A DNA stretch of 64,000 nucleotides from Rheinheimera sediminis. GTDB taxonomy: Bacteria; Pseudomonadota; Gammaproteobacteria; Enterobacterales; Alteromonadaceae. Of this stretch, positions 1-64,000 are shown piece by piece. Within the stretch, counting starts at the first letter, position 1. Each line of letters starts with the position of its first letter. The stretch spans positions 1 through 64,000 of the forward strand of contig NZ_RZUF01000008.1 in NCBI RefSeq assembly GCF_004005375.1, written 5' to 3'. A program made the position numbers and the translations under genes. The notes below the pieces were generated by a model. The model was not told the origin of the DNA and searched no databases. It saw nothing but the letters and a program-made list of their open reading frames with translations.

Positions 1-2232
1 CTACCGCGCAGCACCGGCTTAAAAGCAGGCAGCAAGGCTTACAGCGTGAGGGTGAACAACTCCGCCAGAGATAGTGACCTTTATCGAGGAAAACTAAATA
101 TTATAAGTGATATTCCTCAAGTTAAATCAGTGTCCACCTCACCCGAACCTCTTACAGAAACAAAAGATTTTGTGATAAAAGTTCACTTTGATCGCGTGAT
201 AAACAATGCATACATCTCGATCAATTCGGCTAACAGAGAGAGCATGACAATAGATCTTGCGGATAAAAGAGTCGCGACGATCAAACTAAAAGCGTTAAAA
301 GCCGGGTCATATAAATATGAAGTTTTTCATGCATTAGATACAACCAGTATTTACAGAAATACGATTTCGGTTTACCCAGATCAGGATATTTGCAATGGGG
401 TTGTCTGCCAAGAGTATAAAAAAAGATTTGAACAGGAAATGACAATTTGCCTGGCAGAAAACAGTACGAAAACCATTTACCCAGTGCATCAAATTAATAA
501 TACCCGCATAGAAACTATTTTTCTTAATGACTCTATTTATGCACGAGCTAAATATGATGTAGATGCACATAGCGTTCTAGTCGCAGCACGAAGCCCTCTT
601 CCCGCTCCGCAGCACATGTATGAGTTTGCTCACAACTTGATCTCGGGGGTAGAGCTTTACACTGATTGGATGAAAATATCTTCTGGTTCATTCGGAGACA
701 AAAGAAGCCTGTGCGAAGCCAGCATACATTTGAATTTCATGCCTGAGATTGCTGCAAAGTTTCGCAGAGGATTTCTAGAAACAGCTGCATCAAACCTTAA
801 ATTATTTCAGGAAGCCGAATCGACCCAAGGTCTTGCCCTAAACCAAAATTTTATGGCTTCAGATGCTTTGGCTAAAGCAAAATTTCGCAGTAATGTTGTA
901 CTCGGGTTGAATGATGGCTTAATGGCAATTCGAAACCAGCAAATGGATGCTATGTCTCGAAGAGCATCTATTAGCTTCGCCATTTCGAGAACTGTTGGCC
1001 ATTTTATTACCGACGATCTTGAAGTCATTGAGCAATTAGCGGAGCTTCCACAACTTATTGATGAACTTAACAACTCACTAACCATGTATAAAGAGATTTT
1101 TCGCGATACTGATTTAGAGTCTCTACTTGGCCCTTTGGTCACTCTTATTGAAAATTCTCCAGAAGGTGGCTGGTTGGATTCTTTTGAACTGGAAAAAGTT
1201 ATAACATCAGCAGCCTTTAAAGAGACATTTGCGAAAGCCATAGGTTTAGATCTAAAAAAATCGGCAGGAATAAGAGCAATGTCATCTCCAGAATTCGCTT
1301 ATATACTTGGCTCAATGGGAGGCGAGGCGATTGTAGAGATTGCTCAAAAATTTGCCAGTCTAAAAGCGCTGAAAGAAATCCAGAAGAAAGCAGGCAAAGC
1401 AGTTGCCGGCGCTCTGGTTAAGACATTAGGTAAATCAGCGAGTATTATTTATAAAGCGTCTAATAAAGGATTTTCTAGTACTGAAAAGCTAATGCTCACA
1501 GGCGGGAATCCCTTAACTGAGATACTCAGTTTTCGAGATACACTTAATATCTTTTTTGAACCAGATGATGTAGATGCAAATGCTTTAGAAGCAGTGTCTT
1601 TAGACTTCCCCGATATACGTGGAAATGCACTCCGCTGCGGTACTCTCACTAATTCTATAATTACTAATTACCCGACGAGTTGTTTTGTACTTAATGGAAC
1701 TAAAATCGGCCACGGTAGATCTTTTAAATATGCGGTCACAGAAAATAGTTCGTTTTTTGAAAAAAATTATCGCGCTTTATTTTTGCACACTACAACGGCA
1801 AAAATAGACGGTTGCCAAGTGCATCATATCATTCCACAATCCCTAAAATTATTACTAAAAGTTGATACAAATAATTATTTTGCAGTGAATGACCAATCCA
1901 ATTTAATGGCGCTTCCTATGAATGACACAATAAAGAGTAAATGTGCACGTAATGGAAAAGCTGTCATTCATAATGGCTATCACAGCATCTATAATAAATT
2001 TGTTTCAGCAGCATTACGTGAAGACGATGGAGTAAGGATTATTGACGTAAGTGAGATGGTTATTATGAGAGAAATGTTAAGAGCAGCGCTAAGCGCTGGG
2101 CGTGGCTTATTTCCAATTTACAAAAAGGAGCTCAGTAAAGATCCTTTAGTTGAAAAAAACCTACAACGTAGACGCAGTACAAATACAATACAATTCATGA
2201 TTAAATACTATGAGTCTGTTTCAAAAGTATAA
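1..2232 (+). CDS. Large protein with C-terminal HNH/AHH-like nuclease domain (5' partial)
   Basis: The reading frame is open to the left edge (it begins LPRSTGLKAGSKAYS), so the gene starts outside the window and the GTG at 46 is not a true start. The first ~110 residues look like a beta-rich domain, followed by a mostly helical region with Ala/Lys-rich helices around codons 420-500. The last ~140 residues hold VHHIIPQSL (HH at about codons 608-609), then NLMALP and HNGYHSIYN. That spacing of His-His, Asn and His-x3-Tyr resembles the AHH/HNH (ENDO VII superfamily) nuclease domains found at the C-terminus of polymorphic toxins. Composition is AT-rich compared with the housekeeping genes further right, which suggests transfer. 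The nuclease assignment is motif-based; secretion route and target are unknown because the N-terminus is missing. The gene for the lipoprotein follows 35 bp downstream. Confidence 0.6.
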   Translation, partial: LPRSTGLKAGSKAYSVRVNNSARDSDLYRGKLNIISDIPQVKSVSTSPEPLTETKDFVIKVHFDRVINNAYISINSANRESMTIDLADKRVATIKLKALKAGSYKYEVFHALDTTSIYRNTISVYPDQDICNGVVCQEYKKRFEQEMTICLAENSTKTIYPVHQINNTRIETIFLNDSIYARAKYDVDAHSVLVAARSPLPAPQHMYEFAHNLISGVELYTDWMKISSGSFGDKRSLCEASIHLNFMPEIAAKFRRGFLETAASNLKLFQEAESTQGLALNQNFMASDALAKAKFRSNVVLGLNDGLMAIRNQQMDAMSRRASISFAISRTVGHFITDDLEVIEQLAELPQLIDELNNSLTMYKEIFRDTDLESLLGPLVTLIENSPEGGWLDSFELEKVITSAAFKETFAKAIGLDLKKSAGIRAMSSPEFAYILGSMGGEAIVEIAQKFASLKALKEIQKKAGKAVAGALVKTLGKSASIIYKASNKGFSSTEKLMLTGGNPLTEILSFRDTLNIFFEPDDVDANALEAVSLDFPDIRGNALRCGTLTNSIITNYPTSCFVLNGTKIGHGRSFKYAVTENSSFFEKNYRALFLHTTTAKIDGCQVHHIIPQSLKLLLKVDTNNYFAVNDQSNLMALPMNDTIKSKCARNGKAVIHNGYHSIYNKFVSAALREDDGVRIIDVSEMVIMREMLRAALSAGRGLFPIYKKELSKDPLVEKNLQRRRSTNTIQFMIKYYESVSKV

Positions 2233-2267
2233 ATAACAGTCAGTTTTAAAATTTAAGATGGTGTTTT

Positions 2268-3425
2268 ATGAACGAAACAGCTATATCCTTTAGATTTTTT
2301 CGTGCAACCGTTTTAATGATGGCGGTTTTATTATTTGCTACAGCTTGCGGTGGTGGGGAGAAAAGTAATGATCCGCCACCACCTAGCTCTGGTGTGCCAA
2401 GTCCTCCACCAGTAACGCAGCCACCAGTAACACCTCCCCCGCCTGTGGTTACACCACCCACCACACCTGTCCCGGTTATCGACGAGGACCATGTGTTTAT
2501 TATTTATGCTCGCTCTACACTTGAAGAAAGTGCCGCGGATGCAGGGATTATTAGAATAAACAATAAAAATATTTCAGAACAAGATTTTTACTATGTAGAA
2601 CTCGAACGGCAGGTCATCTATGTTTTATCCAAAAACCTATTAGCAACCGATAGCGACAATCATTTATATTTTGAAATACCTGTCACATACAATGAATTAT
2701 CTGGACTTACTGCATATATTGACGTCAACATATCTACACTAGAAAAAAATATAGTGTATACATCTATCTACCATACGGCGGCTTCTGACATTCTAAAACA
2801 TGTAAAATCAGAAGGTTTAGACTATGAAAAAGTCGCAGAATTTCTCGACCTGTCAGGCTCCTTAAGTAATTTAAATGAATTGTCGAGCGTTGCAAATACG
2901 TCTTACCCAAGAAGCCTACTCGACCAATATCTATTTTTTGCATCGAACTCTAATTACGCCGGTGTAAAAAAAGTTTTAGAAGATATATCGAATGCTGCTC
3001 AAGAACTTCATTTTACCGTAGAATCAGGCCTCGCTAAGTTACCTGAAAAAACTATTGAAATTGAAGTTGGCGCTGTTTTAGGGGTGATGATGTTATGCCC
3101 TAATAAAGCCTTTAACGGTATTGATTATTTAGAATTAACAGCTGTTATAGATTTAAATTCTAATGATGAGCAATGTCTGTATAAATATGCATTTTGCTAT
3201 GAGGGTTCTGAAGAAGTTGAGCCAGTTTGCGGATCGTTTAAAGAAGCAAAACTAACACACAATTACAATAAAGAAACAATACAAATACAATTGTCAGTAA
3301 GAGACTCAAAAACAGATGAACTATTTACACGCGCAACTGAATTAAGCTTGGGCAAACCCGACAAGGTTAGGCAGATAGTTTATTGTGCATTGCTGCGACA
3401 AAATAACTACAGCTGCGAGAGTTAG
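2268..3425 (+). CDS. Proline-rich lipoprotein of unknown function
   Basis: Not recognised as a known family. The N-terminus is a lipoprotein signal: positively charged start, hydrophobic core and lipobox ATAC with the lipidated Cys at residue 27, followed by GGGEKSND. Residues ~35-70 are a Pro/Thr/Val linker of PPPP and PPVT runs, as in surface or periplasm-spanning lipoproteins. The remaining ~310 residues are an acidic mixed alpha/beta domain with four Cys near the C-terminus (LCPN, QCLYKYAFC, PVCG). It lies 35 bp downstream of the nuclease-like gene on the same strand and shares its AT-rich composition, so the two are probably co-transcribed. A periplasmic partner or immunity role is possible by position only; nothing in the sequence proves it. 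It converges with manB. Confidence 0.75.
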   Translation: MNETAISFRFFRATVLMMAVLLFATACGGGEKSNDPPPPSSGVPSPPPVTQPPVTPPPPVVTPPTTPVPVIDEDHVFIIYARSTLEESAADAGIIRINNKNISEQDFYYVELERQVIYVLSKNLLATDSDNHLYFEIPVTYNELSGLTAYIDVNISTLEKNIVYTSIYHTAASDILKHVKSEGLDYEKVAEFLDLSGSLSNLNELSSVANTSYPRSLLDQYLFFASNSNYAGVKKVLEDISNAAQELHFTVESGLAKLPEKTIEIEVGAVLGVMMLCPNKAFNGIDYLELTAVIDLNSNDEQCLYKYAFCYEGSEEVEPVCGSFKEAKLTHNYNKETIQIQLSVRDSKTDELFTRATELSLGKPDKVRQIVYCALLRQNNYSCES

Positions 3426-3442
3426 TTTTGACTTTGTATAGA

Positions 3443-3542
3443 TGGAATTCGTCAGGGTCAGGCCTTGAATGTTGATTCAACATTCAATGGAATTCGTCAG
3501 GGTCAGGCCTTGAATGTTGATTCAACATTCAAGGCCTGACCC
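3443..3542. repeat. GGGGTCAG-family palindrome with duplicated left arm
   Basis: A 45-bp unit beginning TGGAATTCGTCAGGGTCAGG occurs twice in tandem (3443 and 3488). The second copy closes into a near-perfect hairpin at 3500-3542 with 21-bp arms and a single central T. The right arm contains the stop codon of manB (minus strand). It sits between the convergent 3' ends of the lipoprotein gene and manB and may act as a bidirectional terminator. Confidence 0.9.
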
Positions 3543-4944
3543 CCTGAAGGGTTTGGCGGACTAATTCTTGCGCTGCTTGTTCTGAGCAGGATTCGGCGTA
3601 GCAACGCAGTTCAGGAGCATTGCCCGATGGGCGCAAGTGGATGATATCCTGGTTGGCTAAGGTTAAGCGTAAACCGTCGGTTTGATTAACCTCGCTGATG
3701 CTGCTGTCCACAAAACCTAGCTGCTGTAAAAACAACTCTGGCGCTGCTGCGGCTTGCGCCAATATGGCCTTGCTTGCTTCAGTGGCAAAATTGGTAATGC
3801 GGTCGCTGGCAGTGTATCGCGCTGGCAAGCTGGCTAACAAAGCAGAAACACTGCCCTGCCCCGCTAGTGCCAAAGCCGCCAACGCAGGCAATACAGCATC
3901 ACGGGTTGGTAAAGCGGCCAGCTCTGCTGCACCAATCTGCACTGAGCTGCCCAGCAGGAAACCGCCATTGGCTTCAAAGCCAGCATAGGTTTTGTAGTCT
4001 GCGGCTAAATCGTTAAAAGCGGCAATAACATAAGGCGAACCTATACGGGTGCGCAGCACAGTGCTGAAGCTGCCGGTCTTTTCAATAGCAGTATTGCAGC
4101 TCACAGGCACAGCCAAAGCTTCAACAGCTAAATAGCGGGCAGCCAGTAAGCAGAGTAAATCGCCACGCAGCCAATTGCCTGCCTCATCAGCCAACAAAGG
4201 CCTGTCGCCGTCACCATCTGTGGAGAAAATAGCATCCAACTTGTGCTCTGCCGCCCATAGCCTGGCTTTAGCTCTGTCTTCTTCTGACACTGCTTCCGTG
4301 TCTATAGGCACAAAATGATCGGTGCGCTCCAGCGTGATCACTTCAGCACCCAAGGCACTAAATAACTGATTGTATAAATCACGGCCTGCGCTGGAATGCT
4401 GGTAAATACCTATGCGCTTGCCCTGCAATAAGTTGGCAGGAAACACCTGTAGATAGCGCTCTATATAAGCTGCTGCCCCTGAGGTGTTGATCTGCAGTGT
4501 CTGCAAGGCTGTAATGGCTTCAAATTCGGTTTCAGAATGAATAATGGCAAACTCGTCTTGCTTGCTAATTTCACCATCCGGCCGGTAAAACTTTAAACCG
4601 TTGCGATCAAAAGGAATATGACTACCTGTAACCATAATGGCTGGAATAGCCTGCTGCATAGCGACAAAAGCCAATGCAGGTGTAGGTAACACACCATAAA
4701 ATATAGCTGTTAAGCCAGCCTGCTGAGCCGCCACAGCACAAGCTTGCGCCATATGTAAACTGCTTGGCCTGTTGTCGATACCAATAGCAACAGTATCAAA
4801 ATGAAAAGCTGGCCGCATTTGAGCAACAAAAGCATGAGTAAAAGCGGCACAGACATCAGTGGTAAATTGAGTAACTAGACCACGGGCGCCACTGGTACCA
4901 AAAGCAATTCCGCTATTGGCGATAACGTCCATTGTATTAAGCAT
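3529..4944 (-). CDS. manB: Phosphomannomutase
   Basis: Converts mannose-6-phosphate to mannose-1-phosphate in the cytoplasm, feeding GDP-mannose synthesis with the nearby ManC. It belongs to the alpha-D-phosphohexomutase family: an N-terminal FGTSGARG loop, the active-site serine in TGSHIPFDRNG (about Ser108), the metal-binding loop DGDGDRP (about 243-249) and the phosphate-binding RPSGNAPELR loop near the C-terminus. Length 471 aa is normal. The ATG at 4944 has a good AGGAGT Shine-Dalgarno. The C-terminus reads QGVRP-stop, and the last codons and stop come from the dispersed palindrome at 3500-3542. It is separated from manC by a 1.2 kb palindromic array, so co-transcription with the rest of the locus is uncertain. 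Phosphoglucomutase activity cannot be excluded from sequence. Confidence 0.9.
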   Translation of the reverse strand: MLNTMDVIANSGIAFGTSGARGLVTQFTTDVCAAFTHAFVAQMRPAFHFDTVAIGIDNRPSSLHMAQACAVAAQQAGLTAIFYGVLPTPALAFVAMQQAIPAIMVTGSHIPFDRNGLKFYRPDGEISKQDEFAIIHSETEFEAITALQTLQINTSGAAAYIERYLQVFPANLLQGKRIGIYQHSSAGRDLYNQLFSALGAEVITLERTDHFVPIDTEAVSEEDRAKARLWAAEHKLDAIFSTDGDGDRPLLADEAGNWLRGDLLCLLAARYLAVEALAVPVSCNTAIEKTGSFSTVLRTRIGSPYVIAAFNDLAADYKTYAGFEANGGFLLGSSVQIGAAELAALPTRDAVLPALAALALAGQGSVSALLASLPARYTASDRITNFATEASKAILAQAAAAPELFLQQLGFVDSSISEVNQTDGLRLTLANQDIIHLRPSGNAPELRCYAESCSEQAAQELVRQTLQGVRP

Positions 4945-4979
4945 GGTGACTCCTGGTTTTGCTGATTCTTTGTTTACGA

Positions 4980-4993
4980 ATGGGGTCAGGCCC
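4980..4993. repeat. Left half of a GGGGTCAG palindrome
   Basis: TGGGGTCAGGC matches the outer left arm of the dispersed palindrome and then stops abruptly before the tandem array. The matching right half lies on the far side of the array at 6259-6283. Confidence 0.6.
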
Positions 4994-5010
4994 CCAATGT
5001 TCCCCGGATT

Positions 5011-6245
5011 ACTGTAGGGGCGACCTTTATGGTCGCCCGTGGTATTAAACCAATATCCGGCACACGTTTGGCTGACAATTCACGGGCGGGGTAAACCCCG
5101 CCCCTACAATGTATTTCCATAAATCCAGATACTGTAGAGGCGACCTTTATGGTAGCCCGTGGTTTTAAACCAATATCCGGCACACGTTTGGCTGACCATT
5201 CACGGGCGGAGTAAACCCCGCCCCTACAATGAATTTCCATAAATCCAGATTACTGTAGGGGCGACCTTTATGGTCGCCCGTGGTTTTAAACAAATATCCG
5301 GCACACGTTTGGCCGACCATTCACGGGCGGGGTAAACACCACCCCTACAATGTATTTGCATTGATCCGGATTATCGTAGGGGCGACCTTTATGGTCGCCC
5401 GTGGTATTAAACCAATACCTGGCATGCGTTTGGCCGACCATTCGGGCGGAGTAAACCCCGCCCCTACAATGTATTTCCATAAATCCGGATTACTGTAGGG
5501 GCGACCTTTATGGTCGCCCGTGGTTTTAAACCAATATCCGGCACACGTTTGGCCGACCATTCACGGGCGGGGTAAACCCCGCCCCTACAATGTACTTCCA
5601 TAAATCAAGATTACTGTAGGGGCGACCTTTATGGTCGTCCGTGGTATTAAACCAATACCTGGCATGCGTTTGGCCGACCATTCGGGCGGAGTAAACCCCG
5701 CCCCTACAATGTATTTCTATAAATCCGGATTACTGTAGGGGCGACCTTTATGGTCGCCCGTGGTTTTAAACCAATATCCGGCACACGTTTGGCCGACCAT
5801 TCACGGGCGGGGTAAACCCCGCCCCTACAATGTACTTCCATAAATCAAGATTACTGTAGGGGCGACCTTTATGGTCGTCCGTGGTATTAAACCAATACCT
5901 GGCATGCGTTTGGCCGACCATTCGGGCGGAGTAAACCCCGCCCCTACAATGTATTTCTATAAATCCGGATTACTGTAGGGGCGACCTTTATGGTCGCCCG
6001 TGGTTTTAAACCAATATCCGGCACACGTTTGGCCGACCATTCACGGGCGGGGTAAACCCCGCCCCTACAATGTATTTCCATAAATCCGGATTACTGTAGG
6101 GCGACCTTTATGGTCGTGAGTGGTTTTAAACCAATATCCGGCACACGTTTGGCTGACCATTCACGGGAGGGGTAAACCCAGCCCCTACAATGAATTTCCA
6201 TAAATCAAGATTACTGTAGGGGCGACCTTTATGGTCGCCCGTAAA
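5011..6245. repeat. Tandem array of ~120-bp palindromic units
   Basis: About ten complete units plus a partial one start at 5011, 5131, 5252, 5373, 5492, 5613, 5732, 5853, 5972, 6093 and 6213, a period of 119-121 bp. Each unit joins two inverted repeats, a TAGGGGCGACC/GGTCGCCC hairpin and a GGGCGGGGTAAACCCCGCCC hairpin, separated by ~40-bp spacers (for example TTTTAAACCAATATCCGGCA). Two unit subtypes alternate, and 5581-5820 is repeated exactly at 5821-6060. Short open frames run through it on both strands but are artefacts of the repeats. It fills the manC-manB interval; no gene is seen here. Confidence 0.97.
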
Positions 6246-6258
6246 ACCTGACACCAAT

Positions 6259-6283
6259 GATTCAACATTCAAGGCCTGACCCC
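6259..6283. repeat. Right half of a GGGGTCAG palindrome after manC
   Basis: ATTCAACATTCAAGGCC followed by TGACCCC is the complete right arm of the dispersed palindrome with no left arm next to it. It ends 6 bp before the manC stop codon (minus strand). The 4980-4993 left half lies at the other end of the tandem array. Confidence 0.75.
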
Positions 6284-6289
6284 GTTTAT

Positions 6290-7747
6290 TCACACCCGGC
6301 CGTATTTATCGGAGAAACGTACTATGTCGTCTTCGCCTAAATAACTGCCCGACTGAACTTCAATCAGTTCCAGCGGCACTTTGCCTGGGTTTTCCAGCGC
6401 GTGAACTGCGGTAATAGGAATATAAACCGATTGATTTTCGGATAAATATTGATCTTTGCCGTCTATGGTAACCAAAGCTGTACCAGCAACCACTATCCAG
6501 TGTTCAGCGCGGTGGTGGTGCATTTGCACTGAAAGCTTAGCGCCAGGTTTTACCGTAATACGCTTCACCTGAAAACGTTGGCCATTGTCGACCGAATCGT
6601 ATTTACCCCAAGGCCTATACACTTCACGATGAAAGTTTACTTCAGTGCGTTCAGCCGCTTTTAGCTGGTTAACTATATGTTTTACGTCCTGAGTACAGTC
6701 TTTATGCGCTACCAAAATAGCGTCTTTGGTGTTCACAATCACCAGGTCGCTCACACCTACAGTAGCCACCATTTTGTCGTCAGAATGCACGTACAAGTCA
6801 TGCGAATTGTGACTAAAGACCTCACCACGCAACACATTGTTTTCTGCGTCTTTGGTCGCTACCTGCCACAAAGCCGCAAAGCCACCTACGTCATTCCAAC
6901 CTGCGTCCAAAGGAACTACTACTGCATCCTGAGTTTTCTCCATCACTGCATAGTCGATAGAGTCATCAGGGCAAGCCAAAAAGGCTTCTTTGTCAATGCG
7001 GATAAAATCAAGGTCGGCCGTTAAATTTGCAACAGCGCGCTCACAGGCCTGATAAATATCTGGTCTGTGTAGCTTTAACTCTACTAAATAGCGTGAAGCT
7101 TTAAATAAAAACATACCACTGTTCCAGTAGTATTCACCGCTTGCTAAATAGCCTTGAGCTGTAGCCGCATCTGGTTTTTCTACAAAAGCCGCTACTGCAT
7201 AAGTTGATTGCTCGCCTGACTGCGCGCTTTGTTCCGGCGCATTGGCAGCATTGGCAGCAACAGCCTCACCCCGGCGAATATAACCATAACCAGTTTCAGC
7301 ATGGCCAGGCACTATGCCAAAGGTAACCAGCTTGCCCGCTTGCGCCAGAACTGTCGCCTGAGCTACTGCGGCATGAAAGGCTGGCACGTTTTGGATCACA
7401 TGGTCGGCGGCCAGTACTAACAACAGAGGGTCGTCGCCTTTTGCAACAGCAGTAAAGGCAGCCAGCGCTATAGCAGGTGCTGTATTACGCCCTGCCGGCT
7501 CCAATAAAATTTGTGCATTGGCTATATGCAGCTGCTTTACCTGTTCAGCGGTAATAAAGCGGTTGTCTTCATTGCAAATAACCATAGCAGGCTGATGGGC
7601 CAAGCCCTTTAAACGCAACAAGGTTTCCTGCAGCATGCTGTGTTCACCACAAAGCGGAATAAACTGCTTAGGGTAGTTACTGCGCGACAAAGGCCATAAA
7701 CGAGTGCCCATGCCACCGGCCATAATAATTGGAAATAGCACTTCCAT
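6290..7747 (-). CDS. manC: Mannose-1-phosphate guanylyltransferase / mannose-6-phosphate isomerase
   Basis: Bifunctional enzyme making GDP-mannose: the N-terminal ~350 residues are a nucleotidyltransferase with [21 protein letters not shown] at residues ~9-29 (signature loop and Lys), and the C-terminal ~110 residues are a cupin mannose-6-phosphate isomerase domain with the metal-binding [10 protein letters not shown] motif. Length 485 aa is typical of the CpsB/ManC/AlgA family. The linker near residues 165-185 is Ala/Gln-rich and slightly expanded. It lies downstream of rmlD on the same strand, with a perfect palindrome between them, and is followed by a half palindrome. The Shine-Dalgarno before ATG 7747 is poorly spaced, so the level of translation may depend on upstream coupling. 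Confidence 0.95.
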
Positions 7748-7765
7748 CCCTCGGGTTCATCCTTC

Positions 7766-7810
7766 GGGGTCAGGCCTTGAATTTTGAATCAAAATTCAAG
7801 GCCTGACCCC
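7766..7810. repeat. GGGGTCAG-family perfect palindrome at the rmlD 3' end
   Basis: Two perfect 22-bp arms flank a single central A. The core reads GAATTTTGA instead of the usual GAATGTTGA, and the matching change is present in the other arm. It contains the rmlD stop codon and lies between rmlD and manC, both on the minus strand. Confidence 0.95.
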
Positions 7811-8674
7811 ACTAACTACATGCGACAAAGCGTTTTGCCAATCTGACGGCAAAACGCCAAATGAGTCGAGCATTTTTGCTGTACTTAAAACGGAGAAAGC
7901 AGGCCGACGTGCTGGGGTTGGGTATTCACTGGTTGGAATAGGTTGTACCACCACATCCTTTAGTAAAACTCCATGCTCTTTCGCTGCAGCGAACACCTGT
8001 TGAGCAAATTCAAACCAACTTACCGCCTTATCGCCACAAAAATGATAAACACCTCCGTCACGACCCGAATCAGCTACTTTTAACACAATGTCTTTAATAG
8101 CGGCAGCAATATCACCTGCATAGGTAGGGCAACCAACCTGATCAGCAACTACTTTTAGCTCATCTCTTTGCGCGCCTAATCGCAACATTGTTTTCACAAA
8201 ATTACTACCGTACTCGCTAAAAACCCAAGCAGTACGAATAATAATTGCAGCGGGATAAGCCTGCAAAACAACGATTTCACCAGCAAGTTTAGTTTTACCA
8301 TAAACGCTGGTTGGATTTACTGAATCGGTCTCAACATAAGGCCTTGTTGCCGTACCATCAAATACATAATCTGTTGATACATGAATAAAACCAGCCTTAT
8401 TCGCACTACACCATAGGGCTATTGCTTCAGGGCTACTGGCATTAATAAGCTGAGCCAACTCAGGTTCGGCTTCGGCTTTGTCTACTGCTGTGTAAGCCGC
8501 CGCATTGATCACAAAATCTGGCTTCAAATTGTCTAGCTTTTGACAAATATGTTCAGGTTCTGACAAATCAACAAGAGCCCTGTCAGCAAAAACAACGTCG
8601 TGCTCACTAGCTTGAAACACATCAGCCAGGCATTTGCCTAGCTGACCATTAGCACCTGTGACTAAAATTTTCAT
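7796..8674 (-). CDS. rmlD: dTDP-4-dehydrorhamnose reductase
   Basis: Last step of dTDP-L-rhamnose synthesis: NAD(P)H-dependent reduction of dTDP-4-keto-L-rhamnose. An extended SDR fold is shown by the N-terminal GANGQLG dinucleotide loop, the catalytic YGKTK (Tyr-x3-Lys) with the upstream STDYVF serine/threonine, and the family segment RTAWVFSEYGSNFV. At 292 aa it is near the normal length. Its ATG overlaps the rmlC stop by 4 bp, indicating translational coupling in an rmlB-A-C-D operon. The final residues SGVRP and the stop codon are contributed by the dispersed palindrome at 7766-7810, so the native C-terminus has been replaced or trimmed. Confidence 0.95.
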   Translation of the reverse strand: MKILVTGANGQLGKCLADVFQASEHDVVFADRALVDLSEPEHICQKLDNLKPDFVINAAAYTAVDKAEAEPELAQLINASSPEAIALWCSANKAGFIHVSTDYVFDGTATRPYVETDSVNPTSVYGKTKLAGEIVVLQAYPAAIIIRTAWVFSEYGSNFVKTMLRLGAQRDELKVVADQVGCPTYAGDIAAAIKDIVLKVADSGRDGGVYHFCGDKAVSWFEFAQQVFAAAKEHGVLLKDVVVQPIPTSEYPTPARRPAFSVLSTAKMLDSFGVLPSDWQNALSHVVSGVRP

Positions 8675-9228
8675 AACAAAGCCAGCTCCTCTCGAAGCGC
8701 TTTTAAAGAACCAGCAGCACTATCTTTGGCTGATAATTTAAAATCCAGATCCAGCTCAGGCCATTGAATAGCCAAATCCGGGTCATTCCAGCTTAACGAG
8801 CCTTCATCTGAAGGGTCGTAATAATCTGTACACTTATATTCAAAATCGGCCATGTCGGATAACACCACAAAACCATGAGCAAAACCTGGTGGCACCCAAA
8901 ACTGCTTTTTATTTTCCTCGGACAGAATTAAACCATACCATTGGCCAAAACTAGCTGAAGCAGGCCTAATGTCTACTGCCACGTCGAATACTTCTCCACG
9001 AACCACCCGAACCAGCTTGCCTTGAGGGCGTTTTTTTTGAAAATGCAAACCACGCAACACGCCTTTTGCAGAGCGTGAATGGTTATCCTGAACAAAAGGC
9101 AAATCAATACCAGCCAGCTCAGCGTAACGGCTTGCACTAAATGTTTCTAAGAAAAAGCCACGTTCATCACCAAATACTTTAGGCTCTATCACCACGCAGC
9201 CTTGTAAACCTGTTTCTATCACCTTCAT
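8671..9228 (-). CDS. rmlC: dTDP-4-dehydrorhamnose 3,5-epimerase
   Basis: Double epimerisation of dTDP-4-keto-6-deoxyglucose in the rhamnose pathway. Cupin-type fold of 185 aa, as usual for RmlC. Recognisable family segments are FGDERGFFLETF near residue 20, the catalytic His region QDNHSRSAKGVLRGLHFQ at ~48-65, and VPPGFAHGFVVLS at ~112-124, with the conserved Tyr in the YKCTDYYDP segment. It lies between rmlA (18 bp upstream) and rmlD (4-bp overlap) in the same operon. The ATG at 9228 is preceded by a GGGGC stretch that may serve as ribosome-binding site. Confidence 0.96.
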   Translation of the reverse strand: MKVIETGLQGCVVIEPKVFGDERGFFLETFSASRYAELAGIDLPFVQDNHSRSAKGVLRGLHFQKKRPQGKLVRVVRGEVFDVAVDIRPASASFGQWYGLILSEENKKQFWVPPGFAHGFVVLSDMADFEYKCTDYYDPSDEGSLSWNDPDLAIQWPELDLDFKLSAKDSAAGSLKALREELALL

Positions 9229-9247
9229 AAACTAATAGCCCCTAAGC

Positions 9248-10126
9248 TTATGGATTAACAAGTAACCGCGACAGATACTGACCGTACCCCGTCTTTTTCA
9301 AAACATCAGCCCTTTTGGCTAGTTGCTCAGGGGTTATCCACCCTTGGTTAAAGGCAATTTCTTCCAGGCATGCTACTTTCAAGCCCTGACGATGCTCTAT
9401 AGTTTGCACAAATTGCCCTGCTTCTAACAACGAATCATGGGTGCCTGTGTCTAGCCAGGCAAAACCACGGCCCAACAGGCTTACATTTAAATCACCTCTG
9501 TTAAGGTAGGCCATGTTTACGTCCGTAATTTCCAACTCGCCACGGTGAGATGGCTTAATATGTTTAGCAATGTTAACTACATCGTTGTCGTAGAAATACA
9601 AACCTGTAACAGCATAATTTGATTTAGGCTGAGCAGGTTTTTCTTCGATAGATAAGGCTCTGCCCGCTTGATCAAATTCAACAACACCAAAACGTTCAGG
9701 GTCTGTTACATGATAGCCAAACACTGTAGCGCCTTTACTTAACTCAGTTGCCTTGGTTAATTTCTCGCTAAAGTGTTGACCATAGAAAATATTATCACCT
9801 AAGACCAAACAAACGTTGTCGTTTCCTATAAACGCATCGCCAATAATAAAGGCTTGCGCTAAACCATCTGGGCTTGGCTGTATGGCATAACTAAACTGGC
9901 AACCAAACTGACTGCCATCGCCTAACAAACGCTGAAAACCAGGCATATCATCTGGCGTAGATATAATTAAAATATCGCGAATACCCGACAGCATAAGCAC
10001 AGACAACGGGTAATAAATCATTGGTTTGTCGTAGATTGGCAACAACTGCTTAGACACACCCATAGTAATAGGGTGCAACCGCGAACCCGAACCACCTGCC
10101 AGTACTATTCCTTTATATGATGCCAT
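9248..10126 (-). CDS. rmlA: Glucose-1-phosphate thymidylyltransferase (copy 1)
   Basis: Makes dTDP-glucose from dTTP and glucose-1-phosphate, the entry step of the rhamnose pathway. The nucleotidyltransferase motif [11 protein letters not shown] and the [17 protein letters not shown] stretch lie in the first 45 residues, with VLGDNIFYG in the middle and [18 protein letters not shown] near 220-237. I start it at ATG 10126 (293 aa, the family length), which has a GGGAGAG Shine-Dalgarno inside the end of rmlB. An open frame extends further upstream but would overlap rmlB. The gap to rmlB is 2 bp. A second, diverged copy is present at 62938-63819. Confidence 0.96.
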
Positions 10127-10128
10127 TT

Positions 10129-11193
10129 TTACTCTCCCTGTCCTAAACGCTCCAATTGATAACTGCCATCTAAAACAGCTTGCCACCAACCCTTGTTATT
10201 TAAATACCATTGCACAGTTTTACGTAAACCAGTCTCGAAACTTTCCTCTGGTACCCACCCTAACTCACGCTCAATCTTGCTCGCGTCAATAGCGTAACGT
10301 AGATCGTGTCCTGGCCTGTCCTTTACAAAAGTAATAAGGTTAGCGTAGTGTTCAACGCCTTCAGGCTTCACTGGCGCCAGCTCTTCTAATAAACCACAAA
10401 TTGCCTGCACAACCTCGATATTGCGCTTTTCGTTATGGCCGCCAATATTGTAGGTTTCGCCTACTTTACCTTCAGTAGCAACTTTAACTAAGGCTCGGGC
10501 ATGATCCTCAACAAAAAGCCAATCACGTATTTGGTTACCTTCGCCGTACACAGGCAAAGGTTTACCATGTATCGCATTTAGAATAACTAATGGAATAAGC
10601 TTTTCAGGAAAATGGTAAGGACCATAGTTATTCGAACAATTTGTCACCACTACCGGCAAACCAAAGGTACGGTTCCAGGCCCGAACTAAATGGTCGCTAC
10701 TGGCTTTACTGGCGGAATAAGGACTACTGGGCGCATAAGGTGTTTCTTCGGTAAACAAATCATCTGTGCCATGTAAATCGCCATACACTTCATCCGTAGA
10801 AATATGATGGAATCTAAACAACTGCTGTTTAGCAGGCTCTAAAGCTTTCCAATACTCGCGGGCAGCTTCAAGCAAAGTGTAAGTACCCACTATATTGGTT
10901 TGAATAAAAGCAGCAGGGCCATCGATAGAGCGGTCAACATGACTTTCTGCAGCAAGGTGCATTATGATGTCAGGCTTAAACTCGCTAAACACTTTCTTAA
11001 CTGCTTCTTTGTTACAAATATCTATTTGAGAAAAATTGTAACGCTCAGATCTATCGACCTCGACCAAAGATGCCAGATTGCCAGCATAAGTTAGGCAATC
11101 AAGATTCAGCACGTTATGCGTTGAATCATTTATTAAGTGGCGTATAACTGCTGAGCCAATAAAACCAGCACCACCTGTAACTAATACATTCAT
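10129..11193 (-). CDS. rmlB: dTDP-glucose 4,6-dehydratase (copy 1)
   Basis: NAD-dependent dehydratase forming dTDP-4-keto-6-deoxyglucose. Extended SDR with [15 protein letters not shown] at residues 6-20, [15 protein letters not shown] in the first third, the catalytic STDEVYGDL segment, and [15 protein letters not shown] carrying the Tyr-x3-Lys pair. Length 354 aa is typical. It is the first rml gene in the order rmlB-A-C-D and overlaps the wzx-like gene by 4 bp (ATGA), so it is translationally coupled to the serotype-type genes upstream. A second copy at 61874-62938 shares its motifs but differs widely in sequence. Confidence 0.97.
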
Positions 11194-12434
11194 AATCCAC
11201 CATCAAAAAATTTAATTTTACGAGCTTTAAAAACAAAGCAATTGTAAAAAAGCAACGACGCACTAAGTACTAACGGCATCATCCACCACATCAGAAAATT
11301 TAACTTAATCATCAATATACAAGTAGAAACATAACATACTAAAGTAATAAATAAGAATAATGAAAGTATACCAAAATCCAATTTAGCTTCAATTTCTTTC
11401 TGATGAAGCATGGTAAAATGCCAAGCAAAACATAGAAGTGAAAATGAAGCAAAGGGGCGCCAATCAAATAAAAAACCTTCGATTACCTTTGACATAAAAA
11501 AATGAGAAAAAACAAAAAGGCCGGAGAAAAAAAACATAAACATTAAAACCTGAATGTATACAGATCTCTTAAGCAATCGAGAAAAATGAAGAAAGTCTCC
11601 GTTTCTGTATGACTTAAACATGTCTACTTGAAAAAAAACAACCGTGGGTAGTAAGACAAATACATAAGATCGATATATAAAGTCTGAGTATAAAGAATAA
11701 AAGAAAAGCTGATTTTCCTGTAGGAAATATTGAATAATAAACCGATCTAAAACTGGCATAGAGAGCGACATTGAAACCCAAACCGACACCCAAAAATATC
11801 GCTTAAAAAGACTAAAAATTTTAGTATATTTTTTAGAAAAAATATTGGATTCACCAAATATTGATATGAATGAACTTTTAGCTGCAATCATAGCGGGCCA
11901 GAAAAAAAAGACAATATTTACCATTATAACTACGCAGTAAAGTAAAAATAAAATTTCCACTTTAAAACGAAAAAAATAGAAAAAGAGAATCATTAGTGAA
12001 AGAAGGAAAAATCTAGAAAACTCTAATTTTGCATAAGATTTGTTACGGCCTTGATTTTGGAGAAACGAACCAGCGATAAGATGTATAGATTGAAATAAAG
12101 CCCCAAGTATCGGATAAATACTTAGTTCAGAAATCAATAAAGCAGAAAGAGAACATAAAAACATTACAGCGCATGCAAATAATAAATTTAATGTTACAAA
12201 CTCAAATCGTCGATTTATTGACGACGATAGGTCTTCTCGTAAACAGATTTGGTTTATCCAACCATAAAAGCAATATGACAAAAACGGAATTAACGTCAAA
12301 AATAGAGAAAGAGAAATATAATCATCTGGTGGGTATATTACAGTTCCGACAAGTAGAATTATAAAATTAATAGCACTCGGTGCTACTCTAGCTGAGAAAA
12401 AAATAAGAAAGCGTGCTAATATTTCATATCTCAT
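11190..12434 (-). CDS. wzx: Wzx-like polysaccharide repeat-unit flippase
   Basis: A 414-aa, very hydrophobic integral membrane protein with about 12 predicted transmembrane segments, strongly AT-rich. The layout and the N-terminal segment ([20 protein letters not shown]) resemble Wzx/MVF-superfamily lipid-linked oligosaccharide flippases, which move undecaprenyl-linked repeat units across the inner membrane. Sequence identity in this family is low and I see no single decisive motif, so the call rests on topology and position between the Wzy-like gene and rmlB. ATGA overlaps on both sides tie it to the operon. The low GC relative to rml and ugd marks it as part of the horizontally exchanged, structure-specific core of the locus. 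Confidence 0.7.
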
Positions 12435-13726
12435 CGACTATGTTCTCTCATATTAATATACTTCAATAGAGAAAAGAAAAGGATATAGGAAAAAATATGT
12501 CCAGTGTATGAGAAGAAACTTACGATAGGAAACCAAGCAATAAAAGAAATAAAAGCTGATGCCAGTGGTATCGCTAAATATATCCCTTTAGAAAGGCGTA
12601 TCGCAGACCGTGTGGAAAGATAGCCGATGAGGAAAAAAATTACAGATGTTAACAAGAAACCAAAATCAAGCAAAAGTCCTTTAAGAGCCATGTAAATATT
12701 GCCAAACTCTCCAGATCCTAAATCTACATAATCCAGATACAGGCCAGTCTCTCTATCTCTTAACCCTAATAAATCAAACATTCCAGTAAAAGTATAATAC
12801 CCCCAGCCTGTAAAAATTTCAGAATCATGAAAATTATCAAACCAGATGGAGAAGCCTGCAATACTTCCAAAAGGCCATTTTCTTAGATGTTGAAGAATTT
12901 CAGGTATTGCCGCTAAGTCAAAAAAACCAGCTCTGAAAAACTGTAACACTACAAAGAAAGCCCCCCCTAGTAAAATAAAACAAACTAGCTTAGTGATAGA
13001 GGCTGGATCAACTTTGTAAAAAATATTTCTTCCTGTATAAAAACTTGTAGCCATATATGAACTGACCCACAATACGACGCCAAACAAAACGGTAGCTCTC
13101 GTTGTAAGAACAATCGATACAACCAGCAAAGGCAAAAAAGGAAGGAAAATTAAGGATCGTTTAATATAGTTTCCACCAAAACTAAAAACAAAAGCCGATG
13201 TTAGAAGCGAAAAAAATATGAACATTTGACAAATACTTGACACCATCGAAATTCTAAATTCCTCAGTGTACCGTGCTACAGAAATCTCGTTAGATGCTTG
13301 AAGTAGTGCATCAAAATTGAAAAGTGAACCAACCTGAACCCCTCCTCTAGCTAGAGTATCTAAAATAGATATAGCCCCAAACGCTAGTGATGACCAAATT
13401 ATCCGAGTGAATAGCGGAAGATTCTTTCGGATATCGAGCACGTCTTGCGCTGTATTTTTTAAAAGACTTTTATCCCTAAGCACAATTTTTGAGCATACAG
13501 CACCAGTTAGACAAGCTAGTTGCATCAACAATACGAAAAAATACGCATCGTGTGAAAAGTAATAATCAGGTGCAAACACTAAAGAAGCAATCAATACTAA
13601 AAATAGAAATGAAGAAAAAAAAGTACACGCGTGCACATAAGATGGAAACAACTTTCTTGAAAAATACAAGAGAATGACTTGACATAACAATACAAAAAAA
13701 ATCATTTCAACATGTTCTCGTAACAA
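12431..13726 (-). CDS. wzy: Wzy-like O-antigen/capsule polymerase
   Basis: A 431-aa polytopic membrane protein with about 11-12 hydrophobic segments. A long non-hydrophobic stretch in the third quarter (about residues 285-340) contains FGSIAGFSIWFDNF and the GWGYYTFTGMFDLLGLR segment, as expected for the large periplasmic loop of oligosaccharide-repeat-unit polymerases. These enzymes join lipid-linked repeat units in the periplasm. The family diverges quickly and the assignment depends on topology and neighbours. It overlaps the GT2 gene upstream by 25 bp and the wzx-like gene downstream by 4 bp. Strongly AT-rich. Confidence 0.68.
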   Translation of the reverse strand: MLREHVEMIFFVLLCQVILLYFSRKLFPSYVHACTFFSSFLFLVLIASLVFAPDYYFSHDAYFFVLLMQLACLTGAVCSKIVLRDKSLLKNTAQDVLDIRKNLPLFTRIIWSSLAFGAISILDTLARGGVQVGSLFNFDALLQASNEISVARYTEEFRISMVSSICQMFIFFSLLTSAFVFSFGGNYIKRSLIFLPFLPLLVVSIVLTTRATVLFGVVLWVSSYMATSFYTGRNIFYKVDPASITKLVCFILLGGAFFVVLQFFRAGFFDLAAIPEILQHLRKWPFGSIAGFSIWFDNFHDSEIFTGWGYYTFTGMFDLLGLRDRETGLYLDYVDLGSGEFGNIYMALKGLLLDFGFLLTSVIFFLIGYLSTRSAIRLSKGIYLAIPLASAFISFIAWFPIVSFFSYTGHIFSYILFFSLLKYINMREHSR

Positions 13727-14532
13727 AACAAATGAGACTCAGATAGAAATTGTCTCATTTTCTTTGATGGAATAAATCCTGTCGTTTTATGCTCTTCATG
13801 ATAAGAGATCAATGACGGTTCATATACTATTTTACCTTTTAAACTCCTGACTTCTTCTGCAAGAAAAATTTCCTCGCAAAACAAGAACATTGGATAATTT
13901 AGGTTACCGCCTTCACTAAAAAAATTTCCGCTAATAATAATTAGAGCTCCGTGAGCAGCATATATTTCTCTAGCACTCACAGCCACACCAGATGCCTTCT
14001 TTCCCCCTCTGAGTTTTCTTATGACGAGATTAAATACCCTTTGCATGATAGTTAAGATCAACGATGAAAATATCTTGGACAAGATATAAAACTTCACTCT
14101 ACTTGGTCTTTCAACATACATAGGGTTTTGATCGTTACAACTCAATGAAGATATTATTCTTGGAGCTACAATACACGCATCAAGCAATTTGTAGTCATTT
14201 AATATTTTGAAAAAATCTGCATCAAACGATAAGTCTGTATTAGATACAATAAAGTATCTGTGGATACCTTCAGTAAACTTTTTTTTGTATGCATAATTCA
14301 TGGCACCAAAATAGCCTAAGTTGCTGCCAGGTTCTAATATAGTAGCCCCCGTCAAAATGAGCTTCTCTTTGTATGAGGCATACTCCTCTCCGTGAAGTGA
14401 AGATGAATTAACTGTCACACAAATATCAACTATAAATTCTTTAGCAACACTAAAAACATGCTGAACAAAACTCATTAATTCAGCCTCATTATTGTATAGT
14501 ATCGCGGATATTAATATTTTTTCGTTTTTCAT
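13702..14532 (-). CDS. GT2-like glycosyltransferase
   Basis: A 276-aa cytoplasmic or membrane-associated glycosyltransferase. Features of the GT-A, family 2 fold are the N-terminal strand ILISAILYNNEAEL, the LEPGSNLGYFGAMNYA segment that resembles the NxGxxGGxNxG loop of rhamnosyltransferase-like GT2 enzymes, and FIVSNTDLSFD, where NTD takes the place of the DxD metal-binding motif. An acidic LFCEEIFLAEEV segment may supply the catalytic base. With rml genes in the operon, rhamnose transfer is plausible but not shown. The gene lies between the ExoA-like transferase and wzy, overlapping both. AT-rich like the rest of this block. Confidence 0.8.
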   Translation of the reverse strand: MKNEKILISAILYNNEAELMSFVQHVFSVAKEFIVDICVTVNSSSLHGEEYASYKEKLILTGATILEPGSNLGYFGAMNYAYKKKFTEGIHRYFIVSNTDLSFDADFFKILNDYKLLDACIVAPRIISSLSCNDQNPMYVERPSRVKFYILSKIFSSLILTIMQRVFNLVIRKLRGGKKASGVAVSAREIYAAHGALIIISGNFFSEGGNLNYPMFLFCEEIFLAEEVRSLKGKIVYEPSLISYHEEHKTTGFIPSKKMRQFLSESHLFCYENMLK

Positions 14533-15539
14533 CGGGTGCCGTCCATAGCATTGGATTTATCTTTACTAAATTGAGTCTTTAAATAGCCTGCAATAAAACC
14601 TAAAGCATGAGAAGCATGCATAACTGGGAATGAGAAAAATAAACTGACAGACCTTAAAACACTCGAATGAGTGATAAAATTTATTACGGCTTGAATTATT
14701 GCTACTGTAAAATAGATTAATAGTAACAAGAAAGCAATTTGTCTATCTACCAACGCAACTAATGTAAAAATAAGCAAAGATAAGACAGGTATAAGAGATC
14801 TTACATTTACTGGTTTTTTTCTTATAGACAATAGCTGCCCTTTGACATAAGCATATTGATATATCATCTTTGCTAGTTTTTTAAAGCTGCTTCGAGTGAA
14901 ATAAAAAAATGGCTCACCAGGTATCTGCATGACTTTGTAACCTTTGTCCTTCAGCCTTAAATTATGCTCATAATCTTGCCCACGGATGAAAGCTTCATCA
15001 AAGAGACCTACGTCGTCAAATACGCTTTTGCGCCATGCACCAAAAAGTAGGGTATCTACCTCTTTTTCTTTCTCTAAACAAGTATTCGTCCTGTGTGAGT
15101 CGCCCACTCCAATTTTATTGGACATAGCGTCTTGCAGACCTTTAGTAATCTCAGTGGTTGACTTATTTTTCGTTTCAAAAGGCGTTCCAACATTTCCAAT
15201 TTTGAGATGTTCATTATCTAACAAGTAGTTCACCAAATTCAGAAAATATGTTTTTGGGTATACAGAGTGAGCATCACACCTTACAATAATGTCTCCTTTA
15301 GATTCCTTAATACCAATATTTAGAGCATAAACTTGCATTCTCTTTGGATTATTTAAAATATGAAAATTACTTATTCCATTTGTTAATTTCTTTACCAAGT
15401 TTAAAGTATTATCTGTGGAATTGCCATCAATCAAAAGTATTTCATAATCCCAAGGAATTATTGCATTTATTATTGAAGACACTGTATCAACAATATAGTT
15501 TTCCTCGTTATATGTAGGGATGATAATACTTAACATCAT
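14529..15539 (-). CDS. GT2 glycosyltransferase, ExoA-like
   Basis: A 336-aa family 2 glycosyltransferase. The N-terminal domain has SIIIPTYNEENYIVDTV at ~4-20, LLIDGNSTDNTL, and the metal-binding DAH triad in IVRCDAHSVYP at ~90. Further on, FIRGQDYEHNLRLKDKGYKV carries the acceptor-side acidic motif. The C-terminal ~80 residues form two to three transmembrane helices, as in ExoA-type transferases that assemble exopolysaccharide repeat units on the inner membrane. The sugar and acceptor cannot be read from sequence. It overlaps the next GT by 4 bp and sits 1 bp from ugd, and is AT-rich in contrast to ugd. Confidence 0.85.
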   Translation of the reverse strand: MMLSIIIPTYNEENYIVDTVSSIINAIIPWDYEILLIDGNSTDNTLNLVKKLTNGISNFHILNNPKRMQVYALNIGIKESKGDIIVRCDAHSVYPKTYFLNLVNYLLDNEHLKIGNVGTPFETKNKSTTEITKGLQDAMSNKIGVGDSHRTNTCLEKEKEVDTLLFGAWRKSVFDDVGLFDEAFIRGQDYEHNLRLKDKGYKVMQIPGEPFFYFTRSSFKKLAKMIYQYAYVKGQLLSIRKKPVNVRSLIPVLSLLIFTLVALVDRQIAFLLLLIYFTVAIIQAVINFITHSSVLRSVSLFFSFPVMHASHALGFIAGYLKTQFSKDKSNAMDGTR

Positions 15540-15540
15540 A

Positions 15541-16896
15541 TCAATTTACTCCAATACCATAATAGGAAATATTATGCTCATTGGCGCTTTTTTTCCTGTA
15601 TAGGTTTCGACCATCAATTAATAGTTTATCTTCAAGACTCTGGCTAATTTGCTTATAATCAATTGTTTTAAATGTTTTCCATTCCGTACAAACTACTAAA
15701 GCGGATGCTCCTTTAAGTGCTTCTTCTTTAGTACCACATAAACGAAGATCTTCACTTTGACCATAAATCCGCTGAGTCTCTTCCATAGCCTCTGGATCAT
15801 AAGCCTGCACCTTAGCTCCGGCCTCCCAAAGTTGCTCCATTAATACTCTACTTGGAGCTTCACGCATATCGTCGGTATTGGGTTTAAAGGCTAAACCCCA
15901 AAGGGCAAAAGTTTTTCCTTTCAGAATGTCCTTGGTTTCGCCTTTTTCGGCTTTGTCCCATACACCATAGTGCTTGCAGATCATTTCAAAGAGTTTGTGT
16001 TTTTGACGATAGTTTACTGCTTCTACTGCGTCGAGAATTTCTGGCACATAACCAAATTGGCGTGCGGTTTGTGCTAGTGCTTGTACATCTTTGGGAAAAC
16101 AGCTGCCACCATAACCGCAACCTGCGTAGATAAAGTGGTAACCAATGCGCGGGTCTGAACCTATACCTTTACGCACGTTTTCGATATCAGCCCCGACACG
16201 CTCGGCTATATTGGCCATTTCGTTCATAAAGCTGATTTTGGTGGCTAACATACAGTTGGCGGCGTATTTAGTTAATTCGCTGCTGCGCACGTCCATGACT
16301 ATGATTTTTTCATGGTTACGATTAAAAGGTGCATAGACCTCACGCATGATGTCTTCGGCAAACTTGGAACTGGTACCTATGACTATGCGGTCAGGGCGCA
16401 TAAAGTCGGCGACTGCGGCGCCTTCTTTTAAAAATTCAGGGTTGGAGACTACGTCAAATTCAGCAGCAAAACCGCGCTCAGCTAAGGTTTGCTGAATAAC
16501 AGCTGTGACTTTATCGGCAGTACCTACTGGTACTGTGCTTTTATTCACTACTACTTTATAGCTTTGCATTAGTTGGGCTATAGTTTTGCCCACAGCCATT
16601 ACGTATTGTAAATCGGCTGAACCGTCTTCGTCTGGAGGTGTGCCTACTGCTATGTATATGACTTCGGCATGGTTCACTGCTTCTTCAGCGTTAGTGGTAA
16701 AACGTAAGTTGCCTTGGCTGACGTTGGTTTTTACCACGTTTTCCAGGCCTGGTTCGTAGATAGGAATTATGCCTTGTTTTAAGCCGTCAATTTTTGCCTG
16801 ATTTACGTCGGCACAAATTACGTCGTGGCCTACGTCAGCTAAACAAGCGCCTGTGACCAAGCCAACATAGCCTGTACCAAAAATACTGATCTTCAT
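15541..16896 (-). CDS. ugd: UDP-glucose 6-dehydrogenase
   Basis: Oxidises UDP-glucose to UDP-glucuronate with two NAD+. The Rossmann motif GTGYVGLVTGACLA is at residues 7-20, the proline-rich KSTVPVGTAD and NPEFLKEGAA motifs follow, and the catalytic cysteine lies in GYGGSCFPKDV around residue 262. The C-terminal UDP-binding domain has LWGLAFKPNTDDMREAPS. Length 451 aa is normal. The ATG at 16896 follows a GGAAAGGGA Shine-Dalgarno. Its GC content matches the housekeeping genes, unlike the glycosyltransferases downstream. With GalU supplying UDP-glucose, it provides glucuronate to the surface polysaccharide. Confidence 0.97.
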   Translation of the reverse strand: MKISIFGTGYVGLVTGACLADVGHDVICADVNQAKIDGLKQGIIPIYEPGLENVVKTNVSQGNLRFTTNAEEAVNHAEVIYIAVGTPPDEDGSADLQYVMAVGKTIAQLMQSYKVVVNKSTVPVGTADKVTAVIQQTLAERGFAAEFDVVSNPEFLKEGAAVADFMRPDRIVIGTSSKFAEDIMREVYAPFNRNHEKIIVMDVRSSELTKYAANCMLATKISFMNEMANIAERVGADIENVRKGIGSDPRIGYHFIYAGCGYGGSCFPKDVQALAQTARQFGYVPEILDAVEAVNYRQKHKLFEMICKHYGVWDKAEKGETKDILKGKTFALWGLAFKPNTDDMREAPSRVLMEQLWEAGAKVQAYDPEAMEETQRIYGQSEDLRLCGTKEEALKGASALVVCTEWKTFKTIDYKQISQSLEDKLLIDGRNLYRKKSANEHNISYYGIGVN

Positions 16897-16950
16897 TCCC
16901 TTTCCTTTTACTATCTAGGCCGGATATTACCTGCCGTTTTTTAAAACGTG

Positions 16951-17082
16951 ACGGGCGGGGGTAAACCCCGCCCCTACAGTAATTTATTGGGGTGGTAGAC
17001 CACACCGCAATTTATGGATGAGAAGAGCCCTTACCACCATTTTTTGTTTCGATTGCGGTCGGGACAAACCCCGCCCGTACGG
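16951..17082. repeat. Isolated GC-rich palindromes between ugd and galU
   Basis: A GGGCGGGGGTAAACCCCGCC hairpin at about 16953-16976 and a diverged relative, CGGGACAAACCCCGCCCGTA, near 17058-17077 share the core found in the arrays at 5.0-6.2 and 42.5-43.2 kb. The 281-bp ugd-galU interval contains no recognisable gene. Confidence 0.8.
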
Positions 17083-17177
17083 TATTTAAGCTAGTAAAGC
17101 ACACACCGTAAATATCTGTGGCGTTTAAAACGCACACTCTCATTAGTTGAGTGGCTGAACCACAACTATTCAGAGTA

Positions 17178-18110
17178 TTAAGCTATTAAACTTAACTGGT
17201 TGCCTGTCATCATTTTTTTCAGTAAAGCCGCAAAATCTTCGCCTAGTTTAGGGTCTCTTAAGGCGTAGTCGATAATAGCCTCCAGGTAGCCCAGTTTGCT
17301 GCCACAGTCGTGGCTTCGTCCAACTATGCGGTAGGCTTCCATGGCTTCTTCTTTTAAGAGCTGGTCGAGTGCGTCTGTTAATTGAATTTCGCCGCCGGCA
17401 CCGGCCTGGGTGAAGCTTAAAATTTCCATGACTAAAGGCGATAACACATAACGGCCGGTAATGGCCATATTGGAAGGGGCTTCGTCTACATCTGGTTTTT
17501 CGATCATGGCTTTTAAGCTAACCGACTTGCCCTGCTCTATTGGCTGGCCGGCTAAATCTACAATGCCGTAGCTATGCACCAGTTCACGTGGCACTGGCTC
17601 CACCATAATTTGGCTGGTACCGGTTTGCTCGTAGCGGTCGATCATGGCTTTGAGGTTGTCTTGCTTTAAGTTGCTGGTGTATTTGTCTATTAATACGTCG
17701 GGCAATAACACGGCAAAAGGCTCGTTGCCTACTACAGGAGCGGCACATAAAATGGCATGGCCTAAACCCAAAGCTACGTTTTGGCGCACTGAAATTACTG
17801 TAACGTTTTTTGGGTTGATAGAGCGCACTTCGTCAAGCAAGGAGCGTTTTACCCGCTTTTCCAGCTGAGTTTCTAACTCGAAGCTAGTGTCGAAGTGGTT
17901 TTCAATAGAGTTTTTACTGCTGTGCGTCACCAGCACTATTTCGGTAATGCCTGCGGCTGCGGCTTCTTCCACTACATATTGTATAAGTGGCTTGTCGACC
18001 ACTGGCAGCATTTCTTTTGGAATGGCTTTAGTGGCTGGCAACATGCGTGTGCCAAGGCCAGCAACCGGAATAACAGCACGGGTAACTTTACGGTTGGTAG
18101 TAGGCTGCAT
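17178..18110 (-). CDS. galU: UTP-glucose-1-phosphate uridylyltransferase
   Basis: Forms UDP-glucose from UTP and glucose-1-phosphate, precursor for Ugd and GalE products. The N-terminal signature [20 protein letters not shown] and the following [16 protein letters not shown] stretch identify the GalU family; [26 protein letters not shown] and [10 protein letters not shown] are further family segments. I place the start at ATG 18110, which has a GAGGGA Shine-Dalgarno 7-8 bp upstream; a TTG two codons earlier is less likely. At 310 aa the length is normal. It is the most upstream gene of the polysaccharide locus, so the promoter for at least galU should lie in 18111-18300. Confidence 0.97.
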
Positions 18111-19133
18111 ATACAATTCCCTCTGTGTAAGGCTGATTTAATTAAAAGGCAAAAAAGGCTTTTGCTTTAGAACTCAGCAATGGCCATTCCTTGCCTGTAC
18201 TTTTACTGTTCGTTTGCGGGCTGCGAAGGTAACCCGAAACGACTTTATATTCAACAGGTGACATTAACATGACAAAGCGCCAGGCTTAATGTTTACCGCT
18301 AAGCTGTTGCTGTAGTTAGCATTTATTCCAGGCAATTTTTTTAGGTTTTTTTACAGCTTTTTGGCAGTTTTTTGCTTGCCCCAGCTTTAAGCTACCAATT
18401 AGGTTTTGTTTTCTGTGTTCTGTTCTCTGTGTTAGCGCACTGTTACTGTACCCAAAGCGAGTTTTTAACTGCGCTGTTACAGCAGGTTAACCCTAATGAC
18501 AGCTTAAACCTGGCTGCTGGTGGCGCTGGTAAAGCTCGCCTTGACTGGCAATAATACCTGGTGCTGATGCCTAGCGCTGGTGCCTGGCTTTTCGGCTAGC
18601 ATTGAGCCTAGCAGCAAGGGAATAAAAGCCAGTTTTTTTGGCATAATTTTTAACCTGCACTAATCTCAACCCGCACAAATTTTAACCTGCATTAGGTAAC
18701 CCGCATTACCTGGCCTGCATTTGTCTTTAGCTTTAGCGCTGTTTTCGTTCGCTTTTTTGTTGCTTTGCTTTTTATGTTACAGGTAAGCATTTATTGTGCC
18801 AATAACAAAAGCTGGCAATACCAGATAGAAATGATAAAATCGATAACATATATTATCATTTTTCTATTTTTTGCAAATTTCGCTGTGCTGTTTTGGTGCT
18901 TTTTTGCCCAAAAATATGGCAAAACTGATAGGGCAGAATTTAACTTGGGCCGCACCTTGGCAAGGGGTGTAGAACATGGCAAATTAGCTGCCGTTTGTCA
19001 GCCAAACCTGTTGACCCACAGCAAAAGATATTTCAATCATGCGGGCATTGCATTAGCTCGTATCAGCTGTTTAACTTTGCCTTAGCCTGTACTAAGTTAC
19101 TTAGTAAAGGCCAAAGGAACTGCGGGGAGGTTT
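18111..19133. other. Long divergent intergenic region (galU / lapG)
   Basis: About 1 kb without a convincing gene. Several short open frames occur, but none has a good ribosome-binding site or recognisable product; one at 18765-19085 begins with a hydrophobic segment but has a poor tail. Visible structure includes T-rich runs at 18336-18373, a cluster of spaced AACCTGCAT-like decamers at 18652-18720, and an inverted repeat AATGATAA...TTATCATT at 18830-18860. The region must contain the promoters for galU (minus) and lapG (plus). Confidence 0.6.
18652..18720. repeat. Phased AAC(C/T)CGCA-type decamer cluster
   Basis: Five imperfect copies of AACCTGCA(C/T)T or AACCCGCA(C/T)T start at 18652, 18668, 18684, 18698 and 18712, with regular 14-16 bp spacing. 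This could be a regulator-binding cluster or simple slippage DNA. Confidence 0.45.
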
Positions 19134-19787
19134 ATGCTGCGTAAGTCGGTGTTTGTAGCACTACTGGCCTGCTCTTTGTCTTTATTTGGCAATGCCAGTT
19201 ACTTGCAGGCCGTGTTTGAACCCAAATTGCTGGAAGGTGTTCGCGCTAAATATGGCGATGCCGCGCTAAGCAGAGTGGAACAATGGCACGAATTGCTGCA
19301 AGAAGGGCAAACCGAGTCGGACTGGGTGCGGGTGAACAAGGTAAATAAGTTTTTTAACGACAGCATAGCCTATCAGTCTGATATAGCGCATTGGAAGCAA
19401 ACAGACTACTGGGCAACGCCGATAGAAACTTTGGGCACCGCCGCTGGTGATTGTGAAGACTACGCCATAGCTAAGTATGTGTCGCTGCGGGCTATGGGTG
19501 TGCCAGATAGTAAGTTAAGGATTATGTACGTTCGGGCTTTGTCGGTAAACGAGCCTCATATGGTGCTTATTTACATGGAAAGTGAGGACAAAGTGCCTTT
19601 GGTTTTGGACAACCTGATTAAAAAAGTGCAGCCAGCAACACGACGACCTGATCTGAAGCCTATTTACGGTTTTAACGCCGAAGGCTTGTGGCTTGCCAAA
19701 GCGCAAGGCCTGGGGCGTAAAGTTGAAGGCAAGACAGGGGGTTCGAACTGGCAGGACTTGCTTAATCGAATTGAAAAGGGAATGTAA
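19134..19787 (+). CDS. lapG: LapG-type periplasmic cysteine protease
   Basis: Bacterial transglutaminase-like cysteine proteinase (BTLCP) that, in characterised systems, cleaves the N-terminus of large type I-secreted adhesins to release cells from biofilms. There is a signal peptide (residues 1-~22, SLSLFGNASY). The catalytic triad can be placed at Cys in AAGDCEDYAIAKY (~105), His in NEPHMVLIY (~143) and Asp in PLVLDNLIKKV (~158). Length 217 aa fits the family. A strong GGGGAGG Shine-Dalgarno precedes the ATG. lapD follows 5 bp downstream, the standard arrangement; no LapA-type adhesin or type I secretion genes are in the window. Confidence 0.95.
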   Translation: MLRKSVFVALLACSLSLFGNASYLQAVFEPKLLEGVRAKYGDAALSRVEQWHELLQEGQTESDWVRVNKVNKFFNDSIAYQSDIAHWKQTDYWATPIETLGTAAGDCEDYAIAKYVSLRAMGVPDSKLRIMYVRALSVNEPHMVLIYMESEDKVPLVLDNLIKKVQPATRRPDLKPIYGFNAEGLWLAKAQGLGRKVEGKTGGSNWQDLLNRIEKGM

Positions 19788-19792
19788 CAGTT

Positions 19793-21820
19793 ATGGTTCA
19801 CAAGTTTAGGGGTAAGCTGCCCGGTATTTCACTCAGAGCCCAACTGCATTTACTGATAATGCTGGTTGCGGTTTTTACTTTTGCTTTTAGTTTGTACATT
19901 TCGGTGCAAAGTACGCAGCATTATCTGAATACTCAAATGAAGTCGCATGCACAAGACACGGCCACCAGCCTGGGTTTGTCTATGTCGGCTTATATGGACG
20001 ACCCGGATTTAGTGATAGCCAAAACCATGGTGAGCGCTATTTTTGATTCGGGCTATTACGCTGAGCTGGAATTTAAAACCAGCAAAGGCGAAGTAAAAAT
20101 TCAAAAAGAAAACCCTATTGAATTTGACGAAGTGCCGGAGTGGTTTGTTAGTTGGTTTCCGCTGAACCCGCCTTTGCAAAGCTCTGAAGTTAATAATGGC
20201 TGGATGGTTGCAGGGGATTTGTCGGTCAGGTCTAACCCTGGCATTGCCTATAAAACCTTGTGGCAGCAAGCCAAGCATAGTTTTTACAGCATTGCGCTTA
20301 TTGCACTTATTAGTTTGCTGGTGATACAGCTGATAGTAAGGGCTGTACTGAAACCACTGCGCCTGATTGAAAACCAGGCAATAGAAGTAGGCAAAAAGAA
20401 CTTTTTACAGCTGGAAAAACTGCCTTTTACCACAGACTTGCGTTCTGTGGTTAAAGCCATGAACGCTATGGTGGCTAATATTCAGCGCAGTTTTAAAACC
20501 TTAAGTGTGCAAGCCGATGCCCTGCAGCAAAAAGTTTTTACTGATCATTTAACAGGCCTTGGCAACAGAAGGTTGTTGGAGCAGCGCTACACAGCCGAAA
20601 AAAATGAGCAAAAAGCCCATGACCTGCATTTGCATATTGGCATGATGAGCCTGCATTCATTGCAGGATATTCACCACCGCCAGGGTTATGAGGCGGCCGA
20701 TCAATACATATTGCTGGCAGTAAAGCAGTTTAAAGAGGTGCTGGAGCAGTCGGCCAGTAATCAATTATTCCGCCTCGGCGGCAGTGATTTTATTTTCTTA
20801 AGCCAAACCAACGCCGAAGCACTGGAAAAACAAATGCAGCTGTTAGAAACCAAGCTGAATTTGCTCGACAGCGTGTTTTATACCAATGGCTTTGCTTCTG
20901 TGGCTTTGATGGAAGTAGAGCCTGACGACACCTTGCATCACTGTTTGTCGACACTCGACAGCGCTATTATTCAACGAGCGCAACGCCCTGAATTACCTTT
21001 GATGGTAAAAGAGCAAAGCATGTTGATTAAGCCGGAAGGCCGTATGGCCTGGCATGCGGTGATTAAAGATTTGATCCAGCATCATCATTTTGAGTTGTGG
21101 GCGCAACCTGTGGTAAACGCCAATAAGTCGATTGAATATGTGGAAACATTCGTGAGGTTTTATTACATGCATTCGCAGCTGTCGACAGCCGAAACCTATG
21201 CCATGGCAGAACAGCAGGGTATTTCGTTGCAACTGGACCAGCAGGTTATTCAGTTTATTCTGAATCAGGTGCAGGACAACCCGGAAAATACTTATGGCGT
21301 GAACTTGTCTATTGGCTCTGTTGGCTCGGCTGAATTTTTGCAATGGCTGGATAAAGAACTGCTGCAATTGGCCGGTCAGGTCAGATTGGTGTTTGAGGTG
21401 TCTGAGTACGCTATTTTAAAAGCACCAGAGCAAACTAAAGCATTAATGGAAATTATTAAGCGGCATAAATGCAAAATTTGTATCGAACGTTTTGGCGCCA
21501 GCATGACGACCTTTAAATACCTGCAAGGCCTGAACGTAGACTATGTAAAAATTGACGGCACTTATACCAGCACTATTAACGATGCAGATAACCAGTTCTT
21601 TATCAAGACCTTATGCCAAATAAGCCAAGGCATTGGTATTAAAGTGCTGGCGCCTCATGTTGAATGTGAACAAATAATGACTAATTGTTTTGAGGCTGGT
21701 GTGGATGCAGTTCAGGGAAATTGGTTGTTGGCACCGCAGAAAGTGGCGCAACGCATGAAAAAATCTATCTTGACACAACCGATAATAAACCTAGAATTGA
21801 CGCACGCGCCTAAAATTTAA
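19793..21820 (+). CDS. lapD: LapD-type c-di-GMP receptor with degenerate GGDEF-EAL
   Basis: Inner-membrane receptor that, when bound to cyclic-di-GMP, holds LapG in the periplasm. Order: TM1 at ~22-42, a periplasmic LapD/MoxY-type domain (~45-160, including SHAQDTATSLGLS), TM2 at ~168-185, HAMP, degenerate GGDEF (FRLGGSDFIFL in place of GGDEF) and degenerate EAL (YVETFVRF where EAL is expected; RFGASMTTFKYL and VKIDGTY resemble LapD). Loss of both catalytic signatures matches LapD as a receptor, not an enzyme. The length of 675 aa is as expected for the family. It is followed 18 bp later by the exported Ala/Gly-rich gene. Confidence 0.95.
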   Translation: MVHKFRGKLPGISLRAQLHLLIMLVAVFTFAFSLYISVQSTQHYLNTQMKSHAQDTATSLGLSMSAYMDDPDLVIAKTMVSAIFDSGYYAELEFKTSKGEVKIQKENPIEFDEVPEWFVSWFPLNPPLQSSEVNNGWMVAGDLSVRSNPGIAYKTLWQQAKHSFYSIALIALISLLVIQLIVRAVLKPLRLIENQAIEVGKKNFLQLEKLPFTTDLRSVVKAMNAMVANIQRSFKTLSVQADALQQKVFTDHLTGLGNRRLLEQRYTAEKNEQKAHDLHLHIGMMSLHSLQDIHHRQGYEAADQYILLAVKQFKEVLEQSASNQLFRLGGSDFIFLSQTNAEALEKQMQLLETKLNLLDSVFYTNGFASVALMEVEPDDTLHHCLSTLDSAIIQRAQRPELPLMVKEQSMLIKPEGRMAWHAVIKDLIQHHHFELWAQPVVNANKSIEYVETFVRFYYMHSQLSTAETYAMAEQQGISLQLDQQVIQFILNQVQDNPENTYGVNLSIGSVGSAEFLQWLDKELLQLAGQVRLVFEVSEYAILKAPEQTKALMEIIKRHKCKICIERFGASMTTFKYLQGLNVDYVKIDGTYTSTINDADNQFFIKTLCQISQGIGIKVLAPHVECEQIMTNCFEAGVDAVQGNWLLAPQKVAQRMKKSILTQPIINLELTHAPKI

Positions 21821-21838
21821 CCCACAAGGAAGAGCTTT

Positions 21839-22375
21839 ATGAAAAAAACCTCAACACTTGCAGCCGCTGTATTAGCAGCTTCATTGTTCAGCGCCACTGT
21901 TATGGCACAAGACACTTCAGCAGTTGACGCTGCTGTTGCTCAATACTCAACTTTAGTTGCTCAGTATCAGGCCCAAGGCATGACTGAAGCAGAAGCTGAA
22001 GCTGCTGCTGCTGAATCTATTGAAGCATCACTGCAAGCTTTAATTGCTGCTGCTCCTACTGCTGAAGCTAAAGAAGCTTTAATTGCTGCTGCAATGGAAG
22101 CTGCTGCTACTTTAGGTGACTCTGCTGTTGCTGCTGTAGCTTCTGCTGCTGCTGCTGCTGGCGTTTCAGCTGATACTGTCACTGCAATTGCTGCTGCAAC
22201 TTCTGGCGTAAACCAAGACGTAGTGGCTCAGGCTACTGCTGCTGGTGGTGAAACTGCTGCTGCTCCAGCTGCTGGCGCTGGTGCTGGTGCCGGTACTGGT
22301 GCTGTTGCCGCTCCAGGTGCTCCTGGCTTCGGCGGTGGTTCTGGCGGTGGCGGTGGTTCAGCCTCTGGCAACTAA
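21839..22375 (+). CDS. Exported Ala/Gly-rich low-complexity protein
   Basis: Not recognised as a named family. Residues 1-23 are a clean Sec signal peptide (MKKTSTLAAAVLAASLFSAT, cleavage after VMAQ). The mature part is strongly helical and alanine-rich (runs of AAAAA, heptad-like AEAEAAAAES), then becomes Gly/Pro/Ala-rich after ~150 and ends GFGGGSGGGGGSASGN. There are no Cys residues. Codons are dominated by GCT repeats, giving a near-repetitive DNA tract. The Shine-Dalgarno (AAGGAAGAG) is strong, suggesting abundant expression. It is followed by a hairpin terminator and lies directly behind lapG-lapD, so a role in the envelope or biofilm matrix is plausible but unproved. Confidence 0.85.
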   Translation: MKKTSTLAAAVLAASLFSATVMAQDTSAVDAAVAQYSTLVAQYQAQGMTEAEAEAAAAESIEASLQALIAAAPTAEAKEALIAAAMEAAATLGDSAVAAVASAAAAAGVSADTVTAIAAATSGVNQDVVAQATAAGGETAAAPAAGAGAGAGTGAVAAPGAPGFGGGSGGGGGSASGN

Positions 22376-22393
22376 TAGTCGTTGACTAAAGAT

Positions 22394-22420
22394 GAGGGCC
22401 TATTGGCCCTCTTCGATTTT
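22394..22420 (+). terminator. Probable Rho-independent terminator after the lapG-lapD operon
   Basis: A GAGGGCC stem, TATT loop and GGCCCTC stem are followed by a T-rich CTTCGATTTT tail, 18 bp after the stop of the Ala/Gly-rich gene. Confidence 0.75.
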
Positions 22421-22501
22421 GCATTGATTCTGTATTTTTGTCTCTGATACAAGGCAGTTTGAACACCTGTATAAGCTGCGCGAAATGGAAAGCGCCAATT
22501 G

Positions 22502-23842
22502 ATGAATACACCTCATTTGTTAAACCAGATAGTTCGCTTACTGTGTTGCCTGACACTGTGCTGGTCTCCTATTCCTCTTGCAAGTAACAGACCCTGGGCC
22601 TGGGCTATTCTTGAGCTTTTGGTGCTGGCTATTTTTTGTTTGCATTTGATTGCAGTGTATTTTGGCCGCAGCCCCTGGTTTGTTGGCCGGTGGCAACAGT
22701 ACAGCTTGCTGCCTTTTGTCGCCGTAATGGCACTTTTGTCGGCTCAACTATGGTCTCCGGTTGACTGGCTAAGCACAGTAGACCCGAATCAAACCCAAAT
22801 TCTGCTGATAAAAACCCTCTGTTATGGTTTGTTTGCCTGGTTGATTACCAGCTATTTCCGCACCGACGATCAGCTAAAGCTGCTGTGTTATGCCATTATT
22901 GCCAGCGGCGTATTTCAAGCCACATACGGCGCTATTCTGAATTTACAAGGCGCTGAAACCTCACCTTTGTTTGGTGTACCTGAAGGCAACAGAGCACGCG
23001 GCTCTTTTGTGTATCAGAACCATTTTGCCAATTATCTGGCTATGACTTTGGCTGTGGGCATAGGCTTACTGATGGCTCAGCTGTCGAGCCATGCCATGCA
23101 GTGGAACTGGCGTAACTTTAGCCGTACTTTGGTGTCGTCTTTGCTTAGTAGCAAAATTATTTTACGTTTAGCCCTGATTATTATGGTGATTGGCTTGATC
23201 CTCAGCCGCTCCCGCATGGGCAACGCCGCATTTTTTACCGCCTTACTTGCGATAGCACTTTATGCCATTTGGTTTTATAAAAACCGTCCTGCCCTGCTAA
23301 AAGCTTTAGTGATCAGTATTTTTGTGTTTGATATGGTGGCTATAGGCTCGATTTTTGGCATTGAGAAGTTACAACAGCGCTATCAGGAAACCTCTTTTGC
23401 GTCAGAAGCCAGGGATGAAGTAGTAAGGGATGGTATGCCTATAATTTATGACGCGCCTTGGTTTGGCCACGGTGGCGGCAGTTTCTATACCGTATTTCCG
23501 GCTTATCAACCCGGGCATTACCATGGCTTTTACGACCATGCCCACAATGAATATTTGCAGTTTGCCATAGAGTTTGGCGTACCTGTGACCCTGGGTTTGG
23601 GGATCTGGTTGCTTTGGGCCTTGTGGCTTAACCTGCAAACCATGAGGCTGAAAGAAAATAAAATTAGCAGAGGCATAGCTTTTGGTTGTGCCATTGCTAT
23701 TGTGCATATGTTGATCCACAATCTGGTTGATTTTAATCTACAGGCGCCGGCTAATGCGGTGCTGTTTATTACCTTGTTGTGTTTAAGCTGTATTGTGTAT
23801 ACGCGTAAAGATATTAAGCTCCAGGCTAGCCGGGTAGTCTGA
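22502..23842 (+). CDS. O-antigen ligase / Wzy_C family membrane protein
   Basis: A 446-aa polytopic inner-membrane protein with about 11 transmembrane helices. The long periplasmic loop between ~280 and ~365 contains the family signature region: APWFGHGGGSFYTVFPAY and then YDHAHNEYLQFAIEFG, where HAHNEYLQ matches the conserved His/Asn motif of the Wzy_C/WaaL superfamily. Members either ligate polysaccharide to lipid A-core (or other acceptors) or polymerise repeat units; sequence does not separate these. It is outside the polysaccharide locus and transcribed away from it, so it could be its ligase or belong to another glycan system. ATG 22502 follows GGAAAG at a usable distance. Confidence 0.85.
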   Translation: MNTPHLLNQIVRLLCCLTLCWSPIPLASNRPWAWAILELLVLAIFCLHLIAVYFGRSPWFVGRWQQYSLLPFVAVMALLSAQLWSPVDWLSTVDPNQTQILLIKTLCYGLFAWLITSYFRTDDQLKLLCYAIIASGVFQATYGAILNLQGAETSPLFGVPEGNRARGSFVYQNHFANYLAMTLAVGIGLLMAQLSSHAMQWNWRNFSRTLVSSLLSSKIILRLALIIMVIGLILSRSRMGNAAFFTALLAIALYAIWFYKNRPALLKALVISIFVFDMVAIGSIFGIEKLQQRYQETSFASEARDEVVRDGMPIIYDAPWFGHGGGSFYTVFPAYQPGHYHGFYDHAHNEYLQFAIEFGVPVTLGLGIWLLWALWLNLQTMRLKENKISRGIAFGCAIAIVHMLIHNLVDFNLQAPANAVLFITLLCLSCIVYTRKDIKLQASRVV

Positions 23843-23914
23843 GTAGTGCAGGTCTGTCGTTAGGCTGAATTTTTATTTAGCAACAGTAAAAAGTTGCAAG
23901 GATTGCAAGAGAGT

Positions 23915-24889
23915 ATGGGGATAGCGCCTAAGCTGACCCGCCGCCAGTTTCTTCAGCTGTGTGTGGCGGGACCGCTTGTTCTGACCACGGCGACAGCTTG
24001 TGGTTATCAATCAACCTTTGACCTGGGTATTTATCAGCACCCGGGACATGAGGCTTTTTACCTCAGCGAGCACGCTGGCCTGTTGCCAACCTCTGTTGTT
24101 TTACGTAAAAGCCAGTCGGCTGAGGCTGTGCTGAGTTCTATGCTAAAGGGCGAGCTGGATGCTGCAACCTTAGCTTTAGATGAGTTTCTTAGCTGCCTGC
24201 ATGGCGGCATTCCACTGAAAATTGTTGCTGTGTTGTCGCAATCCTGCGGTTCGGATGCGTTTTTGTCTAAACCTGAGTTAGGCTCTGCTGCCGCTTTAAA
24301 AGGCAAAGTCATAGCCTTAGAACCCCGGGCCTCTTCTGAATTATTGTTGCAGTATTATCTTGAGAGTTCAGGTTTGCAACGCGAGGATGTCGAGCTGGCT
24401 TACTTGCCGCAGTTAAAACAATTGATGGCCTGGCAAGAAGGCTATATTGACGCTGCGATCAGCTGCCCTCCGGTTTGTCATTATATAGAACGCAATGGCG
24501 CCCAGCCGTTGTTTGCCGCTGACCATAGCGCCCCTACCAGTTTTCAGGTGTTGGCTATTCGCGCTGACCGGATGAACTGGCTAAGCAACACCCCTGCCCT
24601 GTTACTCAACAGTTTTTATCTTGGCCTGCGACAGCAGGAGCTGTTTAAAGGCGACACCTTAAGACGCACCGCGCTTTGGCGGAATTTAACCCTGGCAGAA
24701 ACAAGACGTTATTTTGCCAGTGTGCTGCACCCTGGCCCAGCTGAAAATTTACAGCTGATGGCAGACTCTTCTGCACTGGGGAAAACTTTGCTGCAATTGC
24801 AGCAGTGGATGCCAGAGCTGCGCCACCCTATCGCCGCCGCTGGTCTGCTGCACCCTGCTGCACTTAAACAGTTGGTACACAACGGATGA
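23915..24889 (+). CDS. Tat-exported NMT1/SsuA-like substrate-binding lipoprotein
   Basis: Periplasmic binding protein of the NMT1/THI5/SsuA (NitT/TauT) type. The N-terminus has a twin-arginine motif (TRRQFLQLC) and a lipobox ending TATAC, so it is a Tat-dependent lipoprotein. Family-like segments are GIYQHPGHEAFYLSEHAGLL, the KGELDAATLALDEFL segment and KGKVIALEPRASS. I choose ATG 23915; an in-frame TTG lies 21 bp upstream. No ABC permease or ATPase gene is adjacent. Instead its stop overlaps the start of a periplasmic-binding-domain diguanylate cyclase by 4 bp, suggesting it serves signalling and not uptake. The ligand is not predictable. Confidence 0.8.
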   Translation: MGIAPKLTRRQFLQLCVAGPLVLTTATACGYQSTFDLGIYQHPGHEAFYLSEHAGLLPTSVVLRKSQSAEAVLSSMLKGELDAATLALDEFLSCLHGGIPLKIVAVLSQSCGSDAFLSKPELGSAAALKGKVIALEPRASSELLLQYYLESSGLQREDVELAYLPQLKQLMAWQEGYIDAAISCPPVCHYIERNGAQPLFAADHSAPTSFQVLAIRADRMNWLSNTPALLLNSFYLGLRQQELFKGDTLRRTALWRNLTLAETRRYFASVLHPGPAENLQLMADSSALGKTLLQLQQWMPELRHPIAAAGLLHPAALKQLVHNG

Positions 24890-27672
24890 AGCCTTTGCTC
24901 TGGTTAAAATTACTCTTCTTGTTATGCTTAGCGCTGCCCGGCAGTGCAGAGCTGCAGGCGGCTGAGCCTGTGGTTCGATTTGGTGTGCTGATGCATAACT
25001 CCAGTGACGATGCTGTATCCACTTACCAGCCTTTGCAGCAGTTTTTGTCTGAGCAGCTGCAGCCTATGCGCGTTGAACTGGTGTTTATTGAACCTGATAT
25101 GCTGGAGTTGCCTGGCCTTCAGGCCACTACCGATTTTTTACTGACCGACCCCTATCATTACATACTGCTGAAAAACCAAGGCTATACTCTGCCGCCTTTG
25201 CTGAGCCAGGTGACCCTGACCGAGAGCGGGCTGTTTGAATTGGCCGGTGGTGTGATGTTTTGCCTGGTTTCTAATCCGCTTTGTGATTTGAATTCTATGC
25301 CTCAGGCCAGTATTGCTGCCGCTGGGCCTCATTCGCTGCTGGGTTATGTTGCGCAACTGCGGGAGCTGCAGCATCTGGGGGTTCGGCTTTCTGCCAATCT
25401 GGTGCAGCACAATGTGTCTGACGCAGATACTGTGGCTGCAGTGCTTAATCAGCGTGCTGACATAGGTTTTATTCGCAGCGGTGCTGTGGAGCAGCTATTT
25501 GCCTCTGCTGTGGTGACTGAGCAGATGGTGCGCATTCTTAATACACAGCAGCTGATTGAGTTGCCTGTCTATAGCTCGACCCGGCTTTATCCGGACTGGC
25601 CTGTGTTGGTGATGCCTGCTGTGTCTTCAGGCACTATAAGCCGCGTGATGGCTGCTTTGCTGAACTGGGAAGCACAAGCCAGAACTTTGGGGATGAATTA
25701 TGCCTTTGGCGCCCCAGCCGATTATTTGAGTGTGGAACATAGCCTGAAGGCTTTGGCTTTCCCTCCTTATCAACTGGCGCCAGCAGAAAGCTTTATGCAT
25801 AGCTGGAGTGACCACAAGGAAGCTGTGCTGCTTATCTCTGCTCAGGGTGCCTTCTTGCTGCTGTTGCTGCTGGTTTTTATCTACAGAAGCAGAGCCGATC
25901 AAAAAACCTGCGCCAGCTTGCGACAGAGCAATGAGCTGCTGGCGTTACAAAAACTTCGTACCGACAAGGTAATTAATAACACAGCGCACTTGTTGCTGTT
26001 GGGACTGGACTCTGGTGGCACTGTGCTGCACTTTAATGACAATGCGCTTAAGCTGTTGAATAGCTCAGAGGCTGAGTTGCAAGGCAAAGTGTTTTTAGAC
26101 TGGTTACCTGATGAGAAACAACATTCGGTAGTACTGGCTGCGTTGAACCCCAAAGCGCATTCGTCGACACAGGCCACTGTGGTTAACCTGCAAGTGCATT
26201 TGCCGAACGGCAAAGAGTTATTTTTGGATGTGGACTTGTTTTGTTTGCCTGGTGAAAGTGCGTCGCAAGTTCGCTTTGTTTTGCTTGGCATAGATGTAAG
26301 CCGGCGTTACACCACGGAAAAACGCTTGCAGAAGAGCTTTAAGCGGCTGGATGTGCTGATTGAGCGCAGCCCGGCGGTGATTTGTGCCTTTGACCCTTTT
26401 AGTATGAGGCTGAATTACATCAGCCCGAACTGTTTTAATATTTATCTGAAAAGTTCGATGGAAATTATGCGAATGCAAGACTGGTGGAATTTGTCTGTGC
26501 ATCCGGATAGTCAGGAGCAGATCACGAAAAAGCTGATGGATTGGCGGGATGCCGGCCATCAGGGTGTGTTGAATTATAGCTGTATTCTGGTGCGCAACCC
26601 GTTGCAGACAGGTTTGCTGGTGGAAGACCCTGAACTGCATCAGCAGCAAATTTGTATTGAAAGCCAATTTTGCGCACTGCGGGATGAACATGGCTTGGTG
26701 ACTGAGGTGATTGGCTCTCAAGTGGATATTTCCGAAAGGTACTATGCACAAATGAAACAAGAGCTGGCCGCAAGTGTATTTGTGCAAGCCCGTGAAGGGA
26801 TTTTTATTACCGACGCCAGTGGCACTATTTTGGATTTGAACCACTCGTTTTGTCGTATTACCGGTTATTCAGAACAAGAGGCTTTGGGCTGTCATCTGGC
26901 GCTGTTGGGCGCGTCAGATTCGGACAAGCTGTATTTTGAGGCCTTGTGGGACAAGCTGAGCAAGGCTGGTTTTTGGGAAGGTGAAATTAACGGTCAGCGC
27001 AAAAATGGCGAAGCTATTGTATTGGCGTTGACTATTTCTGTGGTGCGCAACATGCAGCATCAGGCTATTCATTATGTCGCCTTGTTTTCTGATATCACGC
27101 TGCAAAAAGCTCAGGAAGATAAACTAAGGTTTATTGCGCATTTTGATGCCCTGACCGGCTTGCCGAACCGTTTGTTGTTAAAAGACCGCATTGAGCAAAA
27201 TATGGCGTTAACCAAACGCAGTAAACAGCTGATGGCGGTGATTTTTATTGATATTGACGGTTTTAAAGCGGTGAACGATAGCCTGGGCCATGCGGCAGGG
27301 GATGATTTGCTGGTAGAGCTGGCCAATCGGATGCGTGCTGTAATGCGCGAAAACGATACGCTGGCGCGCTTGGGTGGCGATGAGTTTATTGCGTTGTTGA
27401 CCAATCTGGTCAGTGAGGAAGATTGTTTCCCACTGATCAAACGCCTGTTACTGGCCGCCAGCACTCCTTTTGAGTTACGGCAACAACAAGCTAAGGTAAG
27501 CGCGAGTATTGGCATTACGTTCTACCCGCAGCAAGATGCGGTTGATGATGCGGCCTTGATCCGCCAGGCTGATTTGGCCATGTATGAGGCGAAGAACTCT
27601 GGCAAAAACCGATACGCTGTTTATCACCAGCATGATAAAGAGTTAATCGAATTAGATGCCACTGAAGGCTAA
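24886..27672 (+). CDS. PhnD-like sensor diguanylate cyclase (PBP-TM-PAS-GGDEF)
   Basis: A 928-aa membrane-bound c-di-GMP synthase. Residues 1-~25 are a signal sequence, and ~28-300 a PhnD/transferrin-type periplasmic binding domain (RFGVLMHNSSDDAVSTYQPL, FLLTDPYHYILLKNQGY). A transmembrane helix lies at ~313-332, then three PAS-like regions (about 350-480, 490-630 and 640-745) and a C-terminal GGDEF domain. The catalytic motif is intact (RLGGDEF), and an inhibitory I-site RxxD (REND) lies the canonical five residues upstream. No EAL domain follows. It is translationally coupled to the substrate-binding lipoprotein by an ATGA overlap. A MITE-like repeat follows the gene. Confidence 0.92.
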   Translation: MKPLLWLKLLFLLCLALPGSAELQAAEPVVRFGVLMHNSSDDAVSTYQPLQQFLSEQLQPMRVELVFIEPDMLELPGLQATTDFLLTDPYHYILLKNQGYTLPPLLSQVTLTESGLFELAGGVMFCLVSNPLCDLNSMPQASIAAAGPHSLLGYVAQLRELQHLGVRLSANLVQHNVSDADTVAAVLNQRADIGFIRSGAVEQLFASAVVTEQMVRILNTQQLIELPVYSSTRLYPDWPVLVMPAVSSGTISRVMAALLNWEAQARTLGMNYAFGAPADYLSVEHSLKALAFPPYQLAPAESFMHSWSDHKEAVLLISAQGAFLLLLLLVFIYRSRADQKTCASLRQSNELLALQKLRTDKVINNTAHLLLLGLDSGGTVLHFNDNALKLLNSSEAELQGKVFLDWLPDEKQHSVVLAALNPKAHSSTQATVVNLQVHLPNGKELFLDVDLFCLPGESASQVRFVLLGIDVSRRYTTEKRLQKSFKRLDVLIERSPAVICAFDPFSMRLNYISPNCFNIYLKSSMEIMRMQDWWNLSVHPDSQEQITKKLMDWRDAGHQGVLNYSCILVRNPLQTGLLVEDPELHQQQICIESQFCALRDEHGLVTEVIGSQVDISERYYAQMKQELAASVFVQAREGIFITDASGTILDLNHSFCRITGYSEQEALGCHLALLGASDSDKLYFEALWDKLSKAGFWEGEINGQRKNGEAIVLALTISVVRNMQHQAIHYVALFSDITLQKAQEDKLRFIAHFDALTGLPNRLLLKDRIEQNMALTKRSKQLMAVIFIDIDGFKAVNDSLGHAAGDDLLVELANRMRAVMRENDTLARLGGDEFIALLTNLVSEEDCFPLIKRLLLAASTPFELRQQQAKVSASIGITFYPQQDAVDDAALIRQADLAMYEAKNSGKNRYAVYHQHDKELIELDATEG

Positions 27673-27723
27673 ATAAGCTGCGCCCATTGCCTTAGCCTAT
27701 TGCGTCGGCCCCTTGCCCCTTTA

Positions 27724-27846
27724 TAGTTCAGACACTTTGGGAATTGCTTTGTCTCGCCATAGCAAGCTATAGCTAGACAAAGCAGCGCAGAGAGACGTAA
27801 AAAGATTCCTACTCAGTGGCGCGGCTTATCCCGAGTTCAGGTTACC
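27724..27846 (-). repeat. MITE-like element, copy 1 (truncated)
   Basis: Read on the minus strand it begins CCTGAACTCGGGATAAGCC, passes a CTCTCTGCG segment and the inner CTATAGCTTGCTATGG hairpin, and then stops without the second terminal repeat. It lies between the convergent 3' ends of the diguanylate cyclase and the M14 peptidase. Apart from this element the 266-bp interval shows nothing. Confidence 0.75.
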
Positions 27847-27938
27847 TTAGGCTGGCTTGAGGTAGACCAAGCGCTTGAAGACAGCAGCACCTTGTTCGCT
27901 GTTCGCTATTTGCTACTAACAAGGTGCTCTGCCCCATT

Positions 27939-29711
27939 TTACTCTATCAGTATTGGGTATTTCAGGTAGTTTTGGTCGTAGTACGGCAGGCGCTGGTATA
28001 ACCATTGCAGCTTGGCGTTAGGATCTGAGGCCAACTTTTTGTCTTGTTTTAGCGCTTCTTCAAATTCTGCTTTAAGTTTTTTATCCTGTTTTAAAGCAAC
28101 CTCAATTAAAGGCACCAGGGCGTAAGTTTCAAAATACTCAACGCGCTCAAACATGCCTGGCATGTAGCCCCAACTGAATAAGGAATCGGGTGCTGTGGGT
28201 TCCAGCAAGGCCACAGCCAGGGCACCTAAAGGTTGATCGGTGCTGACCCGGATTGAGCCGGCTGGTAAGCGGATTTTTTTCCAGTGACGGCTGAACTCGG
28301 CCTTGACACCAAAGCGCCCTTCAAAAGGTTGAGTGGCAAATTGGTGCTTAGTGGCAGTTAGCTGCTGCAACTGGATAGTTTTTGGCGATTTTAAGCTGGT
28401 AAACTGCACACCATGTAAAGCCAGTTTGGCGATCACTGCTTGCTGTTCAGGTGGGATCCAATAGGCTGTTGGTACTTCGATCTCTGCTGCGACTTCTTTT
28501 TCCCAATACACTGGCAATTGTTCAAAATTGACCGGCTTTCCTGTCCAGGTTTGATATTGAACTCCTGTAATAGGATCTTTTTTCTGCACAGCCTCTACGC
28601 CTTTAAAGCTGATGTAGTCTGGAGTTTCGCTGGCTTTCCAGGCCAGAACCTGGCGTTGAGGACGGGCATTTTCATCGGCTTTTTTTGCCAGTTTTAATAC
28701 TGCCCCTTGTTGTTGCAATAGTTTTAAGCTGTGTTCCAGCAGCACGTAAGTGCCTAATACCCGTTGTTTATAAGGCTTTAAACTGTGGTTTTCTACCAAT
28801 ACTGTTGGAATATGGCGTAAATCACCATAGCCATTGGAAAAACGCGGGCTTGAGGTTGAACCTGCTAAACCTTTGCTGAAGTCGGAGCTGTCGTATGCAA
28901 ACACTAGGGGGCCAGGAATATGACCTGCCTCAGTCAGCGCTTGATCAAGAGCTGGCCGAAAGCTGGTAGCGAGCCAACTGGCTGCGTTGGGGCTGAGGGC
29001 GGCAAAAGGTTCGTTAAAGCCGTAGGTGATGTCGTATTGATAGTCTTCGCCATCTGTGACGTGCAGATCCAGATAGAGATCGGGCTGATAACGGTTGAGT
29101 AACTTCAGCAGCGCTTGCATTTCCGGAGCTTCGGCTTTCATATAGTCGCGATTTAGGTTCAGGTTTTGTGCAGTAGAACGCCAGCCCTGAAGCTCAGGCC
29201 CACGCTGATTCATCCTGTTGTGTTTACCGCTGCGCTCGTGGCCGTCTACTGAAAATATTGGGATGAACAGCAGGTTTACTTCTTTCAGCAAGTCGGCTTT
29301 GTCGCCTTGTACTATGTCGCGCAGCAGCATTAAGCCGGCGTCTTTGCCGTCAATTTCGCCACTGTGGATCCCAGCCTGAGCCAGCAGCAGGGGTTTATTG
29401 TCGCGGCCTATCATGTCCGGATCTGTGCCCGCTTTGACCAGATAAATGGCCCGGCCTTGGGGGCTTTGTCCTATCACTTCCAACTTCACCATTGAGGTAC
29501 TGGCGGCCAGCCGTTCAAGGTACTTGATGGTGCTTTGGTAGTCTGGAGTTTCAGATAAATCAGACAGTTCAGCCGGTGTTACCCAGGGATGCTGAGCTGG
29601 TTTAATCAGACTTAAAGTGCTTCCTTGCCACTCAGGCAAAGGGGGTAAATGGTCGGCTGCTGTAACAGAGAAAACAATACTGCACGCCAGAGCAAGGGCG
29701 ATTTTTTTCAT
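27939..29711 (-). CDS. Exported M14-family zinc carboxypeptidase
   Basis: A metallopeptidase of ~590 aa in the M14 (carboxypeptidase A-like) clan. I choose ATG 29711 because it begins a typical signal peptide (KKIALALACSIVFSVTAAD); the frame extends 21 codons upstream without signal-like sequence. The first two zinc ligands are in GIHSGEIDGKDAG at about residues 114-126 and the third His in YLDLHVTDG at ~220. ARG/Asn substrate-binding residues are likely in NLNRDYMKAE. A C-terminal extension of ~250 residues beyond the catalytic core is non-catalytic. It probably acts in the periplasm on peptides. A palindrome lies between its start and the RND gene's stop. Confidence 0.88.
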   Translation of the reverse strand: MKKIALALACSIVFSVTAADHLPPLPEWQGSTLSLIKPAQHPWVTPAELSDLSETPDYQSTIKYLERLAASTSMVKLEVIGQSPQGRAIYLVKAGTDPDMIGRDNKPLLLAQAGIHSGEIDGKDAGLMLLRDIVQGDKADLLKEVNLLFIPIFSVDGHERSGKHNRMNQRGPELQGWRSTAQNLNLNRDYMKAEAPEMQALLKLLNRYQPDLYLDLHVTDGEDYQYDITYGFNEPFAALSPNAASWLATSFRPALDQALTEAGHIPGPLVFAYDSSDFSKGLAGSTSSPRFSNGYGDLRHIPTVLVENHSLKPYKQRVLGTYVLLEHSLKLLQQQGAVLKLAKKADENARPQRQVLAWKASETPDYISFKGVEAVQKKDPITGVQYQTWTGKPVNFEQLPVYWEKEVAAEIEVPTAYWIPPEQQAVIAKLALHGVQFTSLKSPKTIQLQQLTATKHQFATQPFEGRFGVKAEFSRHWKKIRLPAGSIRVSTDQPLGALAVALLEPTAPDSLFSWGYMPGMFERVEYFETYALVPLIEVALKQDKKLKAEFEEALKQDKKLASDPNAKLQWLYQRLPYYDQNYLKYPILIE

Positions 29712-29803
29712 TTTACACAAATCCATTTCGGGGCTTTTAAACAAGTCGCCAAAGTTTTTACCATTAACAGTCAAGATTAAAAAGGGGCAGGCAAAAAGAA
29801 AAA

Positions 29804-29855
29804 GGGGTCAGGCCTTGAATGTTGAATTGAAATTCAACATTCAAGGCCTGACCCC
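29804..29855. repeat. GGGGTCAG-family perfect palindrome at the RND gene 3' end
   Basis: Perfect 25-bp arms around a central GA. The element ends 7 bp from the RND pump stop codon (minus strand). Confidence 0.95.
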
Positions 29856-29862
29856 ACTGCTT

Positions 29863-32800
29863 TTAGGAGCGGATGCGGTAGATGGTGCAGTACATCAAAG
29901 GTAAAAACAGCAATGTCAGGATAGTGCCGAAGCCTAAGCCGAACATCACTACTACGGCCATGCTGGCGAAGAAGTCGTCTGTGACCAAAGGTAACATGCC
30001 CAAAATAGTGGTGATGGCCCCCATAGAAACAGGACGAACCCGGCTGACTGCGCTGTCGTAAACCGCTTGATAAGGGGCTAAGCCCTGACTGAGTTCAAGC
30101 TTGATTTGGTCGACCAGCACTATGCCATTTTTCACCAGCATACCTGACAAACTTAAAAAACCCAGTAACGCCAGGAAGCCAAAAGGCACGTTCACTGCCA
30201 GTAAGCCCAGGGTGACCCCTATTAATGCCATAGGCACACAAGCCCAAATGACCAGTGAATCGCGCATTGAGCCAAAGAGTAAGACGGTAATAACAAACAT
30301 CACCAAATACCCGAGTGGCAATGAGCTAAACAGGGCTTTCTGTGCCTTGGTTTGGGCCTCCAGCTCTCCGCCCCACTCCAGGTGGTAGCCAGGTGGCAGC
30401 GCTATAGCTTCTATCTGTGGTCTGACTCTTTTCAACAGCGCGGCTGCGGTGTCGTCACTCAAAATATTATGATCGGCCATCACTGTCAGAGTGCGTTTAC
30501 GGTCACGGCGTTTAATTTGTGGATCTTCCCATTCCAGATCAAAGCGAGTCACCACCTGACTGATAGGAATATAACGGTTCAGTTTTGGGCTGTAGACCTG
30601 CAAGTCGGCCAAAGCATCCACACTTTGCCGCTCTGAATCCGGCGCTCTGGTGATGATGGGCAGTAAGTGAGTACCATCGCGATAAATGCCCACTGTACGG
30701 CCGTTGACATGTGTCAGCAGGACGTCGTCTATGTCTTGCTTGCTGATGCCAACCCGACGCGCCATTGCTTCGTTGAACTGTGGCCGGATCACCTTGACTC
30801 TGTTGCTCCAGTCGTCACGTAAGTTTCTGCTGCCTGGGTCTTTTGCCAGTATAGCTTTGGCTTGCTCTGCTAATTGCCGCAGTACTTCGGGGTCTGCACC
30901 ACTAAAACGGGCTTCGAGTTTGGCGGGTGTGGCAGGCCCTACATCCAGTCGTTTTAGTTTAAATTGCAACCCTGGATGCTGCTCTGTGATGTAACGTTCA
31001 ACATCGGCCATCCGCTGCGCAAAATATGCTTTGTCTTCTACCCTCACTATTAATTGGCTATAAGCGGCATAAAAGCGTTCTGGCTGATAGGTCAACATAA
31101 AACGATCTGCGCCGCGACCTGCTGTGGACGTGACAGCTTCCACCCCTTGCTGTGTTTTCAAATACTTCACTATATCCAGAGCTTCGGCGTCTGATTGCCG
31201 CACATCAGTGCCGGCTGGCTGCCATAAGTCCACCAAAAAGATGGGGGTATTGGATGCAGGGAAAAACACTTGTTTTACTTTACTAAAACCAAGCACAGAC
31301 AGAACTAACAGCACTAGCATCAGAGCTGAACTGAGCAGTCTGTAACGCAATACGGCTGTTAATACCGCTCTGTAACCGTCAAAAATAACACCACGATATA
31401 GCTCTGCTGCCTGGTCCAGCTGTGCATCAGGCCCCGCCTTTAGCTCGTCTTTAAAAAACAGGCTGGCAAAAAAGGGCGTTAGGGTGATAGCTGTAACCCA
31501 ACTTAACAACAAACTGACCAGTAACACCCAAAACAGACTACCAGCGAATTCGCCCGTAGCGTCGCTGGATAAGCCTATGGGCGCAAAGGCTGTAATAGCT
31601 ATGACAGTGGCGCCCAATAAAGGCCATTTGGTTTGTTTTACTATGGCTGAAGCGGACTGACTGATGCTTAAGCGCTTTTGCATTCCGATTAAAATGCCTT
31701 CGGTAATGACAATGGCATTGTCCACCAGCATACCCAAAGCAATAATTAAGGCGCCGAGCGAGACCCGCTGCAGCTCTATTTGCATTTGCTGCATGAAAAT
31801 AAAGGTGCCAAGTACTGTTAACAGCAGAATAAGACCAATCAACAGCCCGCTGCGCAGCCCCATAAATATCAGCAGTACCACTATGACGATCACCACAGCT
31901 TCAAGCAGATTGAGGACAAACCCCCCGACTGAGGCTTCGACTTCTGCAGGTTGATTGTAAATAGTGCTTATTTCCATCCCTACAGGGCGTGCATAGTCCA
32001 GTTCAGCCAGGCGCTGGGAGACAAAAGCGCCTATGTCGACTACGTTCACCCCTTTACTGAATGAGACGCCCAGAGTCAGGGTATTTTTACCATCAAATTT
32101 AATGATTTGGCTCGGTACTTCCTGCACATCTTTGTAGACTTTGGCAACGTCGCCCAGATAAATAAGTTCTTTAGCGGCAGGATTACTGATAATCAGCTGC
32201 TCTAGTTCCTGCACCGACTGGAACTCACCTGTAGGATGAATTCGGATCCGATCAGGGCCATAGCGCAAAGCGCCCGCATTGGACACCACGTTTTGGGTTT
32301 GCAATAAACTGGCTATTTGTGTTGGTGGTATACCCAAAGCGGTTAAACGCGAGCGAGAGATCTCAACCACCACTTGTTCTTGCTGCCGACCGCTGACAGA
32401 CACTTTACCCACGCCCTCGACCAGCACCAGCTCACGACGTAAAAAATCGACATAGTCGCGAATTTCTTCGTCTGTGTAGCCGTCGCCAGTGATGGCGTAT
32501 AACATGCCATAGACGTCACCAAAGTCGTCATTGACCACAGGACTTTGCACTCCGGGTGGTAACTGTGGCGTTAAGTCATTGACCTTACGGCGCAGTTCGT
32601 CCCAGATTTGCTTTAATTCAGTGGCTCTGTAGATGCCTTTCATCTCGACCATGATTTGCGACGTGCCGGTGGTGGATATGGACGTTACGTGATCGACATA
32701 AGGCAGCTGCTGAATAGCATTTTCAATGGGGTAACTGACTTCTTCCTCAACCTGTAAGGGCGAAGCGCCTGGATACGAGGTAATGATCAGAGCCTGTTTC

Positions 32801-32925
32801 AGCGTAAATTGCGGATCTTCAAGACGTCCCAGCCCAAAATAGGCCATGGTACCGCCTATCAGTAAAATGGCAGTGACCAGCCAGGACGAGGTTTTATTTT
32901 TAATAAAATACTGAGCGACATCCAT
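29863..32925 (-). CDS. RND efflux pump inner-membrane transporter
   Basis: A 1020-aa proton-driven transporter of the AcrB/HAE-RND superfamily. TM1 is near the N-terminus (SSWLVTAILLIGG), followed by GASPLQVEEEVSYPIENAIQ, the first periplasmic domain, the central helix cluster with the proton-relay aspartates in LGMLVDNAIVITEG (~405), a second periplasmic domain and a C-terminal helix block with SGMLVKNGIVLVDQI. The single-pump layout with FMQQMQIELQRVSLGALI resembles MdtB/MexK-like or YdhJ-associated AcrB-type members more than heavy-metal CusA. It is 3 bp downstream of its adaptor gene. No outer-membrane channel is nearby, so it probably shares a TolC-type protein. Substrate unknown. Confidence 0.93.
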   Translation of the reverse strand: MDVAQYFIKNKTSSWLVTAILLIGGTMAYFGLGRLEDPQFTLKQALIITSYPGASPLQVEEEVSYPIENAIQQLPYVDHVTSISTTGTSQIMVEMKGIYRATELKQIWDELRRKVNDLTPQLPPGVQSPVVNDDFGDVYGMLYAITGDGYTDEEIRDYVDFLRRELVLVEGVGKVSVSGRQQEQVVVEISRSRLTALGIPPTQIASLLQTQNVVSNAGALRYGPDRIRIHPTGEFQSVQELEQLIISNPAAKELIYLGDVAKVYKDVQEVPSQIIKFDGKNTLTLGVSFSKGVNVVDIGAFVSQRLAELDYARPVGMEISTIYNQPAEVEASVGGFVLNLLEAVVIVIVVLLIFMGLRSGLLIGLILLLTVLGTFIFMQQMQIELQRVSLGALIIALGMLVDNAIVITEGILIGMQKRLSISQSASAIVKQTKWPLLGATVIAITAFAPIGLSSDATGEFAGSLFWVLLVSLLLSWVTAITLTPFFASLFFKDELKAGPDAQLDQAAELYRGVIFDGYRAVLTAVLRYRLLSSALMLVLLVLSVLGFSKVKQVFFPASNTPIFLVDLWQPAGTDVRQSDAEALDIVKYLKTQQGVEAVTSTAGRGADRFMLTYQPERFYAAYSQLIVRVEDKAYFAQRMADVERYITEQHPGLQFKLKRLDVGPATPAKLEARFSGADPEVLRQLAEQAKAILAKDPGSRNLRDDWSNRVKVIRPQFNEAMARRVGISKQDIDDVLLTHVNGRTVGIYRDGTHLLPIITRAPDSERQSVDALADLQVYSPKLNRYIPISQVVTRFDLEWEDPQIKRRDRKRTLTVMADHNILSDDTAAALLKRVRPQIEAIALPPGYHLEWGGELEAQTKAQKALFSSLPLGYLVMFVITVLLFGSMRDSLVIWACVPMALIGVTLGLLAVNVPFGFLALLGFLSLSGMLVKNGIVLVDQIKLELSQGLAPYQAVYDSAVSRVRPVSMGAITTILGMLPLVTDDFFASMAVVVMFGLGFGTILTLLFLPLMYCTIYRIRS

Positions 32926-32928
32926 AGA

Positions 32929-34008
32929 TCACAAACCCCGCTCACGTTGCCATGGCCGCACTTGCTGATTTTCGGTCAGTTGCTGCACACCTGCAGTAAC
33001 CACCTGCTCACCGGCAGATAAACCAGCTACTACCTCTATACCTTGCTGAGTTAAACGCCCTACTGTTACTGCGCGTCGATTGACTTTCCCCTCGTTAAAC
33101 ACCCAGACAAAACGCTCTGCGGCGTCTACGGGTTGATCATTGGCTGCAAAGACTGCGGTGGCAGGTACCGTCACTCCAGCAGAGGGTGTGCGCATCAGCT
33201 TGCTCATGTCTGCCAGCACATTGGCCGTCATACCTGAGAGCACGTTAAATTCTTTAGGCGCCGCCATACTGAATACCACTTTAAAGCTGTTGGTTGCGCT
33301 GTCGGCGCGGGTGTCCCATTCTTTAATGTCGGCTTTGTAACTTAGGCTAGGGTAGGAATCAAAAATAACATCTGGCTGATAACTGACGTCTTTTCTGACC
33401 AGCGCTATCACGTCTTCTGGCACCTGGATCACCACGTCGACCATACCTGTGAGTTGTAACTCCAGAATGGCCTGTTGCGCTGCGACATTTTCGTGATTCT
33501 CGACGAGAGAACGCGACACAGTGCCACTAAAAGGAGCGACTAATTCGGTGTAACTTAAGTTGGCTTGGGCTGTTTTTAAATCGGCATCAGCCACTTGCAA
33601 TTGTGCTTTGGTTTCGTCGTACATGGCTTGCGACACCAGATTCTGACCAATCAGGCTGGCGGCTCTGTCAAACTGAGCCTTAGATAATTGATATTTGGCC
33701 TGAGCCTGTTCTAACCTGAGTTTAAAATCTGTTGGGTCTAAACGCGCCAGCACGTCGCCTTTTTGCACTTCCTGGCCGGGCCTTATAGCAAATTGGGTAA
33801 GTTTACCGCTGACACGAAAGGTTAAACGGGCATTTTCTGTGGGTTCGACTAGAGCCGGAAACTGCCGGATCAACTTTTGCTGGCCATCCTGCACCTGGTG
33901 CAATTTCACTGGCCTGCTTGGGCTTTGTTCTTCGATTTGTGCAGGCTTGGAACAGCCCGTCACCAAAACCAGAGTTAAAACCTTGTAGATCATCGTTTGT
34001 CTGGACAT
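32929..34008 (-). CDS. RND periplasmic adaptor (membrane fusion) lipoprotein
   Basis: A 359-aa membrane fusion protein linking the RND pump to an outer-membrane channel. The lipobox LVTGC places the lipidated Cys at residue 19. The first lipoyl half-motif (TFRVSGKLTQFAIRPGQEVQ) is followed by a coiled-coil hairpin (~95-150, KYQLSKAQFDRAASLIGQ), then the second lipoyl half with LVAPFSGTVSRS, and a beta-barrel domain ending GEQVVTAGVQQL. It is co-transcribed with the RND gene and divergent from a LysR regulator 103 bp away, which is the probable regulator. Confidence 0.93.
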   Translation of the reverse strand: MSRQTMIYKVLTLVLVTGCSKPAQIEEQSPSRPVKLHQVQDGQQKLIRQFPALVEPTENARLTFRVSGKLTQFAIRPGQEVQKGDVLARLDPTDFKLRLEQAQAKYQLSKAQFDRAASLIGQNLVSQAMYDETKAQLQVADADLKTAQANLSYTELVAPFSGTVSRSLVENHENVAAQQAILELQLTGMVDVVIQVPEDVIALVRKDVSYQPDVIFDSYPSLSYKADIKEWDTRADSATNSFKVVFSMAAPKEFNVLSGMTANVLADMSKLMRTPSAGVTVPATAVFAANDQPVDAAERFVWVFNEGKVNRRAVTVGRLTQQGIEVVAGLSAGEQVVTAGVQQLTENQQVRPWQRERGL

Positions 34009-34114
34009 TTAAACCTCTCCCTTTGTCATACCACTTAAATTCGCGCTGGCACTATACAAAAGCCAGGATAAGATTAAAATTTATATTTATTTCATCTCTT
34101 CATAAGAAAAATTG

Positions 34115-35011
34115 ATGAATCTGACTCAGCTTTATATTTTGGACGCCGTAGCAAACAGTGAAAGCTTACTGCAAGCCGCTACTAAATTGCATAAAACCCA
34201 GCCTGCCTTGAGTATGGCGCTGAAGAAACTCGAGCAGGAATGCGGTTTTACTATAGTGGACCGCAGTCAATATCGCTTGCAATTTACTCAGGCTGGCCAA
34301 CGATTTTATCAACAAGCTCAACAGCTTCTGCATCAAAGTGCTCAACTTAAATCTTTAGCCCAGCATTTAAGCCGGGGCGCTGAGGCCAGTTTAGCCGTGG
34401 CTTTTGACGAAGCTGTGGATCTGGCTCTGTTTTTACCCGCTATTCGTCAAGCGCAACATCAGTTTCCTCATACCGAGCTGCAGCTCAGTTGCGACTATAG
34501 ATTGCAAGCACTGGAAAAACTTAAGAATCAGCAAGTTGATTTAGCTATTAGCCCCTGGTTTCCAGTATTTATCAGCCTTGGCGATTTTGAAACTGTAGCT
34601 ATTGGTCATTTTGATATTTTATGTGTAGCCAGCCCGGAGTTTTTACAGCAGCTGACTGAACCTTTAACGCGTCAGGAACAATTGGCCGAGTTGCCGCAAT
34701 TGGTGGCGAATTCAGAAGCACTGGATTTTGACAGCGGAAAGTTATTGCCCTTGCAATCGGCACGGCGGGTGAAAGTGAACAACAGTTTATGTATGAAGCA
34801 GGCGCTGTTAGCCCATTTAGGCTGGGGCATGGTGGCAAGACATCAGGTAGCAGCAGAATTAGCGAGCGGTGCTTTGGTGCAGCTCAAACCACTGGAGTTT
34901 CCAAAGCATATCCGTGGAGAAGTGCATTTAGCGCGACATAAAGATCAACAACCAGGCCCAGTGGCTAAAGCCATATGGGAACAATTGGGAACAATTGGGG
35001 TCAGGCCTTGA
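34115..35011 (+). CDS. LysR-type transcriptional regulator of the RND pump
   Basis: A 298-aa LysR family regulator. The N-terminal winged helix-turn-helix covers ~1-60 (SESLLQAATKLHKTQPALSMALKKLEQ holds the recognition helix), followed by the linker helix and a periplasmic-binding-like effector domain. ATG 34115 is the likely start. It diverges from the adaptor-pump operon across a short, AT-rich spacer, the usual place for a LysR operator. The C-terminus reads LGTIGVRP-stop: the last residues and stop are supplied by the dispersed palindrome that follows, as in ManB and RmlD. The effector is unknown. Confidence 0.92.
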   Translation: MNLTQLYILDAVANSESLLQAATKLHKTQPALSMALKKLEQECGFTIVDRSQYRLQFTQAGQRFYQQAQQLLHQSAQLKSLAQHLSRGAEASLAVAFDEAVDLALFLPAIRQAQHQFPHTELQLSCDYRLQALEKLKNQQVDLAISPWFPVFISLGDFETVAIGHFDILCVASPEFLQQLTEPLTRQEQLAELPQLVANSEALDFDSGKLLPLQSARRVKVNNSLCMKQALLAHLGWGMVARHQVAAELASGALVQLKPLEFPKHIRGEVHLARHKDQQPGPVAKAIWEQLGTIGVRP

Positions 35012-35082
35012 ATGTTGAATTTGGAACAATTGGGGTCAGGCCTTGAATGTTGAATTTGATTCAACATTCAAGGCCTGACCCC
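34988..35082. repeat. GGGGTCAG-family palindrome with duplicated left arm plus flank
   Basis: A 35-bp unit starting GGAACAATTGGGGTCAGG is present twice in tandem (34988-35022 and 35023-35057); the second completes a hairpin with perfect 24-bp arms (35032-35082). The first copy contains the LysR stop codon, and the duplicated unit carries LysR coding sequence. It lies between convergent genes. Confidence 0.95.
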
Positions 35083-35097
35083 ATGGATCCATAGAGC

Positions 35098-35871
35098 TTA
35101 GAAGCGGTAGCTTGCACCTATCTGGTACACATCATCATCTGTCTCGAGCGAGTCGAAGACGACGCTTGCTGACAAGGACAAGTTCGGCAATGCAAACCAG
35201 TTCGCACGCAAACTCAGGCTGTCTTCACTTTCACTGAATACTTTGTCAGAGATCCACTCATACCCAACACCAGCTGAAAAGTTTTTACCGAAGTAATAGT
35301 CAGCACCTACCCCATAACGCGTCACTGAAGCCTGGCGATAATCCAGGATACTGGCTTCAAGATTCATCATGTCACCTGTGCCTAAATCCCAGAGTTTTTT
35401 CGTCATCACACCATAGTTAGTGCTGCTGCCAGCTTGCTCAGGTCTGTCATGTTCGAAAATAGCACCTACTAACCAGTCCGGACTAATAAAGTAACCCAGA
35501 GTACCATCCAGATCCTGTTGGTCTGTGCCGCTGAAATGTGTCCATTCCAACTTGCCGTAAAAGTTATGGCTTTGGTCCATGTATTCACCACCGACAGACC
35601 AAGAGTTTTGATCCGCTTCATTGGATGATAAACGTGACAAGGTACCGAAAACGCTGGCATTTTTGTTGATGAATGCCGCTTCAGCGCGTGGTGTCTTACC
35701 TGAAGTGTCTACTGCATTAAAGAAATACTGATGCTTCAGTTGCCATCCATCGATATCAACACCGTTGATATCTGTATTGCCATAGGCCACTGATGATTCA
35801 TGTTGATAGTTGTTCGCTGCTGCACCAGTTGAGACTACAGCGATAAGTAAAGCGAGCACAGAACCTTTCAT
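35098..35871 (-). CDS. Porin-like outer-membrane beta-barrel protein
   Basis: A 257-aa exported protein: signal peptide at ~1-19 (VLALLIAVVSTGAAANN), then alternating amphipathic beta strands and a C-terminus ending YQIGASYRF, with the terminal aromatic residue expected for BAM-dependent insertion. The strand pattern (WQLKHQYFFN, NFYGKLEWTHFSG, SAGVGYEWISD) resembles the putative general porin family (Porin_7-like). Single-gene unit with its own upstream region. The pore specificity is not predictable; a structural role is also possible. Confidence 0.8.
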   Translation of the reverse strand: MKGSVLALLIAVVSTGAAANNYQHESSVAYGNTDINGVDIDGWQLKHQYFFNAVDTSGKTPRAEAAFINKNASVFGTLSRLSSNEADQNSWSVGGEYMDQSHNFYGKLEWTHFSGTDQQDLDGTLGYFISPDWLVGAIFEHDRPEQAGSSTNYGVMTKKLWDLGTGDMMNLEASILDYRQASVTRYGVGADYYFGKNFSAGVGYEWISDKVFSESEDSLSLRANWFALPNLSLSASVVFDSLETDDDVYQIGASYRF

Positions 35872-36033
35872 AATTACTACCTTTTGGTTAAGAAAACGCA
35901 GGCAGTGTAAAACTCTGAAAGTTAACGCTCTCTGAATGATTTTGTAAATAAGTGTATAAATATCAAAAAGATAAACAAATAGAATGAGAAAAGTCTGATG
36001 GACAGCGGGGGGCGATAGACAGCGGGGTCATAG

Positions 36034-36095
36034 ACAGCGGGGTCAGGCCTTGGATCTTGAATTGAAATTCAAGATCCAAGGCCTGACCCCGCTGT
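36034..36095. repeat. GGGGTCAG-family palindrome at the uvrB 3' end
   Basis: Arms pair over 30 bp: the 25-bp family arm plus locus-specific ACAGC/GCTGT. The core is variant (TTGGATCTTGAA) with matching changes in the other arm. Three copies of GACAGCGGGG at 36001, 36018 and 36033 lead into it. It ends 7 bp from the uvrB stop. Confidence 0.93.
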
Positions 36096-36102
36096 ATCTA
36101 TG

Positions 36103-38094
36103 TTAGATTTCCAGCAAGGCTTGGCGTAGTTGATGAATTTGATCGCGCAGTTGTGCTGCCTGTTCAAATTCCAGGTCTTTGGCGTGTTGCAGCATTTTTT
36201 GCTCCAGCTGTTTGATTTCTGCCTGCAATTGATAAGGTGTTTTGCCTTTGGCCAGTTTGATTTTCTCTGCCACTTTTGGCAGATCGGCATCCTGGCCCAG
36301 GTCCATCACGTCCGATACTTTCTTCTTAATAGCAGTAGGTGTGATGCCATGCAGTTCGTTGTAGGCGATTTGTTTAGTGCGCCGGCGTTCGGTTTCATTA
36401 ATAGCGCGCTGCATCGAACCTGTGATGCGATCGGCATAGAGCACCGCCTTACCGGCCAGGTTACGGGCAGCTCGCCCCATGGTTTGGATCAGGGACCGCT
36501 CTGAACGTAAAAAGCCTTCTTTGTCTGCATCCAGAATAGCGACCAGAGAGACTTCCGGAATATCCAGACCTTCCCGCAATAAGTTAATACCCACCAGCAC
36601 ATCAAATACGCCTAAACGTAAATCGCGGATAATCTCCATCCTCTCTACTGTGTCGATGTCTGAGTGTAAATACCGCACCTTGACGCCATGACCTGCTAAA
36701 TAGTCGGTTAAATCCTCAGCCATTTTTTTGGTCAATACTGTCACCAGCACCCGTTCACCAATTTTGGCGCAGCGAAAGGCTTCCGACATTAAGTCGTCCA
36801 CCTGTGTCGCCACAGGCCGGATTTCAATCACAGGGTCGATCAGGCCTGTTGGCCTCACTACCTGCTCTACTACTTCGCCTGCTGATTGGTTTAACTCGTA
36901 ATCTGCCGGAGTAGCAGAGACATAAATGCGCTGCGGCGCTATGGATTCAAATTCATCAAACTTCAGTGGCCTGTTATCCAGGGCTGAAGGCAGACGAAAA
37001 CCATAGTTCACCAGGTTTTCTTTGCGTGAACGGTCACCTTTGTACATGGCGCCTATTTGCGAAATGGTGACATGGGATTCGTCGATAAACATTAAGCCGT
37101 CGGCCGGGAAATAATCCAGCAAAGTGGGCGGCGGTTCGCCCTCCCCGCGCCCTGATAAGTAGCGTGAATAGTTTTCAATGCCTGAGCAATAGCCTAGTTC
37201 GATCATCATTTCTAAATCAAATAAGGTTCGCTGGCCTATACGCTGCTCTTCGATCAGACGGTTTTCTGCCAGCAGCTGCGCACGGCGCTCTTTTAGCTCG
37301 ACCTTGATACGCTCTGTCGCTTCTAGAATTTTTTCCCTTGGCGTGACGTAGTGAGTTTTTGGATAAATAGTGTAGCGACTGACAACTTTTTCTACTGAAC
37401 CTGTAAGTGGGTCGAACAAACTGATGCGCTCAATTTCTTCATCAAATAGTTCGATACGCACAGCGATTTCGTCCGATTCAGCCGGAAATACATCAATTAC
37501 ATCACCCCGCACCCTGTAAGTAGCGCGTTCAAAGGCAGCGTCATTGCGGCTGTATTGCAACTCAGCGAGGCGGCGCAGGATAAAACGTTGGTCGACTATG
37601 TCGCCCACTTTCAGATGCAACAGCATCTTCATATAGGATTCCGGATCGCCTAAACCGTAAATAGCGGAAACAGAGGCAATAATGACCACGTCGCGGCGTT
37701 CCATCAGCGCTTTGGTGGCCGACAAACGCATTTGTTCTATGTGTTCATTAATGGAGGCGTCTTTTTCGATAAAGGTATCACTGGACGGCACATAAGCTTC
37801 TGGCTGGTAATAATCGTAATAAGACACAAAGTATTCCACCGAGTTATTCGGGAAAAACTCTTTCATCTCGCCATAGAGCTGAGCCGCCAAAGTTTTATTG
37901 TGCGCCATAATCAGCGTAGGCCGGTTTACCTGGGCTATCACATTGGCCATGGTGAAGGTTTTACCTGAGCCCGTCACACCCAATAGGGTTTGATGCGCTA
38001 AACCTGACTCCAGACCTTCAACCAGTTTTGCTATTGCTGTAGGTTGATCGCCTGCAGGTTGATAATTGGAGACTAATTCAAAATCGCGGCTCAT
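36103..38094 (-). CDS. uvrB: UvrABC excision nuclease subunit B
   Basis: Central damage-verifying helicase-like subunit of nucleotide excision repair. Walker A in [16 protein letters not shown] (~residues 35-50), the beta-hairpin region with [20 protein letters not shown] at ~93-112, DESHVT as Walker B, helicase motifs V-VI in [18 protein letters not shown] and QTMGRAARN, and the C-terminal UVR coiled-coil domain for UvrC contact ([20 protein letters not shown]). At 663 aa it is the normal length. It is probably monocistronic, ending at a dispersed palindrome. Confidence 0.98.
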
Positions 38095-38158
38095 AGAGTT
38101 TCACCCTGTATCACTTTGTTCAACTCGCGGCGACTATGCCACTTAAAGGCAAGACTCA

Positions 38159-39523
38159 TCAGGATCCTCCACTTACAGTTAAAGCAGCCAGTTTACGTGT
38201 AAACCAACTGTACGCCAGAGAAGATGTAAACAGATTGGCAATTAAGCCGCCAACAAAAACCCCTATTACTCCGCCAACTAAACCACCGACGTAAGCAAAA
38301 GGTACATAAAATACGAAAAGGCGGATCAGGCTAAGCTGTAACGCATTCATAGGTAAATGCAAGGCATTAAAGGACGAGTTGGTCAGGATAATGATGCCCT
38401 GCAAACCATAACCTAAAGGCAAAATCCAGATAAAGTAGCGGATATACTGGGCGACTAAAGGATCGTCGGTAAATACATCGGCCACAGCCCAGGCGCAGGC
38501 AGCTAAGCCCAGATAAACCAAAAACTGCCAGGCTAAAATAAATTTAATACAACGCCTGTAGGCTTCATCAATACGCGGATAAGCACAGGCGCCATAGTTT
38601 TGACTGACAAAAGGCGGCAAGGTCATAGAAAGCGCCAGCACAACCAAACAGGCAATACTTTCAATACGTGCCCCTACACCAAAAGCGGCAACAGCTTCAG
38701 CGCCATAACTGGCCATCAGGGCCGTTAAGATAGCCATGGCCAAAGGAGTGAGCATATTGGCGCCCGCAGCTGGCAAACCTATGTACAAAATTTTGCGGCT
38801 GATTTGAATAAATTCAGCAAAAGGCTGATGCCCTAAATCAACCAGTTTGCGGCGCACCATCAGTAAATACAAAATCAGACTAAATCCCAATAACCAGGAA
38901 ATCAGACTGGCCAGTGCAGCTCCGGCCACTCCCATCGCTGGCACAGGGCCCCAGCCAAAAATAAACAGCGGGTCCAGGATGGCATTGAGTAAACCCGCAC
39001 AAGCCATCAAAATACTGGGCGTTTTGGTATCGCCAGCAGCACGCAGCACCGCATTACCAATCATAGGAGTAATTAAGAACACAGCGCCTAAAAACCAGAT
39101 TTGCATATAGTCGTGAATAAAAGGCAAGGTATCGTCTTTTGCCCCTAGGAGGCGGAATAAAGGATCGATCGTCAGATAGCCCAGCAAAGACAAGGCCATG
39201 ACCAGATAGGCTGACAGCCATAAGGCGGCTAAGCCATCACTTCGCGCACTTTTTTCGTCACCACTGCCTAAAGCACGGGCTATCACAGCTGAAGTACCTA
39301 TGCTTAAACCTATAGCTAAGCTGATCACGGTAAAAGTGACAGGAAACGTAAAACTGACAGCAGCCAGCTCTGCTGTACCCAGCATACTGATAAAAAAGGT
39401 ATCCACCAGATTAAATGACATAAGCGTGAGCATGCCAAAAAGCACTGGTACCGTCATTTGTTTGAGTGTGGCCTGAATATCACCTTTGAGCAGATCAGGA
39501 CGTTTGGAAGTGGATTGAGTCAT
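38159..39523 (-). CDS. MATE-family multidrug/sodium efflux transporter
   Basis: A 454-aa inner-membrane antiporter with 12 predicted helices in two pseudo-symmetric halves. Family segments are VPVLFGMLTLMSFNLVDTFF at the start, ELAAVSFTFP in TM1-2, and the equivalent EAVAAFGVGARIES in the second half. It belongs to the bacterial NorM/DinF-type MATE transporters that expel organic cations using Na+ or H+. ATG at 39523. It lies 64 bp upstream of uvrB on the same strand; co-transcription is possible. Substrate not predictable. Confidence 0.94.
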   Translation of the reverse strand: MTQSTSKRPDLLKGDIQATLKQMTVPVLFGMLTLMSFNLVDTFFISMLGTAELAAVSFTFPVTFTVISLAIGLSIGTSAVIARALGSGDEKSARSDGLAALWLSAYLVMALSLLGYLTIDPLFRLLGAKDDTLPFIHDYMQIWFLGAVFLITPMIGNAVLRAAGDTKTPSILMACAGLLNAILDPLFIFGWGPVPAMGVAGAALASLISWLLGFSLILYLLMVRRKLVDLGHQPFAEFIQISRKILYIGLPAAGANMLTPLAMAILTALMASYGAEAVAAFGVGARIESIACLVVLALSMTLPPFVSQNYGACAYPRIDEAYRRCIKFILAWQFLVYLGLAACAWAVADVFTDDPLVAQYIRYFIWILPLGYGLQGIIILTNSSFNALHLPMNALQLSLIRLFVFYVPFAYVGGLVGGVIGVFVGGLIANLFTSSLAYSWFTRKLAALTVSGGS

Positions 39524-39600
39524 AACAGTCAGCTTTAGCGCAAGTGGCGGCTATTGTAGAGAAAAGTAACACTTCGCACTACCCGCGCCACCATAAATAA

Positions 39601-39745
39601 GCTGGACTTGGGATAAGCCCTGCCACTGAATAGACATCTTCGCGCCTCTCTGCGTTGCTCTGTCTAGCCATAGCTTGCTATGGCATACGACAAAGCGCCT
39701 TGAGATCGAAAAAAGTCGACACTCGTTATCCCGAGCTCAGGTTAA
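39601..39745 (+). repeat. MITE-like element, copy 2 (complete, 145 bp)
   Basis: Starts CTGGACTTGGGATAAGCC and ends TTATCCCGAGCTCAGGTT, which are imperfect terminal inverted repeats. The interior has the CTCTCTGCGTTGCTC segment and the CCATAGC-TT-GCTATGG hairpin. It lies in the ~700-bp region between the MATE gene and the tRNA genes. Confidence 0.8.
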
Positions 39746-40165
39746 ATATAAAAGCCATCTGGTGCAAAGTTGTGCTGGACTACTAAAAAATGTTCACAAT
39801 CTGCTTTTGCATAGAAACTTTGTTTCATTAACAAGGTATGACATAAAGTTTCAGTTCTTTCAAATTTATAAGCCATTGTTTTATAAAGAATAAAAAATTA
39901 ACCTGAAACCTATTGATCTGGCGCTAAGCCTTATCAATTAAGGCTTAGCTTCCCCTTCAGGCCAACAACTCACAGACTTATCCACAGATTCTGTGGGTAA
40001 CTTACGCCAGCCCTTGAGTGGCCTGACTTTGACAAATTACAGTCTAGCCACTAAGTGCGAATAGCTTTTGCATAGTCAGAATTATCAGTTGCACAGCTTT
40101 TCTACTGGCTTTGGCTAAACAAGCAGCAAGTGAACTTGTTTTGTGAAAAAGCTCTGGTCTAAGTG
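39746..40165. other. Non-coding region upstream of the tRNA-Asn cluster
   Basis: AT-rich, with no credible gene. It holds a hairpin CTAAGCCTT-ATCAATT-AAGGCTTAG at 39924-39948 without a clear T-tract, and then a run leading into the tRNA promoter. Confidence 0.6.
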
Positions 40166-40194
40166 TTGACAGTGTTTAACACCGGCATTAGTAT
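40166..40194 (+). promoter_or_regulatory. Sigma70-type promoter for the tRNA-Asn cluster
   Basis: TTGACA at 40166-40171 and TAGTAT at 40189-40194 are separated by 17 bp. The GC-rich stretch just after the -10 (TGCGCCCCG) resembles a stringent-control discriminator. The first tRNA starts 24 bp downstream of the -10. Confidence 0.75.
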
Positions 40195-40217
40195 TGCGCC
40201 CCGTTGCAGAACACAGT

Positions 40218-40294
40218 TCCTCAGTAGCTCAGCTGGTTAGAGCGGCGGACTGTTAATCCGTAGGTCGTTGGTTCGAGCCCAACCTGGGGAGCCA
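40218..40294 (+). tRNA. tRNA-Asn (GTT), copy 1
   Basis: Full cloverleaf of 77 nt including encoded CCA. Acceptor TCCTCAG pairs with CTGGGGA, the anticodon loop is CTGTTAA with GTT at 40252-40254, and the T-arm contains GGTTCGAGCC. Confidence 0.98.
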
Positions 40295-40320
40295 CTGTAG
40301 TCTCAACACATTATTTCAGT

Positions 40321-40397
40321 TCCTCAGTAGCTCAGCTGGTTAGAGCGGCGGACTGTTAATCCGTAGGTCGTTGGTTCGAGCCCAACCTGGGGAGCCA
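40321..40397 (+). tRNA. tRNA-Asn (GTT), copy 2
   Basis: Identical to copy 1 over all 77 nt, with encoded CCA; separated from it by 26 bp. Confidence 0.98.
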
Positions 40398-40432
40398 ACT
40401 GAAGTAATGACAATTTGGTAACCGTAGACAAT

Positions 40433-40509
40433 TCCTCAGTAGCTCAGCCGGTTAGAGCGGCGGACTGTTAATCCGTAGGTCGTTGGTTCGAGTCCAACCT
40501 GGGGAGCCA
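40433..40509 (+). tRNA. tRNA-Asn (GTT), copy 3
   Basis: Same tRNA with two differences: C for T in the D-loop (AGCCGGTTAG) and T for C in the T-loop region (GAGTCC). CCA encoded; 35 bp after copy 2. Confidence 0.98.
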
Positions 40510-40630
40510 CCAAAAGTACTCTATCCTCCATAGTTAATTCTTTCTTTTCTTTAGTGTTTTTCTTTGAAATATCTTAAGCTTCTGTTCTGATGTTCAAGTC
40601 CGGAAAAGAATTCAGTATGGATTGCCTGCT

Positions 40631-42487
40631 ATGAAGTCCCCATCCTTTAATGCGTTAACTCATTGGACTGCCGCTTTTGTTTCAGCATTGCTGGCACTTT
40701 GGCTGTTTTGGTTTGCGGCCGCTCAACAAATCCAAAGCTTGTATCAGCTGCATTACAGTGCCATTCAGCAAATGCTGGTCAGTGATTTAACAGGCGACAC
40801 CAAGATCCTGACTCGTCAGCTCAGCAGCAGTTTTGATTTACCTTATTTAAAAGTCAGCCAATTGGATGGAGTGGTGTTGCATGAGCAGAGCAATACGCTG
40901 CCAACTTATAGACTGGCGTTCTGGCTGCTGGATAAGTTTGACCGTCCTATCATCGCGGCCTCTATTAAAGATCAATCACACAATTTACAGGTGGAGTTTT
41001 TGCCAGCCCTGGCCGAACAATTAGACAGGTTAGAACTTTTATCCCTGTATTTATTTTTTGGCATACTAGTGCTGGGCATTTTGCCCTATTACCTGCAACC
41101 AGCCCGGCCAAAACAAGCCAAAGATCTGCCACCTCATCCTATAGAAGAAGCAGTGCATCAAGCTCCCGCTGTAGTGCAGCCACTGCAGTCGCAACAAAGC
41201 AGTTCAGGAACCGACTATTTATTAGAACTGGCTCTGTATGACCAGCTCACTTCACTGCCGAATCGTCAGCAATTTGTGCGCTATTACGAGCAGCAGGTTA
41301 AAGCCGCTAACGCTGCGTATCAGTCCATTTTTCTTGTGGTTCGTTGCAGTAGTCTGAGCCAAATCAACCAGACTAAAGGCTATCTGGCTGGTGATTTGTA
41401 CATCAAAGAAATGGCGGATTTATTAAAGGCATTGCCGCAGTTGTCGGATGAAAGTCCATTGTTTCGCTTAAACAACACTGATTTTTGCGTCTGGTTTCCA
41501 CAGAAGAGTACTGAATACACGGAAGATCTGCTGTTGTTGCTGCAACAAGGTTTTCAGTCATATCGGCAGCAAAAACAACTGGATGCAGTGGCGTTAACCG
41601 CTTTAGTTGAAGTGGCTCAGGGTAAACCTTTAGCTGAATTGCTGGCGATGGCCGATGCCGCATTGGGCCTGGCGAAAGCGAAGAACAGCAAAGTGGCGGC
41701 TCAATCTGATCAATGGCACTTGCTAAGCGATATGCAGCAAGTAAGTGCCGACTCTCAGCTGAGTAGCCAAGATTGGCTTAGGCTCTTTGATGATGTAGTG
41801 CAAAGCCAAAGGCTGAGCTTGTTAGCCCAACCTATTCAGGCTCTGAATAAAACCACTAAAACCTATGCCGAATTAGTAGTGCGATTTCGTAACAGTGACG
41901 ATCAGTTGTTACCCACAGCGTCGTTTTTAGAGATGGCGCAAAAGCTCGACAAGCTGATCGAAATAGAACAGCTGATCGTAAAACAGGCATTGATACTGGC
42001 AGCCAAACATCCGGATCAAAGTTTTGGTGTGAATTTGTCAGACTATTCGGTGCAGACAGAAGGCTTTATCAGCTTCCTTGAGCAGCGCTTAGCGAAAGAC
42101 TCCGATGTCAGTTCCAGGCTGGTGTTTGAAATAAGCGAGTCGGGTTTGTTGCAGAATCTGAAGTTGAGTAAAAAGCTGATTGATATGCTGCACCAGTTCG
42201 GTTCAAGGATAACAGTGGAAAAGTTTGGTGCTGGCATTACGTCGTTTAAATTTTTCCGCGAGTTAAAACCTGATTTTGCAAAAATGGACGCAAGCTACAC
42301 CAGACAGATTGAAGACGATAAAAACAATCAGTACTACGTTCGGCTGATGGTCGATTTAGCCCACCGTATTGGCGTCGCAGTCTTTGCAGAACATGTCGAG
42401 ACGGCAGCGGAACAACAGATGTTGGAATCGCTGTTAATAGATGGTGTACAAGGTTACTTCTTCAGTAAGCCCGCGCCACTGGAATAA
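40631..42487 (+). CDS. Membrane protein with degenerate GGDEF-EAL domains (LapD-like)
   Basis: A 618-aa protein: TM1 at ~10-32, a short periplasmic domain (~35-135), TM2 at ~140-158, then GGDEF and EAL domains. Both active sites look inactive: FRLNNTDFCVWF replaces GGDEF, and TYAELVVRF stands where EAL is expected. Later EAL motifs are also altered (VEKFGAGITSFKF, FAKMDASY), and these changes resemble those of the LapD at 19.8-21.8 kb. This suggests a c-di-GMP-binding receptor and not an enzyme, though that is inference. There is no HAMP domain obvious. ATG 40631 has GGAT 8 bp upstream. The second palindromic array follows directly. Confidence 0.85.
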   Translation: MKSPSFNALTHWTAAFVSALLALWLFWFAAAQQIQSLYQLHYSAIQQMLVSDLTGDTKILTRQLSSSFDLPYLKVSQLDGVVLHEQSNTLPTYRLAFWLLDKFDRPIIAASIKDQSHNLQVEFLPALAEQLDRLELLSLYLFFGILVLGILPYYLQPARPKQAKDLPPHPIEEAVHQAPAVVQPLQSQQSSSGTDYLLELALYDQLTSLPNRQQFVRYYEQQVKAANAAYQSIFLVVRCSSLSQINQTKGYLAGDLYIKEMADLLKALPQLSDESPLFRLNNTDFCVWFPQKSTEYTEDLLLLLQQGFQSYRQQKQLDAVALTALVEVAQGKPLAELLAMADAALGLAKAKNSKVAAQSDQWHLLSDMQQVSADSQLSSQDWLRLFDDVVQSQRLSLLAQPIQALNKTTKTYAELVVRFRNSDDQLLPTASFLEMAQKLDKLIEIEQLIVKQALILAAKHPDQSFGVNLSDYSVQTEGFISFLEQRLAKDSDVSSRLVFEISESGLLQNLKLSKKLIDMLHQFGSRITVEKFGAGITSFKFFRELKPDFAKMDASYTRQIEDDKNNQYYVRLMVDLAHRIGVAVFAEHVETAAEQQMLESLLIDGVQGYFFSKPAPLE

Positions 42488-42502
42488 TGCGCTGGTGTAA
42501 AC

Positions 42503-43190
42503 GGGCGGGGTAAACCCCGCCCCTACGATGCATTGATGTTGATTTGGATTTGGGTTGCCTTGGTGTCTGCGGGCGGGGTAAACCCCGCCCCTACGGTGCA
42601 TTGATGTTGGTTTGGATTTGGGTTGCCTTGGCTTGGTTTCTGCGGGCGGGGTAAACCCCGCCCCTACGTTGGATGTCAGTGGGCGGGTACAAGACCCGCC
42701 CCTACGATGCAGTGATGTTGATTTGGATTTGGGTTGCCTTGGCTTGGTTTCAGCGGGCGGGGTAAACCCCGCCCCTACGATTGATGTCTGTGGGCGGGTA
42801 CAAGACCCGCCCCTACGGTGCCTTGATGTTGATTTGTATTTGGGTGGCCTTGGTTTGGTGCCTGCGGGCGGGTACAAGACCCGCACCTACGATGCCTTGA
42901 TGTTGATTTGGATTTGGGTGGCCTTGGTTTGGTTTCTGCGGGCGGGTACAAGACCCGCCCCTACGATGCATTGATGTTGATTTGGATTTGGGTTGCCTTG
43001 GTGCCTGCGGACGGGTACAAGACCCGCCCCTACGGTGCATTGATGTTGATTTGGATTTGGGTGGCATTGGTTTGGTGCCTGCGGGCGGGGTAAACCCCGC
43101 CCCTACGTTTGATGTCTGCGGGCGGGTACAAGACACGCCCTTACGGAGCCTTGATGTTTATGTAGGGGCGACCTTTATGGTCGCCCGAGA
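42503..43190. repeat. Array of GC-rich palindromic modules
   Basis: Eleven hairpins start near 42503, 42571, 42644, 42681, 42755, 42792, 42865, 42940, 43009, 43083 and 43120. Two types occur: GGGCGGGGTAAACCCCGCCC and GGGCGGGTACAAGACCCGCC. Spacings are either ~37 or ~68-75 bp; the longer spacer carries TTGATGTTGATTTGGATTTG. The array ends with TAGGGGCGACCTTTATGGTC, the other hairpin type of the 5.0-6.2 kb array. Long open frames on both strands are artefacts. It separates the GGDEF-EAL gene from rsxA. Confidence 0.97.
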
Positions 43191-43307
43191 TTTTTAATCA
43201 GTTTTATCCAGCGCTATCGCCTCAGTTCTATGCCATTCGCGTTTAGTGTTGTTGTTTCGATTGTTACAAAGCCGCATAATAGCGCGACTTTTTTCTGAGG
43301 TTCTTTT

Positions 43308-43889
43308 ATGTCGGAATTTTTGCTGTTGCTGGTCAGCACAGTGCTGGTGAATAACTTCGTGCTGGTGAAATTTTTAGGGCTATGCCCAGTGATGGGCGTA
43401 TCAAAAAAACTAGAAACTGCGATTGGCATGTCCATGGCCACCACTTTTGTTCTGACTTTAGCCTCTCTTTGCAGTTATCTGGTTGATGTTTACCTGCTAC
43501 AGCCGCTGGACTTAATGTACCTCCGTACTTTGAGTTTTATCCTGGTGATTGCTGTGGTCGTGCAATTTACCGAAATGGTGGTGCATAAAACCAGTCCGAC
43601 CTTGTACCGATTACTTGGTATATTTTTACCTTTGATCACCACTAACTGTGCTGTGCTGGGTGTGGCTATTCTGAACGTCAATGCCCGGCACGATTTCTTC
43701 TCTTCAGTGGTGTATGGCTTTGGTGCTGCAGTAGGATTTTCTTTAGTACTGATTTTATTTGCGGCTATGCGTGAACGTTTAGCCGCGGCTGATGTGCCAG
43801 TGTCTTTCAGAGGTGCTGCCATAGGTATGATTACTGCGGGTTTAATGTCATTAGCCTTTATGGGCTTTACTGGTTTGGTGAAAGCGTAA
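43308..43889 (+). CDS. rsxA: Electron transport complex subunit RsxA/RnfA
   Basis: A 193-aa inner-membrane subunit with six transmembrane helices, of the NqrE/RnfA family. Sequence begins [20 protein letters not shown], with [14 protein letters not shown] holding the conserved Cys in the first helix pair and [15 protein letters not shown] its symmetric partner; these cysteines bind the intramembrane Fe-S cluster in characterised Rnf/Nqr. First gene of rsxABCDGE, with a TGAGG ribosome-binding site. In Escherichia coli the complex keeps SoxR reduced; elsewhere Rnf couples ferredoxin and NAD(H) to ion pumping. A palindromic array lies just upstream, and the promoter should be in 43190-43290. Confidence 0.98.
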
Positions 43890-44444
43890 ATGTCTATTAT
43901 TACTGCTTTGTGGGCTTTGGGTATTCTGGCTGTTATTTTTGGTGCCGCCTTAGGATACGCAGCCATACGTTTTAAAGTGGACGCGGATCCGCTGGTTGAA
44001 CAAATTGATGAAATTTTACCGCAAACCCAATGCGGTCAATGTGGTTATCCGGGCTGCAGGCCTTATGCGGAAGCTATAGCCAATGGCGATGACATCAATA
44101 AGTGTCCGCCAGGTGGCGATACCACTATCAAAAAGCTGGCCGATCTGATGGGGGTGGAAGCCAAACCTCTGGATGCAGCTCAAACTCCGGCAATAAAACG
44201 TGTCGCTTTTATCCGCGAAGATGAGTGTATTGGTTGTACCAAATGTATTCAGGCTTGCCCTGTGGATGCGATTGTGGGTGCTTCGAAGCAAATGCACACT
44301 GTTATTGTTGACGAGTGCACCGGCTGTGATTTATGTGTTGAACCTTGTCCTGTGGATTGCATAGATATGGTGCCATTGGCCAGCAGCATTGAACGCTGGA
44401 AATGGGACCTTAATGCCATTCCTGTCAAAGTGCTGGAGTCGTAA
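43890..44444 (+). CDS. rsxB: Electron transport complex subunit RsxB/RnfB
   Basis: A 184-aa ferredoxin-like subunit. One N-terminal membrane helix (~4-26) is followed by a Fe-S domain with CGQCGYPGC at ~49-57 (four-Cys cluster with a further Cys in NKCPPGG), then two [4Fe-4S] motifs, [12 protein letters not shown] and [12 protein letters not shown]. It passes electrons between RsxC and the membrane subunits. It starts directly at the base after the rsxA stop codon. Confidence 0.98.
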
Positions 44445-44445
44445 C

Positions 44446-46746
44446 TTGCCTACTTTATTTCAACAAATTCAGGCAGGAAAAGTCTGGGACTTTCATGGTG
44501 GTATTCATCCACCAAGCCGTAAAGAGCGCACTAACCAAAAACCTGTGGCGCTTTTAGATATTCCTGACCGTTTATATGTTCCACTGCGCCAGCATATTGG
44601 TGTTGCTGGCAAGCTATTAGTCAAAGTCGGCGATCGGGTACTTAAAGGCCAGGCTCTGACTCAGGCTGATAATGCGATGGCTGTACCTGTGCACGCCCCC
44701 ACCTCTGGCACAGTGCTGGCGATTGAACTTCATACCAGTACTCACCCTTCCAGCTTAGCTGAACCTACTTTAGTGCTGACTCCGGATGGTATGGACGAGT
44801 GGCGTCCCCGCAAACCTTTGGATCCTGCAGTGGTAGATAACTACACTTTATTGGAACGTATTCAGGAATCTGGTATTGCCGGTATGGGCGGTGCGGGTTT
44901 TCCAACGCACATTAAAGTCAATGTGAAGCAGCCGGTTGATTATCTGATTATCAATGCTGTGGAATGCGAGCCTTATATCACAGCAGATGACATGCTGATG
45001 CAGGAGCGCGCCAGCGACATTATTGCCGGTATAGAGATACTGGTAAAACTGCTGAGTCCAAAAGCAGTATTGATAGGCATAGAAGACGACAAACCTATAG
45101 CGGCAGCCTCATTAAAAGCTGCTATAGGCCAAAAAGATAACTACTTCGTTCGGGAAGTCCCCACCAAGTACCCTTCAGGTGGCGAAAAACAATTAATTCA
45201 GTTGCTGACGAATAAAGAAGTGCCAGCAGGTCGCAGACCTCTGGATATTGGCATTGTGATGCAAAACGTCGGTACAGCTTTTGCGATAGCTCAGGCGGTG
45301 TTGGACGATATTCCACTGATCCACCGCGTAGTGACTGTGGCTGGCGAAACCCTGGCGCAGCAACAAAACGTACTGGCACTGATAGGAACGCCCATCTCAG
45401 ATTTGCTGACTGCTTGCGGTTTTCAGGCAGAACAACGCCAGCGCATTATTGTTGGAGGCCCAATGATGGGCTTTGCGATAGCAGACTGGTCTGTACCTGT
45501 GGTTAAAACCACCAACTGCATTTTAGCCCCGACCGAACAGGAACTGGGTGCAGTCAGTGAGGAAATGGATTGTATCCGTTGTAGTGCTTGTGCTGACGCC
45601 TGCCCTGCCAGCTTATTACCGCAGCAACTGTTGTGGTACAGCAAAGCCAAAGATCAGGACAAACTAGCCGAATACAATTTATCCGACTGCATTGAATGTG
45701 GCGCCTGTGCTTATGTCTGTCCAAGCGAAATTCCGTTGGTGCATTACTACCGGGTGGCCAAAGCAGAGATCCGTGAAACCCAGCGTGAAGCCTTAAAAGC
45801 AGAGCAAGCCAAAGCACGTTTTGATGCCCGTACCGAACGTTTAGAGCGGGAAAAACAAGAACGTCTGGAACGCAACCAACAACTGGCGGCTCAGCGTGTT
45901 GCGCAGCAACAAGCCAGTGGTCAGGCGGCACAAAGCGCTGCAGCTGTGCAACAGGCGCTGGAGCGCAGCCAACAACTAGCAGCACCAGCTCTGGATAAAG
46001 CACAAATTATTGCAGAGCGCGAGCGTAAAAAAGCCGAAGCTTTGGCTTATCAGCAGCAAAAACAACAATCTGCGGCCACGGAGTCAGCTCCAGCCCAAAC
46101 TGAAGCAGCAACAGAAGACCCACGTAAAGCCGCTATTGCCGCCGCCTTAGCTCGTGCCAAAGCAAAAAAACTAACACAGCAAGAGCCTGAAACCCAGCCT
46201 GAAACTGCTGCAGAACCAACTCAGGTTGAAGCACCAGCAGCTGATGCAGATGCGAAAAAAGCCGCAGTAGCTGCAGCTATAGCGCGGGCTAAAGCGAAAA
46301 AGCTGACAGAGCAAGAGCCGCAAGCCCAGCCAGACTCAGTTGCAGCAACTGCTGCTGAGCCAGCTCAGGTTGAAGCAGCTGCGTCTGATATCGATGCGAA
46401 AAAAGCCGCCATAGCAGCTGCTATAGCGCGGGCTAAAGCGAAAAAACTGACAGAGCAAGAGCCGCAATCCCAGCCAGACTCAGTTGCAGCCGCTGCTGCA
46501 GAGCCAGCTCAGGTTGAAGCACCAGCGTCTGATGTCGATGCGAAAAAAGCCGCAGTAGCAGCCGCTATAGCGCGGGCTAAAGCAAAAAAGCTGACGCAGC
46601 AAGAGCCTGAAGCCCAGCCTGAAACTACTGCAGAGCCAGCTCAGGTTGAAGCAGCAGCATCTGATGTCGATGCGAAAAAAGCCGCCATAGCAGCTGCTAT
46701 AGCGCGGGCTAAAGCGAAAAAACAACAAAATAGTGAGCCGTTATGA
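44446..46746 (+). CDS. rsxC: Electron transport complex subunit RsxC/RnfC with Ala-Lys repeat tail
   Basis: A ~766-aa peripheral subunit that carries the NADH/FMN site and two [4Fe-4S] clusters (CIRCSACADACP and CIECGACAYVCP). I start it at TTG 44446, which has GGAG 7 bp upstream and gives PTLFQQIQAGKVWDFHGGIHPP, matching the family N-terminus; an upstream GTG at 44389 would overlap rsxB by 56 bp. After the second cluster the protein becomes Gln/Ala/Glu/Lys-rich, and the last ~210 residues contain five copies of KKAA(I/V)AAAIARAKAKK in repeats of 44-48 residues. Such tails are variable in gammaproteobacterial RsxC. Confidence 0.96.
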   Translation: MPTLFQQIQAGKVWDFHGGIHPPSRKERTNQKPVALLDIPDRLYVPLRQHIGVAGKLLVKVGDRVLKGQALTQADNAMAVPVHAPTSGTVLAIELHTSTHPSSLAEPTLVLTPDGMDEWRPRKPLDPAVVDNYTLLERIQESGIAGMGGAGFPTHIKVNVKQPVDYLIINAVECEPYITADDMLMQERASDIIAGIEILVKLLSPKAVLIGIEDDKPIAAASLKAAIGQKDNYFVREVPTKYPSGGEKQLIQLLTNKEVPAGRRPLDIGIVMQNVGTAFAIAQAVLDDIPLIHRVVTVAGETLAQQQNVLALIGTPISDLLTACGFQAEQRQRIIVGGPMMGFAIADWSVPVVKTTNCILAPTEQELGAVSEEMDCIRCSACADACPASLLPQQLLWYSKAKDQDKLAEYNLSDCIECGACAYVCPSEIPLVHYYRVAKAEIRETQREALKAEQAKARFDARTERLEREKQERLERNQQLAAQRVAQQQASGQAAQSAAAVQQALERSQQLAAPALDKAQIIAERERKKAEALAYQQQKQQSAATESAPAQTEAATEDPRKAAIAAALARAKAKKLTQQEPETQPETAAEPTQVEAPAADADAKKAAVAAAIARAKAKKLTEQEPQAQPDSVAATAAEPAQVEAAASDIDAKKAAIAAAIARAKAKKLTEQEPQSQPDSVAAAAAEPAQVEAPASDVDAKKAAVAAAIARAKAKKLTQQEPEAQPETTAEPAQVEAAASDVDAKKAAIAAAIARAKAKKQQNSEPL

Positions 46747-47807
46747 GTTTTAAAATCGCCAGCTCCCCGCACCAGCACAACCAAAAGAGCACAGCTCAGT
46801 TGATGAAGTTGGTGGCTTTAGCTGCTGTACCAGGTATTGCAGTACAAGCTTACTTTTTTGGCTATGGGGTACTGATCCAACTGCTATTGGCCATAGCGAC
46901 CGCCTTGCTTTGTGAAGCCTCAGTACTGGCCCTGCGCGGTAAAAAAGTGAAAGCTAAATTGCTGGACCACAGCGCTGTGGTGACCGCCGTATTGCTTGCT
47001 GTAGCTATCCCTTCTTATGCCCCCTGGTGGTTGGTAGTGATAGGAACAGCTTTTGCGATTATTGTAGTGAAACAACTGTACGGAGGCTTAGGCAACAATT
47101 TATTTAACCCGGCGATGGCGGCTTATGTGTTGCTCTTAGTATCCTTTCCTTTGCCTATGACCAGTTGGTTACCCGCAGCACCTTTACAACAGCAAAGTCT
47201 GGGGCCCGCTGATGCGGTTTGTACTATTTTCACCCAGTTCAGTTGCAGTGGCTACAGTATCAGCCAACTGCGTCAAAATGTGGATGGCGTCAGTATGGCG
47301 ACACCACTGGATACATTAAAAACGGACCTGGCGCAGGGCTACACCACAACCGAAAGCATGGACAAACCGGTGTTTGGCTGGTTATCCGGCGAAGGCTGGT
47401 TTTGGGTTAATCTGGCCTATTTACTCGGTGGTTTGTTTTTGTTGCAGCAAAAAGTCATTCAATGGCGCATTCCGGTGGCTGTGTTAGGCTCCTTGTTTAG
47501 CTTTAGTTTTATCGCCTGGTTACTATCGCCAGACACCAATGCCAGCCCGCTGTTTCAGTTATTTTCTGGTGCCACTATGCTGGCAGCATTTTTTATTGCG
47601 ACCGACCCGGTATCGGCTTCCACCACAGAAAAAGGTCGCTTGGTTTTTGGGGCTTTAATTGGCGGCCTGGTGTTTGTGATCCGTAGTTACGGCGGTTATC
47701 CGGATGCCTTCGCTTTTGCCGTGATGCTGGCCAATATGGCGGTTCCTTTGATTGACTATTACACCCAGCCACGCACCTATGGCCATAAAAATAAGGGAGC
47801 GCGCTAA
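46743..47807 (+). CDS. rsxD: Electron transport complex subunit RsxD/RnfD
   Basis: A 354-aa integral membrane subunit of the NqrB/RnfD family, with ~9-10 helices. The start is coupled to the rsxC stop (ATGA). A long periplasmic region between ~135 and 200 precedes the second helix block; the FSGATMLAAFFIATDPVSAS segment is conserved in the family. RnfD carries covalent FMN through a Thr; a candidate is the Thr in the SGAT or the DKPVFG-preceding TTESM region, which I cannot settle. It forms the membrane core with RsxA and RsxE. Confidence 0.96.
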   Translation: MSFKIASSPHQHNQKSTAQLMKLVALAAVPGIAVQAYFFGYGVLIQLLLAIATALLCEASVLALRGKKVKAKLLDHSAVVTAVLLAVAIPSYAPWWLVVIGTAFAIIVVKQLYGGLGNNLFNPAMAAYVLLLVSFPLPMTSWLPAAPLQQQSLGPADAVCTIFTQFSCSGYSISQLRQNVDGVSMATPLDTLKTDLAQGYTTTESMDKPVFGWLSGEGWFWVNLAYLLGGLFLLQQKVIQWRIPVAVLGSLFSFSFIAWLLSPDTNASPLFQLFSGATMLAAFFIATDPVSASTTEKGRLVFGALIGGLVFVIRSYGGYPDAFAFAVMLANMAVPLIDYYTQPRTYGHKNKGAR

Positions 47808-48433
47808 TGCTGAGTTCTGTCACTAAAAACGCCTTGCTGCTGGGCACTGCAGCCCTGCTTTGTGTTTTTGCCGTGGCTGCGGTGAATGAAATCACCAAAG
47901 TTGAAATTAAGCAGCAGCAACTTGATAGTAAACTTCGCACTCTGGTTGAAGTAATGCCTGAACTTGCAGGCAATACAGAGGTTTTGCACGATTGCGTCGC
48001 GGTGTTGGATACAGAGTTATTGGGAAAAGATGCGACACAACAGATCTACCGCTATCGCGTTGATGGCTCAGTCAAAGCCTATTTGGTAGAAACCACGGCG
48101 CCAGATGGCTACAGCGGTGCTATTGAGGTATTGGCAGCTATTAGCCCAGAGCAACAGATTATTGGCGTTCGAGTACTGACCCATAAAGAAACCCCGGGCC
48201 TTGGAGATAAAGTAGAACTTCGTAAAAGCCCTTGGGTTTTAAGTTTTAATGGCAAAACTTTGGCCTCAGCTGAAGATCGCAGCTTTGCGGTGAAAAAAGA
48301 CGGCGGTCAATTCGATCAGTTCTCCGGTGCCACTATTACGCCACGCGCCGTGGTGAAAGCAGTGAAAAATGCTGCTATCTATATTCAGCAACATCCTGAA
48401 CTGGCCAGCTTGCCAGCTAATTGTGGAGCCTGA
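47807..48433 (+). CDS. rsxG: Electron transport complex subunit RsxG/RnfG
   Basis: A 208-aa subunit with one N-terminal membrane anchor (~9-30) and a periplasmic FMN-binding domain. The flavinylation motif [11 protein letters not shown] is present near residue 170; the Thr is the covalent FMN attachment site known for the NqrC/RnfG family. The ATG shares a base with the rsxD stop, giving tight coupling. The usual HKETPGLGD motif is also visible (~125). Confidence 0.97.
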
Positions 48434-48438
48434 GCCCT

Positions 48439-49161
48439 ATGGAAACTACTGCTGTAGAACAAAAAGTGAGCCCTTATCAGGAACTTGTTCGGCAAGGGCT
48501 GTGGAAAAACAACCCGGGCCTGGTGCAGCTATTAGGGCTTTGCCCTTTGTTGGCCGTGACCAATAGCCTGACCAGTGCGCTGGGGTTAGGTTTAGCCACT
48601 ATGCTGGTATTGCTTAGTACCAACACAGTGGTATCGCTGGTTCGGAACTATGTGCCGAATGAAATCCGTATTCCGGTGTTTGTCATGGTCATAGCTTCCG
48701 TAGTGACTGTGATCGAACTGCTGATGCATGCTTTTATGTACAACCTGTATCAGGCGCTAGGCATTTTTATTCCACTGATGGTCACCAACTGTATTGTGAT
48801 AGGCAGAGCTGAAGCTTATGCCTCGAAAAACGCAGTGCTACCAGCGGCTTTCGACGGCTTGATGATGGGCACTGGTTTTGCGTTAGTGCTCTGTACTTTG
48901 GGTGCAGTACGAGAAGTACTGGGGGCTGGCACCTTGTTTGCCGGAGCTGATTTGCTGCTGGGTGACTGGGCCAAAGTGTTGACCGTGCATTTGTACCAGG
49001 CGGATCATCAGTTTTTGTTGGCCATATTACCGCCCGGTGCTTTTTTAGTGATGGGTTTTTTGATTGCAGGCAAAAATGCTGTAGATGCTCGAATTGCGGC
49101 CAAAGCTAAACCTGCGGAACAAAAAATCAGCCGGGCACGAGTCACTCATGTGTCCAGTTAG
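48439..49161 (+). CDS. rsxE: Electron transport complex subunit RsxE/RnfE
   Basis: A 240-aa membrane protein of the NqrD/RnfE family and structural partner of RsxA. Six helices; the motif [21 protein letters not shown] with its conserved Cys and the second-half [18 protein letters not shown] are diagnostic. ATG 48439 is the family start (METT...[14 protein letters not shown]). The upstream in-frame extension overlaps rsxG and is not used. The last rsx gene; nth follows 39 bp downstream. Confidence 0.97.
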
Positions 49162-49200
49162 CTTTAAAAAATTTGAATAAAGAGTTTTAAATAAAACCAG

Positions 49201-49863
49201 ATGAATAAAGCAAAACGTATTCAGATTTTACAGCGACTGCGGGAAAACAATCCCAAGCCAACCACTGAGCTGGAGTTCAATTCTCCTTTTGAATTGCTGG
49301 TTGCTGTGTTGCTGTCTGCTCAGGCGACGGATGTCAGCGTTAATAAAGCCACCCGCCTGCTCTACCCTGTTGCTAATACGCCGCAAGCCATTTTTGATTT
49401 AGGTGTGGATGGCGTAAAGCAGTACATCAAAACCATAGGGCTGTTTAACTCAAAAGCAGAGAACCTGATTAAAACCTGCCGCATCCTGATAGACCAGCAC
49501 AATGGCATAGTGCCGGAAAATCGGGAAGCTTTAGAAGCCTTGCCAGGCGTAGGCCGCAAAACCGCCAACGTGGTGCTGAACACCGCCTTCGGCTGGCTAA
49601 AAGATAACGAAGGTAACTACTTTATCGCCGTTGATACCCATATCCAGCGCGTGGCCAACCGCACCGGCTACGCCAAAGGCAAAACGGTTGAAGAGACCGA
49701 GCAAAGCATTATCCGGAATACGCCAAACAAAGAAGAGTTTATGTTTGACTTGCATCACTGGTTGATCCTGCATGGCCGCTATACCTGCGTGGCACGCAAA
49801 CCCAAATGTGGCTCTTGTATTATTGAGGACCTGTGTGAGTTTAAAGAGAAAGTCGACCCATAG
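49201..49863 (+). CDS. nth: Endonuclease III
   Basis: Base-excision-repair DNA glycosylase/AP lyase that removes oxidised pyrimidines. The 220-aa protein has the helix-hairpin-helix LPGVGRKTANVVLNTAFG with the catalytic Lys at ~120, the catalytic Asp in AVDTHIQRVANRTG at ~140, and the C-x6-C-x2-C-x5-C [4Fe-4S] motif CVARKPKCGSCIIEDLC at the C-terminus. The rsxABCDGE-nth order is the same as in enterobacteria. It converges with the LysR gene. Confidence 0.98.
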   Translation: MNKAKRIQILQRLRENNPKPTTELEFNSPFELLVAVLLSAQATDVSVNKATRLLYPVANTPQAIFDLGVDGVKQYIKTIGLFNSKAENLIKTCRILIDQHNGIVPENREALEALPGVGRKTANVVLNTAFGWLKDNEGNYFIAVDTHIQRVANRTGYAKGKTVEETEQSIIRNTPNKEEFMFDLHHWLILHGRYTCVARKPKCGSCIIEDLCEFKEKVDP

Positions 49864-49871
49864 TCGCCTTC

Positions 49872-50861
49872 TCACGTCTTTTTTTGTGCAGCTGCAGCTT
49901 GCAGATAGTCTAGGAAATGCCGGGCTGTGGCCGATAACGGGTTATCTTTACGCCAGACCACAGACCAATGCCGGATAATTGGGAAGTCTTTGACTTTGAC
50001 TATGCTCAATCCGGCTTGGCACAAGGCCTCATAGTCTAGTGGCACCGCAGTTTTAGTCGTGGCTGCCGCAGACTGAGCGCCTGACCATACCGAAGGTTGT
50101 AAGGCCAATTGCGATAGCACTGCAATACCTAAACCTGCTGCGACTGAATGTTTTATCGCTTCGTTACTGCCTAAACTCATCACTACATTTGGTTTAAAAT
50201 TATGTTCTTTGAAATGCTGCTCTGCCGCCATACGAGTGCCACTTCCGGACTCTCGCATCAACCAACGCTCTGTGCTTAACTCATTCAGCTCAACTGTTTT
50301 ATTCGCTAAAGCGTGCTTTGACGAAGTGATGATCACCAAGGGATTGATCTGAAACTGCAGGCGTTCCAGCGGCAGGTCATCCGGGGGCATCATCATGACC
50401 GCCAGATCGTCTATCCCCTGAGTAAGGCGCCCCACCACTCTGTCTCTGTTTTCAATTGCCAGCTCAATTTCTACCCCCTGATGTGCAGCGGAAAAGGGCC
50501 CTAATAAATCAGGCACAAAGTATTCGGCCGTTGTTACTGCAGCGATACGCAGACGACCGCTGACCAATCCATTGATTTCAGCAATTCTGGCTTCGAAGCG
50601 TTGCCAGCATGCAGCCACTTCACGTACTGCTTTATAAAGCTCTTCGCCGGCCTGAGTTAAACGTATTTGCCTACCTGTTGTTTCGAATAATCGCTGGCCT
50701 GTAGTCACAGATAATTCGCGCAGTTGTACCGACACTGTTGGCTGACTGACATACAGCTCTTGCGCTGCTTTGGTGACTGATAACAAACGCGCTGCAGACT
50801 CAAAGGCCCGAAGTTGTTGTGGAGTAATACGCTGAAATCGGGCAAGAGTGAGAGCAGGCAT
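49872..50861 (-). CDS. CbbR-like LysR-type transcriptional regulator
   Basis: A 329-aa LysR regulator. The winged helix-turn-helix (~15-75) includes LRAFESAARLLSVTKAAQELYVSQPTVSVQLREL, split here by its typical turn; the effector domain follows with GRLRIAAVTTAEYFVPDLLGPF and MRESGSGTRMAAEQHF, resembling the CbbR/CysB-type subfamily. I choose ATG 50861 (GAGAA Shine-Dalgarno) over an upstream extension. It diverges from an orphan isocitrate dehydrogenase fragment and DUF6671 operon, with a 26-bp palindrome between the two starts, so it probably regulates that operon and itself. Confidence 0.92.
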   Translation of the reverse strand: MPALTLARFQRITPQQLRAFESAARLLSVTKAAQELYVSQPTVSVQLRELSVTTGQRLFETTGRQIRLTQAGEELYKAVREVAACWQRFEARIAEINGLVSGRLRIAAVTTAEYFVPDLLGPFSAAHQGVEIELAIENRDRVVGRLTQGIDDLAVMMMPPDDLPLERLQFQINPLVIITSSKHALANKTVELNELSTERWLMRESGSGTRMAAEQHFKEHNFKPNVVMSLGSNEAIKHSVAAGLGIAVLSQLALQPSVWSGAQSAAATTKTAVPLDYEALCQAGLSIVKVKDFPIIRHWSVVWRKDNPLSATARHFLDYLQAAAAQKKT

Positions 50862-50894
50862 AATGAATTCTCTGTTTTTACTAAGCACAGCACA

Positions 50895-50920
50895 AATCTA
50901 TAGCTTTGAAGCTATGGATT
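50895..50920. promoter_or_regulatory. Putative LysR operator palindrome
   Basis: AATCTATAGCTT-TG-AAGCTATGGATT: 12-bp arms with one mismatch, located 34 bp upstream of the LysR start and 78 bp upstream of the divergent gene. A further half-site TATAGATT is at 50945-50952. This fits the dyad plus half-site arrangement of LysR operators. Confidence 0.55.
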
Positions 50921-50997
50921 CAATTAAAACAAAGTATTTTTATTTATAGATTTGCTGACATACAGTGCGCCCACTGGCACATTGAAGTATCGCTACC

Positions 50998-51580
50998 ATG
51001 AGAAATCAGCAGCTTGTTATTGAAAATAATAGAAACAATGGCCGTCAGCAGCAGAGCTTCGAAGGCAAAGATATAGCTATTATGGGTGAAAAAACCAAAG
51101 TTCTGGTCAATACCGACCAGTTTGCTGCTGCGGTCATAGCTCGACTTGGTGCCAACGCAGAGGTTTACGGCCGTGACTTATAAAAACTCAGCTCTGCAGC
51201 AAAAGCCTGCTACTCCAGACTATGAAGCGAAAGCGCCTGCGGAAAAAATTATCGTCGGCGTTGACGTTTTTTTGCATAAACACCAACTCTCAGCGAGCAT
51301 GCTGGCTGAACGCCTGAAGCTGCTGGAAACCGCAGAACTTGAATTGGAAATGATCACGAATAGGGGCGTAAAAGTATGGCCTGATGGCTTTCCTGAAACC
51401 TTCTGTACCGACCAATGGCGATGTCGTTTTATGCTCAAAGCAGGCCTGACGCAACTCGGATATGGCGATATCATTCGCCTGCTTAGTCTTATCTCAGCCA
51501 ATAATCTGGACGTGATTAAAACCGAGAACCTCTGCACCTTTCACGGTGAACCGGGCTTTATGTTGGGGCAAGGGCTATAA
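50998..51580 (+). pseudogene. Orphan C-terminal domain of Thermus/Rickettsia-type isocitrate dehydrogenase, frameshifted
   Basis: Two overlapping frames together match the C-terminal ~190 residues of the long NADP-isocitrate dehydrogenases (Rickettsia/Thermus type). The first frame (50998-51183) ends TDQFAAAVIARLGANAEVYG and stops; the second (to 51580) continues from about TYKNSALQQ through VGVDVFL, TNRGVKVWPDG, DQWRCRFMLKAG and ends HGEPGFMLGQGL. Removing one T in CTTATAAAA near 51178-51183 would join them into one frame. The catalytic N-terminal ~330 residues are absent; the first ~30 residues do not match. Either it is a decayed remnant or a small regulatory-domain gene made by frameshift or reinitiation. 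DUF6671 begins 1 bp after it. Confidence 0.65.
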
Positions 51581-51581
51581 G

Positions 51582-52412
51582 ATGAAAGCAAAAGAACTAA
51601 GGGCAGCGCTACTGACGAAACATCAAAAATTAGCTTTGATAGCGCCTGCTTTAGCCCAGGTTGGCTTAAAACTACAGCTGACCGAAGCTTTTGATACTGA
51701 CGCTTTGGGTTCATTTTCTGGTGAAACAGCGCGCACACAAAGCCCGTTGGACTGCGCAAAAACCAAAGCAAAACTGGCCTGCGAAGCGACAGGCCTTGCT
51801 ATAGGTATTGGCAGTGAGGGCAGCTTTGGTGGTGGTCCAGCTCCTGGCTTGCTGAATTGGGATGACGAGGTGCTGTGCCTGTTTTATCAGGATAAGCAGC
51901 AATTCATTATGGCTTATGCTTCAGGCCCGGTACCTTTGTCTGATCTCAAAACAGATCAGCTTGCACTGATCCGTGCGCACCTGGAGCAGCATGATGCAGC
52001 ACAAGGTTGGCTCCTCAGTTACAGCACTGGCTTGCTAAAAGGACTACTCGGCTTTGATGCTATTTTTCAGGCTGTGCAGCATGCAGATTTGCTTAGTACC
52101 TCAGGGCAATTGACAGAAGTTATTCGTATTTCACCAGATTTACGCGCTCACTTATGCCCTGCCCGGCAGCGTTATATTCAGCAGGCGGCAGCCCAGCTCG
52201 CTGACAGGTTGCTTGCACTTTGTCCTGTGTGTCAGGCGGCCGATTTTTGGCGTAAAGCGCATGAACCGGGTCTGCCCTGTTCCGCCTGCACTTACCCCAC
52301 GCAGCGGGTGAAATACTATATAAAAAAATGCGATTGTTGTGGTCATACCGAGCATGAGCCTCCGGCCGAACCTTATGCAGAACCGGCTTATTGCCCACTT
52401 TGTAATCCTTAA
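51582..52412 (+). CDS. DUF6671 family protein with C-terminal zinc ribbon
   Basis: A 276-aa cytoplasmic protein. Residues ~1-200 match the DUF6671 pattern: AALLTKHQKLALIAPAL, FDTDALGSFSGETARTQSPLDCA, GIGSEGSFGGGP, and WDDEVLCLF. The C-terminal ~80 residues hold a cysteine-rich segment, CPVCQ, CSAC, CDCCGH and CPLC, likely to bind zinc. No biochemical function is known to me for the family; the conserved Thr/Asp/Gly-rich patches near the N-terminus might form an active site. ATG 51582 is preceded by AAGGGC. It begins 1 bp after the isocitrate-dehydrogenase-type domain and is probably co-transcribed with it, opposite the LysR gene. A MITE-like element starts at its stop codon. Confidence 0.8.
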   Translation: MKAKELRAALLTKHQKLALIAPALAQVGLKLQLTEAFDTDALGSFSGETARTQSPLDCAKTKAKLACEATGLAIGIGSEGSFGGGPAPGLLNWDDEVLCLFYQDKQQFIMAYASGPVPLSDLKTDQLALIRAHLEQHDAAQGWLLSYSTGLLKGLLGFDAIFQAVQHADLLSTSGQLTEVIRISPDLRAHLCPARQRYIQQAAAQLADRLLALCPVCQAADFWRKAHEPGLPCSACTYPTQRVKYYIKKCDCCGHTEHEPPAEPYAEPAYCPLCNP

Positions 52413-52646
52413 CTAACCTGAACTCGGGATAAGCCGTGCCACTGAATAGACATCTTTTCGCGCCTCTCTGCGTTGCTCCGTCTAGCCATAGCTTGCTATG
52501 GCGTACGACCAAGCGCCTTGAGATCCACAAAAATCTGTACATTCAGTCAGCAAAGACTTTGGTTGCTTAACGTAACAATGTTACTTCGTTGATTTAATTC
52601 ATTAAATCGAAAAAAGTCGACACTCATTATCCCGAGTTCAGGTTAA
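52413..52646 (+). repeat. MITE-like element, copy 3 (234 bp)
   Basis: Begins AACCTGAACTCGGGATAAGC and ends TTATCCCGAGTTCAGGTTAA, a perfect 16-bp terminal inverted repeat core (CCTGAACTCGGGATAA). Compared with copy 2 it has ~90 extra bp in the right half. It starts immediately after the DUF6671 stop and ends 31 bp before the Sua5 start. Confidence 0.9.
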
Positions 52647-52676
52647 CTACCAACCACCAGGTACCGGAGTCAAACT

Positions 52677-53657
52677 GTGTTGAATACCCTGATGTTACAC
52701 TCTGCAGTTGCAGAACATGTCCACACTGCAGCAGAGTTATTAAAGCAAGGAAAGCTGGTTGCAGTGCCTACTGAAACTGTTTATGGCCTGGCAGCAAATG
52801 CCCGAAACAAAGAGGCAGTGAAGCAGATTTTTGTTGCCAAAGGCAGGCCTGCTGATCATCCGCTGATTGTCCATCTGCATGCAGCCACAGCACTGAAAGA
52901 CTGGGCAAAAGATATTCCTGCCCAGGCTTTTGCACTTGCAGAGGCATTTTGGCCAGGTCCACTCACCTTGTTGCTTAAAAAAGCAGATCACGTCGACAGC
53001 TGTGTGACTGGAGGTTTGGATACCATAGGCTTACGAGTGCCGGCTCATCCTGTGTTGTTGCAGCTACTGGCAGCTGAGCAACTAGCGGTCGCAGCACCTT
53101 CTGCTAATCCCTACAAAAGATTAAGCCCAACCTGTGCGCAGCACGTCATGGACACCATGGCAGGCAAACTTGATGCAGTGCTGAATGGGGGCGACTGTGA
53201 GTTTGGTCTTGAATCTACTATTGTCAGTTTGGTTGGTGACTCCATAGCGGTAGTGCGCGCCGGTCCTATTAGTGCAGAACAGTTAGAGCAGGTACTGGGG
53301 CAGAAGGTGGAGACACCGGAACAGCATCAGGTGAAGGTCTCGGGCAATGTGGCAGCTCACTACCAACCTCAGACCCCATTGCGCTGTGTTTCCACTCTTG
53401 AGCTCAACAGGCTGCTTGAAAACAACAGGCTAAAACTTGCGGTGCTGTCTTTCAGTGAACCGTCTTATACAACGCAGGTTCACTGGCAATATCGCATGCC
53501 AAATGACGCCATGCAGTATGGCCGAGATTTATACAAACAGCTGTATTTAGCAGATCAAAGTGGTGCCGAACTTATTGTGGTAGAGCATCCGCCTTCGGAT
53601 GGCGCATGGCTTGCCGTGCAGAACAGACTAATGCGTGCCGCCTATCAGGAAGCTTAA
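52677..53657 (+). CDS. Sua5/YwlC-type L-threonylcarbamoyladenylate synthase
   Basis: Makes threonylcarbamoyl-AMP from Thr, bicarbonate and ATP for t6A modification of ANN-decoding tRNAs. The YrdC domain (~1-205) has VAVPTETVYGLAANARN, KGRPADHPLIVHL, GLRVPAHP and the SANPYKRLSPT segment; the C-terminal Sua5 domain (~220-326) follows the linker, so this is the long two-domain Sua5 form, not the short TsaC. GTG 52677 has GGAG 7 bp upstream; TTG three bases later is an alternative. Stand-alone gene following a MITE-like repeat. Confidence 0.93.
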   Translation: MLNTLMLHSAVAEHVHTAAELLKQGKLVAVPTETVYGLAANARNKEAVKQIFVAKGRPADHPLIVHLHAATALKDWAKDIPAQAFALAEAFWPGPLTLLLKKADHVDSCVTGGLDTIGLRVPAHPVLLQLLAAEQLAVAAPSANPYKRLSPTCAQHVMDTMAGKLDAVLNGGDCEFGLESTIVSLVGDSIAVVRAGPISAEQLEQVLGQKVETPEQHQVKVSGNVAAHYQPQTPLRCVSTLELNRLLENNRLKLAVLSFSEPSYTTQVHWQYRMPNDAMQYGRDLYKQLYLADQSGAELIVVEHPPSDGAWLAVQNRLMRAAYQEA

Positions 53658-53903
53658 ATCCAGCAGCAACTGTGAGGGTATGCAGACTTTATAGACGACG
53701 TTTAGAGGTGGATCATCGACATAGAATTGCAGGCCATCTCATTTGTGTCGAGCAGCGATCCAGTTACGGCTCTGTCTTGTGCTACTATCTGCCATCACAG
53801 GGTGAATTTAAGCAAAGATGTATGCAGTTCGGTAGCTCGCAAGTTGCCTCAGTCTGCTTGGATCTTTGTACCTGTTCACTGAAAAGCCGATGAAGGAAAT
53901 TTT

Positions 53904-54305
53904 ATGCGCATTTTACATACCATGCTTCGCGTGACGAACTTAGAACGCTCTTTGGCCTTTTACACTGAAGTGCTCGGCATGAAGCTGTTACGTACTTCAG
54001 AAAATGCTGAATACAAATACACCCTTGCTTTTGTTGGTTTTAGCGATGAAAGCCAAGGCGCTGTATTGGAGTTAACTTACAACTGGGGCGTTGACAGCTA
54101 CGAGCTGGGCACAGCTTACGGCCATATTGCCCTGGAAGTCGATGATATTTATGGCGCTTGTGAGCTGATACGCGCTAAAGGCGGGGTAATAAGCCGCGAA
54201 CCTGGTCCGGTGAAAGGTGGTACTACAGAAATCGCTTTTGTCCGCGACCCGGACAACTACGCTATTGAGCTTATCCAGAAAAAAGCCAGCTACGTTCAGC
54301 TGTAA
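53904..54305 (+). CDS. gloA: Lactoylglutathione lyase (glyoxalase I)
   Basis: Isomerises the hemithioacetal of methylglyoxal and glutathione to S-lactoylglutathione. The 133-aa single-domain VOC protein begins [20 protein letters not shown]. The four expected metal ligands are present: His5, Glu in VLELTYNWG (~56), His in YGHIALEV (~74) and Glu in YAIELIQKK (~122). This is the short, Ni/Co-type bacterial GloA. The 246-bp region between it and the Sua5 gene shows no gene. A small palindrome follows the stop. Confidence 0.97.
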
Positions 54306-54310
54306 TGTCT

Positions 54311-54335
54311 GGGGTCTGGCTTTCAGCCTGACCCC
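54311..54335. repeat. Short GGGGTC hairpin after gloA
   Basis: GGGGTCTGGCT-TTC-AGCCTGACCCC, with one mismatch per arm. It begins 5 bp after the gloA stop and lies between convergent genes. It looks like a shortened variant of the GGGGTCAG family. Confidence 0.75.
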
Positions 54336-54367
54336 AACAGAGTTATCCAAATAACAAGGCTTTGACC

Positions 54368-55255
54368 TTACAGCTCGATCCAGATTTTGTCGTTCAGTGA
54401 CATCGCCAGATTGTTGTCGTAATAAGCAGCCTCGTTTATAAAGGTTGGATATACCACTGTAGCGCCGTCGTATGGCACTTCAGTACCATCAAACAAAGTG
54501 AAAATCGGATCGCCTGGGTGAATAGCTTGGTAGTCTTTGTCCTGCACATTTTTGTGCACCATGCCCAAACGTTCGCCTTTTTCATTCATCGGCAATTTAA
54601 TGCTGTGCAAATACAGGTAAGCTTCAGTGCGTTTTGGCAGCTCTGGCAGGCTCTGGGTGTTGTACAGTTCCACAAAGTCGAGAATATGCGCTGTCATCTC
54701 ATGCATTTGCTCCAGCACATCCTGACGCAGCACAGACTGAGACTGTGGCCCCACTTCCACTATCACGCCATAGCGGCCCAGCGTGCACATCAGCGCATGA
54801 TCTTCTGCGGCTAAATGGTCTTCATCACGGGAGATAATAGCTTCCGGCATTTTCATCTTCACGTAAGCAGCCATCTGATTATAAAAAGGGCCAGCTTGCG
54901 TCATGATCAGGCACGCCCCCATATTGCTGGTGGTGTTGTGTAAATCAATTACCAGATCGGTTTTGGCGTTACCTTTGGGGCCCAAAATTTCATTAATCAC
55001 TTTGGCGCGGCTTTGTTCGTAATTGCTGAGCTCTGGATTGGCTAAATCGACATTTTTAAACTGACGGTTTAAATCACTGTGTAAATAGCGCTTATTGGCT
55101 TTATGCGCTTCAGGATTGGCAAACAAGGTACTGGTTTCAAAGCTTGGGCGCTGAATTAAAGCAGGATTAGCCTGGTACTGGCGAATGGCATAAATACCGG
55201 AGAATTCGTTGCCGTGGGTGCCGCCCACTATTGCAACCTTAGCAATTTTAGTCAT
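54368..55255 (-). CDS. Aspartoacylase / N-acyl amino acid deacylase family protein
   Basis: Zinc-dependent M14-type hydrolase related to aspartoacylase and succinylglutamate desuccinylase, expected to hydrolyse N-acetyl-aspartate or similar acylated amino acids. I choose ATG 55255 (TKIAKVAIVGGTHGNEFSG, with AGGTAAG upstream), giving 295 aa. Zinc ligands: His and Glu in GGTHGNEFSG (~12-21), and His in VIDLHNTTSNMG (~109). The catalytic Glu is likely in GVIVEVGPQSQSV (~170). The frame continues 17 codons upstream without support. It converges with gloA and is followed on its 5' side by a palindrome belonging to bfd. Confidence 0.88.
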   Translation of the reverse strand: MTKIAKVAIVGGTHGNEFSGIYAIRQYQANPALIQRPSFETSTLFANPEAHKANKRYLHSDLNRQFKNVDLANPELSNYEQSRAKVINEILGPKGNAKTDLVIDLHNTTSNMGACLIMTQAGPFYNQMAAYVKMKMPEAIISRDEDHLAAEDHALMCTLGRYGVIVEVGPQSQSVLRQDVLEQMHEMTAHILDFVELYNTQSLPELPKRTEAYLYLHSIKLPMNEKGERLGMVHKNVQDKDYQAIHPGDPIFTLFDGTEVPYDGATVVYPTFINEAAYYDNNLAMSLNDKIWIEL

Positions 55256-55340
55256 AAGGCTTACCTCAGGAAAAGATGCCAACATTATGCCTAGCCGCAG
55301 CAACAAATGCAGCCCATTTAACTTTAAAAATGAATTGTCA

Positions 55341-55397
55341 ATTGGGGTCAGGCCTTGAATGTTGAATCAAATTCAACATTCAAGGCCTGACCCCAAT
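55341..55397. repeat. GGGGTCAG-family perfect palindrome at the bfd 3' end
   Basis: 24-bp family arms around a CAA loop, extended by matching ATT/AAT flanks to 27 bp. A CCCCCAATGCAATT repeat of the right flank follows at 55405-55419. It ends 20 bp from the bfd stop (minus strand). Confidence 0.93.
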
Positions 55398-55417
55398 GCA
55401 ATTTGCCCCCAATGCAA

Positions 55418-55642
55418 TTAAGCAGCAGGACGGGTGGTATTGATCATTAACACCGGAATACGTTGTTGTGCTGACTGTTTGGATAAAGCAGAGTCGAGAA
55501 TATCGCTGGCCTGACAGACACATTTGCCACATTGAGTGCCTACACCCAAATTTTGTTTCAGCTCACGCATAGAACAAGCGCCCGCTTCGACCTGTTGGCG
55601 AATGGCTTTATCTGTGACTGCTTTACAAAGACAAACGTACAT
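55418..55642 (-). CDS. bfd: Bacterioferritin-associated ferredoxin
   Basis: A 74-aa [2Fe-2S] protein that reduces and helps mobilise iron from bacterioferritin. Four cluster Cys residues are visible: Cys4 and Cys6 in MYVCLCKAV, and Cys38 and Cys41 in TQCGKCVCQA, with the family BFD_like fold. Slightly longer than the 64-residue Escherichia coli protein. A promoter with TTGATA/TACTAT overlaps a Fur-like half-site upstream, as expected for an iron-starvation gene. No bacterioferritin gene is in the window. Confidence 0.95.
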   Translation of the reverse strand: MYVCLCKAVTDKAIRQQVEAGACSMRELKQNLGVGTQCGKCVCQASDILDSALSKQSAQQRIPVLMINTTRPAA

Positions 55643-55670
55643 AAATGCACCTGCGAATTAAAGTGCAGGC

Positions 55671-55699
55671 ATAGTAATCTAATCAAGAATTGTTATCAA
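55671..55699 (-). promoter_or_regulatory. Probable bfd promoter with overlapping Fur-like site
   Basis: On the minus strand, TTGATA (55699-55694) and TACTAT (55676-55671) are separated by 17 bp. The overlapping TGATAACAATTCTTGA matches the Fur 7-1-7 half-site pattern in about 10 of 14 positions, so iron regulation is plausible but not secure. Confidence 0.45.
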
Positions 55700-55732
55700 T
55701 AGCTTCAAGGAGAAAATCTTAGCTATAAAAAT

Positions 55733-55751
55733 GGGGTCAGATTCTGACCCC
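55733..55751. repeat. Minimal GGGGTCAG hairpin after the DUF2750 gene
   Basis: GGGGTCAGA-T-TCTGACCCC, with A/T flanks that extend pairing. It ends 12 bp from the stop of the DUF2750 gene (minus strand). Confidence 0.8.
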
Positions 55752-55763
55752 AATTTAACACTA

Positions 55764-56156
55764 TTATTCGTTGTCTTGAGTGGCTTCGATCAGAGTTTCA
55801 GCGAACTCTTCAGGGCCAATGACCACGCCAGGTTCTGCAGCGTGTGGGAAAACCGCTATGGCTAACTCGTCACCGTCTAAGCCGCTGGTCCACTTATCAA
55901 GCCAAGTGGCAATATCTACCGCTTGGGCCTGACATTCAGCCCAGTCTCCATTGATCCACAGTTGTGCCAATTCAGCATGTGGCCAAACCGGGATGCAACG
56001 CTCTTCATCGGCATCAACCAAAACAAAACCTTCTTCATCCACCAGGATCCAGATCTTTTCTAAATCGGCTACGGCCTGAATAAAGTAGTCATAACGCTGT
56101 TCAGCGTCCAATAAACTGAGTTTGTTTAAATCATCAGCTGTTAATTCATAGTTCAT
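55764..56156 (-). CDS. DUF2750 family protein
   Basis: A 130-aa acidic cytoplasmic protein. The RYDYFIQAVADLEKIWILVDEEG region, WPHAELAQLW and the late PHAAEPGVVIGPEEFAETL segment match the DUF2750 family, which has no assigned function that I know of. No signal peptide or membrane segment. The ATG is preceded by GAGGGGAT. Stand-alone gene, ending at a minimal palindrome. Confidence 0.85.
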   Translation of the reverse strand: MNYELTADDLNKLSLLDAEQRYDYFIQAVADLEKIWILVDEEGFVLVDADEERCIPVWPHAELAQLWINGDWAECQAQAVDIATWLDKWTSGLDGDELAIAVFPHAAEPGVVIGPEEFAETLIEATQDNE

Positions 56157-56358
56157 TGCTATCCCCTCGGAGCGCCACAGAAAAGGCGCACATAATGACT
56201 GAAAAGGCCGCCATCGACCAGTGAATTCTTTATTTTCCTTACAGCCGCAGCTTTCTAAAGTGCGCTATATCAGCCAGTCCAATGGCGTTACACTCATTGC
56301 AGGGCTGACTGGCTTGCCGCCTCCCTGTAGCTTGAGTTCATTTGGAGCTGGAAGGTCT

Positions 56359-57240
56359 TTACCCTACTTTTACTTCACGCACTGGCACCTGCGGATAACA
56401 AACATCCATATTTCCGTTGCCTTTGTGTTGATAAAACACGTGAATGCGGGAACGACGCTCGGCGAGAGACTGCGAAAACTCAGAACTATTGGTATTGAGC
56501 ATTTCCAGTTGCAACTGTTTATCTGGCGTCAAATCTGAACCTAAGCGGGCTTGTTTAATCACAGTCCGCGCTGATGCAGAACCTATTACGCCGCCGTCAG
56601 CTACTTCACCACGACGCAAACGATTCACAGCATATTGGCCCCAAATCACTTTACCAAATGCCGACATATTTTTGTCCAAATGCCTGGGCGCTTGCCCCAG
56701 CATAATGGCAATGTCAGCCACTGCAGTATCGGGTTCGTTCGCACGCGCCATATTCACTACACCGGGGCAATGCACCAACCACTCTTGGTTTTGTTCACGA
56801 GCTACAGCAAATCCCTGATTAAACCCAGTTTCTTCGGCTAATAAATCTGGTCGTTGCACTAAAAGATAAGGATCACGACCATTCACAGGCCAGCTGAATT
56901 CAGCTTTCATCGGCGTTAATTTAGTTCTGCTGCCCCACTCATGCTCAGGAACACCGAACTGAGCGACAAAACCTTCAATCACCCGATAAAAAGTCACACC
57001 ATCATAAAAGCGGTTTTTTACTAATTCTTTGACACGTTTTACATGTTCAGGGGCAAACTGCGGTGCTAATAAAATGACAATACGGCCTTGGTCTGTTTCC
57101 AGATAAAGTAGGTTGTCCTGCGGCAGGGTTTGCCATCCGGCTTTCACTTCAGGCTCAGCTACCGAGCTTTGCTGCGCTTGGGCATTTATAGCACCTAAGG
57201 CCAAAATCATAGCCAGACCAGAGAATAATAATACTTTCAT
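56359..57240 (-). CDS. Exported cyclophilin-type peptidyl-prolyl isomerase
   Basis: A 293-aa periplasmic PPIase. Residues 1-22 form a signal peptide (LFSGLAMILALGAINAQAQ). The cyclophilin core spans ~45-230: ILLAPQFAPEHVKRVKELVKNRFYDGVTFYRVIEGFVAQFG (in parts), where FYRVI carries the catalytic Arg, then GVVNMARANEPDTA and FGKVIWG. It is more diverged than PpiA/PpiB, with an insertion after FVAQFG and a charged C-terminal region. It lies 20 bp upstream of the YqaA-like gene on the same strand. Confidence 0.88.
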   Translation of the reverse strand: MKVLLFSGLAMILALGAINAQAQQSSVAEPEVKAGWQTLPQDNLLYLETDQGRIVILLAPQFAPEHVKRVKELVKNRFYDGVTFYRVIEGFVAQFGVPEHEWGSRTKLTPMKAEFSWPVNGRDPYLLVQRPDLLAEETGFNQGFAVAREQNQEWLVHCPGVVNMARANEPDTAVADIAIMLGQAPRHLDKNMSAFGKVIWGQYAVNRLRRGEVADGGVIGSASARTVIKQARLGSDLTPDKQLQLEMLNTNSSEFSQSLAERRSRIHVFYQHKGNGNMDVCYPQVPVREVKVG

Positions 57241-57260
57241 TTACACTCCTTTCATTCGAT

Positions 57261-57692
57261 TTAAACCCCAGGCATAAGTCCTATCACCACACCATAACGC
57301 AAACCTTTACCTAAACCTACCAAGACGACAAACCAAAACAACGGTACTCTCAGAATACCAGCGACTAAGGTCAGTGGATCGCCTATCACTGGCAGCCAGG
57401 CCAACAATAAGGAAGGTAAACCCCAACGCTGAAATTGGCCGCTGGCTTTTGCTATTTGAGCGGGTTTAAACATAAACCAACTTTTATGCTGAAAGTTCAG
57501 CAGTTGTTTACCCAGATACCAGTTCAGTACAGAGCCCAGAGTATTAAATACAGTTGCAATCAACCACAGCAGCAGCGGCGAATAGCCCTGGTGCACCAGC
57601 CCCATCAGCACCAACTCTGAGCCAAAAGGCAACAGAGTGGCGGAAACAAAAGCACTTAGTGCCAGGCTTAGATAAGCACCAAATAAATCCAT
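57261..57692 (-). CDS. yqaA: YqaA/DedA-like membrane protein
   Basis: A 143-aa inner-membrane protein with about four to five hydrophobic segments, of the SNARE-associated/VTT (DedA-like) family, YqaA group: FVSATLLPFGSELVLMGLV near the N-terminus, NTLGSVLNWYLGK in the middle and the family's WLPVIGDPLTLVAGILR motif. These proteins are linked to lipid or small-molecule transport. ATG 57692 is just beyond the MAPEG stop; a TTG two codons earlier would overlap it. Gene symbol by family resemblance. Confidence 0.85.
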   Translation of the reverse strand: MDLFGAYLSLALSAFVSATLLPFGSELVLMGLVHQGYSPLLLWLIATVFNTLGSVLNWYLGKQLLNFQHKSWFMFKPAQIAKASGQFQRWGLPSLLLAWLPVIGDPLTLVAGILRVPLFWFVVLVGLGKGLRYGVVIGLMPGV

Positions 57693-57694
57693 GC

Positions 57695-58114
57695 TCAAGC
57701 AAGTAAATAGGTCAGGCTTAACTTCAACCAGAACATCACTAACATCAGGGCACCAAACAGATAAACCGCAAAACGCAAACGGACATGATTAGCGCCCACA
57801 TGCACATAAGCATGCACTAAACGGCTAATAACAAAGAGCCAGCCCAATACCACCAGAGCAAGATCGGCCAGAGCAAATTGCAGCGCAAAAGTAACGGCAA
57901 ACAGATACAACACAGGGAGTTGAAACTGGTTATCAAAGTTACGACTGGCGGTAATCACTTTTTCGTTAGCACCGGTTAAATCCATTACCCTGAATGCCTT
58001 GTAGGGTAATTCACGATTTTTAGCCGCGTTAAAGCGCCGCTTTCCCATTAACACCATCATGAATAGCGTTAACAGCACCTGCAGCAGCACTGTTCCAAAC
58101 AACAATTTATCCAT
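57695..58114 (-). CDS. MAPEG family membrane protein
   Basis: A 139-aa protein with four transmembrane helices. The central NFDNQFQLPVLYLFAV (~70-85) and SRLVHAYVHVGANHVRLR (~107-124) segments match the MAPEG superfamily (membrane-associated proteins in eicosanoid and glutathione metabolism), whose bacterial members may have glutathione-dependent transferase or peroxidase activity. It is directly upstream of the YqaA-like gene and divergent from tdk. Confidence 0.9.
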   Translation of the reverse strand: MDKLLFGTVLLQVLLTLFMMVLMGKRRFNAAKNRELPYKAFRVMDLTGANEKVITASRNFDNQFQLPVLYLFAVTFALQFALADLALVVLGWLFVISRLVHAYVHVGANHVRLRFAVYLFGALMLVMFWLKLSLTYLLA

Positions 58115-58255
58115 TTTATCCCCTTAAATCCCATTTTTATGGCGCTGAGCAGTGTACGTCAATTGTCTTCTTACTGTCATCTTTGGCCGTTAGTCTACGA
58201 CACAGATTAGCTTTTGGTTATACTGCGCGAGACTTTCAATCATGAGACCACGCAG

Positions 58256-58837
58256 ATGGCGCAATTGTATTTTTATTATTCGGCGATGAACGCAGGTAAA
58301 TCGACCTCTTTACTGCAAAGTGCTTATAACTATCAGGAAAGAGGTATGACGGTAGCGCTCTTTACCGCTGCTATTGATGACAGATTTGGTGTCGGAAAAA
58401 TAAGTTCCCGCATTGGTTTGTCGATGGATGCGCAGATTTTTGACGCCGACTTTGATTTTATTGCAGCTTGCAAAACTCTGAAACAGCAGGGTGATTTGGA
58501 CTGTGTGCTGATTGATGAGGCTCAGTTTTTATCCAAAGCTCAGGTTAAACAGCTGACCTATGTGGTTGATGATCTGAATGTGCCAGTGTTGGCTTTTGGT
58601 CTGAGAACTGACTTTTTAGGCGAAACTTTTGCCGGCAGCCAGGCATTGCTGGCATGGGCAGATAAATTAGTAGAACTTAAAACCGTTTGTCACTGTGGCC
58701 GAAAAGCTAATTTCGTGGTGCGGCTGGACGAAAATGGCAAAGCAGCCACTGCTGGCAGCCAGGTGCAGATAGGCGGTAATAATCACTATGTCTCTATGTG
58801 CCGTGCACACTTTAAAGCACTGGTCTGGAGGGACTAA
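58256..58837 (+). CDS. tdk: Thymidine kinase
   Basis: Salvage kinase converting thymidine to dTMP. The 193-aa type II enzyme starts at ATG 58256 ([20 protein letters not shown]), with the P-loop AMNAGKS at ~10-16, the catalytic Glu/DEAQ motif in [11 protein letters not shown] at ~85-95, the lasso-loop region [15 protein letters not shown], and the structural zinc cysteines in [11 protein letters not shown] and YVSMCRAHF. An upstream in-frame extension to 58214 lacks homology. It is 13 bp upstream of the glycosyltransferase gene. Confidence 0.97.
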
Positions 58838-58850
58838 CCGGAGTAAATCG

Positions 58851-59876
58851 ATGCGGGTTTTGTATGGTGTGCAGGCAACAGGCAATGGACATATCAGCAG
58901 AGCCCGCGCTATGGGCAAATACCTTCAAGCTGAGGGCATAGCCGTTGACTTTTTGTTCTCTGGTCGCCCCGCTGAACAACTATTTGATATGCAGCAGTTT
59001 GGTGATTTTCAGGTAAAAACCGGCTTAACCTTTGTCACAGAACAAGGTCAGATCAACTATCTGAAAACTGCGGCCCGGGCTAAACCTCTGGAGCTATGGC
59101 GTGATGTGTGTCAACTGGACTGTTCAGCTTATGATTTAGTGCTCACCGACTTTGAACCTATCACAGCCTGGGCGGCGCGACGACAAAAAAAACGCTCTGT
59201 CGCTTTTGGTCATCAATATGCCTTTCTCCATCAAGTCCCGCAAATTCATGACACCCTACTCAGCCGCAGTATCTTCAAATGGTTTGCCCCTGCTCAGCAA
59301 CAAATAGGCTTGCACTGGCATCATTTTAACCAGCCTATATTGCCGCCTATTGTTGACTTAGAACCTGGGATAAATACAGCAGATGCAAATAAAGTGTTGG
59401 TGTATCTGCCATTTGAAGATCAACGCCAGGTGATCCAGTGTTTGCAACCTCTGCAGCAGTATCAGTTTTACCTCTATGGCCCGGGCCTGAGTAAAAACCA
59501 GCTTGGACATATTCAGTGTTCTGGTCCTTGTGTTGATGAGTTTAAGCGTGATTTACATCAGTCCGGCGCCGTACTAAGCAACGCAGGTTTTGAGCTGGTA
59601 AGTGAAGCTTTACAGCTACAAAAACGTATCTTAGTCAAAGCCTTACAGGGACAGATGGAGCAAGAGTCTAACGCTCTTGCGCTCACTCAGCTGCAACTTG
59701 GACAAAGTACAGAGCATTTGACTACGGCCGTTATCGCTGACTGGTTGGCTGGTTCAAACTCATTCCAAAGAGTCGCGTACGCTAATGTAGCTCAGGCTTT
59801 AGCTAAGTGGATCCGTGCCGGCGCCTGTCCCACAGAATTGCAACAGCTTGATTTATGGAAAGACCAGTCCTTGTAA
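58851..59876 (+). CDS. MJ1255/VC2487-family glycosyltransferase
   Basis: A 341-aa GT-B fold protein. The N-terminal RVLYGVQATGNGHISRARAM motif (G-x-GH) and VLTDFEPITAWAARR are diagnostic for the MJ1255/VC2487 family, distantly related to MurG/UGT-type transferases; the C-terminal half has VLSNAGFELVSEALQLQKRILV, the nucleotide-sugar-binding region. I choose ATG 58851, preceded by CCGGAG. Substrate unknown. It overlaps nothing and may be co-transcribed with tdk. It is followed by a MITE-like element. Confidence 0.88.
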   Translation: MRVLYGVQATGNGHISRARAMGKYLQAEGIAVDFLFSGRPAEQLFDMQQFGDFQVKTGLTFVTEQGQINYLKTAARAKPLELWRDVCQLDCSAYDLVLTDFEPITAWAARRQKKRSVAFGHQYAFLHQVPQIHDTLLSRSIFKWFAPAQQQIGLHWHHFNQPILPPIVDLEPGINTADANKVLVYLPFEDQRQVIQCLQPLQQYQFYLYGPGLSKNQLGHIQCSGPCVDEFKRDLHQSGAVLSNAGFELVSEALQLQKRILVKALQGQMEQESNALALTQLQLGQSTEHLTTAVIADWLAGSNSFQRVAYANVAQALAKWIRAGACPTELQQLDLWKDQSL

Positions 59877-59889
59877 GCAGCTAGTAGTG

Positions 59890-60116
59890 GATCTGAGTCG
59901 GGATAATGAGTGCCTCACTGGGTCTTTAACAAATTAAATCAATAAAGTCCGTTTATTCATTTAAATTTGCGCAGCTTTAGCTGCCCAATGCAGCAACAGA
60001 CTTGTGTGGTTATCACGGCACTGTGCTGCTCATAGCTTGCTATGGCCGGGCCGAGTGACACACAGCGCTATAAAAGACATTCATTCAGTGGCGCTGCGGA
60101 TCCCGCATTCAGGTGA
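59890..60116 (+). repeat. MITE-like element, copy 4 (diverged)
   Basis: Starts ATCTGAGTCGGGATAATGAG and ends ATCCCGCATTCAGGTGACTG, imperfect versions of the family ends. The internal CATAGCTTGCTATGG is conserved. It fills most of the ~300-bp interval between the glycosyltransferase and the receiver-TPR gene, where no gene is seen. Confidence 0.7.
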
Positions 60117-60184
60117 CTGAAGCTTCCCCAAAACAGGTTGATAGTATGATAGGCTAACAGCAGTTGTAATGAGAGTTGAGCCAA

Positions 60185-61801
60185 GTGATTTCCAAGCGAG
60201 CATTTTATCGTTCGAAAAAGGTTCTGGTCATAGAAGATTATGAACAAGTCATAGCGTACATGAAAAGTATGTTAGCGCTAATTGGTTTTGACCATGTTGT
60301 TGTGGCGCGTAATGCGGAAACTGCCATGTCAGTTTGCCGTAAAACTGATTTTGATTTTATTCTGTGCGACTACAACTTAGGCGCAGGCCGCGATGGTTAT
60401 CAGTTATTTGAAGCCTTAAAAGCTGAGCACTGCTTAAAACACAGTTGCTGCTTTATTGTGGTCAGTGGTGAACGTCATCGTCAGGCAGTCTATGGCATGA
60501 TCGAATTCCTGCCGGATGATTACCTGTTAAAGCCCTTTAGCTATGCCGAACTTGAGCGGCGCATAGGCCGGGCCTTTCAGGTAAAACGGGCGTTAACATA
60601 TGCCTATCAAATGATTGCTGAAGAAAACTACCCTGAAGCAATTCAAGCCTGTGACATTTCCCTGGAACAATACCCTGTTTATCATGCTTATATTCAACGC
60701 TTAAAAGGTGAGCTCTTAGTGAAAGTAGGACGCTATAAAGAGGCGGAACTATTGTACACCGAGGTGTTGGCTTTTCGTGATCTGCCCTGGGCCAAGTTGG
60801 GTCTGGCTGTGGCTAAAGGCTATCAGGAACAGGACACCGAAGCTGAAGACATGTTGATTGAGCTCACCGATCAGCCTGAAACGAAAATTGAAGCGCTGGA
60901 TTGGCTAACGCGCCTGTATTTGAGTCAAAACAAAGCTGAAGAAGCTTTTAATACAGTGCGCGCTGTGGCGGAGGCCTCACCTAAAAACTATCTGCGTCAG
61001 CATGTGCTGGCCAATTTAGCTGTAATCAATAATCAAACAGAGTTAGCAGTACGGGTACATTCTAAACTGCTGCAAGCCGCTAAGTATTCCATCTATGACA
61101 CAGCAGACAATATGCTGAACTATGCCAGAGCTATGATCCAAAATGCTCAGTCAATGTCAGTGCGTGAGCGGGGAAAGGTGATTGGCAAGGTAGACTATTT
61201 TCTCAAAGAGGTTAAAAAACGGTTTAACCCAAGCAGTTACGAACACGACAAACTGGTGATAGAAGCAAGGGCTGCAGTACTAGAGGGTAAAACAGACAAA
61301 GCGACAAGCTTACTACAACAGAGCGAAGAACTGAGCTTAGGCCGCACTTTATCTGCTTCAGCATTGCTGGACAGAGCCAGAGCCTATTTCGAAACCGGTA
61401 ATCTGGCGATGAGTGACCACTATATGGGTTCCTTGAATACCTTATCGCAAAGTTCTGATCTGTATAACAAAGCGCTGAATATGATGTTTTTATCGGAACA
61501 AGATAAGTACAGCCACAAAAGAGCCACCATGATGGCAAGCCATAACGCTGGTATGGAGGCTTATAGTCTGGGGCAATATTCTGAAGCCATTTCCTATTTT
61601 ATCGAAGCACAAAAAACTATGCCGGCAAACGCCAGCATAGCGATGAATTTACTGCAGGCCATCAGCCAACGCGGCCGTTTAAACGAAGATTTAATTTATC
61701 TGGTTCACAAGTGTATGAACCTGATAGATGACGCCGAGCTGCCCAAAGAACAACGGAAAAGGTACCATTTTATCAAAGAACAAATTGAGCAGATGTTGTA
61801 A
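60185..61801 (+). CDS. Response regulator receiver-TPR protein
   Basis: A ~538-aa cytoplasmic protein. Residues ~10-130 are a CheY-like receiver domain with acidic VIEDYEQ, the phospho-acceptor Asp in FILCDYNLGAGRDG (~61), VVSGE and LLKPFSYAEL (Lys). The rest, ~140-538, is an all-helical solenoid of TPR-like repeats (EENYPEAIQACDISLEQYP, VGRYKEAELLYTEVL, YSLGQYSEAISYFIEA) with no DNA-binding or enzymatic domain, so output is probably protein-protein. GTG 60185 has GAGAG 9 bp upstream and is preferred over the TTG at 60176. No histidine kinase is adjacent. A long palindrome begins at its stop codon. Confidence 0.88.
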   Translation: MISKRAFYRSKKVLVIEDYEQVIAYMKSMLALIGFDHVVVARNAETAMSVCRKTDFDFILCDYNLGAGRDGYQLFEALKAEHCLKHSCCFIVVSGERHRQAVYGMIEFLPDDYLLKPFSYAELERRIGRAFQVKRALTYAYQMIAEENYPEAIQACDISLEQYPVYHAYIQRLKGELLVKVGRYKEAELLYTEVLAFRDLPWAKLGLAVAKGYQEQDTEAEDMLIELTDQPETKIEALDWLTRLYLSQNKAEEAFNTVRAVAEASPKNYLRQHVLANLAVINNQTELAVRVHSKLLQAAKYSIYDTADNMLNYARAMIQNAQSMSVRERGKVIGKVDYFLKEVKKRFNPSSYEHDKLVIEARAAVLEGKTDKATSLLQQSEELSLGRTLSASALLDRARAYFETGNLAMSDHYMGSLNTLSQSSDLYNKALNMMFLSEQDKYSHKRATMMASHNAGMEAYSLGQYSEAISYFIEAQKTMPANASIAMNLLQAISQRGRLNEDLIYLVHKCMNLIDDAELPKEQRKRYHFIKEQIEQML

Positions 61802-61862
61802 AATGGGTTCAGAACACCTTAGTTATAAGTAACTAAGGTGTTCTGAACCCATTTTATTTTTT
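61801..61862 (+). terminator. Long hairpin with T-tract after the receiver-TPR gene
   Basis: Perfect 25-bp arms (61801-61825 and 61830-61854) around TAAG, followed by TATTTTTT. The left arm begins at the last base of the stop codon. It reads TGGGTTCAGAACACC where the GGGGTCAG family has TGGGGTCAGGCC. Probably a Rho-independent terminator, 12 bp before rmlB copy 2. Confidence 0.9.
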
Positions 61863-61873
61863 GCAGGTAACAA

Positions 61874-62938
61874 ATGAGAATTTTGGTCACTGGTGGCGCA
61901 GGTTTTATTGGCTCAAATTTAGTCCGGTTTTTACTGAATCAACCCAATGTTCTGGTCGCTAACCTAGATAAACTCACTTATGCGGGCAACCTGGAGTCAT
62001 TGTGGGATGTACAGCACTATAGCAACTATCAGTTTTACCAGGCTGACATTATAAATCGTCAGCAATTAAGTCAGATTTTTGCACAGTTTCAACCTGACTG
62101 CGTTATGCATCTGGCTGCAGAATCTCATGTTGACCGCTCCATAGAAAACGCTGGCAGCTTTATTCAAACCAATATAGAGGGCACCTTCCAGTTGCTGGAA
62201 GCCAGTTTGCACTATTGGAAAAGTTTAAGCCCTGAAGCACAACAAGCATTCCGGTTTCATCATATTTCTACCGATGAAGTTTTTGGCGATCTGGCGGGCA
62301 CAGAAGCTTTATTTAATGAAGACACAGCCTACGCGCCAAGCTCTCCCTATTCAGCGTCAAAAGCAGCCTCAGACCATTTAGTTCGTAGCTGGCATCGTAC
62401 CTACGGCCTGCCGGTTTTAATCACTAATTGTTCCAACAACTATGGTCCTTATCAGTTCCCGGAAAAACTGATCCCACATATAGTTTTATCAGCGATACAA
62501 GGTAAAGAATTACCTGTCTATGGTGATGGCGGTCAAATCCGTGACTGGCTGCATGTAGAGGATCATGTGAGTGCATTATGGGCAGTGTTATGCCGGGGTC
62601 AGGTGGGTGAAACTTATATGATTGGCGGCAATGCAGAGAAAACCAATCTCGAAGTAGTTCACTGCATCTGCAGCTTATTGGATCAATTACGCCCTTCGGC
62701 AACAAGTAAATCCTACACAGAGCAAATTCGTTTTGTCAAAGACAGGCCTGGCCATGACCGACGTTATGCTGTTGATACCACAAAAATTTTACAGCAACTA
62801 CAATGGCAGCCGATACAAAGTTTCGAGGCTGGATTACAGAAAACCCTAAAGTGGTATCTGAATAACCCACAATGGTGGCAGAATATTTTATCCGGTCATT
62901 ATCAGCTTAACCGTAAAGGTCTTTCAGGAATTGAATGA
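61874..62938 (+). CDS. rmlB: dTDP-glucose 4,6-dehydratase (copy 2)
   Basis: The same activity as the enzyme at 10129-11193. A 354-aa extended [18 protein letters not shown] at ~6-20, [17 protein letters not shown], the catalytic STDEVFGDL and [15 protein letters not shown]. Many positions differ from copy 1, so it is not a recent duplicate. It heads a small operon with rmlA copy 2 (4-bp overlap), without rmlC/rmlD, so it may feed another dTDP-sugar product or duplicate the first two rhamnose steps. The hairpin just upstream separates it from the receiver-TPR gene. Confidence 0.95.
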
Positions 62939-63819
62939 TGGCAAAGTATAAAGGCATAGTGTTAGCTGGAGGTTCGGGCACCAGGTTGTACCCTCTGACC
63001 TTATCTACATCAAAACAACTTTTGCCGGTTTACGACAAACCTATGATTTTTTACCCTATCTCTGTGCTGATGCTGGCTGGGATCCGTGAAATATTAATTA
63101 TCACTACAGCTGAAAGCCTGTCTGGCTTTCTGAATCTGTTGGGGACAGGTGAAGATTTTGGTGTTGAGTTCACTTATGTAGTGCAGGAGAAACCTGAAGG
63201 TATAGCTCAGGCACTTATTCTGGCTGAGCCCTTTCTTGCAGGTGACAATTGCTGCCTGGTATTGGGGGACAATATTTTTTATGGTCAGAATTTTATTGAA
63301 CGCCTGATTCAGGCGACCAAAGTTGAAAAAGGCTGCACTGTCTTTGCTTATCATGTCACAGATCCGGAACGCTTTGGTGTTGTGGAAATGGACGCTAACC
63401 AAAATGTATTGAGTATTGAAGAAAAACCTCTGAAGCCAAAATCAGACTTTGCTTTGACCGGCCTGTATTTTTTTGACAACAGCTCTGTATCCATCGCCAA
63501 GAGTCTTACTCCGTCACAACGAGGCGAGCTGGAAATCACAGACGTCATTCGAAGTTACATCACTACTAAAAACCTTAAAGTCAGTTTACTGGGCCGGGGT
63601 TTTGCATGGCTCGATACTGGTACTTATGATTCGCTGTTGGATGCAAGCCAATTCGTAGAAACGGTAGAAAAAAGACAAGGTTTAAAAATTGCGTGCCTTG
63701 AGGAAATTGCGTACAGAATGGGTTGGTTGACTAAAGAGCAAATAGTGGCGCGCGCTAGGCTTTTTAAACAAAACGCTTATGGTAAATATCTACTGGATAC
63801 TGTGGCTTATTTGGCATAG
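62938..63819 (+). CDS. rmlA: Glucose-1-phosphate thymidylyltransferase (copy 2)
   Basis: The same reaction as the enzyme at 9248-10126. A 293-aa nucleotidyltransferase with [38 protein letters not shown] and [18 protein letters not shown]. The ATG at 62938 follows another ATG at 62935; the pair overlaps the end of rmlB copy 2, indicating coupling. It is diverged from copy 1. It converges with galE; a 10-bp hairpin lies between them. Confidence 0.95.
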
Positions 63820-63826
63820 AGGAAGA

Positions 63827-63856
63827 CAGATCGCATCCGTTGAAAAATGCGATCTG
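63827..63856. terminator. Bidirectional hairpin between rmlA and galE
   Basis: CAGATCGCAT and ATGCGATCTG are perfect 10-bp arms around a 10-nt loop, 8 bp after the rmlA stop and 8 bp before the galE stop. The T-tract is weak on both strands. Confidence 0.6.
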
Positions 63857-63863
63857 CCCCAGT

Positions 63864-64000
63864 TTATTTATAACCGTTCGGGTTATTTTTTTGCCAGTTC
63901 CAGCTGTCACGTACTATGTCTTGAAGACTTTGTTCTGTTTGCCAATTTAATCCAGTTTTAGCTTTAGATGGATCAGCGAAGTAACGCGCTACATCACCGG
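63864..64000 (-). CDS. galE: UDP-glucose 4-epimerase, C-terminal end (partial)
   Basis: On the minus strand the frame running in from the right edge reads GDVARYFADPSKAKTGLNWQ, then TEQSLQDIVRDSWNWQKNNP and NGYK-stop (stop at 63866-63864). The RxGDVA(x)(x)ADP(x)KA, W-x-(W)Q and NPxGY pattern is the C-terminal signature of GalE, which interconverts UDP-glucose and UDP-galactose. Only 45 codons are inside the window; the rest lies to the right. It converges with rmlA copy 2. Confidence 0.85.
   Translation of the reverse strand, partial: GDVARYFADPSKAKTGLNWQTEQSLQDIVRDSWNWQKNNPNGYK

Follow-up and report, generated by a model that had tools for sequence, protein, structure and literature searches.

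The question that this locus raises is how REP-like elements escape purging, and whether the places in which they are found reflect targeting of their insertion or use of what they form. The window, by which we mean the whole 64-kb stretch of DNA analysed here, carries perfect or near-perfect palindromes of ~19-58 bp that share a GGGGTCAG tip and differ by family in their inner arms (Table 1). A sequence-only reading of the window had listed nine such places, each tied to a stop codon. The described sequence was present at 9/9 of them, with coordinates that we have refined; all are real, but the list lacked a tenth hairpin, a relative with changed sequence at 61799-61856, to which the end coordinate of that reading already extends. 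It had also stated that no copy lies solely on the 5' side of a gene; at two copies of the window a start codon (29774 and 7747) is likewise no more than 30 bp away, with a stop codon nearer or inside. Gene names in the window were checked against Pfam, and an Rfam scan of the window gave three tRNAs and nothing else.

Table 1. Hairpins of the window and the gene ends at which they lie (strand in parentheses where given).
Position	Element	Gene end	Further features
3454-3498	partial 45-bp tandem duplicate		adjoins the family A hairpin 3499-3543
3499-3543	family A hairpin	manB-like (PGM/PMM) gene 3529-4944(-), stop 3529 inside	
6267-6283 (-)	half element, one family A arm	6 bp past stop 6290 of manC-like gene 6290-7747(-)	
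7766-7810	family A hairpin	rmlD-like gene 7796-8674(-), stop 7796 inside	
29804-29855	family A hairpin	7 bp past stop 29863 of AcrB-type pump gene 29863-32925(-)	T-rich minus-strand tail
34997-35082	one half and one full copy of the family A hairpin	between convergent LysR and porin genes; the element contains LysR stop 35011; porin stop at 35098	35-bp flank+arm duplication
36039-36090 (part 36024-36095)	family A hairpin	12 bp past uvrB stop 36103	copy-specific arm extensions ACAGC/GCTGT; 15-bp duplication
54311-54335	short hairpin GGGGTCTGGC..GCCTGACCCC	5 bp past glyoxalase-family stop 54305	inner sequence differs from main family; family B hairpins in this slot in two congeners
55344-55394	family A hairpin	23 bp past stop 55418 of Bfd-like gene 55418-55642(-)	
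55733-55751	minimal hairpin GGGGTCAG-ATT-CTGACCCC	12 bp past stop 55764 of DUF2750 gene 55764-56156(-)	inner sequence differs from main family
61799-61856 (+)	sequence-changed hairpin GGGTTCAGAACACC..GGTGTTCTGAACCC	begins within stop codon of response-regulator/TPR gene	T-rich tail at end; congener G003 keeps a family C hairpin in this slot

Genome-wide, the pattern GGGGTCAGGCCTTGAAT, allowing up to 2 mismatches, gave 42 + 43 matches and its reversed control 0. GGGTCAG..CTGACCC pairs numbered 22 with a spacer of 3-33 (control 0) and 28, some of them nested, with a spacer of 34-64 (control 1). These reversed-pattern controls, with 0 or 1 matches, and the random-position controls exclude a chance origin. 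A genome-wide table of distances with a control had been proposed beforehand as a check, and in it the concentration at stop codons holds, as it does in two congeners. Of the 58 clusters of the GGGGTCAG type, 53 are no more than 25 bp away from a stop codon, and for 41 of these the distance is at most 10 bp; among intergenic points drawn at random the shares are 11% and 5.4%, respectively. Not one cluster (0/58) has a start codon within 10 bp. In the congener G016, where another hairpin family is dominant, 29/31 are found within 10 bp of a stop, and in G003 43/47 hairpins within 15 bp; in G033, a member of another genus, the corresponding figure is just 12/23 examined hairpins within 20 bp. 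Stop codons made by the elements themselves were considered as the cause of the placement and rejected: the gene calls put the stop inside the element in merely 5/58 clusters, and at uvrB the last residue of the frame is unchanged whether or not an element is present. A position behind stop codons has already been published for REPs.

The sequence-only reading had likened the palindromes to REP elements; these appear to be REP-like mobile hairpins of the terminal-inverted-repeat (TIR) kind, which lack the GTAG/CGTC tag. The sections of Di Nocera et al., 2013 (PMC3733652) used here describe TIRtrons, or TIRYT (TIR-associated tyrosine transposases), as Y1 transposase genes with GGGGWSAS inverted-repeat flanks, the TIRs of which form moderately abundant repeat families. 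GGGGTCAG fits GGGGWSAS, and the elements carry GGGGTCAG or one- or two-base variants of it. Unlike GTAG/CGTC REPs, they are long near-perfect palindromes with GGGGTCAG in both arms; the arms are symmetric, and no regular unpaired tag of the GTAG/CGTC type was recognised by eye in the element flanks. The Y1 genes and flanking motifs described next fit the TIRYT/TIRtron type known from the literature, and not REPs with a GTAG tag.

Absence of a RAYT-type transposase, also claimed for the window, is correct for the window itself but does not extend to the genome, which has two Y1 (HUH) transposase genes and one fragment at a contig end. The Y1 protein matches PF01797 above the cut-off and contains NHYH and YVLQNP in translation; against the RAYT model NF047646 the proteins score 65.3 and 65.7 bits, under the 80-bit curated cut-off, and a C-terminal match to HTH_38 (E 0.036) is below the cut-off of that profile. 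The parts of Quentin et al., 2018 (PMC6006769) considered here describe TnpAREP subclass 2.1 as a long protein that has the motifs HuH and Y---NP and, in an extension at its C-terminus, weak similarity to HTH, and state that this subclass probably equals TIRYT. The protein found here resembles it, an assignment made by length and motif alone. The same parts of that paper give no REP-like neighbours for subclass 2.1 genes, whereas the genes of the relatives compared here are often flanked by hairpins or repeats. In this genome, family A palindromes lie upstream of one Y1 gene, with no inverted copy in the 570 bp downstream; in the relatives, GGGGTCAG hairpins or type-specific inner-sequence inverted repeats adjoin the genes, with no motif seen at 4/24 loci. 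Inverted GGGGTCA motifs stand on both sides of 25/63 homologues compared to 0.3% of control placements (a count that replaces a looser one, 48/72, made without a control), on at least one side of 51/63 and on neither side of 12/63. Hairpins and transposase are not strictly coupled: our search found no B-type protein in G014, where B hairpins and 32 exact palindromes are present, nor in G021, which has 18 exact palindromes.

Comparison of species gives a second regularity. In two congeners hairpins are present at 14 of the sites occupied in our genome, and in the 18 shared-site comparisons the families differ in 17. Over the final orthologue table of 80 own genes, counts of sites with hairpins in both, in the query only, in our genome only and in none were 13/2/6/23 for G016 (p=5e-5) and 13/5/1/26 for G003 (p=1.4e-6), where some absences are pattern misses, for example the G016 'own only' site L232|2, which has a GGGTCAGAGCC hairpin behind the stop. 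An earlier 41-gene set had undercounted since its strict pattern missed arrays, and the counts for G016 under a looser orthologue rule (13/3/4/31) are superseded. In other species, classical terminators were recognised by eye behind the same genes. Among the listed titles and opening lines of abstracts of openly licensed PMC papers we found no description of slot sharing or of stop-anchored TIR hairpins, and slot sharing among species looks new. Stop-codon placement, slot sharing and a terminator role are likewise not described for TIR repeats in the sections of PMC3733652 referred to above, where the distance analysis concerns GTAG and CGTC REPs.

What might the hairpins do at these positions? 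The sequence-only reading had proposed a role as terminator or 3' stabiliser, or else an insertion mechanism aimed at 3' ends, which may or may not apply. Ordinary intrinsic terminators throughout were rejected for family A, the main family of the window, on account of the absent T tail (TTTT within 10 nt on 5/60 sides); intrinsic termination in the strict sense has no support there. Family B has a T tract after the stem on 41/48 sides in G016, usually with one base (A) between stem and T run as judged by eye, and its outer arms add AAAAT/ATTTT. From these features family B looks like a two-way intrinsic terminator; for family A, protection of the 3' end or Rho-assisted termination seems more likely. 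Indirect support for the role as terminator or stabiliser comes from the alternation with terminators seen by eye, the rarity of a second terminator and the kept pairing of the arms. A further terminator-like site was found in 1/72 convergent gaps with an element compared to 16/55 without, a difference that was not significant in gaps matched for free room (1/8 vs 10/25, p=0.22). Arm pairing was broken in 0/260 cells with 21 double changes for family B, and in 10/500 cells with 16 double changes for family A. Template-switch repair can also keep the arms of a perfect palindrome matched, and such covariation does not by itself prove function as RNA. A consensus terminator scan of 27000-39000 gave 14 matches, the 29804 element among them, compared to 14.2 in shuffles.

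The explanation that we lean toward, as somewhat more probable than otherwise, is that TIR-type mobile hairpins settle in, and serve as, the 3'-end hairpins of genes. Y1 (HUH) tyrosine transposases, whose genes bear the same tips, probably spread the hairpins; selection would then let them persist nearly solely in the slot directly past the stop codon, where a hairpin would work as the 3'-end hairpin of the mRNA. Because any family would work there, the same slot could hold different families, or an ordinary terminator, in different species.

Another possibility, less likely in our judgement though it deserves serious consideration, is exchange in place: the slots would be ancestral, and newer families would have replaced the older hairpin by conversion via the shared GGGGTCAG tips. 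At shared sites the two species indeed have the hairpin at a similar offset behind the stop but with different inner arms, and the part of Nunvar et al. (PMC3686654) used here mentions that older REP variants were partly replaced following an 'orthoswitch'. However, in some congeners these slots hold a classical terminator or are without an element, which weakens the case for presence in the common ancestor.

Rather doubtful is targeted insertion. Here the few bases past the stop would be picked by the transposase or by the single-stranded DNA on which it acts, perhaps through an R-loop or the hairpin of a terminator, and the element itself would be functionless. Consistent with it are the tight position despite ample room, 15/20 elements in same-direction spacers with at least 140 bp of room being within 15 bp of the stop compared to 2.5 expected when the 80 bp ahead of the start are barred, and the filling of the same slots with different families by different species. 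The uvrB slot of four relatives without an element also shows, by eye, an apparent weak hairpin (e.g., CAGGA..TCCTGTTTTA in G001). On the other hand, the scarcity of second terminators and the kept arm pairing suggest use, and inspection of the element flanks by eye gave no common target sequence. We also considered that elements might have inserted into the loop of a pre-existing hairpin, whose halves would then remain as flank repeats specific to each copy. For family A, the mean paired-flank run is 1.37 compared to 0.56 in shuffled flanks (0/2000 shuffles), but pairs in the first five flank positions number 1.73 vs 1.53 (p=0.14), and the empty uvrB sites lack the flank repeat present in our genome.

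Control of translation appears improbable. A hairpin within 15 nt past the stop would slow the terminating ribosome, as for E. coli REPs, where the effect is seen below 16 nt as quoted in the portion of PMC12306157 consulted, and 48/58 copies do lie within 15 nt of a stop; plain terminators, as judged by eye, nevertheless stand behind the same genes in some relatives. Still more improbable, to our mind, is survivor bias, that is, insertion anywhere with only harmless copies behind genes remaining. Intragenic and divergent-spacer copies are nearly absent (1/58 each, both of them single-arm matches), as this would require, but if copies were merely tolerated they should be scattered through 3' spacers that have room, whereas they pile up in the first 15 bp; nor would tolerance lead one to expect the same slots to be used in different species. 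Least probable of all is that nothing is mobile and GGGGTCAG is a favoured terminator stem, like the DNA uptake sequences of Neisseria and Pasteurellaceae, whose hairpins, in the part of Kingsford et al., 2007 (PMC1852404) referred to, are known as terminators and likewise present a repeated inverted-pair motif in terminator position: the hairpins here come in tens to about a hundred copies, in several families and linked to transposase genes, copy number ranges from 0 to 123 among congeners (one genome per species), the hairpins adjoining transposase genes share their inner arms with the dispersed families A and B, and in G033 copies occur in pairs, with a Y1 gene lying between the members of one wider pair.

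Returning to mobile hairpins that serve at gene ends, we can tentatively extend that explanation, though we hold the extension to be rather less than an even prospect: mobile families might compete for fixed terminator slots of the host, as interchangeable cassettes that replace each other and ordinary terminators, and some might, as compensatory changes accumulate, come to look like ordinary terminators by drift. The genus offers natural replicates for such considerations, with several families at the same orthologous gene ends and plain terminators there in other species, so that termination at one and the same gene can be compared with hairpin A, hairpin B, a terminator or nothing.

Hairpins with GGGGTCAG-type tips were found at all nine window sites that the sequence-only reading had described as palindromes fixed to gene 3' ends. 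In the genome of Rheinheimera sediminis as a whole (4.49 Mb, the window being one of its contigs, C79), arm matches with at most two mismatches number 85, against 0 for the reversed control. Family A, the main form, consists of almost perfect palindromes, most of them 45–53 bp long (GGGGTCAGGCCTTGAATGTTGAA..); RNA folding of three window copies gave -46, -49 and -61 kcal/mol, with z < -10. The genome also holds tip pairs with other inner arms, namely family B (ATCACATTGTTAAC), family C (AGTAAAATTAA) and short forms, and merging of all matches, single arms counted in, yields 58 clusters. Lone GGGGTCAG half motifs, lacking the other arm, are present at window 4982-4989, 38 bp upstream of a manB-like start, and at 62595-62602, within an open reading frame.

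The genome-wide table of stop and start distances that had been proposed, run against random intergenic points, bears out the placement: the clusters concentrate at stop codons. With gene calls from a simple codon-based caller of our own making, which missed some genes, for instance in the polysaccharide cluster, a stop is no more than 10 bp away for 41 of the 58 clusters, no more than 15 bp for 48 and no more than 25 bp for 53, compared with 5.4%, 7.3% and 11% of random intergenic points. None lies within 10 bp of a start and three within 25 bp. The five clusters farther than 25 bp from a stop include a contig-end half element at 43 bp and two single-arm matches, one intragenic and one in a divergent spacer; the remaining two are 251 bp and 28 bp away. 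By spacer type, 28 clusters are in convergent, 27 in same-direction and one in divergent spacers, with two at contig ends; element-free spacer DNA in the sample amounts to 19.2 kb divergent versus 5.2 kb convergent. In the congener G016, 29 of all 31 exact palindromes are within 10 bp of a stop and 30 within 15 bp; in a second congener, G003, the figures are 37 and 43 of 47 (40 fetched stretches, comprising the first-listed places out of 123 palindromes in total). When same-direction spacers of these three genomes that offer 60 bp of room or more are considered, the stop is the nearer end for 39 of 41; where the room is 140 bp or more, 15 of 20 are no farther than 15 bp from the stop, against an expected 2.5 if the 80 bp before the start were barred. 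The rule is weaker in G033, a genome of another genus, than in these three: a stop lies within 20 bp for 12 of the 23 copies examined, out of 42.

In five clusters the stop codon is inside the element (Table), so the hairpin can encode the C-terminal residues of the protein. Beside some hairpins the flank and a piece of the arm are partially duplicated in tandem, offset by 14 to 45 bp, a pattern that resembles the outcome of replication slippage there. The outer flanking bases of family A copies in this genome are often complementary in a copy-specific pattern (e.g. window 36034-36095; L045 4004-4067), with a mean paired run of 1.37, against 0.56 when the partners were shuffled; by another measure, flank pairs in the first five positions, the difference was not significant. 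At L070 1922-2061, two identical copies have a flank repeat and an N between them, possibly an assembly gap or a duplication.

Table. Features in the R. sediminis genome (L numbers denote loci)
Feature	Stretch	Position	Length
Stop codon within element	L036	9430-9444	
Stop codon within element	L044	4030-4081	
Stop codon within element	window	3529	
Stop codon within element	window	7796	
Stop codon within element	window	35011	
Partial tandem duplication	window	3454-3543	
Partial tandem duplication	window	34997-35082	
Partial tandem duplication	window	36024-36055	
Partial tandem duplication	L036	7739-7844	
Partial tandem duplication	L040	4019-4113	
Partial tandem duplication	L067	3999-4109	
Y1 gene	L036	9567-10415	282 aa

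The slot directly behind the stop codon is shared between species. Orthologue comparison of genes near elements (an element at 80 of 517 R. sediminis genes), counted as element at both, query only, subject only and none, gave 13/2/6/23 for G016 against R. sediminis (p=5e-5), 13/5/1/26 for G003 against R. sediminis (p=1.4e-6) and 11/1/1/14 for G003 against G016 (p=1e-5), p values that are rough, since the two genes of a convergent spacer depend on each other and every set was picked for its elements. Shared sites number 10, 8 and 6 in the same order, and the family is the same at one, none and four of them; the 18 comparisons with R. sediminis map to 14 of its sites. For two of the five G003 query-only cases, the R. 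sediminis slot holds a changed hairpin, one of them at window 61799-61856. Around uvrB, compared in 20 relatives (G007, G018 and G020 by short stretches only), the slot behind the gene carries family A in R. sediminis, family C in G021, G016, G012 and G010, and family B in G003; the remaining fifteen have no GGGGTCAG hairpin there. Behind the pump gene, family A in R. sediminis corresponds to family B in G003, G014 and G005, and several other relatives have, by eye, terminator-like hairpins. Behind the gene after the pump, G003 and G014 carry family B, G012 and G013 carry other GGGGTCAG hairpins, G005, G016 and G021 have apparent changed relatives of such hairpins (by eye), and G008, G017, G019 and G002 have classical terminators.

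A PF01797 search of the R. sediminis genome found two genes for Y1 (HUH tyrosine) transposases, and a protein search a third, incomplete frame at a contig end (C8:6-455). Upstream of one of these genes, that in L036, stand two groups of family A hairpins, at 0.1 and 1.7 kb; its protein reaches 65 bits with the NCBIfam REP transposase model, below the cut-off of 80. At 24 Y1 loci of this and related genomes, many genes are adjoined by GGGGTCAG hairpins or inverted repeats whose inner arms vary with protein type; no motif was seen at four of them (L094, L096, L100, L103). Among 63 homologues, from 80 loci kept, that have 300 bp or more of sequence on each side, inverted motifs stand on both sides of 25, upstream only of 21, downstream only of 5 and on neither side of 12; control placements have them on both sides in 0.3%. 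The closest matches in the collection searched are from Arsukibacterium and Rheinheimera. The B-type protein occurs in four genomes of the genus, with 123, 51, 49 and 31 exact palindromes (spacer 3–33, a pattern that undercounts family A), and is associated with palindrome number across 22 genomes (one-sided rank test, p=0.0015). The link is not strict, since protein search found no B-type protein in G014 (32 palindromes) or G021 (18). On contig C1 of G033, a 24-bp GGGGTCAG palindrome is often paired at about 110–200 bp (e.g. 501478 and 501668), an arrangement like that of MITEs or REPINs, and a wider pair, 2095812 and 2096459, encloses a Y1 transposase gene.

As to function, TTTT occurs within 10 nt of the hairpin on 41 of 48 family B sides in G016 and on 5 of 60 family A sides. 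A second terminator-like site is present in 1/72 convergent spacers with an element versus 16/55 without (p=4e-6), or 1/8 versus 10/25 when free room is matched (p=0.22), and, among same-direction spacers that have 60 bp or more free, in 3/43 versus 46/207 (p=0.02). Arm covariation gave 0/260 broken and 21 double-change cells for family B (about 27 broken in shuffles), and 10/500 and 16 for family A (about 29); it could stem from RNA-level selection or from palindrome repair.

Parts of this picture have precedents. PMC3733652 places GTAG and CGTC REPs in convergent and same-direction spacers, often less than 20 bp from 3' ends, and names them as suppliers of stop codons; the stop-codon rule is known for a REP type other than the present hairpins. 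For E. coli, a study quoted in PMC12306157 ascribed translational control near stop codons to 260 of 496 REPs; that paper's own count is 446 of 4,072 within 15 nt. The tip and transposase type of our hairpins are already known, PMC3733652 describing TIR families with GGGGWSAS tips adjoining Y1 genes; subclass 2.1 transposases are reported without REPs in PMC6006769, and partial replacement of REP variants after an 'orthoswitch' was suggested in PMC3686654. The stop-codon rule, the TIR-type tip and transposase, and slot sharing between species were not found together in the literature searched, and their combination may be new.
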